Assembly: GCF_008831285.2 (NCBI RefSeq)
Contig: NC_045138.2
Location: forward strand, 35,641,115 to 35,705,114
Reading direction: 5' to 3'
Origin: Nymphaea colorata
Taxonomy: Eukaryota > Streptophyta > Magnoliopsida > Nymphaeales > Nymphaeaceae
DNA: 64,000 bases
Below are positions 1 through 64,000 of the stretch, piece by piece (the stretch's first letter is position 1; each line of letters opens with the position of its first letter). Made by a program: the position numbers and the translations under genes. The notes beneath the pieces are model-generated. The model was not told the origin of the DNA and ran no database searches. It saw nothing but the letters and a program-made list of their open reading frames with translations.

Positions 1-728
1 CTGGACCTCGTTGCCGTCGCCCGCCATTGCTGAACTCTGCTGTCGCCGGTTACAAGTCGTCGAGCGTAAAGGTCGAGCGTGAAAGCATAAAGAAGTCGAG
101 GGTTAAAAAGAATATCGGGTTAGGAAAGTGGTTCGGATCGGGTCTGACCCAGACCCAATCCAAAACGTATCTTGCCGTGTCCAAGTGTCGGAGTGTCGAC
201 GTTGGTATGCGGCCCATTTTGCCGTGTCCGTGTGTCTTAGCTTGCTGGTTGCTGCTTGCTATCACTTGACTGTGTTCCTTCCTCTAAATTTTTTTATGCA
301 AAAATGATTCTTTTGTGGACAAATCTTTCAAAAAGATATATAATGTGACTGAATTGCATCTTTAGATCTTTGGTTTTCTAATACAATTTTTTCACTAATA
401 TCCAATTGGTCAATGTGATATTAGCTACAATTGTGCAGCACTTGAAAGTTGCAGCCACCAACAGTTGAACAATCATTAGGGTCACAGGTGCAGCACTTGA
501 AAGTCGCTGTCACCGCAGCTGGGGTTAAAATGCATTCTTCTAATGCAGGAGATTTGGGAAAATTGTTGGTGTATTAGACAGAAGTAATTGTGATTGATTG
601 TTGCACTGAGTACTGTTTTTTCAAATGAAATGTGTCTTTCATCCCTTGTGCACTGCTCCAACATGGCTATGAAAGCCAATTGATCTGCAAAGATTGCTGT
701 GTGAGTTTCTGAAGAAATTTGTACAAAA
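1..728. other. Left-edge intergenic sequence, no supportable gene
   Basis: No convincing gene is seen. The GC-richer first 270 bases contain a short perfect palindrome at 140-156 (7-bp arms GGGTCTG/CAGACCC, 3-base loop), and 180-250 has repeated GTGTCNG-like motifs reminiscent of repetitive DNA. A minus-strand open stretch (482-763) directly continues the ORF at 729-1223 in another frame, so it may be a decayed continuation of the same unit. Confidence 0.4.
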
Positions 729-1223
729 CTAAGCCACTTCTCTTTTAAGTGTATCTGCATCATGGGTGCCCTGCTTTTTCTTCAAATGTGATTTTCTTAA
801 TGTCCCATCTGTCTTTTTTGTTTTTTGTTTCTTCCTCAGCATTGTTTGGACATTTGCTTCATCCTTCAAGGTGTTGAATAAAACGTGTTTTGTTGAGAGG
901 CTATCCTGAGTGTCCATCAGATCCTTGTACTCTGTCAACTCTTCCTCTTCTTTTGCTTTGTTAGTTTTTTTGATACACAGAGCCTTCAAGTGCCCGAGTA
1001 TGATCATCCTGTTCTTGTCGGTCTCTATTCTGAATTGGACTCTCAAATATGCTGGTTTCTTCTTCATGGCCATGTGGCTATCTTCCAAGTGCATGCACAG
1101 AGCATTTATCTGTTGATGAAGAGTTTTGAGAGTTGGTGGGTGGTTAAACGTTTTGGAATCTACAATTGCGGTTTGGGTCAGTGCAGGATCTGTTATAGCC
1201 AAAAGTTGCAAACTCATGCACAA
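729..1223 (-). CDS. Unrecognised 164-aa lysine-rich ORF, possible gene fragment
   Basis: I do not recognise this protein. The open frame is 164 aa, unusually long for this AT-rich flank, and its composition looks coding: mixed hydrophobic and charged N-terminal half, an EEEELTEY acidic patch near residue 95, and a very lysine-rich C-terminal third (MLRKKQKTKK near 130). No signal peptide or membrane segment is evident. The following minus-strand frame (482-763) overlaps its end, so the original coding unit may have continued past a frameshift or intron. No promoter or neighbouring exon could be tied to it. It could equally be a transposon-derived or captured gene fragment. No function is assigned. 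Confidence 0.3.
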   Translation of the reverse strand: MCMSLQLLAITDPALTQTAIVDSKTFNHPPTLKTLHQQINALCMHLEDSHMAMKKKPAYLRVQFRIETDKNRMIILGHLKALCIKKTNKAKEEEELTEYKDLMDTQDSLSTKHVLFNTLKDEANVQTMLRKKQKTKKTDGTLRKSHLKKKQGTHDADTLKREVA

Positions 1224-2697
1224 TCCATCCCCACGTGCAAATTTACGTTGTTGCTAGGAATTTCCTTCTGGAATCTTTTTTTTTTTTGTTTAGCTAATGC
1301 CAGTATCACTTGTCTTCAGCTGATCATGATTTTTAACTGTGTTTGTCCAAGGTATGATTAGTTAAAGAAGTCTTTCTTTTAGATTCATCCCTTACTGGCA
1401 GTTTAACAAAATTCATGCTTCTTTTTATTGCTGTTAAGTGTTAACGAGTCTATGTTTGCTCGTTAAGTGTTGCTATCTCTCTCGTGGTTAAATGTATTTA
1501 TTGGTTACTTTTCATTCGACTTAAGTATCTCACTACAAAGTCGGGCTGAATTTATCACCCCAAGGAAGGCCAGTATGAATGCGTTCATCGCCTATAAATC
1601 AAACCGGTCACTTCTGAAAAGCTTACTAAAGGAAGCAATATTTCTCAGAAAGAGGCGCTTACAACTGCTGCTGGTACCGGTTGACCTGCTTAAAGCTTTT
1701 ATTTGTGAGAGGCCAAGATTCAAGAAACGTTGATGCCCATGATGCTTCTCCAACTTATTAGAGATGCTTGATTGTTTCGTCCTTACATGAAAAATAGGTT
1801 TTATAACTGAGAATGTTATTACTTGTTTATAGCTTGTTTTCACTTTTGGGGCCCTGATGTTGCTGTGACATTTGCATTCATTTGCATTGCCGATGAAGTG
1901 GATAATGTAACTTCATTCTTAAAATCATATTGCCACCTTCCACTTCCTTTGAACAAAAGATTGCTTCTCTCTTTGCACGGCAAATAACGGCGGAAAAGTC
2001 GAATCTGTTTTCAACCTGTGATCTTGTAACTTCATAACCGTATTTTGCCAATGCATGGAACCGTGGTTTTTTCTATGTACAATTTGATATTCTCATCAAA
2101 TAAAAAGAATTTTCTACCACCGATAGACCCCGTCCGGGTAACACGATTTAATTACATCTTACTAAACAGCCATTGGTATTGCCGTGAGGATTTAATTTCC
2201 TTTTGCCTGAAGTAATTCTCCCTTTCTGCGTTCGTCCTTGGCAGGGCATCCACGTCCATCTTAACTTTTCACCCTTTTTCATGGTGGAGAAATCTTACCA
2301 TTTATTTGATGGGAGGTGAGGGACCTGTCTGCCCTGGTTTCAAGTATTTCTGCGACGATCTTCTTTCTAATAACGTGAAATATCAATGGTGATGATCTCG
2401 TAGACCTCGGAAGACATTTAAATGACCAAATGCCAGAAGGTGCAGGGTGTGTTGGTATGAAAAATGTTGAAAAGAACTCACTGCAGTGAAGGTAAAAAGT
2501 TTGTTCTTCAATTTTCTGTAGGACGGTGCTTGATTGGCTGAAAAAAAATATTGAGAACTGAACATCTTCCTATATGAACGGAAAGTGAAAAATTTCATGG
2601 AAAGAATTTAAAGCTTTTAACAGGTGAAGACTTAAGGGTGTACAAGAAAAGTGAATCTTGTGTCATCAATGATAAGCACATTGTACTCTTGCAACCA

Positions 2698-2763
<66 letters not shown>

Positions 2764-3409
2764 AAAATTACATTGTATTTCTTTTGTTAAAATCTGTAGC
2801 TGTCACTCATATCATATCATTTGTTCTGAAACAACAACATGAAAATCTTGTGTGACGTATTTCCCAAATATAACATTCTTCTTATCAAACATTTTGTTAA
2901 AGCCACTTCTATCTCTTCATCCCTTTGGTCGCTGACCTTGAAAATATAAAGATCATGCTCAATGTTGCCAAAAGCTTGTTTGGATCAATTCCGTATTGCC
3001 TCTACAAATTTTAGGTTTTTATTAAAAATGAACAAGGGACATTTAATTGGATACGTTTGTAAATTGCCTACACAACTATAGAAGAAGATAAAAACACTCC
3101 GTGAGAGTTTAAGGTAGATTCATATAGACCTAATATTTGAGAAATCTGCTCCAATCTTCAGGGTAGATTCATGGAATACACTTCCAATATTCCTTTTTCA
3201 AATGCCTTCTAATACGAGCATTTCACTCCATCGCTTTCTTGGCAAGGAGGAAATGGCCTTTGCCAACAGAGGCTTTACCTGTTTTAGGGTTTTGAGTTTG
3301 AAGGCCTTCAAATCCAAAACGCAGAGGTCAAAGACTTCAACGTTCAAGGGTGCAGCTGGCCTAGCAAAAATTTGACGGGGTACTCGGATATTTTTATTCA
3401 GCTAGGAAA
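1224..3409. other. AT-rich intergenic stretch
   Basis: Nothing gene-like is supported. Short chance ORFs (for example 1467-1733 +) show no family features. The only distinct element is the TA microsatellite listed separately. Confidence 0.5.
2707..2761. repeat. (TA)n microsatellite, about 54 bp
   Basis: Uninterrupted alternating T and A for about 27 dinucleotides within AT-rich DNA. Such tracts are highly length-polymorphic and prone to assembly error. Confidence 0.97.
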
Positions 3410-3601
3410 ATGTCGCTTTCTAGAAAGTACGCTTCGAAAATTGGAACTTTGATGCTTTCATCAAAAGCGAGGCTGCTTAGGGAGGCACCATTTCGTCCTT
3501 TTGCAGGGGGGAGCACCCGCTTCTCATTTAACTCAACTTGTAGATTCTCTCCAAGCTCCTCTTATCCTCATCTTGCTTTTAACTTATCTCCAGTTGTTTA
3601 A
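3410..3601 (+). CDS. Small 63-aa ORF with presequence-like N-terminus
   Basis: The frame starts MSLSRKYASKIG and continues Arg/Ser/Leu-rich and almost without acidic residues, as in plant mitochondrial or plastid targeting peptides. It ends at a TAA after 63 codons and no downstream exon was found. It could be the first exon of a truncated organellar-protein gene or a chance ORF. No product is assigned. Confidence 0.2.
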   Translation: MSLSRKYASKIGTLMLSSKARLLREAPFRPFAGGSTRFSFNSTCRFSPSSSYPHLAFNLSPVV

Positions 3602-4424
3602 TACGTTTTATATACTTTTGTATGGTACAACTTTCTGGCATATATCCGTTTGCGTATATACTTGTTTATAAACATTTTTGAGCTTCCCTGATTCATGGCA
3701 ATTTTTGGAGCTTCCTTTCTCTGCTTCTCCTTCTCTATATAGTCTCCAATCCATTTCCCTTTTCTTAAGAAAATAAACATAACATTTGACAACCCATTCA
3801 ACTAAAAATCCCCGGTTCAACTTTCGATTCTCTACAAACTCACTTAGTTCTCTTGCTTGATTGCTCGCCCACACAAACTTCACTGAAGCGAGGAAGAAAG
3901 AAAAAACTGCAGGGCACGTCTGTCCAACCTGCACTTAGCAGACAGCTGACCTTATAAAATAAGGGAAAGAACTGCCATTTTGAGGCAAGCATCATTACCT
4001 TCACTGCATTGCACGTGGTGTTCCTTCTGCTGGGGCCCTGAATGGCTTTGCCCACTCGAGGCAGAGGAGACCAGGCGTGTGATCTCTTCAACCTTCTTTT
4101 TTTCAAGGGGATGGATGCCTCTTGGGTGTGCCATGTGGCTCAACCCCCTTGATTCTCATGTGATGGGGAGTCGATTCCTTTGTCTATCTTGGTTCACACA
4201 AAAGCATTCCCGGATTTGCATATTCTTTGTTATTTTTCCTTAACCTTTTATTGGGCAAGCATTTTTTGTTGTTCTGATTACGCAGAAAGGATCGTTGAAG
4301 GCCTCCCCTCAATTATATTTTATTACAGCTGATGTATTCTGTTCAAAAGTTGTGCTTCCAATAAATAATGCCTCATTTCAAGGGGGAAGAAATGAGACTT
4401 CTTTTTCTCTCCCTTCCCCAGTGG

Positions 4425-4426
<2 letters not shown>

Positions 4427-4462
<36 letters not shown>
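4427..4462. repeat. (CT)18 microsatellite
   Basis: Uninterrupted CT dinucleotides, about 36 bp. The Ser/Leu run in the small ORF that crosses it is only the translation of this repeat. Confidence 0.97.
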
Positions 4463-4466
<4 letters not shown>

Positions 4467-4734
4467 TGATGCTTGTACGGGCTTAGTGCTTACCGAAGAT
4501 AGGGAATGGGACGGGTTTGTGTTTGAACTTTGATGCTTTACTTAGAGATGGGCGTCATTCTTGGGAGGAGTTCCATCAATGGAGAACCAGAGTTTCGATT
4601 TTCTAGAGGCAATTTCAGCAACTTGATTCTTTCGTCATCTCCAACTCTTTTCAAAACCATAGGTTGCGGTCTTTAGCTAATAAGGATACAATAAGAACTT
4701 GATAAAAGGCCCTCAGTCATTAGAATTGATATCA

Positions 4735-4925
4735 ACTCGCCTGAGTAGGCTTCGCACACGCGGTGGTTTGGTCAGCAGTAGGTAGGCAGTTAGCCATCGG
4801 TTCAAATCTCAAAGGTATCTCATGACTGCGTTAGATCCTTAGAAATGGCCTAAAGGGATTTATATCCGGAGCATGGACACCTGACCTGAGTCCAGCCCAC
4901 TAATAGCAGGGCCCTGCCCTGACAA
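4735..4925 (+). mobile_element. Possible tRNA-derived SINE-like element
   Basis: At 4799-4810 the sequence GGTTCAAATCTC is close to the RNA polymerase III box B consensus. The preceding ~40 bases contain GGTTTGGTCAGCAG, which could serve as a degenerate box A at about the right spacing. The GC-richer segment stands out from its flanks. No target-site duplication or poly-A/T tail was defined, so element limits and identity are tentative. Confidence 0.3.
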
Positions 4926-6858
4926 CCTTGGAAATAAGAGGTCTTTAGAGCAAAAGAGAACCCATGAAAACAGCTGCATATTTTATGTTGGTCAGATTCC
5001 AAACTTTCTGAGTGCTCATCTTCACAAAAAGGTCATGTAGATTATTATTCCACAAGGTGTAAGAAAACACCCATGAATTGAAGTTGGCTTTCAAGTGCAG
5101 GCGCTGCTTTTGTGCGACAGTTTTCACTCTCATGAGATAGAAAGCTAAAGGGGAAAGGGAACTTTGATCTTCTTACCTCCTGGAAAAGGTGAGGTTGCAA
5201 TTAGTAAATGTTGCAATCCGCTTCAAAGGTCCTTTTGAAAGGCATGCATGAGAGTGAAAGCGTACGCATTAGGGTGAAAGCATATGCTTACCGTACTTTG
5301 TCTCTTTGATATGACATAACTACCGATGCTTAATAATGGGGCGGCACATGCTGTGAAATGAAGCAAGCAACACTTTTTATTTATTTAAACTTGACCCTGT
5401 TAGCAGCTTTTGCCGCTGGGGAGCTCTAACCTACTTTGGAAGCTAAAGGTTAGAAAAAGTGAGACAGAGAGGGAGTTGTTCTTGTGTTTGCTTATATATT
5501 TTGAATGCATGTTCGTAAAATACATGATTCAAGAATTCAGTATAGTTTTTAGAACGGTTGATGTGCTTATGAATGTTGGCGTTAAATCTAACAACCAAAT
5601 GCTAGATGTAACCATATCATGTTTTCTAAAACAAAAATAACGCAGTTGTGGAACAAGTGCTATAAGAACATGGGTTTCAAAAACATAATGTTCTTCTCAT
5701 AGAAGAGTCTTTCCAGGATCATATTGTCAAGTTTTACTACGGAAAAGAGTAGAGTAAATAGCTAGTATTGCATATTTACTTAGGCTAAAGCAACAGAAAA
5801 CTATCTCTTCACTTTTGAAATATAAAAAAAAGTTGAAAATGTGATCGCTTCTTCCCCGAATTCTTTTTCAAATATGATTTGTCCCCAGTGTGAATTATCG
5901 AATTTCAGACCGAGAGATGGCTCACACAGGGTGTCAAAGTTCTCCAAAGTCTCTTATCAGGGGGGAAAGAAAAACGAAGAAAATGGGGTTTTTTTTTCCT
6001 AATTTTTGATGTTATTGGCATTATCTAGTAGATAGTCTACTAGTAAGATGACAGTACATATATTTTAGATAAAATAATACATCGAAGATATATGTGAACT
6101 CTAAGTTTTATATATTTTATCAATTACAGCAATGAAAGAACCGTTCTCTTCCCCAGTTATAAAAAAAAAAAATCACGAACTCCCGGCTCAGATCCATAAG
6201 AAGTAGAATATATGTCGGTGCTCTTGTGACAATACGGCAGAAAGCTGAGTCATGCATGTAGGCTGGTAGACAAACACCGCCTAGGATTTTACGTAAAGTT
6301 TTAATTTAGATGTTGGTGAATCATGAAACCATGAGCAATATAGGAAAACCTTTCACAGTATACTTAATTTTAAACTGCAAATGGAGAAAGAAACTTGGGT
6401 CTCTGGTTGTTACAAAAATGCACAAAAACTTCACACACTCTTCTTTGTTTAAGTTTATTAGAATTGAATCGATACTTACCGTTCAGATGACATAGGGAAA
6501 CTCCTTTTGGTCTAAGTCGAGCAGGCCAGAGGACTCAACTTGAGTCAATTTTAACCCGATCTAACTGGAGGGAAACCGTGTTTAGTAATTTATGAGAAGA
6601 AAACCGATCTGTCTTTTAGGCAAAGTTTAACTTATATAGTTCTATGGCTGTTGTTCAAACTTTTTGCCATTTGCTTTGAAAACTTGTCCATACTGAGCTT
6701 TCCTATGCGCTACATTGGAGTGAGCAATTACCACTTTGAAAACTGTCATATGTGGTGTACCCAATTTGGGGCGCTGGATCCAGAAAAAGGTGATGCTTGA
6801 CTAATCATAGCTCTTTATCCTGATTGGCCCAAATTTCCCAGTGATCTTATCAGGTGCA

Positions 6859-6861
<3 letters not shown>

Positions 6862-6889
<28 letters not shown>

Positions 6890-6907
6890 TATATGTATGT
6901 ATGTATG
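6862..6907. repeat. (TG)13 microsatellite followed by GTAT repeats
   Basis: An uninterrupted TG tract of about 26 bp is followed by CATATATGTATGTATGTATG, a compound microsatellite. Confidence 0.95.
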
Positions 6908-7142
6908 ACAAGGAAGTTCGTGGAAATGGTTAATGTGTGATTTAACTTTTTTTTTTTTCAAATGATACGGGAGTATTATCTTGTGAAAGTCAAATTCATG
7001 TGGCCTTATTGATATAATTTTGTAATCTTAAGATATGAAATGAAGTGGAAACATTAATTGGTCGCTCGCATTCAAACTTGTGCCACCAGAGAAAAAGAAG
7101 TTTTGTAAGATAGCAATCTGACTTCCTTCTTGATCACTCGCC

Positions 7143-9160
7143 ACTTGAGCATGGGCATGGCACTTGGGTGTGCAATCAGTTTGTACAGGCCGCAAGTGAA
7201 CCGAATCATGCTACTCAAGGCATGTGCTCACCCTCGATGAAACACAGCCATGGGTGCGATTATCAGTAGATCTCCATGTGTTCGGGAGCTAACGATCTTA
7301 AAATAAAGAGAATTTTCTATTTTCAGGTCTACTTTTCGTGATCTTTTATAAGCTAAAGAGAAACCGGGAAAATAACATTTTCTTGAAACAAAACGAACCA
7401 TGTGATGGTGTTTTTCTTTAAATAAGCAAGCAGACGGATAAGTGGTCAGGAGTTCCCATAGAAAGGGAAAAGCCTATGATACGAACTGTATGAATAAGAA
7501 CCGAGAACAGAAGAAAATAAATGTGAGGCGACTTCAGTGGGCACATATGCTGTTGAGTGAAAGGCAAACATCCGGTGTAACTGCAGTGGGTGCTTCATCA
7601 GCAGCAGAAGCAACAGAGAGGAAGAAATGCTTCATTTAGGGCCGAACCTTTTCATTTTTACTTAAATTTGAGTCCGAAAGTTAAGCATTTTTTGTATGTG
7701 GCGCCATGGCTCTCTTGAAACTGCTATTAAATTCTGACACCTCGAGAGAATGACAAAGGTTGATGCTTTTTGGAATTGTATATTACTAGGACTTAGCTCA
7801 TTTGGCTACGAAATCATATTAAACACCATATTGAATAGGTAGCTATTAATTTCACTGTTTTCTAACAACAGAATGGGAATGACCAGATCTTCCTTTCTCA
7901 AGATCTTTCATTTGAACTCATACCTTGTCTTTACGTAGTCAATACATATTTTCACAGAACGACTGGATCTCATATTAAAAAAAAATCCAAGTAAAATAAA
8001 CAGGGACCAGGGTATTGTTCCGGAGCCGGTAAGCTATGAATCTTTCGTAAAAACTGGTTCCCGAGAATCTGCCAAAAGAACAAATTTTGCTTCTCGTTCT
8101 TGGGATTCATGGTGCAAAACTTACTTTCAGCAGAGAGAAACTATTATATTACCGATGTATGTCTGCGATGGAGGTTCATGGTACGTCTTGCATCGTCCAA
8201 CGATCTCTCTCTCACTCTCAGAGACGGGGAGAGAGAGAGGCATCTCGTGGGGCGCTCCTAGGAGCATTCCCCCTTTGCCTTCGCCGCCAAAAGAGGGAGT
8301 CCTGAGTGGTTCTCCCTCTTCTCTTGTGCCGTACGTCTTCTCACAGACTCCACCACCCCTCCTCCCCCTCTTCTCCCATCTGCCCGCATTTAGCATTGAC
8401 TCAGAGAGAACGCCAGTGAGCAAGGATCCTGCGGTGCTCTTTCTTATTCTTTCTTTTCCCTTTTCCTTTTCCTATTAAAAGCGAGAGCAAGATGGTCGTT
8501 TGTGATAAAACTAATGAACCAGGTTGACTCTCTCTCTCTCTCTCTTGTTAACTTGTATAACTCGTTAGAGGAAAGTGTATAAGGTACCAGCTGTTTTCTG
8601 GGGTCCCAATCAAAGTGGGGTACCTTGTGAGCGTCCAATCTAATTTGTTCTTAGTGGGGTTTTTGAGATGTTGGAGACAAGGCACTGGGTTTCCTTTTCC
8701 TCTTTTTCGTGCTTTTCTACGGATAACTTTTACAGTTTTACTATTGATTTTAGAGAATAACCTTAAAACACAAGTAAATATGCCACCTATTGTTCCTTTT
8801 GCTTAGCGAAAATTCTTCTTCTGATAAATAAGTTATTGCTCCGAGTGTTTTGAGTTCCGGCGATTTGGAAAAACTTCATGCTTATGAAGATGGCGAATGT
8901 TTATTGTTGTTCATACAGTCTAACAAGTGCCCCTGTCAGATTGTAAGGAGGAATTCTTCTGAGTTATAGTGTTTACGTCCTCTGGAGTTTGGAGGTGTGA
9001 AAGATTGTTTGTGTAACTTGGGTGACAAAGGCATGATCACTTTCCGGTTGGGACATCACATATTATAGGGGCAATTATTTCAAGGTGCTCTTTTTGCTCT
9101 TTTGAATCTGAGATGCTATACTTGTGGACTTTCGAAGAGATTGGGAGTAGGAGCCATTAA
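7143..9160 (+). promoter_or_regulatory. Upstream region and probable 5' leader of the bZIP gene, copy 1
   Basis: No coding gene is supported. The proximal ~1 kb is pyrimidine-rich with CT tracts (near 8203-8220 and 8528-8544) typical of plant 5' leaders. A CT/GA pair at 8203-8240 could fold as a hairpin. A leader intron is plausible because several acceptor-like AG sites precede the ATG, but no transcription start or TATA box can be fixed. ORFs of 60-107 aa here on both strands are low-complexity translations of these tracts. Confidence 0.45.
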
Positions 9161-11137
9161 ATGGGGTTTCAGGCAATGGCTTCACCAAAGGAAGGAGGAC
9201 AATCACCATGGGTTCAGGCTTTGGTTCCGCAGGGTTCTCTTTATAATCTTACACTAGATGAGGTGCAGAACCAGCTGGGAGATCTAGGGAAACCCCTGAG
9301 CAGTATGAATATGGACGAGCTACTTAAGAACATCTGGTCGGCCGAGGCGAATCAATCATTGGCTTTCTCCATGGAGAATCACAGTCAGGCGGGCCCGAAA
9401 TCGGTTTCCGTCATATATGGCTTGCCCCAACAGGTGAGCTCAAACCTCACCCACGAATTGAGCAAGAAGACTGTCGATGAGGTGTGGAGAGACATTCAGC
9501 AGTTGCAGAGGAATAATAACAATGAGAAGCAAGTGCAAGACCAGCAACTTTCTGTGGGGGAGATGACATTGGAGGACTTCTTAGTGAAGGCGGGAATCGT
9601 CTCCGAAGCCGGCACTAAAAATGGAGGTAGTCGGAAGGGCGTGGAGCATTTGGAGATTGGTCATGGTGGTGGCAGTGCTGCTAGTGTGTTGGGAATCAAT
9701 CCAATTGTTAGTCAGAATTTTCAGAGACAGAGCCAGTGGCTAATCACGTCCTCCAGTAGCCAACAGCTGGTTGAGCCAAGAGACCAAAATTTGATTGGTG
9801 CTTATATGCCTAACCACCCAATCTCTGCGCCATTGCCCGCCACCGCTGGTCCAGTTATGGAGATGATGTTTACTGACAACGATCAAATGGCAGAGGCACA
9901 GTCACCAAACCGGAAAAGGTTTGCTTGTGGTGAAGTGATTGAGAAAACAGTTGAGCGAAAACAGAAGAGGATGATTAAAAACAGAGAATCTGCAGCTAGG
10001 TCGCGTGCCAGGAAGCAGGTGACGTCGTAATTCTCTTTTGCAGCCTTTTTGAATTTTCTGCAGTGCATCTCTTCTCTAACGCCATTTTCCTTTTTACCCT
10101 CACAGGCCTATACAAATGAGTTGGAGAACAAGGTTTTGCGTCTGGAGGAGGAGAATGAGATGCTTCGACAGCAGAAGGTGAGCGATGTTTTCCTAATGGG
10201 TGTGTGTGTGTGTATCTATACGAAGATTCATGGTTCATTCTCTTGGACTGCTACCAAGGCAGTTTACTTTAAAGCAAAACCCAATGCTATGTTCTAAGAG
10301 GTGCCACTTTTAAAATTCTATAGTGCATCATATCTTTGCATCAGTTCCTGCAAAAGCTAAACTGATTGGACAGTTCCAAGCAAAAGATTTACTCCATTAT
10401 CTGGGATTGTCTTCCCATTCATGGTTGTTGACCACACCAACCACACGGCACACGTGCATATGTAGACATGTATGTGTGTAATATGACGGGTATTTCTAAG
10501 TCCTCATCCTTGATTAAATGTAATAGATGTTAAATTGAATTTGTCAAGTTTCCATTCAAGTTGTGCGTTTGTATGGCCTTGCATTCATTGTCTGCAGAGT
10601 CAGACGTGCTGTCAGCAAACGTAGCCTTTTTCGTTTTTCTTCTTTTCTTGTTTGCAGGAATGACCTGAAGACATTTGACATCCCATGTATGATGTATTTG
10701 TTTTAGTTTACGACCTTTGCCTTCAGAATTTCTTAAACATCCAAGTGCCAGAATGTAGCTCTCATGGTAATCCATTTCATGAAAGTGTTCAAAGAGCTTA
10801 TTTTTTAATTAGTTTTGATGTCTTATTAGCCTCACATATTCATCGACTTGAATCTTGTTCTTGGGGAAAGCCAACTTGTGCATGATAGTGGTGTGTCATG
10901 GAAAAATGACAATATACAGGAGAAGAGAGGGTATCTATCATCTCCTGGTGAAACTCAATGCCTTATGTTTGTTATTCATGAGTTCATCTTTATTGGGTTG
11001 ATACATGCAAATTTCTACTCGTACTGATCCTACATTATTTCCTTTTTTCTTTACAGAAGTTGCAGAATATTCTGTATGCAGCAATACAGCCAGAGCCAAA
11101 GTACAAGCTCCGCAGGACCAACTCTGCTCCATTTTGA
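9161..11137 (+). CDS. ABI5/AREB-like group A bZIP transcription factor, copy 1
   Basis: Predicted nuclear ABA-response activator of the ABI5/ABF/AREB/DPBF family, which binds ABRE (ACGTG-core) promoter elements. Three exons, 9161-10018, 10106-10177 and 11057-11137, all split in phase 0 at GT-AG introns, give 336 aa. The conserved phosphorylation-type motifs are visible: C1 around residues 25-60 (GSLYNLTLDEVQ), C2 at 104-113 (TVDEVWRDIQ) and C3 at 134-147 (MTLEDFLVKAGIV). The basic region ends exon 1 with the N-x7-R signature (N274 to R282). Exon 2 carries the zipper (L292, L299, L306). The C-terminus RRTNSAPF is the hallmark of the AREB3/DPBF3 type. The start is the first in-frame ATG; Met6 is an alternative. 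Nothing is broken in this copy. Confidence 0.93.
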
Positions 11138-13152
11138 TTCTCTGTCTATTGAACTCCATTTTGGTTCTGTGCCTATAACATTTGCAGATTCAGATAGCTT
11201 CAGTTGTTCAGAACATGAGAGACTCCAGGAGTTCTGTCCCACGGTCCGTAGTGTGGTAAGCAGGGGCATCTTTCTAGTGTGGCTTTTCTGCTTCGTCCTA
11301 TGTAAATCTATTTACGGCATGCTGTGAAATGAATATCAATCTGTCAAGAGAAGTTTGGGTTAAAGTTAACACTTGCATCCTTTTTCTGACACTATTTTCT
11401 TGTAAGTGCCCATGCTTCATCTAGCATCGCCATTAATGTTTTGCTTGAGAGAGATACAGGTGAACAACTATTCCAGTCTTCCTCCTGTACTAAAACCTTC
11501 AGTATAGAATATTGAGCGATCTCTTATCCCCAGTTCACAACTACATCCTCTGCTCTCCTCCAATTCTTGCAGCTAATCAAGAGTTACTTGCAAAGGAACA
11601 AAAGCAAAGATTTTTCATTGCCCCTTCTTGAAGAACTTCCGGTTGCATCTAGCTGTACCAGCCAACAGAATCTTGGGAATGAGGCATCAGGAACAAAAGA
11701 GGGGAAAAAAAAGAAAAAAAGAACATCCCTTTTCTTTTATTTCTGTTGAAGAAACTGATAACTTTTTATTTGTTGGTAAGCTCGCCTGCAAGGCCTGGCA
11801 TGTGGGAGGCATTAGCTGAGAGCATTCTTGCCTGGACCTAGTGAATCCTTCTGCATTAAGCTTAGACTCGGTTTAATGTGCCAAAACATATAATGTTTAC
11901 AAGCACACCAGATGCATACTGAACATCATAATTGTTATATCACAAAATCTGTGCCGACCTCTAGCCGTTCATGGAAAAATTTGTCTACATGTTTGCACCA
12001 CGAGAGAACATTCCAAAACAAGTTGGAAAGGAAAAAGTTAGAATTTGAAGGGATCATGCAATTGCGTGTAATGTTGCCTAATCATAAGTCATTCATTTGG
12101 TTTTCCATGTTACCAAACTTAGAATTTTGAGAAAACCAAATATGTGATCCTTGTTACTGAGGGAGTCGTCCAATTTCAGTATTCTTTAATGGTAACAAGA
12201 CGTGGTGCTTAGACAAGTGGTTGACAAAGCATCATCAACTGGAAGAAAACAGGAAAATAGGCCATTGAAGGGAATCAAACCACCTGACGTTTACTCTTGA
12301 AATCTGATGATGGTTCGGTTTTCTCTCATTCCAACTTACAGATACGTCGTTTAGAGTCTTCATGGAGAATAAGCAAGGCCTAAGATTGATCAATCCCAGT
12401 AAAAGGGGGCACCTGGTTTTCAAGCTCCTTGTCTAATGCATAACAGTTGGCATCAGCATGAGATCTCGAGGACGAAATCAGAATTCCGGTTCCACCTTCG
12501 AATCCTTTCGCCTTCATCATTAAGAAGGAAAACTATTGAACTTGCAAAGCCCTAATCCCTTCTCCCGCAGCGCTAAGGGCCTGGGTTGGTTCAGTCTTCA
12601 GTTTGCACTGGCTTTTCGTTAAGTGTGGGCAGGAACTCATTTCGGGTGAGCAGAAGTTATAGAAGTTCCTTGAGGCTCGAACGCCTCTCATTCTTTCTGT
12701 TTCCGGGATTCTGGATTGCGTCTGGACTCAGTCGGATCACGTTTCCAGGATTCTGGACTGCGTCGGGACTTAGTCGGAGCAGAAAAACATTCAAAATGTA
12801 TTTGCACTTCAAAAGTATGAAAAATTGAAATCAATCCAGATGATTAAATATTTAAATTCATCATTAGAAACACCGTAAACTGTTGCAAAAAATATTGTAA
12901 ATACTGACAATAGACGGCCAACTGATTTTAATTCTTCAAAAAGGTAGGAACTTGAACTTGTTTTTTAAGAATTGCTTCCATGACTGAACCTAACGAGCCA
13001 TGACACGGAAGACTGGAGAGAGATGTCGGGGAGGAGCCAGCGCCTCGTCTGAGATCAAAGAATCAGTTGACTTGACCATCTTGAACCCTCCCGACCCTTT
13101 CCCTTCTTTTTTTCTAGCCGGGCAGAAGCTTGCCGCCAGTCTGCTTTTGTGG
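11138..13152 (+). other. 3' region of bZIP and spacer to the SSN2-like gene, copy 1
   Basis: No further gene is confidently supported. 11138-11830 is probably 3' UTR, possibly with a spliced 3' exon: an acceptor TTCTTGCAG precedes an open stretch starting at 11573 that could be an alternative last exon. A 42-bp imperfect tandem pair lies at 12699-12782. The last ~150 bases before 13153 are GC-richer and probably the next promoter/leader. Confidence 0.4.
12699..12782. repeat. 42-bp imperfect tandem duplication, copy 1
   Basis: Two adjacent 42-bp units, each beginning GTTTCC and containing GGATTCTGGA and AGTCGGA, differ at about six positions. The same pair is present in the second block. Confidence 0.85.
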
Positions 13153-14055
13153 ATGGCGGTGTGCAACGCCGTCGCGGATTCAGTCTTCCATTCCATCGGT
13201 CACGCTGGTTCAGGTTCCCTCTCTGTCTCCATCTCTCTCCGTGACTGCTTATGCCTTCTTCTTCCACTTCGTGTGGCATCTGTTTAATCGCCGGAAGAAG
13301 TGTCCGACGATCAACTGTCCATGTGAGTATGGACTTCTTTCTATCTCTTTCTCATTACAGCGACGAAAATGTTCGGGCTCTGAGGTCCTCTCTTTCTCTC
13401 TCTCTCTCTTCCCCGCTCCCCCACCGGGCCACCCCTTCTCTCTCAAGAATTCCAGATTGCATTTTTTATACGGCAAAAATTTGGAGCGGGCGCTCAGAAT
13501 CGTGGACCTAGGCGGCGTCAAGCGCATTGCCGGCGAACCCAGCGGCCGAGCGCTCTTTCTGGTCACTCTCCTCCCTCGTGCTTCGTGGGCTTCCCTTTTC
13601 GCTTCTTATTCTTCGTGGGTTTTATTTTCTTCTTGTTTTCTGTTTATTTGCGTAATGGGTTGGGGTTGACCGGATTACATTGGGTTTAGGTGGTGGTGGA
13701 ATCAAGAAGGAAAGAGGAGTACATCTGCTTCCCTACCCACCATTGCACCTGCTACTCCTCCTTCTACGACGTCGTCAACAAGGCGGAGCAACTCTGTGTA
13801 CGGCTGTTAGTCCCTGTCCAGTTTCCCTTGTACCTTCACTTTCATCATCCTTCTTTTCTTGTGGTTGTATTATCATCTGTCAAATTTGTTTTCTTCGTCT
13901 GTTAAATTTGTTTTCTTCGTCCTCATCGTCATATTTTTTGTTTCTTGGTCCAGTGTAAGCATCAGTTGGCTGCACGGTTCGCGGAGGGGGTGCAGGCTTA
14001 CACGGAAGTGAGAGTGCCTGACGAGGAGTTGGCTGTCATGCTGTCCAGGCTCTGA
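13153..14055 (+). CDS. SSN2: SWIM zinc-finger protein, SSN2/SWS1 (ZSWIM7)-like, copy 1
   Basis: Predicted plant homologue of SWS1/ZSWIM7 (Arabidopsis SSN2), a homologous-recombination regulator acting with RAD51-type proteins. I model five exons: 13153-13213, 13298-13322 (25-nt microexon), 13456-13561, 13690-13797 and 13954-14055, with consistent phases, giving 133 aa. Exons 3-5 are strong: LHFLYGKNLERALRIVD, then SGRALFL, VVVESRRKEEYICFP and the SWIM ligands C83-x-C85 and C101-x-H103 (EQLCCKHQLAARF). The microexon supplies VSDDQLS, which fits the family just before LHFLYGKN. Exon 1 (MAVCNAVADSVFHSI) is the least certain. The final exon is partly duplicated just downstream. YqgF-like follows on the same strand after ~0.8 kb. 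Confidence 0.85.
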
Positions 14056-14227
14056 CGCTTGCCTGTGGTGTAATTGTTGTTCAACACCAAGAGGTGATTC
14101 TTATCTTTGACGTAAATTTCTTTCAGGAGTTGGCTGTCATGCTGTCCAGGCTCTGACGCTTGCCTGTGGTGTAATTGTTGTTCAATACCAAGAGGTGATT
14201 CTTATCTTTGACGTAAATTTCTTTCAA
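14026..14227. repeat. 101-bp tandem duplication over the SSN2-like stop codon, copy 1
   Basis: Two adjacent 101-bp units, 14026-14126 and 14127-14227, differ at only about two positions. The first unit carries the last nine codons and stop of the SSN2-like gene (ELAVMLSRL), and the second repeats them downstream as untranslated sequence. The unit ends in CTTTCAG, which resembles a splice acceptor placed just before the duplicated codons. Confidence 0.93.
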
Positions 14228-14849
14228 TCCCTATAGGCAATTGATTGTTCTTTCCGTATTACTTAACTTGTGTTCCTATTGGTGATTGACCTCTCTGTGT
14301 TGGTTCATTTGTCATTTTGGTTTATATTTTTGGCCTTTTAGTCATTCTTGTGAATTTTGTATAGTGTCTAAAAACTATCTCAACTCCGGAAGATATATAT
14401 CGTATCCTTTTTCCTTGTTCTGCTTCTCTGTACTGATTAAAAGCAGTTGCATCGGTACAAGCTGTTACAAGAAATGGTTGCTGATATTCACTTTGTTTGT
14501 TTACGCCTTAATCATTTGAGGCATTCATGTTACGAAGCTGGCGGAAAATTATATTTTCTCTTGTTTGTTGTTGCTTAGATGGACGAAGCTGGTTATGGCG
14601 AAGCGTAAATAAATACGTTTTCTCTCTTTACTTTTTCAAAATTGGTGTCTCATTTTCTAGTAATCTTAAAGGATTTAATGAATGGTAATGACAAATCTCA
14701 ACCACTTCAAAACCTTGAATGTTTCACTTACTTGAGTTCCTCACAATGTCGGACTCATGGCAATTCTTTTAATTTTAGAAAATAATGCTGACTTATTGAA
14801 TTCACTATTTCCATTGTTCAATTGTTATCACTTATTGATGTTTTTACAG
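14228..14849 (+). other. Spacer between SSN2-like and YqgF-like genes, copy 1
   Basis: Likely SSN2-like 3' UTR plus YqgF-like leader. The acceptor TTTTTACAG directly precedes the YqgF ATG, so a leader intron is likely. An open stretch after an AG at 14447 encodes LHRYKLLQEMVADIHF. This looks coding but is unassigned; it carries one base less than in copy 2. Confidence 0.4.
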
Positions 14850-16371
14850 ATGAAGCTTGTGAACCCAAATGACTTATTCCATTATCTCTTGAAGAATAAC
14901 AAGCTGAACAGAGGGCGGTTGCTTGGGTTAGATGTTGGTAGTCGGTATGTTGGTTTGGCTATTTCTGACCGCAACAATGCGCTTGCATCACCTCTGAGGT
15001 ATGAAATATCTAAGTCAACTAGTTTACCATGCTCTTACAGAGAATTTGTATTAGTAATTTAGTATATTATAATTCATATCTGAGGCAGAACTAGGACTGG
15101 TAGATCCTGTTAATACAATTTTTTTCCTGATGTTGGTTAGGTTAACTTCATTCACATGAGTCTCATATGTGGCCTACAGATTATTTTTTGTGACTATCTA
15201 TCCAGATTTTAATGTTAGAACTTAGAAGCGCTAATGCTAGATTCATTTTTCACACCAACTGTTGGATGTGTTGTTAATCATGACTAAATCCTGGTGTTCA
15301 TTTTGTTCTTTCAAATTTGGAGTTTGAATTAGTCTCGGAAGACTGAAAAACCGGTATGTTTTCTGTATGGTGTGTTTATTTTCCCAATCAGACACACTAA
15401 AAGGTCATCTTTGGTTTGAATCCTGATAATCTGGACTTTGTAATGTGAGTGTGGAAGCTGGCAACTGATGATATCCAACAATGCAACAATAGAAAAGAAT
15501 TTTCTCCCTTGTCCTCCCAATTGAAATAGTTGATTTTATTAAGTAGCATAAATCACCAAATGCTCTTTATATATGCAAATATAAAGAGTAGATATACTGC
15601 TAAACTTAAAAGTTTGCTTCTATTACTTGACATGAAAAATGAAATCAGAAAGCCAGTTAAAGAAAAACATGGAAAAGCACCAACTTTATCCAGTTATTCT
15701 TTATTTCTTCGTTTTCTTGCTTATACTCATTATGAAGGCTAGATTAGTTGGGATCCAGCTTCCTTTTTTGCATGTTTCAGGCACATTCCTTTGATTGAAG
15801 TCCACATGCTTTAAAGTTTAAACAGCCTGTTCGCTAGTAGTTTTGTGGGGAAGCTTCAAGTCTTCTTCTTCTTCCTTTTTTTTTTCCCTTTTCTGTTCTA
15901 TAATTTTCCTTTCTGTTAGAGTAACTATGGGTACCAGAATCTTATAACCGCGGTGACATGAATGTTGGAAATACAAATTTTGATCATTACATTGTGTCTT
16001 GATTATTTTGGTGTACATATTTCCTGATCTAATAACTTTTTTCAAAATTTAATCCTATCAACCTGGTTACATGGTTTCCTATCAATTTGACAGTGTATTA
16101 GTAAGAAAGAAGTCAAACATACAGTTGATGGCCAGTGACTTTGAGACTTTGGTAAGATTGTTTCCTGCTCTCTCTCACTCTCTCTCTCTCTATATGTGTG
16201 TGTGTGTAGTATATACAGGCACACACACACACACACGTGCGCACCATGCATGACAAGTCAGGGTTTGTTCTAGACAGATATTGGAGTTCAATGTCTGGAA
16301 GGAGCAGTATTAGATGTGCGTGACAAAAGAACCTTTGCTTAGTTTTGATTTATTGACATCCGCATGAACCT
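14850..16371 (+). CDS. YqgF/RuvX-like nuclease, copy 1 (incomplete: 3' exons in gap)
   Basis: Plant member of the YqgF (RuvX) RNase H-fold family, known in bacteria as a pre-16S rRNA nuclease and proposed Holliday-junction resolvase. Only exon 1 (14850-14998) and exon 2 (16094-16151) are present, encoding residues 1-69. The N-terminal strand LLGLDVGSRYVGLAISD holds catalytic D28, and exon 2 gives VLVRKKSNIQLMASDF. Exons 3-6, present in copy 2 at 49554-50098, fall in the 100-N gap. The truncation is therefore an assembly gap rather than demonstrated gene loss. One-base differences from copy 2 cluster close to the gap. Confidence 0.85.
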
Positions 16372-16471
16372 NNNNNNNNNNNNNNNNNNNNNNNNNNNNN
16401 NNNNNNNNNNNNNNNNNNNNNNNNNNNNNNNNNNNNNNNNNNNNNNNNNNNNNNNNNNNNNNNNNNNNNNN
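16372..16471. other. Assembly gap of exactly 100 N
   Basis: A run of 100 N, the conventional symbol for a gap of unknown size. In the second block the matching position contains about 1.82 kb (roughly 48552-50367), which includes YqgF-like exons 3-6 and a long CT microsatellite. The real missing length is therefore probably ~1.8 kb. Confidence 0.99.
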
Positions 16472-17419
16472 TTTCTCCCGGACATTGCCAATGCATTGTG
16501 GTCGCCGTTTAGAGTTGGAACCATGCAGCATTAAGAATGGTAGCTTGCTGAGAAAGTAGAAACAGAAAAAAGTTCGTGTAAAACATCGATAACTAGGCCT
16601 GCAAAGTAAAAGGCATATAACTGAGCAATTTGCCATCTCTTGGCCTCTCCATACGTGAACACGCAAGTGAGCTAAAGACCCATCTAGTAACCATGTCAGA
16701 CTCGAGGATCATGGTAAGGACAAACCAGCAAGTGTTTACAGAGGCAGAAATGAGCACCATTTCGCAAGCCCATCAATCTCACTTAGGCCAAGTATCGATT
16801 AGTTAATTCTCCATGGTATACGCCCACTGGGGTACTCTTACTGTCTTACACCTCAAAATCGAGTGAAGAGACTGGGAGCTATTCTCGACTCTTCATCACT
16901 CGTTTTGAGAAAAAAAATCGTAAAGCAGTGATGTCTTAAGACTTTCTGTGCCATGTGTTTGATTGCCTTTATAGAGAAGGGTTTCTAGTTCCTAATTTAT
17001 ATTAACCATCTTTCGGCAACGGCCAAAGAAAGTAAAATTCAAAGCACATTCCACAAGTTCAGATAAAGAAACCATCGAAACGATTTACTCTCTTTTTCCC
17101 ATCTTCTTGTCTGGCTAGACTGACAATCCTACAAAGTCAACTAAAATCTCATTGAACTTGCTTTTTTTTTCTTCCGTATGTAAGAAGGTTTCTCAATGTT
17201 ACAGGCACAAAAGCATAAGCACGGAAGCAAAAGACTACAATATGGGAGAGAAGAAAAACAGCATTTTCATTATCCAAGCGGAAGTTGCGAAACAGTTTTT
17301 TTGGACTCTCTTACGATAGAAAGCATGGCAGGATATCATACACACACAAACTATGCATGTCAACTTCTCACTGTTGACAAATTATTTTTCCCCGTCAGTG
17401 AAGCATGAGTTTACTGGCT
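16472..17419. other. Convergent spacer between YqgF-like and SQD1, copy 1
   Basis: Probable 3' UTRs of the two convergent genes. The reading frames here are short and unsupported. No gene is seen. Confidence 0.5.
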
Positions 17420-19217
<1,798 letters not shown>

Positions 19218-20620
19218 TCTTCAAAATGTAGAGAGTACCTGAGAAAGAAAACAGATTTTTCCTACTTGAGTCAGAAGCTTAACGAAATGATCAATCAAGA
19301 AACAACAGCAAAAAATGGGACAAAAGACGGGGAAAAAAAGGAAAAAATAAACCACAAAAAGAAAAAGGGGGAAAAAAGAGAGAGAAATGTATCATCATAA
19401 TTTTCCAAATCTGTCCATGAAAGCAGTAGGCTTAGACTTTGAAAGCAGCAACCAGACTCACCAACTCTAACTACAGATATTTAATTATAAGGACGTATTA
19501 TAACCTTAATTTTAAATCATGCATAAATCAGAGACCAAGTTTGTGCTTGTGTTCAAAAAACACCAATGACCAAACCAGTTCTATAAAGCATGAGTCTGAA
19601 TATTTACCCAGAACCCTTCAAATCAAGCATCAACCTGGTGCGCAAACCAGAAATATTTAACCTGATTGGATGGGTAACCCAGATGAGGATCAACAATGAG
19701 GACTAAACGAATTAGACTCAATAACTTCTCCAAGCTGGACAAATTCTTTGAATTGTTAGAACAAATCTTTTATGCATCTAATGGTCTCAACCAAGATCAA
19801 TCTAGTGTTCTAGGATCTCAAAGAATTTATGAACGGACATGACATATTCACCCCTATCCACCAATGCACATGGTTAAAAGATCTATCTGAACCATGGTAT
19901 GACAGAGATACCCAGTGATCATTTGCCACCAAAAATAAGCCAACCATTGCGTTCTTAGAGGGTTCCATTACCAGAGAAGTGAAAATCATACTACTTTTGG
20001 GGAATAGAAAGAAAAATACACGGAAAAAATAACATCTCGGATGAATGATAAATGAATCTTTACGAAACTGAGAACGGCAGCACGTTGATGCATTGTTCAC
20101 TAAACTCCACGAAAGCCAATTTGGGGACAGAGGCAAGTATAGAGACTAAAAATACGTACAAGCTACACAAAATCTAGGGCAAATAAACCGAAAGAAGCAT
20201 AGGGGAGCAGTGAATTTCAAAAAAAAAATCAACAGCAACGGCACAAACAAATGGTACCCAAAAAACAACGAAAGCCCATTGTCAAGAAGGAAGAAACAGA
20301 GAAGGAAGAACCTGAAGCAACTGACTCAACAAGAGAGAAGCTATTAAATTCGTCACAATAGGACTGGAGGAGATGCAGGAAGGCCGGAGAAGGGAGCATC
20401 AGACGTACTTACTCTTCGTTACGCCGTTGGGATAAGATGGGGAAAAAGTCTCAGCTCCGGCGAGGTGGGAAAAGGAAGGAACCACTCTCTCTCGGAAGCG
20501 CTCTCTCTAGAGACAGTGACGGAAGTCCGGGAAGGTCCGCGAGGGCGTCAAAATGAAGCGCCTCTCTCCTTAGCTGTCCACTCCCTTTATCTCTTGCCTC
20601 CAAAACCTTTTCTTTTTGGC
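19218..20620 (-). promoter_or_regulatory. SQD1 5' leader with intron and promoter, copy 1
   Basis: Reading the minus strand, a strong donor AAGA|GTAAGT ends a leader exon at 20413 and an acceptor TTTCTCAG ends the intron at 19239, 21 bases before the ATG. This leaves a ~1.2 kb leader intron. The leader exon upstream (to about 20560) is rich in GA/CT tracts. No TATA box was assigned. Confidence 0.55.
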
Positions 20621-20789
20621 TTTTTTGGATGGTTTGAAAAATTGGTTAACACACCGGGAGCGAAAAAATTATCCCCTCAAACTATTTAATATAAAAACAG
20701 TTTTTATCTGTCCACCCAAATACGAAAATTAAAAAAATTAATTCTACAGAACCAAGTTTTTCGAAAAATCGTGTTATCCAAACGCTACC
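20621..20789. mobile_element. Small MITE-like element, ~170 bp, copy 1
   Basis: Imperfect terminal inverted repeats flank an AT-rich interior: left end TTTTTTGGATGGTTTG and right end TTATCCAAACGCTACC (right end in reverse GGTAGCGTTTGGATAA). It is non-coding. The GCGTTTGGAT terminus is a common plant MITE-type end and is shared with the larger element at 21312. No target-site duplication was established. It sits in the SQD1 promoter region. Confidence 0.45.
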
Positions 20790-21311
20790 TTCTAAATATC
20801 ACAAAAGCTCAGCCTCCCGCCCATTTTTAACTAGATATTGTATTTTGAGCAAGGAGATTGATTCACTTGCTAAGAGTGTAAAAAAAATAATTTGGATTTG
20901 AATCAGCGGAGCGCGTCAGATATTAAAATCGAGCTTCGAAGACATGCAAAACTTGGAAACTTTACCAAAGGATCTACACCTTTTTACCTATTGATTGAGG
21001 GTTTATGATTCCAACTCCAAACTTACTTTTTCCCGAGGCTGAAGTTGGTTATTTCTCCAATTTTTTACTCTTCTTTGGTTGGTAAGATTTAGTTTATAGA
21101 GTTACAGAAATCACGAAAAAGATAGACCTAGTAAAGAGATATTCGAATATTCCTTTTCACTCGTTGCTTTGACACGGATGATTCGGGAAGATGCCTTTCC
21201 TTCTTCAGATGCTAAAACCTCCATCTCACATATACTAATATATATGTGTGTGAGTTCAATTCAATCTTGCCGGCTGTCAGAAGTTTATTGGATGTTCTTG
21301 GATGACTAAGG
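20790..21311. other. AT-rich intergenic DNA, copy 1
   Basis: No gene or element is recognised between the two MITE-like elements. Confidence 0.5.
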
Positions 21312-22141
21312 CAGCGTTTGGATGAACTCCTTTAAAAAATGAAGTTTATTAAAATTTGGTTTTGAGAGAAAAAAAAGATATTTTTCTAAAAACTTGGTTT
21401 TAGTATTTGGGCAACCAAGTTTCACCTTTAAAACCAAGTTCTTGTTTGAATGACCAAAAATGGGCTTCGGAAGTTCTCTTAAAAAATGAATTTAAGTTGA
21501 ATGGTAGTTGAGAAACAGTTAGTTAAGTCTACGGTTAATGAAAATTGCATACTTGTTGGAGGTGGAAACTGTACAGAAAGAGAAAGAGCTAGAACTGAAA
21601 CATGTTTATCGATTTTCATCCGAAAGTTGTGGTCTACGAACATGAAAAGACATGGAACACATCCACATGGAACTGAGAAGAAACACACGTTGGATGAAGG
21701 TGGCATGAATTCAATGTTTAAATTTATAATCAAAAGAGAAAAATGCAATCACTGTACACTAGTGCTTTAACGGCCACAACTTTGTTAAATCCAGCTGCCA
21801 CAAACTAACACACAGGGTAATGAGTATGAACACTAATTAGAGTTATGTACAAGGATCGCACCATTTGGTATGCATAAATTTTTTGAAGACCCTTCATGAC
21901 AGAACAGTAACAAATGGTATCCAAATGGTTAAGGTAGCTTTGGGGTATTCATGGACGAATTTTGAGAGAGAGCAGAGAATGGTGGCGTTGGAGAAGACGT
22001 ATTTTATTCTAGTATTCCCATCCACCCAAAAAAAAAAAAACCTGGATGAAATCAGGTTTTCACGAAACTGCACTCCTTGCCAAAACGGTGTTTTAAAGGT
22101 AAAAAGCCGTTTTTCATTTTTGAGCATGCATCCAAACACAG
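21312..22141. mobile_element. Non-autonomous DNA transposon-like element, ~830 bp, copy 1
   Basis: The left end CAGCGTTTGGATG is mirrored by CATCCAAACACAG at the right end (11 of 13 bases complementary). Subterminal AACCAAGTTT/AAAACCAAGTT motifs repeat inside. ORFs of 89-100 aa in the interior overlap on both strands and resemble no transposase. The ends suggest a hAT-like or MITE-type element, but an 8-bp target duplication could not be confirmed. Confidence 0.4.
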
Positions 22142-22152
22142 AGTAAAATTTC

Positions 22153-22600
22153 AGAAAGTGTTTATGAAAAACAGTGAGTAAATTGACATTAACCATAGTT
22201 CATCATGCAACAACAGTTCGTGGTGGTTTAGCTACGATTTATGATCATTTTAGTGACACTTTTTAAAATTTTGGCCATCCCACACATGACTGCTTTGGCT
22301 TTTCCTACGTATAAGACACGCCTTGTAACACTTTGAATTTTGTGCCGTTTAAGAAAGTGTTGGCTAAACTTTAAAAAGTGTTGCTAAAATCAGTGGCTGA
22401 GTTAACATTGACTGTAGTTTATGATACATGGACGGCTTGTGGTGGTTTTAGCTACAATTGATAGTCATTTTAACGATACTTCTACAAATTTTAATCATCA
22501 CACAACTATGTGACGCATGATATCATTTACTTATCCTATACGTATTATATTCTAGCAATATGAATTTTGTGCAATTAAGTAAAAACCGCCACAATAATTA
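22153..22600. repeat. Imperfect ~200-230 bp tandem duplication, copy 1
   Basis: Two adjacent diverged units start at 22153 and 22352. Each begins AGAAAGTGTT and contains TTGACATTAACC/TTAACATTGACT, GTGGTGGTTTTAGCTAC and a TTTTGTGC near the end. Their divergence is much greater than that between the two blocks, so the duplication is older. Confidence 0.7.
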
Positions 22601-24300
22601 ATATAGTTTCAGTTGATGTGGTATACTTCACAACTGAATTTTTCTACCCTTCAGTAAAAAGCACAGTTGTCAACAGCAAAAACAAAAAAACTAACAATTA
22701 CTCTTTTCAACTACTTAAAGAGATTGTTCGGGTTTTTAGACAGCGATATGAAAAGCAAGTAAAATGAATTGACAAAAGTACAAGGTCAGTGCTTTTCAAA
22801 CCAAGTTCATTTTTCATTTATATTCTTCTTCTGTATAAGCAACGCCTTTCCAATATGCATTTAAAAATGCCATACACACCCTTAAGTAGGAAGATGCAAA
22901 ATAAAAATAAAAAAAAAAAAAAAAATCTTCTTGTTTTGTACTTTCCTCTATTACATGGGAGTTTGATCTTGTTTTCTACTGCAAAATCAAGGTTTTGTTA
23001 GAGTTCCCAACAAAGTTGGGCATCCAAATCATTTGTGTGGATTGTAGGTAGAAATAGAACTTAATTATAGCTTAGGATTTCCACACAGAATCTTATTGTT
23101 TCTCATTTCCAACCCACATTTGGAATTTCTTATAGATGTGTAGCTTTATTGCAAACTGCTTTACCAACACTTCCGTTCACTCTGAATTTAATTAAAGGAG
23201 CTCCGTAGTCAAGGGTCTCAAAGACTATAAATGCTGCCATACATGCATGGCTACTAGCAGGTTTTTACCATGCTGATGATGCCTGTTCAAACCGAAGCAA
23301 CAAATATTATTTTTGGGTCTTAAAGCATGCCATGTGTAACTCCTTTGATCTTGCGCTATTGGATCCGGTCTACATGGCGTGGCTTGCTTGGTTTCTCAAA
23401 TCTCATGTCACCCAAATTAGTTTGAAGTGTTGTGGGGTGGACATGAAAATGGTCATCGACCGCTCGGTTTCCTTTTTATGTCTCACTTTTCCTGTCTCTC
23501 TCTTCTCCCCACCGATCGCTTTCTTGGCTCACCTTGAATCTCTAACGGCAAATTCAAGGTGTAGTAAACAATCTTAGCTAATTGGTATGTAGGTTAAAAA
23601 ATGAGCTAGATTGATAAAAGTTACAATCAAATTCAAAATGTGTATTCACATTTTGTTTTATATGTTTGTAAACCTTTGGGTTCCAAGCAATTAGTTTCCA
23701 AGCGCTTGCTATAACATTGCACCTCAAATTTTGATAAACAATATTCTTTCATCAACTCAAACATTTCTCTTTATGTGACGTACGCGTATTAACCCGATGC
23801 GTGTGTGCATCACGGCCCGCACTTTTATTAGAAAAACCGTTTCTTACAATTATAAGTAAAGTTGAACGCGAAAGGAGAAATAAACCTTAGAAAGATATGA
23901 GAAGTATTTATTACTCAAATTTTCATGCCACGCTCGCTCGCTCGCTCGCTTGCTTTTTTTGTGCGCGCTCTCTCTCTTTCTCTATCTTGTAAAGGAAAGA
24001 AAAAATGGAGCAAACCCGAAGGCCGTTACGTCGTGGGTGGTGAAATGACGGCAGGGAAAACAAAATCCCCACCCGTCTCTCTCTCTCTCTCTCTCTCTGC
24101 GCTTCTCAGTTTTCCTCTTTCTAATCTAGGTAAACCCATCTTGTTGATTTCTTTCTGTTCTTTCCAATTCGATTTTCCTCGATTGTTTTTTTTTCTTGGA
24201 AACATTTCACCGAAGATGTGTAACAGCGTTCATTCCTCCCCCTTTCGAACGAGTTTCGTTTTCTTTTTAATTTATTCTCGTTGCTCGTTTTGATTTGTTT
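22601..24300 (+). other. Intergenic DNA and leader of the SEC16-like fragment, copy 1
   Basis: No gene is seen in 22601-23900. At 23933-23951 there is a CGCT tetranucleotide repeat, and at 24075-24098 a CT microsatellite inside what looks like a transcribed leader. The leader ends at the donor CTAG|GTAAAC (24128), followed by an acceptor TTCTGCAG at 24366, a normal plant leader-intron layout. Confidence 0.45.
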
Positions 24301-24740
24301 AGGTTTGAATTGTGATTCATCGGTTTTGGGTACATTAATTTCCTCTCTAACATTTTGGTTCTGCAGGTCTTCCTGGGTGCTGAAAGTTTAGGTCGCAGTG
24401 GATCTGCATTTTTTATGGAATTGTGATGTGGGTTTTGGGGTTCGAGATTTTCGTTCTTCGTGATGCTCTGAATGAGGATGGTGGTCCGAGAAGTGGGCTC
24501 TAGCGGTATCTGCTCGTGTCCTTTGATTAGGGTTTTTTTTAGGTGCAATTGCTCTCTCTTGATGGGATCGAGGACGATTAAGGTCATGGTTGTTTTCAAT
24601 TGTGCTAGTCAGGTCAGATTCGAGTGAAGAGCATTAGAATTATCGTTCCTGAGTATGTTGGATGTTTCGATTTGAGAGTTTGAGCATTTCTTTCTGTTTT
24701 CTGAGCATTTCTTTCTGTTTTCTTGACTTCTCCATTACTT

Positions 24741-24981
24741 ATGGAGGATCAGACGGATGAAGATTTCTTTGACAAGCCTGTGGATGACGAGCTCCTGCAG
24801 CTGAGTTACACGAGTGTAATGATTCTGATGGGATCAACGATGGGCCCCCTGCTGACACTTCTCTAGCGAACCTTTTTTTGAGTGAATCGGAGAACCATTC
24901 AGAAGTTCAGGTGGACGTCGCTGTTGCCGGAAAGTTTCTGCATGCTCATGCAGGCAGGAAGCTTGTCCTCTCTGCTGCACG
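24741..24981 (+). pseudogene. SEC16/MAIGO5-like N-terminal fragment, frameshifted, copy 1
   Basis: The ATG opens MEDQTDEDFFDK, the characteristic start of plant SEC16 (MAG5), a COPII scaffold at ER exit sites. After about 20 codons the frame is lost. A one-frame shift near 24810 restores NDSDGINDGPPADTSLANLF, resembling the acidic SEC16 segment that follows, and the stretch ends at a donor-like CACG|GTAATT. A full SEC16 has over 1000 residues, and nothing else recognisable as SEC16 follows. The frameshift is identical in copy 2, so it predates the duplication and is not a read error. A leader intron and 21-bp tandem pair (24681-24722) precede it. Confidence 0.55.
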
Positions 24982-26099
24982 GTAATTTTGTTCGTTCAGT
25001 CTGATCCTGTTAACTTGGCAACTCATTATCTTTTTCTTTTCTTTTTCCGTTTTTTTTTCTCTTTCACTGTCTATGTGGTCATTCGTTGGTTGAAGCACTT
25101 CTGGAGTCATGGATGGATGCATTTAAATTTCTTGGTCTGTAATGTGGTGAGGAATTAATGGATCTGACAAGAGGTGTGTTTCTGCATCTTGGGAGGAAGA
25201 GTGCAGAAGGGATGTGGAGAAATGGAATAATGGTCAGGCTACTATGTATGAGGCCAATTTTTGATGTCTAACTTACCGTGTAGGAGGCCTGTCTTTGCAA
25301 CTAATATTTTGATTCTGGAATTATATGCTTATTATTAAATCAAAATTCTGAAATTATGATTCTATCCTAAGGGGTAGAATTATAATTCCGGGTTTTGTTT
25401 ATGTTTGAGAAGTAACTCATGCATTTTATTTGTTCTTTAGTTATAATTTGATAGCCGTATTTTTTTTATTGAAATTTCAATTTTATTATTATGTTTCACA
25501 ACTCATAATGCAATTATTGGTTCCTTTTTTTCTTTTTGGACTCTTTAATGCGTCTAGTCCTCCTCCTAGTTGTGGGACTACAAATTAAACTTTTGAAGAG
25601 AGAGCAATTCGTAATATTTTTAGTGCCGTACAACAGGCACTGGGGTTTAAAATGTTAGAGGGATATTGATTTTAAAATGAAAGAGAATTTGATTAGTAAG
25701 AGGAATTTTTATAGCCCACAACGGATGACCAGAGTAGCCTCTCAAGATGAAACGTAGAAGACATCTGTTTTTTTGGGTCTGGTATTCTTGTATATTCAAA
25801 CTGTGATGATGGCATTGTTGGCGCTTCACAAAGCTACGGACCAGGGATTTAAAAGCACTTGTTTAGTCAAAGTAAGTTCAATAAATTCATTAACCTCTAT
25901 GATTTTTAAGCTACATTTACTAACTTTAATAACTTTCAATAAATTCAAACTTCACCGATTTTATCTAATTCTACCATGCGGCTGAGAAAAGAAGTATACT
26001 ATGAAATGGAAAAATGAAAAAAAAGATACAGACGTTAATTGGGAGACAGGCGTAGGTAGGCGCACTTGAGGTGCACATCTCGGCCGTTGAGGTGTGCGT
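24982..26099. other. Flank of the CACTA end, also present a third time at 38606-39306
   Basis: AT-rich non-coding DNA. From 25390 to 26104 it is matched both in block 2 and in the extra piece at 38606-39311. The small ORFs at 25647-25829 and 25773-25985 recur three times only because the DNA does. Confidence 0.75.
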
Positions 26100-26360
26100 C
26101 ACTAGAACTAGTACATACATGCGGGTGTGCGAAAGGGTAACGGAACGTATAGCGGTGGCAGGGATCACCGTTATAGATTTATAGCGGTGAAACTTGTGGC
26201 GGTGGCTAGATTCACCGGTATAAGAGGCTTTTAGCGGCGGCGCATAGCCCCGCTATAAGTGTATAGGCGGCGAAACGAGTCCCCGTTATAGTTCTACAGC
26301 GGTACTGTTTCTCACCGGTATAGTCTTATACCGGTTGTTTTCATCCCCGCTATACGTTAT
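26100..26360 (+). mobile_element. CACTA (En/Spm-type) transposon left end with subterminal array, copy 1
   Basis: It begins with CACTAGAAC at 26100. From about 26148 to 26356 it has roughly a dozen 10-bp motifs in alternating orientation (TATAGCGGTG or TTAGCGGCGG, and CACCGTTATA or CCCCGCTATA). Alternating subterminal repeats that bind transposase are the hallmark of plant CACTA elements. No transposase ORF and no matching right terminus (TAGTG) were found, so this is an element end or a deletion derivative. Confidence 0.68.
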
Positions 26361-27388
26361 CATTAAAGAAACACAAACAAAATTTACGTCCCTCAAGAGT
26401 ACATATTAATCTCATCCTCCCACTAATGCTGGTTATTTGCATCTGCAAGTTCCTTTTTTAGTTTTTAGAAATTGGAGAACATTTATTTTAAGAATGTACT
26501 TGTTTTTATATGTGCATACTAAAGGAATGAAACTCACTAACTTAGTTGTCCTGCCTAAGCTAACTCATGTGTGTGTAACATAACACCCTCTATGTGGGAA
26601 GCAGACTAAACTACTCTTATGTTGATAATATTCAGAACAAAATATTTGGCTTAAAAACGAAACTCCATTCCCTAGCACCAGTGGTCTTGGTACGTATCTT
26701 TTTGGATATGAATCATAGTACAGATGGATCGAGATATGCCAAACCAGGCATTTGAGTTATACAGTGTCTGAAACATCAAAATATGTTGATTTTTTTTTTA
26801 AAAAAAAAATTGGCCTTCGAACATTTTTTTTATTTCTAAAACTAATAACACAACGTGTGTTGTAAAATATGTAGGATTTTGTATGGTTCTTCGTTATGTG
26901 GCGTATGATTGTGCTACAAAAGTCTTCTGTTAAGTATTAGTTCGTGTCTGCGCGTTCAAACTTTTTTTTTCCGTTTTGGGTTATGACTTTCCACCAACAT
27001 CCGAAAGGAAGGATAACAACAGTCCAGTTGTCTACCTTATTCATACACATAGAAAGCATTGAAGCAAATGTAATTCAAAAACGGAAAGCCTGCGAAACAT
27101 TCTCCATCGAGCGGTCTCTCGTTAATAAAAAGAATTGATAATACCGTTTCACCCTCTTTCCTTTTTTGTGCTTCTCCCCTTTTCCATCTTCCTTTTTCTT
27201 CCTTTTTCTGCTACTCCCCCTTTCCCTCTTCCGCTTTCTTCCCTTTTCCCTCTTCTGCTTTCTCCCTTTTTCTGCTTCTCCCCTTTTCCCTCTTCCTCTT
27301 TCTACCGCCGGTGGATCGGTCGGCGTCGTTCAGATCCTCGGATGCACCTTCGGCCCTTTCTGTTTTTTCTCTCTCTCTCTCCTGCCAG
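26361..27388 (+). other. AT-rich interior followed by pyrimidine-rich leader, copy 1
   Basis: 26361-27130 is non-coding, possibly transposon interior. 27135-27388 is a strongly pyrimidine-biased stretch of CTTTTTCC/CTTCCCC repeats ending in CTCTCTCCTGCCAG, like a leader with a splice acceptor. The 99-141 aa ORFs here are low-complexity translations. Confidence 0.45.
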
Positions 27389-27561
27389 TCCGTTGTGGAG
27401 TCGGTCGGCAACCATTGGAACTCGGTCTCCAGCGGTGGCTCCGTGGTCTTTCAGGAGGCAAATAATCCGGATTCAGATGGTGTGCTCATGGATTCATCCT
27501 TGCAGCCTGCCGGCTTCGGCCTCTCGCCGTCTATGGCACCGGACTGGGGCCACGCTTTAAT
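27389..27561 (+). other. Unassigned exon-like segment, copy 1
   Basis: Bounded by an acceptor (CTGCCAG) and a strong donor (TTTAAT|GTGAGT), 173 nt with an open frame of 57 codons (SVVESVGNHWNSVSS ... MAPDWGHAL). Codon use and higher GC suggest real coding sequence. It may be a further SEC16-like piece or the N-terminal exon of another protein such as a transcription factor. I cannot assign it and found no continuing exon downstream. Confidence 0.4.
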
Positions 27562-30085
27562 GTGAGTGTTCGCATCAGCGGAACCATGATTTTCTGTTGT
27601 CTGACTCCTGGTTCGTATTTGAATTTTAATGTTCAATTTCATCGTTTTATTTGTCCACGTTCAGTTTAGTTTCCAATGGGCGATGATCAGAGATTATTAT
27701 GGTTATTCATAATCTGATGTCATTAGTCGATGATAATTGCAGAGTCATGGGAAAAATCAGCTGTTCATGAGTTTACTAATTTTATTATCTACTCTAATTG
27801 TGCACAATGGGTGGTTGCATTATTTTTAGATAAATTTTGCGGTTTCACAGGCATATGTAGCTTGAATCTTTGTAGTTCCTAATTATTGTATAGAATTTTG
27901 ATTTATGATTGCTGTTTTAATTGAAAAAGAACAAGAAAAAATTGCTGTGAGGAACAGGCTGTTTTCGATCATTTTCTTATTTTTATGTCATTGATATAGC
28001 TGTCTAGAGGCAGGACCCGTAGATGGATTTGTATAGCTTAACCACATGAAAAATCGATAGTTTTTCTCATCATCCTATGACTTTGGACCTTCAGCAACGG
28101 TTAATTGATCATGAGATTTGTATGGTGTCTGTAATCTCAAGGCTTCTTTACTTCACCTTTTAGTTTGCGGGTAAGTACTAAAAAGTAAAACTACTAAATT
28201 GCATCAGGGCTTGTCCTGAATTTAGGGGTTGCGAGGAAGCCAGAAGTCAGCCCGAATTTCGACCTTCAGTTTCAGGAATAGATTGAATAGAAAATCTTAG
28301 AAAATTGTCATTGTTGTTTGATTGAATTTTCAGAACTATCCTTAAAACTTTGGACAAGATGAATGCTCGGTGATATCCTCTAATTAAAAAACAGCTTAAT
28401 CTTGAACATCAGAGATGAATATGTTCTCTTCCTACTTTCTCCTTACGTTTATCTTGCTCTATTGTGATATAATAAGCTGGCTCAGCAAACACTAGTGAGG
28501 GGATTTAGGTGATATTGCCTTCCAAGAGGGGATTTAAGATCTCTGGTCATTTAGAGCATATAATCAGAAATACGTGAGGCTAGAGAGTGTAGGCGTATAA
28601 TCAACTAAGGAACGAGCTGATATTCGTACATTCGTTTGACTGATTGCAGTAGATGAAATGCAATAAAGGTGTCTAAGTTGGTGCAATGCGGTTCTTAGAT
28701 TAAAAAATTTGTGCTTGCTGGTTGTCATCTAGCATTCTCACTTTTGAGCAACATTGAAATTGCAGGAAGGAGGAGCCTCTATGAAACCAGTGAGGACAAC
28801 TTCTTTTCAGCAGTCATGCCAAACTTCAGCATGTCTCAGTAATTTTCTTTCTCTTATACCTGATTGTTTAAGAATACTTATCGACACTCCCACCCAAATG
28901 ACAGGCTGAAAAATGATTTTCCATTTTCAGAACCTATTGTCAAACATGCGTTTGCTTTTTTATTATTACAGTCACTATTTTCTTCTTGTGTTTTTGTCGT
29001 TGTCTTCTCTATGCAAAATTTGGTCATGATATGAGGAATTTTTTTAGGGGTGAAAATATTTTGAGCAATCTTGCAACTCGTGCTTGTGGTTGGTGCTCAC
29101 TTTTATTTTGGTGGACTATTCTTTAGCATTGTCACACCCTCACTTCTAAGGGCTCTTTTCTTTCCAAACTTACAGTTGCTTTTGAAGTATATGTTCCTAC
29201 CTTGCTGTTATCTTTTTTTGTCAACTGATTAGGCCAACTACTCCAAAGCTTACTTTTGGGGAAAAAAAACCTTTTCGTTCCAACTATTTGTGGAACCCTT
29301 GTTCACTAAGAAGCCCATATGTACCAAGGACTTGTAGCCTCTAGGCTTTTCCTTTTTTGTAGAGGACCTTATAGGAGAGTGTGATGGAGCCTACTCTTTT
29401 ACATCCCTCCAAAACCCATTACACGGGTCACTCCAGTTTCACAAACACCCTATCTATGGGGAAAAGAGAGACTCCTTATCTGGACAATGTATCATTTGAT
29501 GTCGGCAGTTTTCCAAAAGTTTTTAGCCCTATATTTGTTCAAAAGGACTTTCGTGCACAATGGTATACCTTCTTTTTTTCTTAAGTATTTTTTTAAGGAG
29601 AAGGATGAAGTTTGAAGCTTTTGTTGTCAGTCAACGAGAGGTAAAACTGGAAAGATCCTCGATATGAGCAGTGTGGGAGAATCTGATGACACTGAGGAAG
29701 TCAAAGATTAGAAAAAGCTATTAGCCTTAGCAATCAAACATCTGCAAGGGTTTAGCAGGAGAATGCTATGAGAATGAAGCCCTAGCGTCCTGTAAAATCT
29801 TGGCAGGTAGCAAAATGAGAGTTGAGGGTGAGCTCGGGGCAAGTGTAGTCGTTCCTCTGGGTCAATACGTGAGAGTACTGAGAAGGCGCATAGCTGATTT
29901 GCGTCTCTCTTGCGAAATCATGTGACCTATGAACTTTTGTCTAGTCGTGGCCTGAAGCCTTCTGAACTCGAGCAAGTAAGTCCGAGGGGTGTTCTACACC
30001 TGGTACCCTAAGGCCAACTGGTCTGGGAGCTGCCGGCCCAAAGCTCGCTACACGGGTTCAGTAGAAAGCCCAATAGGCACGATAT
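27562..30085. other. Intergenic DNA at the right part of block 1
   Basis: No gene is supported. 29640-30085 is GC-richer and repeat-like, but lacks a recognisable LTR, primer-binding site or coding domain. The 67-aa ORF at 29381 has no family features. Confidence 0.4.
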
Positions 30086-33000
30086 TGCACAAGACAAAAC
30101 TACACAACCACCAAAATGGTGGAGCTTCGTAGTAGCCTTTGGGGTGGTGAGGTATTTCCCTCAAAGGTGAAGGGTGGCTCAGTTAGAAAAAGAAAAAGAA
30201 AAAGAAAAAGAGCAAAATCAAAAGAAAAATCTAAAATCAAAAGCAGAAAGAAAAAAAAAAAAGTGCCTGCCAAGAGATGAAAGACATGAAGGCCGAACTC
30301 TGAAGTATTGAATGAAAAAATCTTTTTCAGATGGATGATTCTAGGCTAATATTTGTTCCTCTTCTATGACTTTCTATGAAATTGAGGACGATTCCTCTAT
30401 GCTCATGTTTTGGAAATGGAAAGAAATCCCTTGAAGAGACTGGACAACATTGGTGCGAGATGAATCCAGACACTTAATGAATACTTCTGGTAAATGAAGG
30501 CCATATCTCCTGCACACTACGAGCACTCAAAGCCTATAGGGCAAAGAATTGAAAATTTTTTGAGCTATTTTAAAGACAAATCTTTGCAAAGGAAAACTTG
30601 ACATCTTTTGCTACATTTGTGGCTCCTGGTTATTGGAGAAATCTAGTTCCCTTAGGACTTGATGGATGCAGCCCTTTCATTTCCTTCTATGCTAGTCCAT
30701 TCACAGAATGGATGAAACATCTCAAAATTAGTCTACTCATGCTAAGTGTGATGTCTTCCCCCGCTGTTCCCTAGATTTACCTCTTGCGCTTTCCCTCTAA
30801 ATTTGATCTCCAACTCTATTTTCAGCTAAGCTTCAACTTCTTCCCTCCTGCTGTATGTTGGAATCCCAGCCATGGAGTTGTCCCCTTAGGTCCTGTTTTT
30901 AGTGTCGCCCATCTTTAAACCCTAATTTTACTAGTTGTTTTCTAAACTAGGTTAACTCATGTTTTAATCTTATTTAAAATCTAGCCTTCGGCCTTTGTTT
31001 TCAAATTTCATGCGTCATGTAGATCTGGCCATCTAGGCTCCACGCATGCATGGATCCAATAATGTAAAGGTTTTTAAAGTATATTTTACATATTCTTAAA
31101 ACACTAAGGTGGGTTTGTGGTACTTGCCAGGTCTTGTGATCTATTTTGTTATATAAGGTTAATAACTACATATGGTGTTGTTTGATGAATTTGTGGAGAT
31201 TGATGAATTTGTTTAAGTGCTACTTGAGCATTTAGTGAAACAGCAGAGCACTCGCTGTCTTTTTTGTGCATGTACTTTGCAAAAATATACTTCTCAGTCT
31301 TATGAAGCAACAAGGCCCAAGTATCATGTACAACTAAAGCTGTTATGCACATTTAGTTGCTTTTCAACTCGCATCGGTTACTTCTTTCATTTTGTTTTCA
31401 GGATTGTTTTTCCTGCCATGAAGTTTCATCAAATCTTGGAATATCAATTATTTATTCTTCAAGATAGCGGAAAATGTAGCATGAAGTCCTTGAGTTGGTT
31501 GGAATTTTTCTAAACATGGTTGTTGTATTTCATCCGTTGATTGTTCATAATAGCAGTTATGAGTCACGTGTTTCCTCATTTTTTACTTTTAACATCTAAA
31601 AGTGGTGAGATCTTTTTTGCAAATGCCACAGGGTATCATAAGTCATCATCGTTCTTCAGTTTCGTTTTTAATTTGTCTCTATTTTTCCTTAAGATCGAAT
31701 GGCACTACTCTATTTTATTGTCTTAAATTTTCCACTCTCATTGCATGGCCTTGTGAGGTGCCTGCTTTAAGTGGAATAACAAGTTCTTCTTCAATACGAG
31801 AAGCTCAAAACGGAGTTACCATTCCAATGAATCTTTAGTTGCAGGCAATGTGATTTTTTAGTGGCTTGAACTTGACATTTGAAATAGGTGGCATTCTTGT
31901 CTTGAGGGCTGAAGGTCGTGGGAGGGCCTCATGTACCTGCCATATTCCATTGCTGTTGAAAGCTATGAATTTGGGCCTATAGGTGATTGTGATTAGTATT
32001 TTCAATTTAGGTTATCATGTATCTTTTAGGGACCTAGTATGAGGGAGCTAACCAAAAGACCTCTGAAACATTCTGATTGAATCTCCACAAATTGAAAGCA
32101 CGTTCCTTTTCACAATCTAGTTTTTAACTAAAGAGGCACAAACGTGTTCAAATTTTTTGAATGGATCCTGGATAATTGAACAAACACAGGTCCTTATGCT
32201 GCTGTAAAACTGTGGGTGCTAACTAAACAAAATGCTGGTTTCTTTGGCAATATTTTCTGTAGATTCTGTATTATAAATTTTTGCTGCACAACTTATTGTT
32301 GGAAAGTGTCAATGTCCAAGGATGTCATGCACGATCTACTGTCAACACCATCTATTTCTACTAGCACACCTGACATAGAAATTTCAAGTCTTGTGGAGTG
32401 TTGTAGCACCATTCAGAAAGCAGAAGTGTATAAGATGTAAGTGCTTAAGATATCTCATGGATCTTGCCTTTCTCATGTCTTCTGCACACTAATTGTTGGT
32501 TAACCAAGTTATTGCTGCTAACGTAAAATTCTCATTTTGTTGTTTCCACTTTCTTTTACAAATCCATTGCATTTATTTGATATCCTTAGTGTCATTTCTT
32601 GTACTTTGAGCTCCCATGCTGGTCCTAATGTCCCTTCTTGTACTTTGAGCTATCATGTTGGTCCCGTTGTCGCCTACTGTACCTGGAAAGAGGAGAGTAC
32701 CACTTCCACCTTTTATGGCAGGAGTAAGAAAGTTACTCTGAAAATAACTCCATGAGGACTGCATTTTTAGCCAAATTCTCTCTTTCTTTCTTGTTACATC
32801 TCTTCTCTATCCAGGTAAAGAAAATATCTGTACAAACTTCAAATTGTCTGAGATAAGCCTATGATGCTGATCCAAATTCTGCCCATAGCTGCAGTTTGCA
32901 CTTTACACTCTAAAAGTCTATGAAACTAGGACTGCTACTAGTGTGAACAAGCGGATCTCAAGGAAGTGCACATCCATTTTAAACATTGCATTTAGTTCCC

Positions 33001-33235
33001 CTTTTGCTGATTTAGTTTCACAATAGGATCAATAGAATGCCTTTTCTCCTTGATATGCTAGGTCCTCTCAATGTACTTTTTTGGTTGTTCACTTGAATGT
33101 TGAAAAACGAGGCCATTACTGTGCTCATATGAAATTCTCAAAATTTTGGAAATTTTTGAACTTCGGTGGTGGGTTAAGGTAGCATGTTGATAATTGTTTC
33201 TAGATTTGTGTATCATTCTTTAGGTAAACAGTGGC
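30086..33235. other. Region between the blocks with exon-like fragments of an unknown gene
   Basis: No complete gene could be built. A purine repeat (AAAAAG)n lies at 30187-30210. Coding-looking segments occur at 31217-31370 (plus) and 32309-32438 (plus, starting MSKDVMHDLL and ending at a donor-like ATGTAAGTG). A 13-aa tandem repeat unit is encoded at 32590-32690. I recognise no family; they may be exons or remnants of one gene that continues into the duplicated segment at 33236. Confidence 0.35.
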
Positions 33236-34765
33236 TCGCCTATTAATATTGTTTTTATCTTCAGTGTTCTCCCTAATTTAAAATTCAAATGTATTAGTAA
33301 CGCTCGTTGTATCTGGTTTTCTTGATGTATCAAACTCATAAACTGATTTTGTAATCAACCATTCTCTCATAAGTCTCCTTTTTGCTAGGTTGAATTTCCT
33401 ATTCAGGATGCTGTTAAATTATACTCAGAGAAACTAAAATTGATCAGCCTTGGTGAATCTCTCATTCTTTTGGCTTTATTTTCAAATTTTGTGTTTGTTG
33501 GTAGCATGTCAGGCTTGGCCAGGTGACTTGTATGCTTGCTCTGCCGAAGGCATGCTTGAGTTTAGCTCTTCAAACTCCGGTGAAGTTTTATTGCTTTCAA
33601 TAATTAAAGGAAAAGGAAAAATGCCAATATTGCTAATACGAAGTCTTGCATGTCTCATCTAGATTTTGGCTGGTGTCCTAATTATCTAAATGCCCTGGCT
33701 GTGGTGAAGTCCAGATGAAGAAGCATGGTGATCCAGACGTCAATTACCATACCTAGAGCTATGGATTGTTTTTAGTTAGGGGCATATGTATTGTTCACAT
33801 TTTTTGAATGCCAAATGCCCTTTGATTTATTGGTTATATTTTGGTCATATTTAAGGATATGCTCACATTTGTTGTTAAAAGGGCTCGTCTTTCTTTCTGG
33901 CACAAGTTTGAACGAAAATCGAAGCCTGGATCTTCCTAGGAGCAGTGACGAAACCCTTTACAGTGCACACCTATAAAATCTGCTTGTGCAAGAAACGACA
34001 TCCATGGAGCTTCAAATGTGGTGTTATGCTGGATAGCCAAGGCCCACTCCCGTTTCCACTGTAACAACCGCCCTGGGTCTAAACGTTGCTGGGCTTTGCT
34101 AAGTGATACAACTAAAAACAGGCCAAAAGCAAACAACAAATTAAGTTAAATAATTGATCTGCTTATGAAATTAAAATTACATACTTCAATGTCTAAAGCT
34201 TTGAGGGCAAAAAAGAAAGAGCCTGAGGTTACTGCTGTTGAAGTTGTTTTCTTGTGTAGAAAGGGAAAAAAAAATCAGCCTATATGTGGCGGTGGATGGG
34301 CATGATAAGAAACATTGCATTTTCTATCCTTCATCGCCAACGAATTCCTATATTCATCGATAGCCCCTCCATGTGAGTGTCATTGAAGTTAGAACTCTAG
34401 TTACTTTTCTTGTGAATATCTTGTGGATAATAAAAATTAAATATTTGAATCAGTATATTTCCAGTTCACACACAACCACACGTGCAGTCATGCACGTTGC
34501 TCTAATTATCTTCTCCAATGCTTCTTTCCAAGACTTCAAATGAGGAGAGGTTTCAGGATGCCAGGTTTTTTGCATGCTTTCTACTTCTTCATGAACTTAA
34601 AAAAATTGCTTTTTGCAGGGAGTTGAGCGTTATTGATCATCTTGAGGAGGTCTTATCATTTATTAGTTTATCATTGACCAGCCATCCTGAAGTCAGCCGA
34701 TCCCCTCCTGGGATTGCACCTTTTTCAGGTAAATATTCTATCCAAAACAGATACATATTGGATAA
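33236..34765 (+). repeat. Diverged tandem duplication, unit A
   Basis: Matches 35589-37669 with roughly 5-10% divergence by eye. Shared parts include TCGCCTATTAATATTG at the left end, an open segment near 33506-33640 (GDLYACSAEGMLEF) and an exon-like segment near 34620-34730 (DHLEEVLSF). Unit A lacks two stretches of unit B (about 446 and 413 bp) and has 288 bp that B lacks (34173-34460). It is older than the block duplication. Confidence 0.85.
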
Positions 34766-35588
34766 TACTCACTTGTGTGGTTTCCACTTCTGAGTTCAGT
34801 TATTATAGGACTTAATGGACATGTATGTGCTTGTCGTGTAACTATTGTCTTTTTGCTGCTTGGGACTAATAATGCTCATCTTACTGTACTTCCCACTCGT
34901 TTTTCTTCATTTAATTTGAATGAAAAGCATGGTAATGCTATAAATCAATTATTTGATGCTACATAAGAGTCTGTACGTAAACACATCATATGTAGTAAAC
35001 TAATTATTAGGTATTTGATGCCAAATAAAAGCAAAAACCTTCAACACTTCAAGACAGAAAACAAAAAGCAACAACTGAATCAAATAAGCCCCCGATGCAA
35101 ACTGCTGGGAGAGTCAGCAACAAAAAATGAAAAGCAAAGAAAAAAAAAAGATTAAAACAACAAAGCAAAAAGAGGAGGAGGGACAACATAGGCTGGATGA
35201 GAGAAGTATAATGCAGGTTGCAAGTGGATTCGCTACAATCCAATATTGTTGTCACGCCATAGAATAGGAGGTGTGGATGACAAAACCCCATGATCTTTGA
35301 GATGTGATTCCAACAGTTGTTGCACAGTCTTCGTCTTCTTGTTTCTTCTCTCTCCAAAATAAGCGAATAAAGGGGAAGAAGAAAAAGAAGAGGAGGAGGA
35401 AATATACTCCCCCTCACGTAAAAACCAATTAGTAATGCTTTCTATGGTGATACTTGTGCTTTCTTAATGCACCAAATGGTCCTCACTGCTGGTGTTAATA
35501 ATTTTGATTTGTTGCTTGTGGTTTTAAATTTAAGGCACATTTGCAACATGGAAATCTTGTGTCCAATGCTTTCATATCTGCATTTGTA
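34766..35588. other. Spacer between the two diverged tandem units
   Basis: No gene is seen. A purine-rich stretch occurs at 35130-35180 and another at 35370-35402. The 122-aa minus-strand ORF is mostly the translation of these low-complexity tracts. Confidence 0.45.
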
Positions 35589-36262
35589 TCGCCTATTAAT
35601 ATTGTCTTATCTTCCGGTGTTCTCCGAAATTTAAAATTCAAATGTATTAGTAATGCTCTTTGTATCTGGTTTCCGTGATGTATCAACTATCAAGTATCAA
35701 CTCAGAAACTGATTTTGTAATCGACATTCCTCTCATAAGTCTCCTTTTGCTAGGTTGAATTTCTTATTGGGGATGCTGTTAAATTATACTCAGAGAATCT
35801 AAAATTGATCAGCCTAGGTGAATCTCTCATTCTTTTGGCTTTATTTTCAAATTTTGTGTTCATAGGTAGCATGCTCTGAATACATAGTAGTGTTCAGGCT
35901 TGGCCATGTGACTTATATGCTTGCTCTGCCGAAGGCATGCTTGAATTTAGCTCATCAAACTCCGGTGAAGTTTTCTTGCTTTCAATAATTAAAGGAAAAG
36001 GAAAATATTCCAATATTTCTAATCTAGCATGTCTCGTCTAGATTTTGGCTAGTGTCCTAATTATCTAAATGCCCCTCATATTCTATCTCAGGGTGATGTA
36101 CTTTGAATCTGTCCATGTAATTTTTTAACTCATCTGATCAACCGATGCCAATCAGAACCAGCTTATTGAATTGCGAACAACAGAGATCCAGTGTTAACTT
36201 CTTGATAAGGTTAATTTCTTCTCCAGTTTCTTTGCAGATATAAATAATTATGTTTCTTGCCA

Positions 36263-36457
36263 TTCTTAATCTCGTTGATTTTTTTTTCTTATTAAAGTAA
36301 CCTGTTTCTTTCTGTTCTATTTTAAATTCTTCATTCATTTTCTTTCCCCCACCTGTGTCATTCTTAATCTCGTTGATTTTTTTTTCTTATTAAAGTGACT
36401 TGTTTCTTTCTGGTCTATTTTAAATTCTTCATTCATTTTCTTTCCCCCTCCTGTGGC
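36263..36457. repeat. 97-bp tandem duplication within unit B
   Basis: Two adjacent ~97-bp units (starting 36263 and 36360) share CATTCTTAATCTCGTTGATT and TTTTAAATTCTTCATTCATT and differ at a handful of positions. The second unit leads directly into the exon-like segment at 36457. Confidence 0.9.
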
Positions 36458-36796
36458 GGGTTGCTGCTGATTTGCTTCGGGAGCACATCAGGAAACTTAT
36501 TGAAGAAAAAGTTGCAGCTGCGCTGGCTGTGGTGAAGTCCAGATGAAGAAGCAAGTAGGTTCATTGTGCTTGCTGCATGTAACTTAGTTCCTTAGTATAT
36601 GAAGGCACCCTTTATTATTCCACATGGCATATGTGCATAACTGCATATGTGAATCTGATAGCTGTTCCAGCTTGTATGGATGAGTACATGCCGAGATTAT
36701 TGTTTATTGCATAGTGTTCATGCTTATTATATAAATCTTTTTCTGCTTTCATAAATAATAGGAAGGAGGTCCAAAACTTTGCATCTCTTAAGAAGA

Positions 36797-36897
36797 AAGA
36801 AGATGGCAGCAGTTGATAGCTAGGCATAATTCATGTGTCTTTATGATGAAGATGGCAGCAGTTGATAGCTAGACATAATTCATGTGTCTTTCTGATG
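36797..36897. repeat. ~50-bp tandem duplication
   Basis: GATGGCAGCAGTTGATAGCT plus CATAATTCATGTGTCTTT occurs twice in direct succession with one or two differences. Confidence 0.9.
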
Positions 36898-37669
36898 CAG
36901 GTCTGAAGTATTTACGATATTAACAAGTTTATCATGTCCTTTTAAAGTGGCAAATTTTAAAACGGCATGGTGGTCCAGACGTCAATTACAATACCTAGAG
37001 CTATGGATTGTTTTTAGTTAAGGACATATGTATTGGTCATATTTTTTGAATACCAGATGCCATTTGATTTATTGGTTATATTTTGGTCACATTTAAAGAT
37101 ATTCTCACATTTGAAGCCGGGATCTTTCTAGGAGCAGTGACAAAACCCTTTACAGTGCACACCTATAAAATCTGCTTGTGCAAGAAACGACATCCATGGA
37201 GTTTCAAATGTGGTGTTCTGCTGCTTAACCAAGGCCGACTCCCGTTTCCACTGTGACAACCGCCTTGGGTATAAATGTTGCTGGGTTTTGCTAAGCGATA
37301 CACCTAAAAACAGGCCAAAAGCGAACAACAAATTAAGTTAAATAATTGATCTGCTTATGAAATTCCAGTTCACACACAACCACACGTGCAGTCATGCACA
37401 TTGCTCTAATTACCTTCTCCACTGCTTCTTTCCAAGACTTCAAATGAGAAGAGAGGTTTCCATGATACCAGGTTTTTTGCATGCTTTCTGCTTCTTAATG
37501 ATCCTAAAAAAATTGCTTTTTGCAGGGAAATTGAGCTTTATTGATCATCTTGAGGAGGTCTTATGATTTGTTAGTTTATCATTGACCAGCCATACTGAAG
37601 TCAGCCGATTCCCTTTGGGATTGCACCTTTTAGGTAAATATTCTATCAAAAACACATATATATTTGATA

Positions 37670-38040
37670 TGGGTGTTTACATGTGTGTGTGTGTGTGTGT
37701 TTGTGTTTGTGCCTTGGTCAATGTGCAAAGCTGCAAAAAATCTTAAAAGTAATAATTATTGGTTAAAATAGTTTCATGTTATCCTCATGAAAATAATGCA
37801 AAGGAAAGGTTTAAATAATTTTCTTGAAGTTTAATTCTCGTTTCATTTATAAAATGATGAAAAAGGACACATGATGAAAAAGGACACATGAGAATTTTCA
37901 ACCAGAACAAGCTTAAAGAATACACATTATGAGGGTCAAACTTAAGGCATTTTAAACTGGAAGGTTGACATCTAGAGAAATTTGGAGACACTTTTAGTTT
38001 CGTATTTTCTTTTTTGTCATTGTCTTCTCACTATGCAAAG
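37670..38040. other. AT-rich spacer with a TG microsatellite
   Basis: A TG tract lies near 37682-37700, and a 17-bp direct repeat (GATGAAAAAGGACACAT) at 37856-37888. No gene is seen. Confidence 0.5.
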
Positions 38041-38245
38041 ATGAACCGGGTTATGGGGGCATCTTCGCTTCAAGAACCGAGTTGTGAGAGGCGTACGGTT
38101 TCAAGAACCAGGTTGTCATGGGTGGAGGAGGTAGTGCTTTCAAGAACCGGGTTGTTGGGAACGTCTCGTCTCTGTTTTAAGAACCGAGTTGTGGAGACAC
38201 GAGTTGTGGAGGTGTCTCCGTTTCAAGAACAGAGGGTGCCACGAT
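38041..38245 (+). repeat. Minisatellite with TTTCAAGAACCGRGTTGT motif
   Basis: Five to six imperfect copies of a ~36-bp unit carry the core TCAAGAACCGGGTTGT with variants (ACCGAG, ACCAGG, ACAGAG). The region is GC-richer than its flanks. The 87-aa ORF over it (38014-38277) is a by-product of the repeat. No counterpart was seen elsewhere in the window. Confidence 0.8.
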
Positions 38246-38605
38246 TATTCTTTAATTACTCTAAATTAAGTATGTAAAAACAAGAGGCCGGTATGCATTT
38301 ATTTATCTTTAATGCTTTAACATTGCTCCATGTTGGACCATATGAGCCAATATTGTATCTTGCAGGTTTTTGCCAATATGATGCGAGGCCAATATGCATT
38401 TATTTATTTTTTCATTTTTAAATTAATTTAAACTATTTTAAAGTATTTCTTGACATTGAAAACTTTTAAAAACCACAATCCAATGGTTATTGAATATTGA
38501 TGCAATGCACTCAGTACATTACATGTACTTACAGTTTATACGGTCCCATGTTGAATCATGACTGGCTTTAACCTCAATTTATTCTACTTTAAATTAGTAA
38601 TTATA
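38246..38605. other. AT-rich spacer before the third CACTA-flank copy
   Basis: A short repeated GGCC(G/A)(G/A)TATGCATTTATTTAT motif occurs at about 38286 and 38389. No gene is seen. Confidence 0.5.
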
Positions 38606-39313
38606 GGGTTTCGTTTATGTTTGAGAAGTAACACATGCATTTTATTTGTTCTTTAGTTATAATTTGATAGCCGTATTTTTTTTATTGAAATTTCAATTTT
38701 ATTATTATGTTTCACAACTCATAATGCAATTATTGGTTCCTTTTTTTTTCCTTTTTGGACTCTTTAATGCGTCTAGTCCTCCTCCTAGTTGTGGGACTAC
38801 AAATTAAACTTTTGTTGGTAATATTTTTAGTGCCGTACAACAGGCACTGGGGTTTAAAATGTTAGAGGGATATTGATTTTAAAATGAAAGAGAATTTGAT
38901 TAGTAAGAGGAATTTTTATAGCCCACAACGGATGACCAGAGTAGCCTCTCAAGATGAAACGTAGAAGACATCTGTTTTTTTGGGTCTGGTATTCTTGTAT
39001 ATTCAAACTGTGATGATGGCATTGTTGGCGCTTCACAAAGCTACGGACCAGGGATTTAAAAGCACTTGTTTAGTCAAAGTAAGTTCAATAAATTCATTAA
39101 CCTCTATGATTTTTAAGCTACATTTACTAACTTTAATAACTTTCAATAAATTCAAACTTCACCGATTTTATCTAATTCTACCATGCGGCTGAGAAAAGAA
39201 GTATACTATGAAATGGAAAAATGAAAAAAAAGATACAGACGTTAATTGGGAGACAGGCGTAGGTAGGCGCACTTGAGGTGCACATCTCGGCCGTTGAGGT
39301 GTGCGTCACTACA
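38606..39313 (+). repeat. Third copy of the CACTA flank, joined to block 2
   Basis: Matches 25390-26104 and 59307-60021 but is more diverged than those two are from each other: AACACATGC for AACTCATGC, a replaced segment near 38814 and other small changes. It ends with CACTACAAC at 39307-39315, closer to the usual CACTA terminus than the CACTAGAAC of the other copies. From 39314 the sequence is that of block position 7143. Only the transposon terminus is left; the subterminal array is absent. Confidence 0.85.
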
Positions 39314-41332
39314 ACTTGAGCATGGGCATGGCACTTGGGTGTGCAATCAGTTTGTACAGGCCGCAAGTGAACCGAATCATGCTACTCAAGGCATGTGCTC
39401 ACCCTCGATGAAACACAGCCATGGGTGCGATTATCAGTAGATCTCCATGTGTTCGGGAGCTAACGATCTTAAAATAAAGAGAATTTTCTATTTTCAGGTC
39501 TACTTTTCGTGATCTTTTATAAGCTAAAGAGAAACCGGGAAAATAACATTTTCTTGAAACAAAACGAACCATGTGATGGTGTTTTTCTTTAAATAAGCAA
39601 GCAGACGGATAAGTGGTCAGGAGTTCCCATAGAAAGGGAAAAGCCTATGATACGAACTGTATGAATAAGAACCGAGAACAGAAGAAAATAAATGTGAGGC
39701 GACTTCAGTGGGCACATATGCTGTTGAGTGAAAGGCAAACATCCGGTGTAACTGCAGTGGGTGCTTCATCAGCAGCAGAAGCAACAGAGAGGAAGAAATG
39801 CTTCATTTAGGGCCGAACCTTTTCATTTTTACTTAAATTTGAGTCCGAAAGTTAAGCATTTTTTGTATGTGGCGCCATGGCTCTCTTGAAACTGCTATTA
39901 AATTCTGACACCTCGAGAGAATGACAAAGGTTGATGCTTTTTGGAATTGTATATTACTAGGACTTAGCTCATTTGGCTACGAAATCATATTAAACACCAT
40001 ATTGAATAGGTAGCTATTAATTTCACTGTTTTCTAACAACAGAATGGGAATGACCAGATCTTCCTTTCTCAAGATCTTTCATTTGAACTCATACCTTGTC
40101 TTTACGTAGTCAATACATATTTTCACAGAACGACTGGATCTCATATTAAAAAAAAATCCAAGTAAAATAAACAGGGACCAGGGTATTGTTCCGGAGCCGG
40201 TAAGCTATGAATCTTTCGTAAAAACTGGTTCCCGAGAATCTGCCAAAAGAACAAATTTTGCTTCTCGTTCTTGGGATTCATGGTGCAAAACTTACTTTCA
40301 GCAGAGAGAAACTATTATATTACCGATGTATGTCTGCGATGGAGGTTCATGGTACGTCTTGCATCGTCCAACGATCTCTCTCTCACTCTCAGAGACGGGG
40401 AGAGAGAGAGGCATCTCGTGGGGCGCTCCTAGGAGCATTCCCCCTTTGCCTTCGCCGCCAAAAGAGGGAGTCCTGAGTGGTTCTCCCTCTTCTCTTGTGC
40501 CGTACGTCTTCTCACAGACTCCACCACCCCTCCTCCCCCTCTTCTCCCATCTGCCCGCATTTAGCATTGACTCAGAGAGAACGCCAGTGAGCAAGGATCC
40601 TGCGGTGCTCTTTCTTATTCTTTCTTTTCCCTTTTCCTTTTCCTATTAAAAGCGAGAGCAAGATGGTCGTTTGTGATAAAACTAATGAACCAGGTTGACT
40701 CTCTCTCTCTCTCTCTTGTTAACTTGTATAACTCGTTAGAGGAAAGTGTATAAGGTACCAGCTGTTTTCTGGGGTCCCAATCAAAGTGGGGTACCTTGTG
40801 AGCGTCCAATCTAATTTGTTCTTAGTGGGGTTTTTGAGATGTTGGAGACAAGGCACTGGGTTTCCTTTTCCTCTTTTTCGTGCTTTTCTACGGATAACTT
40901 TTACAGTTTTACTATTGATTTTAGAGAATAACCTTAAAACACAAGTAAATATGCCACCTATTGTTCCTTTTGCTTAGCGAAAATTCTTCTTCTGATAAAT
41001 AAGTTATTGCTCCGAGTGTTTTGAGTTCCGGCGATTTGGAAAAACTTCATGCTTATGAAGATGGCGAATGTTTATTGTTGTTCATACAGTCTAACAAGTG
41101 CCCCTGTCAGATTGTAAGGAGGAATTCTTCTGAGTTATAGTGTTTACGTCCTCTGGAGTTTGGAGGTGTGAAAGATTGTTTGTGTAACTTGGGTGACAAA
41201 GGCATGATCACTTTCCGGTTGGGACATCACATATTATAGGGGCAATTATTTCAAGGTGCTCTTTTTGCTCTTTTTGAATCTGAGATGCTATACTTGTGGA
41301 CTTTCGAAGAGATTGGGAGTAGGAGCCATTAA
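39314..41332 (+). promoter_or_regulatory. Upstream region and leader of the bZIP gene, copy 2
   Basis: Same content as 7143-9160: CT-rich leader tracts near 40374-40412 and 40700-40714 and no coding gene. Its upstream neighbour differs from copy 1, so distal regulatory sequence beyond 39314 is not shared. Confidence 0.45.
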
Positions 41333-43309
41333 ATGGGGTTTCAGGCAATGGCTTCACCAAAGGAAGGAGGACAATCACCATGGGTTCAGGCTTTGGTTCC
41401 GCAGGGTTCTCTTTATAATCTTACACTAGATGAGGTGCAGAACCAGCTGGGAGATCTAGGGAAACCCCTGAGCAGTATGAATATGGACGAGCTACTTAAG
41501 AACATCTGGTCGGCCGAGGCGAATCAATCATTGGCTTTCTCCATGGAGAATCACAGTCAGGCGGGCCCGAAATCGGTTTCCGTCATATATGGCTTGCCCC
41601 AACAGGTGAGCTCAAACCTCACCCACGAATTGAGCAAGAAGACTGTCGATGAGGTGTGGAGAGACATTCAGCAGTTGCAGAGGAATAATAACAATGAGAA
41701 GCAAGTGCAAGACCAGCAACTTTCTGTGGGGGAGATGACATTGGAGGACTTCTTAGTGAAGGCGGGAATCGTCTCCGAAGCCGGCACTAAAAATGGAGGT
41801 AGTCGGAAGGGCGTGGAGCATTTGGAGATTGGTCATGGTGGTGGCAGTGCTGCTAGTGTGTTGGGAATCAATCCAATTGTTAGTCAGAATTTTCAGAGAC
41901 AGAGCCAGTGGCTAATCACGTCCTCCAGTAGCCAACAGCTGGTTGAGCCAAGAGACCAAAATTTGATTGGTGCTTATATGCCTAACCACCCAATCTCTGC
42001 GCCATTGCCCGCCACCGCTGGTCCAGTTATGGAGATGATGTTTACTGACAACGATCAAATGGCAGAGGCACAGTCACCAAACCGGAAAAGGTTTGCTTGT
42101 GGTGAAGTGATTGAGAAAACAGTTGAGCGAAAACAGAAGAGGATGATTAAAAACAGAGAATCTGCAGCTAGGTCGCGTGCCAGGAAGCAGGTGACGTCGT
42201 AATTCTCTTTTGCAGCCTTTTTGAATTTTCTGCAGTGCATCTCTTCTCTAACGCCATTTTCCTTTTTACCCTCACAGGCCTATACAAATGAGTTGGAGAA
42301 CAAGGTTTTGCGTCTGGAGGAGGAGAATGAGATGCTTCGACAGCAGAAGGTGAGCGATGTTTTCCTAATGGGTGTGTGTGTGTGTATCTATACGAAGATT
42401 CATGGTTCATTCTCTTGGACTGCTACCAAGGCAGTTTACTTTAAAGCAAAACCCAATGCTATGTTCTAAGAGGTGCCACTTTTAAAATTCTATAGTGCAT
42501 CATATCTTTGCATCAGTTCCTGCAAAAGCTAAACTGATTGGACAGTTCCAAGCAAAAGATTTACTCCATTATCTGGGATTGTCTTCCCATTCATGGTTGT
42601 TGACCACACCAACCACACGGCACACGTGCATATGTAGACATGTATGTGTGTAATATGACGGGTATTTCTAAGTCCTCATCCTTGATTAAATGTAATAGAT
42701 GTTAAATTGAATTTGTCAAGTTTCCATTCAAGTTGTGCGTTTGTATGGCCTTGCATTCATTGTCTGCAGAGTCAGACGTGCTGTCAGCAAACGTAGCCTT
42801 TTTCGTTTTTCTTCTTTTCTTGTTTGCAGGAATGACCTGAAGACATTTGACATCCCATGTATGATGTATTTGTTTTAGTTTACGACCTTTGCCTTCAGAA
42901 TTTCTTAAACATCCAAGTGCCAGAATGTAGCTCTCATGGTAATCCATTTCATGAAAGTGTTCAAAGAGCTTATTTTTTAATTAGTTTTGATGTCTTATTA
43001 GCCTCACATATTCATCGACTTGAATCTTGTTCTTGGGGAAAGCCAACTTGTGCATGATAGTGGTGTGTCATGGAAAAATGACAATATACAGGAGAAGAGA
43101 GGGTATCTATCATCTCCTGGTGAAACTCAATGCCTTATGTTTGTTATTCATGAGTTCATCTTTATTGGGTTGATGCATGCAAATTTCTACTCGTACTGAT
43201 CCTACATTATTTCCTTTTTTCTTTACAGAAGTTGCAGAATATTCTGTATGCAGCAATACAGCCAGAGCCAAAGTACAAGCTCCGCAGGACCAACTCTGCT
43301 CCATTTTGA
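41333..43309 (+). CDS. ABI5/AREB-like group A bZIP transcription factor, copy 2
   Basis: Exons 41333-42190, 42278-42349 and 43229-43309 give a 336-aa protein whose coding sequence appears identical to copy 1: C1-C3 motifs, bZIP basic region with N274-x7-R282, zipper leucines 292/299/306 and the RRTNSAPF tail. A substitution (g43175 against a11003) lies in intron 2. With both copies intact, this is either one gene counted twice or a fresh two-gene pair. The RRTxSAPF tail and short length favour the AREB3/DPBF3 branch over ABI5 itself. Confidence 0.93.
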
Positions 43310-45324
43310 TTCTCTGTCTATTGAACTCCATTTTGGTTCTGTGCCTATAACATTTGCAGATTCAGATAGCTTCAGTTGTTCAGAACATGAGAGACTCCAG
43401 GAGTTCTGTCCCACGGTCCGTAGTGTGGTAAGCAGGGGCATCTTTCTAGTGTGGCTTTTCTGCTTCGTCCTATGTAAATCTATTTACGGCATGCTGTGAA
43501 ATGAATATCAATCTGTCAAGAGAAGTTTGGGTTAAAGTTAACACTTGCATCCTTTTTCTGACACTATTTTCTTGTAAGTGCCCATGCTTCATCTAGCATC
43601 GCCATTAATGTTTTGCTTGAGAGAGATACAGGTGAACAACTATTCCAGTCTTCCTCCTGTACTAAAACCTTCAGTATAGAATATTGAGCGATCTCTTATC
43701 CCCAGTTCACAACTACATCCTCTGCTCTCCTCCAATTCTTGCAGCTAATCAAGAGTTACTTGCAAAGGAACAAAAGCAAAGATTTTTCATTGCCCCTTCT
43801 TGAAGAACTTCCGGTTGCATCTAGCTGTACCAGCCAACAGAATCTTGGGAATGAGGCATCAGGAACAAAAGAGGGGAAAAAAAAGAAAAAAAGAACATCC
43901 CTTTTCTTTTATTTCTGTTGAAGAAACTGATAACTTTTTATTTGTTGGTAAGCTCGCCTGCAAGGCCTGGCATGTGGGAGGCATTAGCTGAGAGCATTCT
44001 TGCCTGGACCTAGTGAATCCTTCTGCATTAAGCTTAGACTCGGTTTAATGTGCCAAAACATATAATGTTTACAAGCACACCAGATGCATACTGAACATCA
44101 TAATTGTTATATCACAAAATCTGTGCCGACCTCTAGCCGTTCATGGAAAAATTTGTCTACATGTTTGCACCACGAGAGAACATTCCAAAACAAGTTGGAA
44201 AGGAAAAAGTTAGAATTTGAAGGGATCATGCAATTGCGTGTAATGTTGCCTAATCATAAGTCATTCATTTGGTTTTCCATGTTACCAAACTTAGAATTTT
44301 GAGAAAACCAAATATGTGATCCTTGTTACTGAGGGAGTCGTCCAATTTCAGTATTCTTTAATGGTAACAAGACGTGGTGCTTAGACAAGTGGTTGACAAA
44401 GCATCATCAACTGGAAGAAAACAGGAAAATAGGCCATTGAAGGGAATCAAACCACCTGACGTTTACTCTTGAAATCTGATGATGGTTCGGTTTTCTCTCA
44501 TTCCAACTTACAGATACGTCGTTTAGAGTCTTCATGGAGAATAAGCAAGGCCTAAGATTGATCAATCCCAGTAAAAGGGGGCACCTGGTTTTCAAGCTCC
44601 TTGTCTAATGCATAACAGTTGGCATCAGCATGAGATCTCGAGGACGAAATCAGAATTCCGGTTCCACCTTCGAATCCTTTCGCCTTCATCATTAAGAAGG
44701 AAAACTATTGAACTTGCAAAGCCCTAATCCCTTCTCCCGCAGCGCTAAGGGCCTGGGTTGGTTCAGTCTTCAGTTTGCACTGGCTTTTCGTTAAGTGTGG
44801 GCAGGAACTCATTTCGGGTGAGCAGAAGTTATAGAAGTTCCTTGAGGCTCGAACGCCTCTCATTCTTTCTGTTTCCGGGATTCTGGATTGCGTCTGGACT
44901 CAGTCGGATCACGTTTCCAGGATTCTGGACTGCGTCGGGACTTAGTCGGAGCAGAAAAACATTCAAAATGTATTTGCACTTCAAAAGTATGAAAAATTGA
45001 AATCAATCCAGATGATTAAATATTTAAATTCATCATTAGAAACACCGTAAACTGTTGCAAAAAATATTGTAAATACTGACAATAGACGGCCAACTGATTT
45101 TAATTCTTCAAAAAGGTAGGAACTTGAACTTGTTTTTTAAGAATTGCTTCCATGACTGAACCTAACGAGCCATGACACGGAAGACTGGAGAGAGATGTCG
45201 GGGAGGAGCCAGCGCCTCGTCTGAGATCAAAGAATCAGTTGACTTGACCATCTTGAACCCTCCCGACCCTTTCCCTTCTTTTTTTCTAGCCGGGCAGAAG
45301 CTTGCCGCCAGTCTGCTTTTGTGG
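43310..45324 (+). other. 3' region of bZIP and spacer to SSN2-like, copy 2
   Basis: Same content as 11138-13152, including the 42-bp tandem pair at 44871-44954 and the possible alternative 3' exon beginning near 43745. Confidence 0.4.
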
Positions 45325-46229
45325 ATGGCGGTGTGCAACGCCGTCGCGGATTCAGTCTTCCATTCCATCGGTCACGCTGGTTCAGGTTCCCTCTCTGTCT
45401 CCATCTCTCTCCGTGACTGCTTATGCCTTCTTCTTCCACTTCGTGTGGCATCTGTTTAATCGCCGGAAGAAGTGTCCGACGATCAACTGTCCATGTGAGT
45501 ATGGACTTCTTTCTATCTCTTTCTCATTACAGCGACGAAAATGTTCGGGCTCTGAGGTCCTCTCTTTCTCTCTCTCTCTCTTCCCCCGCTCCCCCACCGG
45601 GCCACCCCCTTCTCTCTCAAGAATTCCAGATTGCATTTTTTATACGGCAAAAATTTGGAGCGGGCGCTCAGAATCGTGGACCTAGGCGGCGTCAAGCGCA
45701 TTGCCGGCGAACCCAGCGGCCGAGCGCTCTTTCTGGTCACTCTCCTCCCTCGTGCTTCGTGGGCTTCCCTTTTCGCTTCTTATTCTTCGTGGGTTTTATT
45801 TTCTTCTTGTTTTCTGTTTATTTGCGTAATGGGTTGGGGTTGACCGGATTACATTGGGTTTAGGTGGTGGTGGAATCAAGAAGGAAAGAGGAGTACATCT
45901 GCTTCCCTACCCACCATTGCACCTGCTACTCCTCCTTCTACGACGTCGTCAACAAGGCGGAGCAACTCTGTGTACGGCTGTTAGTCCCTGTCCAGTTTCC
46001 CTTGTACCTTCACTTTCATCATCCTTCTTTTCTTGTGGTTGTATTATCATCTGTCAAATTTGTTTTCTTCGTCTGTTAAATTTGTTTTCTTCGTCCTCAT
46101 CGTCATATTTTTTGTTTCTTGGTCCAGTGTAAGCATCAGTTGGCTGCACGGTTCGCGGAGGGGGTGCAGGCTTACACGGAAGTGAGAGTGCCTGACGAGG
46201 AGTTGGCTGTCATGCTGTCCAGGCTCTGA
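45325..46229 (+). CDS. SSN2: SWIM zinc-finger protein, SSN2/SWS1 (ZSWIM7)-like, copy 2
   Basis: Exons 45325-45385, 45470-45494, 45630-45735, 45864-45971 and 46128-46229 encode 133 aa, the usual size of plant SSN2. The zinc ligands C83, C85, C101 and H103 are all present. The protein has no targeting signal, consistent with a nuclear recombination factor. The only differences from copy 1 are two extra C residues in intron 2 (CCCCCG and CCCCCTT runs). The 25-nt exon 2 lies between a 84-nt intron and a 135-nt intron. Its assignment rests on phase and on the family-like VSDDQLS it supplies, not on transcript data. Confidence 0.86.
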
Positions 46230-46401
46230 CGCTTGCCTGTGGTGTAATTGTTGTTCAACACCAAGAGGTGATTCTTATCTTTGACGTAAATTTCTTTCAG
46301 GAGTTGGCTGTCATGCTGTCCAGGCTCTGACGCTTGCCTGTGGTGTAATTGTTGTTCAATACCAAGAGGTGATTCTTATCTTTGACGTAAATTTCTTTCA
46401 A
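46200..46401. repeat. 101-bp tandem duplication over the SSN2-like stop codon, copy 2
   Basis: Same arrangement as in copy 1 (units at 46200-46300 and 46301-46401), so the duplication predates the block duplication. Confidence 0.93.
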
Positions 46402-47024
46402 TCCCTATAGGCAATTGATTGTTCTTTCCGTATTACTTAACTTGTGTTCCTATTGGTGATTGACCTCTCTGTGTTGGTTCATTTGTCATTTTGGTTTATA
46501 TTTTTGGCCTTTTAGTCATTCTTGTGAATTTTGTATAGTGTCTAAAAACTATCTCAACTCCGGAAGATATATATCGTATCCTTTTTCCTTGTTCTGCTTC
46601 TCTGTACTGATTAAAAGCAGTTGCATCGGTACAAGCTGTTACAAGAAATGGTTGCTGATATTCACTTTGTTTGTTTACGCCTTAATCATTTGAGGCATTC
46701 ATGTTACGAAGCTGGGCGGAAAATTATATTTTCTCTTGTTTGTTGTTGCTTAGATGGACGAAGCTGGTTATGGCGAAGCGTAAATAAATACGTTTTCTCT
46801 CTTTACTTTTTCAAAATTGGTGTCTCATTTTCTAGTAATCTTAAAGGATTTAATGAATGGTAATGACAAATCTCAACCACTTCAAAACCTTGAATGTTTC
46901 ACTTACTTGAGTTCCTCACAATGTCGGACTCATGGCAATTCTTTTAATTTTAGAAAATAATGCTGACTTATTGAATTCACTATTTCCATTGTTCAATTGT
47001 TATCACTTATTGATGTTTTTACAG
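46402..47024 (+). other. Spacer between SSN2-like and YqgF-like genes, copy 2
   Basis: Matches 14228-14849. The open segment from 46621 (LHRYKLLQEMVADIHF) reads further here because GCTGGGCGG has one G more than in copy 1. No family is recognised. Confidence 0.4.
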
Positions 47025-49953
47025 ATGAAGCTTGTGAACCCAAATGACTTATTCCATTATCTCTTGAAGAATAACAAGCTGAACAGAGGGCGGTTGCTTG
47101 GGTTAGATGTTGGTAGTCGGTATGTTGGTTTGGCTATTTCTGACCGCAACAATGCGCTTGCATCACCTCTGAGGTATGAAATATCTAAGTCAACTAGTTT
47201 ACCATGCTCTTACAGAGAATTTGTATTAGTAATTTAGTATATTATAATTCATATCTGAGGCAGAACTAGGACTGGTAGATCCTGTTAATACAATTTTTTT
47301 CCTGATGTTGGTTAGGTTAACTTCATTCACATGAGTCTCATATGTGGCCTACAGATTATTTTTTGTGACTATCTATCCAGATTTTAATGTTAGAACTTAG
47401 AAGCGCTAATGCTAGATTCATTTTTCACACCAACTGTTGGATGTGTTGTTAATCATGACTAAATCCTGGTGTTCATTTTGTTCTTTCAAATTTGGAGTTT
47501 GAATTAGTCTCGGAAGACTGAAAAACCGGTATGTTTTCTGTATGGTGTGTTTATTTTCCCAATCAGACACACTAAAAGGTCATCTTTGGTTTGAATCCTG
47601 ATAATCTGGACTTTGTAATGTGAGTGTGGAAGCTGGCAACTGATGATATCCAACAATGCAACAATAGAAAAGAATTTTCTCCCTTGTCCTCCCAATTGAA
47701 ATAGTTGATTTTATTAAGTAGCATAAATCACCAAATGCTCTTTATATATGCAAATATAAAGAGTAGATATACTGCTAAACTTAAAAGTTTGCTTCTATTA
47801 CTTGACATGAAAAATGAAATCAGAAAAGCCAGTTAAAGAAAAACATGGAAAAGCACCAACTTTATCCAGTTATTCTTTATTTCTTCGTTTTCTTGCTTAT
47901 ACTCATTATGAAGGCTAGATTAGTTGGGATCCAGCTTCCTTTTTTGCATGTTTCAGGCACATTCCTTTGATTGAAGTCCACATGCTTTAAAGTTTAAACA
48001 GCCTGTTCGCTAGTAGTTTTGTGGGGAAGCTTCAAGTCTTCTTCTTCTTCCTTTTTTTTTTTCCCTTTTCTGTTCTATAATTTTCCTTTCTGTTAGAGTA
48101 ACTATGGGTACCAGAATCTTATAACCGCGGTGACATGAATGTTGGAAATACAAATTTTGATCATTACATTGTGTCTTGATTATTTTGGTGTACATATTTC
48201 CTGATCTAATAACTTTTTTCAAAATTTAATCCTATCAACCTGGTTACATGGTTTCCTATCAATTTGACAGTGTATTAGTAAGAAAGAAGTCAAACATACA
48301 GTTGATGGCCAGTGACTTTGAGACTTTGGTAAGATTGTTTCCTGCTCTCTCTCACTCTCTCTCTCTCTATATGTGTGTGTGTGTGAGTATATACAGGCAC
48401 ACACACACACACACGTGCGCACACATGCATGACAAGTCAGGGTTTGTTCTAGACAGATATTGGAGTTCAATGTCTGGAAGGAGCAGTATTAGATGGTGCG
48501 TGACAAAAGAACCTTTGCTTAGTTTTGATTTTATTGACATCCGCATGAACCTTTTTTTTCCCCTTTTTTGTGATCAGGGTTTTGTGACATGTAGTCTAGA
48601 TATACGTGTTTACCAATATGCCATGTTAGAATGCATGATGTAGTTCCCTTTTAGTGGTGATTCTGTAAAGTATATACTACCTGTTCCTTGGTAATGTTTG
48701 TGGTCCTCGAATACTTTTTTTGCTTCCATGACATATGTTTCCACCTATGATCATCTTCTGATTTTCTTAGGATGTGTGCATATTTGACATTGTGAATGGT
48801 TATCTTCTGATTGACATTTTGAATTTTTGATGATTAAAACAATTTAAGGTTGTCAATTCCTATCTTTAACAATCTCGAAGTTGAACTCATTTTCAGTGGT
48901 ATGTTTTTCTAGTTAGAATTGCACTTTCTCAAATTGCATATTGTTTTTCTTTTGTTATGTGGACCTTGTTTCAACCCAATTTGTTTGATTAAAGGAGGTT
49001 CATATATGTTCCTTATCATTCAGCCATCGCATCCAGGAAGCAACATGGTAGTCTATTTAGAATTGAATAGGAAACTGCATCAAAATTTAGTGCAGCATAG
49101 AAGCACATATGGAGTACGACAAGCAAATATAGGCCTTCATTATGACTAGCAGATTATTATAGTCAATTCTGATGCTACTTTGTTAGGATGCCTCATGTCC
49201 CTATGCCAGGGGCGATACACATGCTGCAATGGCCAGGACAAAGGTCATGAAGCTGCGAGGGTAGCCTAAACTCCAGAGTAAACATTTCCAGTTTGATTGT
49301 TCTTTTTCTTTTGCAGTACTTCTGCCCACATTTCTGCTGTTAGATTATCCTTTTTCTGATAAGTATGTACTATTGACTTCTGTCTCTGGACTCTGGGTAT
49401 GTTCACCTGCGTGGATGTTTATGTGCTTGCCCATAAGTCCAGCTAGATTCTCTGCATATCCTGCTTGACATGATTGATAAGTAAACAGTGATTGACATGA
49501 CAGCCAGTAGTAATTTTGAATGGTTAATACAACGTCTTAGCATGTCTGTGCAGGTAAAAGAATATTCTTTAGCGGGGTTAGTTATAGGATGCCCTTATAA
49601 TTTCATGGGTTCTGAAAATTCACAGGTAAATATTATTTTCAGGTTTCAAGATGTCAGCTATTCGTGTCGATATCTATAGATTCTGGTTTTGTGTAGGTGG
49701 CACAAGTAAAGCTATTCGTGGATTCTCTTCGCAGGACTGGGCAACTTGAAGGATTGAGCTACACGTACTGGGACGAGAGGTTTACTTCAAAGGTGAGCGT
49801 TGACCCTGCAGTTCAAGAGTGAAAAAAAGTCACTAGGTTACTCATGTTGGACTACTTGTCTTGTAGTGTGTAGAAGCACTGGTGAGGCCCCTCAATCTGC
49901 ATCCCGTGCAATATAAGACGGTTATTGACAAATTTGCTGCTGTTGCCATTCTC

Positions 49954-49998
<45 letters not shown>

Positions 49999-50098
49999 AT
50001 ATGTGTCGTGATCCTTCACCTGTGTTTACTTCTTCTGACAGGGTTTCCTGGACTTCGCAAACAGGAATCTCAAGCTAAGGGAACAGGAAAAATCATGA
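47025..50098 (+). CDS. YqgF/RuvX-like RNase H-fold nuclease, copy 2 (complete)
   Basis: Six exons, 47025-47173, 48271-48328, 49554-49625, 49697-49792, 49867-49956 and 50042-50098, join in frame to 173 aa, normal for the family. The three acidic catalytic positions are present: D28 in LLGLDVGSRYVGLAISD, E120 in YTYWDERFTSK and D146 in VIDKFAAVAIL. AGLVIGCPYNFMGSE in exon 3 is the conserved strand after the first helix. Bacterial YqgF trims pre-16S rRNA and was proposed to resolve Holliday junctions. The role in plants is unsettled, and no clear transit peptide is visible. Intron 5 begins with a CT microsatellite (49957-49994). The start follows an acceptor TTTTTACAG, so a leader intron is likely. 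It converges with SQD1. Confidence 0.92.
48346..48425. repeat. CT, TG and CA microsatellite cluster in YqgF-like intron 2
   Basis: A CT tract is followed by (TG)n, a short spacer (AGTATATACAGG) and (CA)n. The TG and CA arms are complementary and can form a hairpin. Copy 1 (16170-16245) differs here by small losses. Confidence 0.9.
49957..49994. repeat. (TC)n microsatellite at the start of YqgF-like intron 5
   Basis: About 19 CT dinucleotides directly follow the donor GT. The copy 1 counterpart is inside the N gap, and this tract may have contributed to the assembly break. Confidence 0.95.
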
Positions 50099-51315
50099 TG
50101 TACTGGTTTTTGTACGACAGCTTGGCCTAGCATTGGATGGTGGTTGTCCTAAAGCATCAATTTCTCACTGTTTATATTATTACCAGGCAATACACGCCCC
50201 AGTTTCTGTTGCTGCTTTATTTCTTTCAAAGGTGTCTTGATGCCCATGTGATAATCGCGACGTTATTCCTCGTCTACATAGAACGATAGGTTTCAAGAAA
50301 TTGAACGGTGCTCAATAGCTATAACCGGCTATGTTAAGTAGACCTGTTCAGCTAAGCTAATCAAACTTTCTCCCGGACATTGCCAATGCATTGTGGTCGC
50401 CGTTTAGAGTTGGAACCATGCAGCATTAAGAATGGTAGCTTGCTGAAGAAAGTAGAAACAGAAAAAAGTTCGTGTAAAACATCGATAACTAGGCCTGCAA
50501 AGTAAAAGGCATATAACTGAGCAATTTGCCATCTCTTGGCCTCTCCATACGTGAACACGCAAGTGAGCTAAAGACCCATCTAGTAACCATGTCAGACTCG
50601 AGGATCATGGTAAGGACAAACCAGCAAGTGTTTACAGAGGCAGAAATGAGCACCATTTCGCAAGCCCATCAATCTCACTTAGGCCAAGTATCGATTAGTT
50701 AATTCTCCATGGTATACGCCCACTGGGGTACTCTTACTGTCTTACACCTCAAAATCGAGTGAAGAGACTGGGAGCTATTCTCGACTCTTCATCACTCGTT
50801 TTGAGAAAAAAAATCGTAAAGCAGTGATGTCTTAAGACTTTCTGTGCCATGTGTTTGATTGCCTTTATAGAGAAGGGTTTCTAGTTCCTAATTTATATTA
50901 ACCATCTTTCGGCAACGGCCAAAGAAAGTAAAATTCAAAGCACATTCCACAAGTTCAGATAAAGAAACCATCGAAACGATTTACTCTCTTTTTCCCATCT
51001 TCTTGTCTGGCTAGACTGACAATCCTACAAAGTCAACTAAAATCTCATTGAACTTGCTTTTTTTTTCTTCCGTATGTAAGAAGGTTTCTCAATGTTACAG
51101 GCACAAAAGCATAAGCACGGAAGCAAAAGACTACAATATGGGAGAGAAGAAAAACAGCATTTTCATTATCCAAGCGGAAGTTGCGAAACAGTTTTTTTGG
51201 ACTCTCTTACGATAGAAAGCATGGCAGGATATCATACACACACAAACTATGCATGTCAACTTCTCACTGTTGACAAATTATTTTTCCCCGTCAGTGAAGC
51301 ATGAGTTTACTGGCT
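50099..51315. other. Convergent spacer between YqgF-like and SQD1, copy 2
   Basis: Probable 3' UTRs of both convergent genes. No further gene is supported. Homology to copy 1 resumes at about 50368, after the gap. Confidence 0.5.
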
Positions 51316-54535
<3,220 letters not shown>

Positions 54536-54705
54536 TTGTTTGGATGGTTTGAAAAATTGGTTAACACACCGGGAGCGAAAAAATTATCCCCTCAAACTAT
54601 TTAATATAAAAAACAGTTTTTATCTGTCCACCCAAATACGAAAATTAAAAAAATTAATTCTACAGAACCAAGTTTTTCGAAAAATCGTGTTATCCAAACG
54701 CTACC
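54536..54705. mobile_element. Small MITE-like element, copy 2
   Basis: The ends TTTGTTTGGATGG and TTATCCAAACGCTACC are imperfect inverted repeats around an AT-rich non-coding core. Here the left end reads GTTTGG where copy 1 has TTTTGG. Confidence 0.45.
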
Positions 54706-55228
54706 TTCTAAATATCACAAAAGCTCAGCCTCCCGCCCATTTTTAACTAGATATTGTATTTTGAGCAAGGAGATTGATTCACTTGCTAAGAGTGTAAAAA
54801 AAATAATTTGGATTTGAATCAGCGGAGCGCGTCAGATATTAAAATCGAGCTTCGAAAGACATGCAAAACTTGGAAACTTTACCAAAGGATCTACACCTTT
54901 TTACCTATTGATTGAGGGTTTATGATTCCAACTCCAAACTTACTTTTTCCCGAGGCTGAAGTTGGTTATTTCTCCAATTTTTACTCTTCTTTGGTTGGTA
55001 AGATTTAGTTTATAGAGTTACAGAAATCACGAAAAAGATAGACCTAGTAAAGAGATATTCGAATATTCCTTTTCACTCGTTGCTTTGACACGGATGATTC
55101 CGGGAAGATGCCTTTCCTTCTTCAGATGCTAAAACCTCCATCTCACATATACTAATATATATGTGTGTGAGTTCAATTCAATCTTGCCGGCTGTCAGAAG
55201 TTTATTGGATGTTCTTGGATGACTAAGG

Positions 55229-56059
55229 CAGCGTTTGGATGAACTCCTTTAAAAAATGAAGTTTATTAAAATTTGGTTTTGAGAGAAAAAAAAGATATTT
55301 TTCTAAAAACTTGGTTTTAGTATTTGGGCAACCAAGTTTCACCTTTTAAAACCAAGTTCTTGTTTGAATGACCAAAAATGGGCTTCGGAAGTTCTCTTAA
55401 AAAATGAATTTAAGTTGAATGGTAGTTGAGAAACAGTTAGTTAAGTCTACGGTTAATGAAAATTGCATACTTGTTGGAGGTGGAAACTGTACAGAAAGAG
55501 AAAGAGCTAGAACTGAAACATGTTTATCGATTTTCATCCGAAAGTTGTGGTCTACGAACATGAAAAGACATGGAACACATCCACATGGAACTGAGAAGAA
55601 ACACACGTTGGATGAAGGTGGCATGAATTCAATGTTTAAATTTATAATCAAAAGAGAAAAATGCAATCACTGTACACTAGTGCTTTAACGGCCACAACTT
55701 TGTTAAATCCAGCTGCCACAAACTAACACACAGGGTAATGAGTATGAACACTAATTAGAGTTATGTACAAGGATCGCACCATTTGGTATGCATAAATTTT
55801 TTGAAGACCCTTCATGACAGAACAGTAACAAATGGTATCCAAATGGTTAAGGTAGCTTTGGGGTATTCATGGACGAATTTTGAGAGAGAGCAGAGAATGG
55901 TGGCGTTGGAGAAGACGTATTTTATTCTAGTATTCCCATCCACCCAAAAAAAAAAAAACCTGGATGAAATCAGGTTTTCACGAAACTGCACTCCTTGCCA
56001 AAACGGTGTTTTAAAGGTAAAAAGCCGTTTTTCATTTTTGAGCATGCATCCAAACACAG
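55229..56059. mobile_element. Non-autonomous DNA transposon-like element, copy 2
   Basis: Same element as 21312-22141: inverted ends CAGCGTTTGGATG and CATCCAAACACAG and no transposase. It is shared by both blocks, so the insertion predates the duplication. Confidence 0.4.
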
Positions 56060-56070
56060 AGTAAAATTTC

Positions 56071-56520
56071 AGAAAGTGTTTATGAAAAACAGTGAGTAAA
56101 TTGACATTAACCATAGTTCATCATGCAACAACAGTTCGTGGTGGTTTAGCTACGATTTATGATCATTTTAGTGACACTTTTTAAAATTTTGGCCATCCCA
56201 CACATGACTGCTTTGGCTTTTCCTACGTATAAGACACGCCTTGTAACACTTTGAATTTTGTGCCGTTTAAGAAAGTGTTGGCTAAACTTTAAAAAAGTGT
56301 TGCTAAAATCAGTGGCTGAGTTAACATTGACTGTAGTTTATGATACATGGACGGCTTGTGGTGGTTTTAGCTACAATTGATAGTCATTTTAACGATACTT
56401 CTACAAATTTTAATCATCACACAACTATGTGACGCATGATATCATTTACTTATCCTATACGTATTATATTCTAGCAATATGAATTTTGTGCAATTAAGTA
56501 AAAACCGCCACAATAATTAA
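56071..56520. repeat. Imperfect ~200-230 bp tandem duplication, copy 2
   Basis: Counterpart of 22153-22600 with the same two diverged units. Confidence 0.7.
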
Positions 56521-58658
56521 TATAGTTTCAGTTGATGTGGTATACTTCACAACTGAATTTTTCTACCCTTCAGTAAAAAGCACAGTTGTCAACAGCAAAA
56601 ACAAAAAAACTAACAATTACTCTTTTCAACTACTTAAAGAGATTGTTCGGGTTTTTAGACAGCGATATGAAAAGCAAGTAAAATGAATTGACAAAAGTAC
56701 AAGGTCAGTGCTTTTCAAACCAAGTTCATTTTTCATTTATATTCTTCTTCTGTATAAGCAACGCCTTTCCAATATGCATTTAAAAATGCCATACACACCC
56801 TTAAGTAGGAAGATGCAAAATAAAAATAAAAAAAAAAAAAAAAATCTTCTTGTTTTGTACTTTCCTCTATTACATGGGAGTTTGATCTTGTTTTCTACTG
56901 CAAAATCAAGGTTTTGTTAGAGTTCCCAACAAAGTTGGGCATCCAAATCATTTGTGTGGATTGTAGGTAGAAATAGAACTTAATTATAGCTTAGGATTTC
57001 CACACAGAATCTTATTGTTTCTCATTTCCAACCCACATTTGGAATTTCTTATAGATGTGTAGCTTTATTGCAAACTGCTTTACCAACACTTCCGTTCACT
57101 CTGAATTTAATTAAAGGAGCTCCGTAGTCAAGGGTCTCAAAGACTATAAATGCTGCCATACATGCATGGCTACTAGCAGGTTTTTACCATGCTGATGATG
57201 CCTGTTCAAACCGAAGCAACAAATATTATTTTTGGGTCTTAAAGCATGCCATGTGTAACTCCTTTGATCTTGCGCTATTGGATCCGGTCTACATGGCGTG
57301 GCTTGCTTGGTTTCTCAAATCTCATGTCACCCAAATTAGTTTGAAGTGTTGTGGGGTGGACATGAAAATGGTCATCGACCGCTCGGTTTCCTTTTTATGT
57401 CTCACTTTTCCTGTCTCTCTCTTCTCCCCACCGATCGCTTTCTTGGCTCACCTTGAATCTCTAACGGCAAATTCAAGGTGTAGTAAACAATCTTAGCTAA
57501 TTGGTATGTAGGTTAAAAAATGAGCTAGATTGATAAAAGTTACAATCAAATTCAAAATGTGTATTCACATTTTGTTTTATATGTTTGTAAACCTTTGGGT
57601 TCCAAGCAATTAGTTTCCAAGCGCTTGCTATAACATTGCACCTCAAATTTTGATAAACAATATTCTTTCATCAACTCAAACATTTCTCTTTATGTGACGT
57701 ACGCGTATTAACCCGATGCGTGTGTGCATCACGGCCCGCACTTTTATTAGAAAAACCGTTTCTTACAATTATAAGTAAAGTTGAACGCGAAAGGAGAAAT
57801 AAACCTTAGAAAGATATGAGAAGTATTTATTACTCAAATTTTCATGCCACGCTCGCTCGCTCGCTCGCTTGCTTTTTTTGTGCGCGCTCTCTCTCTTTCT
57901 CTATCTTGTAAAGGAAAGAAAAAATGGAGCAAACCCGAAGGCCGTTACGTCGTGGGTGGTGAAATGACGGCAGGGAAAACAAAATCCCCACCCGTCTCTC
58001 TCTCTCTCTCTCTCTCTGCGCTTCTCAGTTTTCCTCTTTCTAATCTAGGTAAACCCATCTTGTTGATTTCTTTCTGTTCTTTCCAATTCGATTTTCCTCG
58101 ATTGTTTTTTTTTCTTGGAAACATTTCACCGAAGATGTGTAACAGCGTTCATTCCTCCCCCTTTCGAACGAGTTTCGTTTTCTTTTTAATTTATTCTCGT
58201 TGCTCGTTTTGATTTGTTTAGGTTTGAATTGTGATTCATCGGTTTTGGGTACATTAATTTCCTCTCTAACATTTTGGTTCTGCAGGTCTTCCTGGGTGCT
58301 GAAAGTTTAGGTCGCAGTGGATCTGCATTTTTTATGGAATTGTGATGTGGGTTTTGGGGTTCGAGATTTTCGTTCTTCGTGATGCTCTGAATGAGGATGG
58401 TGGTCCGAGAAGTGGGCTCTAGCGGTATCTGCTCGTGTCCTTTGATTAGGGTTTTTTTAGGTGCAATTGCTCTCTCTTGATGGGATCGAGGACGATTAAG
58501 GTCATGGTTGTTTTCAATTGTGCTAGTCAGGTCAGATTCGAGTGAAGAGCATTAGAATTATCGTTCCTGAGTATGTTGGATGTTTCGATTTGAGAGTTTG
58601 AGCATTTCTTTCTGTTTTCTGAGCATTTCTTTCTGTTTTCTTGACTTCTCCATTACTT
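56521..58658 (+). other. Intergenic DNA and SEC16-like leader, copy 2
   Basis: Matches 22601-24740: CGCT repeat near 57852-57870, CT microsatellite near 57994-58017 and a leader intron ending at TTCTGCAG near 58285. No other gene is seen. Confidence 0.45.
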
Positions 58659-58899
58659 ATGGAGGATCAGACGGATGAAGATTTCTTTGACAAGCCTGTG
58701 GATGACGAGCTCCTGCAGCTGAGTTACACGAGTGTAATGATTCTGATGGGATCAACGATGGGCCCCCTGCTGACACTTCTCTAGCGAACCTTTTTTTGAG
58801 TGAATCGGAGAACCATTCAGAAGTTCAGGTGGACGTCGCTGTTGCCGGAAAGTTTCTGCATGCTCATGCAGGCAGGAAGCTTGTCCTCTCTGCTGCACG
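58659..58899 (+). pseudogene. SEC16/MAIGO5-like N-terminal fragment, frameshifted, copy 2
   Basis: Identical coding remnant to 24741-24981, with MEDQTDEDFFDK then loss of frame and an early stop, and the same donor-like end. Sharing of the frameshift by both blocks shows it is a feature of the genome. An intact SEC16 gene is expected elsewhere. An alternative is that an unrecognised small intron bridges the shift, but no good GT-AG pair was found in the ~40 bases involved. Confidence 0.55.
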
Positions 58900-60016
58900 G
58901 TAATTTTGTTCGTTCAGTCTGATCCTGTTAACTTGGCAACTCATTATCTTTTTCTTTTCTTTTTCCGTTTTTTTTTCTCTTTCACTGTCTATGTGGTCAT
59001 TCGTTGGTTGAAGCACTTCTGGAGTCATGGATGGATGCATTTAAATTTCTTGGTCTGTAATGTGGTGAGGAATTAATGGATCTGACAAGAGGTGTGTTTC
59101 TGCATCTTGGGAGGAAGAGTGCAGAAGGGATGTGGAGAAATGGAATAATGGTCAGGCTACTATGTATGAGGCCAATTTTTGATGTCTAACTTACCGTGTA
59201 GGAGGCCTGTCTTTGCAACTAATATTTTGATTCTGGAATTATATGCTTATTATTAAATCAAAATTCTGAAATTATGATTCTATCCTAAGGGGTAGAATTA
59301 TAATTCCGGGTTTTGTTTATGTTTGAGAAGTAACTCATGCATTTTATTTGTTCTTTAGTTATAATTTGATAGCCGTATTTTTTTATTGAAATTTCAATTT
59401 TATTATTATGTTTCACAACTCATAATGCAATTATTGGTTCCTTTTTTTCTTTTTGGACTCTTTAATGCGTCTAGTCCTCCTCCTAGTTGTGGGACTACAA
59501 ATTAAACTTTTGAAGAGAGAGCAATTCGTAATATTTTTAGTGCCGTACAACAGGCACTGGGGTTTAAAATGTTAGAGGGATATTGATTTTAAAATGAAAG
59601 AGAATTTGATTAGTAAGAGGAATTTTTATAGCCCACAACGGATGACCAGAGTAGCCTCTCAAGATGAAACGTAGAAGACATCTGTTTTTTTGGGTCTGGT
59701 ATTCTTGTATATTCAAACTGTGATGATGGCATTGTTGGCGCTTCACAAAGCTACGGACCAGGGATTTAAAAGCACTTGTTTAGTCAAAGTAAGTTCAATA
59801 AATTCATTAACCTCTATGATTTTTAAGCTACATTTACTAACTTTAATAACTTTCAATAAATTCAAACTTCACCGATTTTATCTAATTCTACCATGCGGCT
59901 GAGAAAAGAAGTATACTATGAAATGGAAAAATGAAAAAAAAGATACAGACGTTAATTGGGAGACAGGCGTAGGTAGGCGCACTTGAGGTGCACATCTCGG
60001 CCGTTGAGGTGTGCGT
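58900..60016. other. CACTA flank, copy 2
   Basis: Matches 24982-26099. The 59307-60016 part is the segment present three times in the window. Confidence 0.75.
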
Positions 60017-60277
60017 CACTAGAACTAGTACATACATGCGGGTGTGCGAAAGGGTAACGGAACGTATAGCGGTGGCAGGGATCACCGTTATAGATTTATA
60101 GCGGTGAAACTTGTGGCGGTGGCTAGATTCACCGGTATAAGAGGCTTTTAGCGGCGGCGCATAGCCCCGCTATAAGTGTATAGGCGGCGAAACGAGTCCC
60201 CGTTATAGTTCTACAGCGGTACTGTTTCTCACCGGTATAGTCTTATACCGGTTGTTTTCATCCCCGCTATACGTTAT
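60017..60277 (+). mobile_element. CACTA transposon left end with subterminal array, copy 2
   Basis: CACTAGAAC at 60017 is followed by the same alternating TATAGCGGTG/CACCGTTATA array as at 26100. No transposase is present. Confidence 0.68.
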
Positions 60278-61304
60278 CATTAAAGAAACACAAACAAAAT
60301 TTACGTCCCTCAAGAGTACATATTAATCTCATCCTCCCACTAATGCTGGTTATTTGCATCTGCAAGTTCTTTTTTAGTTTTTAGAAATTGGAGAACATTT
60401 ATTTTAAGAATGTACTTGTTTTTATATGTGCATACTAAAGGAATGAAACTCACTAACTTAGTTGTCCTGCCTAAGCTAACTCATGTGTGTGTAACATAAC
60501 ACCCTCTATGTGGGAAGCAGACTAAACTACTCTTATGTTGATAATATTCAGAACAAAATATTTGGCTTAAAAACGAAACTCCATTCCCTAGCACCAGTGG
60601 TCTTGGTACGTATCTTTTTGGATATGAATCATAGTACAGATGGATCGAGATATGCCAAACCAGGCATTTGAGTTATACAGTGTCTGAAACATCAAAATAT
60701 GTTGATTTTTTTTTTAAAAAAAAAATTGGCCTTCGAACATTTTTTTTATTTCTAAAACTAATAACACAACGTGTGTTGTAAAATATGTAGGATTTTGTAT
60801 GGTTCTTCGTTATGTGGCGTATGATTGTGCTACAAAAGTCTTCTGTTAAGTATTAGTTCGTGTCTGCGCGTTCAAACTTTTTTTTTCCGTTTTGGGTTAT
60901 GACTTTCCACCAACATCCGAAAGGAAGGATAACAACAGTCCAGTTGTCTACCTTATTCATACACATAGAAAGCATTGAAGCAAATGTAATTCAAAAACGG
61001 AAAGCCTGCGAAACATTCTCCATCGAGCGGTCTCTCGTTAATAAAAAGAATTGATAATACCGTTTCACCCTCTTTCCTTTTTTGTGCTTCTCCCCTTTTC
61101 CATCTTCCTTTTTCTTCCTTTTTCTGCTACTCCCCCTTTCCCTCTTCCGCTTTCTTCCCTTTTCCCTCTTCTGCTTTCTCCCTTTTTCTGCTTCTCCCCT
61201 TTTCCCTCTTCCTCTTTCTACCGCCGGTGGATCGGTCGGCGTCGTTCAGATCCTCGGATGCACCTTCGGCCCTTTCTGTTTTTTCTCTCTCTCTCTCCTG
61301 CCAG
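60278..61304 (+). other. AT-rich interior and pyrimidine-rich leader, copy 2
   Basis: Matches 26361-27388. No supportable gene is present. Confidence 0.45.
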
Positions 61305-61477
61305 TCCGTTGTGGAGTCGGTCGGCAACCATTGGAACTCGGTCTCCAGCGGTGGCTCCGTGGTCTTTCAGGAGGCAAATAATCCGGATTCAGATGGTGTG
61401 CTCATGGATTCATCCTTGCAGCCTGCCGGCTTCGGCCTCTCGCCGTCTATGGCACCGGACTGGGGCCACGCTTTAAT
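61305..61477 (+). other. Unassigned exon-like segment, copy 2
   Basis: Identical to 27389-27561: acceptor, 57 open codons and donor TTTAAT|GTGAGT. Confidence 0.4.
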
Positions 61478-64000
61478 GTGAGTGTTCGCATCAGCGGAAC
61501 CATGATTTTCTGTTGTCTGACTCCTGGTTCGTATTTGAATTTTAATGTTCAATTTCATCGTTTTATTTGTCCACGTTCAGTTTAGTTTCCAATGGGCGAT
61601 GATCAGAGATTATTATGGTTATTCATAATCTGATGTCATTAGTCGATGATAATTGCAGAGTCATGGGAAAAATCAGCTGTTCATGAGTTTACTAATTTTA
61701 TTATCTACTCTAATTGTGCACAATGGGTGGTTGCATTATTTTTAGATAAATTTTGCGGTTTCACAGGCATATGTAGCTTGAATCTTTGTAGTTCCTAATT
61801 ATTGTATAGAATTTTGATTTATGATTGCTGTTTTAATTGAAAAAGAACAAGAAAAAATTGCTGTGAGGAACAGGCTGTTTTCGATCATTTTCTTATTTTT
61901 ATGTCATTGATATAGCTGTCTAGAGGCAGGACCCGTAGATGGATTTGTATAGCTTAACCACATGAAAAATCGATAGTTTTTCTCATCATCCTATGACTTT
62001 GGACCTTCAGCAACGGTTAATTGATCATGAGATTTGTATGGTGTCTGTAATCTCAAGGCTTCTTTACTTCACCTTTTAGTTTGCGGGTAAGTACTAAAAA
62101 GTAAAACTACTAAATTGCATCAGGGCTTGTCCTGAATTTAGGGGTTGCGAGGAAGCCAGAAGTCAGCCCGAATTTCGACCTTCAGTTTCAGGAATAGATT
62201 GAATAGAAAATCTTAGAAAATTGTCATTGTTGTTTGATTGAATTTTCAGAACTATCCTTAAAACTTTGGACAAGATGAATGCTCGGTGATATCCTCTAAT
62301 TAAAAAACAGCTTAATCTTGAACATCAGAGATGAATATGTTCTCTTCCTACTTTCTCCTTACGTTTATCTTGCTCTATTGTGATATAATAAGCTGGCTCA
62401 GCAAACACTAGTGAGGGGATTTAGGTGATATTGCCTTCCAAGAGGGGATTTAAGATCTCTGGTCATTTAGAGCATATAATCAGAAATACGTGAGGCTAGA
62501 GAGTGTAGGCGTATAATCAACTAAGGAACGAGCTGATATTCGTACATTCGTTTGACTGATTGCAGTAGATGAAATGCAATAAAGGTGTCTAAGTTGGTGC
62601 AATGCGGTTCTTAGATTAAAAAATTTGTGCTTGCTGGTTGTCATCTAGCATTCTCACTTTTGAGCAACATTGAAATTGCAGGAAGGAGGAGCCTCTATGA
62701 AACCAGTGAGGACAACTTCTTTTCAGCAGTCATGCCAAACTTCAGCATGTCTCAGTAATTTTCTTTCTCTTATACCTGATTGTTTAAGAATACTTATCGA
62801 CACTCCCACCCAAATGACAGGCTGAAAAATGATTTTCCATTTTCAGAACCTATTGTCAAACATGCGTTTGCTTTTTATTATTACAGTCACTATTTTCTTC
62901 TTGTGTTTTTGTCGTTGTCTTCTCTATGCAAAATTTGGTCATGATATGAGGAATTTTTTTAGGGGTGAAAATATTTTGAGCAATCTTGCAACTCGTGCTT
63001 GTGGTTGGTGCTCACTTTTATTTTGGTGGACTATTCTTTAGCATTGTCACACCCTCACTTCTAAGGGCTCTTTTCTTTCCAAACTTACAGTTGCTTTTGA
63101 AGTATATGTTCCTACCTTGCTGTTATCTTTTTTTGTCAACTGATTAGGCCAACTACTCCAAAGCTTACTTTTGGGGAAAAAAAACCTTTTCGTTCCAACT
63201 ATTTGTGGAACCCTTGTTCACTAAGAAGCCCATATGTACCAAGGACTTGTAGCCTCTAGGCTTTTCCTTTTTTGTAGAGGACCTTATAGGAGAGTGTGAT
63301 GGAGCCTACTCTTTTACATCCCTCCAAAACCCATTACACGGGTCACTCCAGTTTCACAAACACCCTATCTATGGGGAAAAGAGAGACTCCTTATCTGGAC
63401 AATGTATCATTTGATGTCGGCAGTTTTCCAAAAGTTTTTAGCCCTATATTTGTTCAAAAGGACTTTCGTGCACAATGGTATACCTTCTTTTTTTCTTAAG
63501 TATTTTTTTAAGGAGAAGGATGAAGTTTGAAGCTTTTGTTGTCAGTCAACGAGAGGTAAAACTGGAAAGATCCTCGATATGAGCAGTGTGGGAGAATCTG
63601 ATGACACTGAGGAAGTCAAAGATTAGAAAAAGCTATTAGCCTTAGCAATCAAACATCTGCAAGGGTTTAGCAGGAGAATGCTATGAGAATGAAGCCCTAG
63701 CGTCCTGTAAAATCTTGGCAGGTAGCAAAATGAGAGTTGAGGGTGAGCTCGGGGCAAGTGTAGTCGTTCCTCTGGGTCAATACGTGAGAGTACTGAGAAG
63801 GCGCATAGCTGATTTGCGTCTCTCTTGCGAAATCATGTGACCTATGAACTTTTGTCTAGTCGTGGCCTGAAGCCTTCTGAACTCGAGCAAGTAAGTCCGA
63901 GGGGTGTTCTACACCTGGTACCCTAAGGCCAACTGGTCTGGGAGCTGCCGGCCCAAAGCTCGCTACACGGGTTCAGTAGAAAGCCCAATAGGCACGATAT
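61478..64000. other. Intergenic DNA to the window end, copy 2
   Basis: Matches 27562-30085. No gene is supported. Confidence 0.4.

Follow-up and report, generated by a model that had tools for sequence, protein, structure and literature searches.

Does this region of the Nymphaea colorata genome carry a recent duplication of several genes, or has the assembly set down a single locus twice, either as two retained alleles or through error? The window, meaning the whole stretch of 64,000 nucleotides under analysis (C1:35641115-35705114, in a genome of 407.8 Mb in 783 sequences), contains two long near-identical blocks, which a preliminary description had read as either a duplication or an unpurged haplotig. 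The answer that we regard as probable is a very recent tandem duplication of a 33.9-kb unit, real on at least one haplotype and lying amid assembly debris. Such an event is of an ordinary kind: recent tandem segmental duplications with a microhomology junction are a common kind of copy-number variant. A published assembly of Nymphaea colorata (PMC7015852) is described as comprising 409 Mb, 14 pseudo-chromosomes and 804 scaffolds, with PacBio RSII and Canu named as sequencing platform and assembler.

Self-comparison of the window bore out the two near-identical blocks starting at 7143 and 39314, and resolved them into two matching pieces: 7143-16371 matches 39314-48552 at 99.88% identity (1 mismatch and 10 gaps in 9,239 columns), and 16472-30085 matches 50367-64000 at 99.77% (0 mismatches and 32 gaps in 13,640 columns). 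Matches of 9.2 and 13.6 kb at such identity are far beyond chance. The pieces are separated in copy 1 by a 100-N scaffold gap (16372-16471), and since copy 2 has 1,814 bp at the colinear site (48553-50366), they belong to a single colinear block, interrupted in copy 1 by a contig break. The block ends proposed earlier, 30085 and 64000, did not hold, since position 64000 is simply where the window stops. Once a further 30 kb downstream was included in the comparison, the second piece extended to 16472-37720 = 50367-71605, and a second 100-N gap (71606-71705) follows copy 2. What had been taken for some 9 kb of different sequence between the copies is mostly the unit's own continuation (30086-37616), and unit end and unit start are separated only by a real spacer of about 1.7 kb, the link J (37617-39313, 1,697 bp). 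The view that this is not a simple head-to-tail unit likewise gave way once the comparison passed the window edge, where the copies prove to lie head to tail with a period of 33,895 bp, as in a tandem duplication. The case shows that the edge of a scan window may be mistaken for a duplication boundary. The preliminary description mentioned neither of the two gaps, which are the two seen in the DNA examined and both lie at this locus, nor a third partial copy on an unplaced 22.6-kb contig, C595.

We label the contigs a (up to 16371), b (16472-71605) and c (from 71706), and the segments L (left flank), U' (gene segment, about 20 kb with the gap filled), X (macro-repeat), J (link) and R (right flank), with b1 and b2 for the two copies in contig b, whose first 21.2 kb equals its last 21.2 kb (Table 1). 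A 102-bp head-to-tail duplication (99%) lies within the unit in both copies (14024-14226 and 46198-46400), and a stretch of the left flank, 2697-2770, matches its own reverse complement.

Table 1. Coordinates of the features at the duplicated locus, in window positions.
Feature	Position	Strand	Evidence
Left flank L	1-7142		5600-7142 tested: one full genome match and one weak 55-bp match elsewhere
Copy 1 head, end of contig a	7143-16371		Against 39314-48552: 1 substitution, 10 one-base indels
100-N gap inside copy 1	16372-16471		Colinear site in copy 2 has 1,814 bp
Copy 1, remainder of U', start of contig b, contains SQD1-like gene (- strand)	16472-25377		Matches 50367 on, no substitutions; epimerase Pfam match in copy 2
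X macro-repeat segment, unit end, copy 1	25378-37616		Family members on C12, C163 and at C1:13.0 Mb
J, X continuation joining unit end to unit start	37617-39313		Single full-length exact genome match
J/U junction	39311-39316		3-bp microhomology ACT at 39314-39316
Copy 2 of unit	39314-64000, on past the window to about 71605		Self-match
bZIP gene exons, copy 2	41333-42466	+	ORFs; bZIP_1 (22.8 bits against a cut-off of 27.6) and bZIP_2 below curated cut-off
RuvX/YqgF-like exon, copy 2	46911-47234	+	ORF; PF03652 E=1.1e-6, 29.5 bits against a cut-off of 29.2
SQD1-like gene exons, copy 2	51319-53122	-	Pfam epimerase; 366-aa open frame starting at the Met in exon 52022-53122

Each end of the unit has two different neighbours in the assembly. 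To the left of the unit start lies L in copy 1 (contig a) and J in copy 2 (contig b), whilst the X end at 37616 is followed by J in both copies of contig b and by R in contig c and C595; after its second X, contig b re-enters J for about 105 bp and then ends, as a tandem unit predicts. In a genome search, the tested part of L was single and 7143-8600 was found at the two copy sites only. When 60-mers spanning the boundaries were searched, allowing at most 3 differences, against the whole of C595, 94 kb of C1 and 20 kb each of C12 and C163, L/U and J/U were each found at one place, X/R at two, U/X at three and X/J at four (two in contig b, one on C12 and one on C163). Provided that contig b is correct, this combination of L and J to the left of the unit start with J and R to the right of its end requires two or more occurrences of U' on a single chromosome; if contig b is wrong in the repeat, L/U and J/U could lie on different haplotypes.

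The J/U junction lies within gapless contig b, the first gap falling inside copy 1 and the stretch from copy-1 X through J to copy 2 being gap-free. Past the breakpoint, X reads ACTAGTACATAC both on C12 and inside the unit, and at J/U it changes to ACTTGAGCATGG. The junction reads ...CACTACA-ACT-TGAGCATGG and the corresponding X on C12 and inside the unit reads ...CACTAGA-ACT-AGTACATAC, with 3 bp (ACT) common to both sides and one differing base immediately before them. Since X runs unbroken past the breakpoint at both of these sites, J/U is, as seen in the assembly, a derived junction that joins unit end to unit start.

J itself belongs to X, its end (38592-39316) being the same X stretch as 25378-26109 within the unit (97%). 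That J is a piece from another X copy is ruled out by its next full-length match in the genome, at 94%, even if parts match better: the last 0.7 kb is 97-98% like 25378-26109, a C12 copy is 95% identical over 1,348 bp, and the first 121 query bases match the end of contig b at 100%. Neither is J a noisy, low-quality chimeric stretch. Although BLAST gap openings against C12 are denser here (20 in 1,860 columns over 37113-38947, against 21 in 9,378 over 26815-36187), a three-way alignment gave no single-base gap in J at a position where both others have a base, compared with 7 in C12 and 3 in C163, and the differences that are J's own are extra stretches of 17 and 15 bp and an absence of 8 bp.

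The copies differ mainly by one-base indels, as had been claimed, with 42 of these (10 between contigs a and b, 32 in the self-match of contig b to 30085) and 1 substitution (A11003/G43175) in the 22.8 kb compared within the window; the single substitution is the only one in the 9.2 kb over which the copy-1 head on L can be set against the copy-2 head on J. All ten indels between contigs a and b are bases missing in contig a, six of them in its last 1 kb. The complete self-match of contig b has 74 indels and 5 substitutions, the latter all downstream, at 37225-37463, and for 64 of the 74 it is the copy closer to an end of the contig that lacks bases (binomial p = 9e-11). Indel density along contig b is 0.65/kb over 16472-18000, 6.0/kb over 18000-22500, 0.38/kb over 22500-33000, 7.0/kb over 33000-36000 and 12.2/kb beyond, a gradient that does not fall steadily from the contig end, since the contig's initial 1.5 kb has 1 indel against 27 in the following 4.5 kb. 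Because they are concentrated towards contig ends, the indels look like consensus errors where the ends are thin. Assuming substitution rates of 5e-9 to 1.5e-8 per site per year, one substitution in 9.2 kb would place the divergence at about 0.1-60 thousand years (95% ranges taken together).

Two further pieces repeat the end of contig b. C595, unplaced, reversed and 22,619 bp long, begins at the equivalent of 49883, crosses U' and X, reaches about 1.1 kb into R and duplicates 21.6 kb, and contig c duplicates 7.7 kb of the contig b end; the two overlap each other over about 8.8 kb, a mutual repetition that is redundant whether the order has two copies or three. Over 16472-26452, C595 has no substitution relative to contig b. 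A four-way alignment of b1, b2, C595 and contig c up to 37616 shows substitutions in 101 columns. Of those that precede contig c, 25 are private to C595 and 1 has a gap; beyond that point, 35 are private to C595 and 21 to contig c, 7 set b1 and b2 against C595 and contig c, 4 single out b1, 2 single out b2 and 6 have a gap. The private substitutions are probably mostly noise, and their number in C595 (25 and 35) means that its consensus is poor in places. From the 7 sites shared by C595 and contig c it follows that there are at least two versions of X, namely X1, which leads to J, and X2, which leads to R. At the four sites where b1 is the odd one out and b2 has the state of C595 and contig c (36400, 37237, 37296 and 37463), as at the two where b2 differs alone, b2 does not behave as a clean X1 copy, and the end of contig b therefore looks mixed. 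C595 differs from b1 in 27 columns between 26.4 and 28.3 kb, 9 having the C12 and C163 state, 17 being found in C595 alone and 1 being split; the nine support a different X copy in C595 there. As a clean allele C595 is unsupported, with its lack of substitutions up to 26452 and these 27 columns just beyond.

The X segment, which begins at 25378, is a 13-15 kb macro-repeat with relatives on C12, at C1:13.00-13.02 Mb and on unplaced C163. Of the piece 30086-32600 there are six full and one partial copies at C12:14.89-14.98 Mb, the full ones spaced 13.4-18.5 kb apart, and three full and one partial at C1:13.00-13.02 Mb, at a spacing of about 5 kb; full copies at these places and on C163 are 96-99% identical to the query. 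One sequenced X unit on C12 has a period of 14.8 kb. The X segment of the duplicated unit looks as if one X unit had been inserted here. From 25378 to 38592 it amounts to about one X period (13.2 kb), and about 1.7 kb of the C12 unit is absent. Six-frame Pfam searches of 26800-36702 and 36000-39312 returned nothing beyond a weak partial match to Tic110 (E 0.0054 and 0.0015, below cut-off), a stretch of 37 aa near 36457-36567, and X has no confident Pfam domain; the same search of about 4.7 kb of R gave no match.

A young tandem duplication, badly assembled, would bring these observations together as follows. The duplicated unit would consist of U', an X segment of roughly one macro-repeat unit and the additional X stretch J, and a break inside X would have been joined to the U' start via the 3-bp microhomology. 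The resulting chromosome would read L-U'-X1-J-U'-X2-R, or would contain one more U'-X1-J. Reads that were probably too short to span the repeat would have made the assembler break within it, leaving the two 100-N gaps, the overlapping contig c, the orphan C595 and poor consensus at the contig ends. The order L-U'-X1-J-U'-X2-R is the simplest; with only two copies it would require a mis-walk at the mixed end of contig b, whilst the three-copy order L-U'-X1-J-U'-X1-J-U'-X2-R accounts directly for the second entry into J. In its head-to-tail 33.9-kb unit, its sharp breakpoints, the 3 bp common at the junction and the near-identity of its copies, the locus resembles known tandem segmental duplications; it is unlike the typical case in that the breakpoint falls in a 13-15 kb macro-repeat and its copy number is taken here from the assembly. 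It is improbable, on our assessment, that the locus is instead an actively amplifying array of at least three 33.9-kb U'-X-J units that started from a break in recombination-prone X; X, already present as an array on C12 and in several copies at C1:13 Mb, would then have captured a segment of ordinary genes and now be expanding with it.

Two kinds of false duplication have to be weighed against a true one, and Ko et al. 2022 (PMC9516828) distinguish heterotype (allelic) from homotype (error-driven) cases, listing haploid-level coverage, discordant read pairs and gaps that separate the duplicates among their signs. The homotype kind would make the whole pattern an artefact, with a single-copy locus, a chimeric J/U in contig b and the unit's reads assembled twice. 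We judge this unlikely, though much of the detail resembles it: short indels, biased as errors would be (64 of 74 within contig b towards its own contig end, and 10 of 10 against contig a), make up nearly all the differences between the copies, 100-N gaps lie nearby, the end of contig b looks mixed, and the redundancy of contig c (7.7 kb) and C595 (21.6 kb) fits the homotype kind as characterised by Ko et al. The near-identity of the copies is equally compatible with one locus laid down twice, J/U is found on one assembled contig, and no gapless piece joins L, copy 1 and copy 2. Yet a new J/U junction in a gapless contig, running from copy-1 X through J into copy 2, is unexpected from read errors alone and is not predicted by the homotype kind as set out there. 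Repeat confusion by itself leaves the joining of X to the U' start unexplained, the unit start (7143-8600) being confined to these two places, and since J has a single full-length exact match, the assembly would have to lack its true right continuation.

The other half of the original alternative, a retained haplotig in which the blocks are two alleles of one locus, fares worse still and is in our view very unlikely in its simple form. Near-identical blocks on one scaffold and a near-identical third piece left unplaced (C595) are what a heterotype false duplication might look like. Alleles, though, would be expected to differ by substitutions, of which there is one in 22.8 kb, and to share flanks; here the left neighbours are L and J, the tested part of L is found once, and a J/U junction in mid-contig is left unexplained. 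Pieces of five unplaced contigs were also fetched, and four of them (C400, C500, C596 and C700, with C300 left out) were searched: in this small sample none had a match of at least 97% on C1-C15 among the matches listed, and all four matched other unplaced contigs, C700 also C16, among those same matches. Of the two possibilities first proposed, duplication is therefore the one favoured, by J/U in a gapless contig and by the two neighbours at each unit end. Within this favoured duplication, it is possible, if doubtful, that only one haplotype carries it, the other reading L-U'-X2-R and being represented by C595 and contig c. C595 does show U'-X2-R directly, and the seven X sites set contig c with it against both copies in contig b, but the absence of any C595 substitution over 16472-26452 would then require low heterozygosity there. 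Contig b might finally be a 33.9-kb circle (U'-X1-J), extrachromosomal beside a single-copy chromosome and walked 1.6 times, since, like a linearised circle, it begins and ends with the same 21.2 kb. A tandem array yields an identical pattern, however, and at the X/R end of contig c and C595, X is not continued by J, so that the circle would not derive from that chromosome end; we hold this reading to be extremely unlikely.

For the genes in the unit, the duplication, if real, would mean that the SQD1-like, bZIP and YqgF-like genes were at least doubled, and very recently, and it would mark the macro-repeat as the breakpoint. The names first given to them stand to differing degrees. An NAD-dependent epimerase Pfam match on the minus strand (58.5 bits against a cut-off of 20.9) fits SQD1, and we take this gene to be SQD1-like from its sequence features; the RuvX/YqgF match is just above the Pfam cut-off and that to bZIP below it, and a general Pfam scan gave no match for SSN2 in the frames that it covered. 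The earlier concern that a retained haplotig would make every apparent paralogue false is partly right, in that contig c and C595 duplicate sequence and the copy-1 SQD1-like gene looks broken by indels near a contig start. Its exon at 18126-19217 is 6 bases shorter and has 22 stops in the frame that is open in copy 2; given the error pattern near the start of contig b, this copy should not be read as a pseudogene. Whether the duplication is true or not, the assembly's gene counts and the broken copy-1 SQD1 are not to be trusted at face value.

Amongst the unplaced sequences, the C500 and C700 pieces consist of tandem repeats with a period of about 3.16 kb, many near-identical copies of which occur on C500, C543, C283, C220, C26 and other unplaced contigs; these are possibly an rDNA spacer or a satellite. 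The last-numbered contig, C783, is 159,842 bp long, a length usual for a plastid genome.
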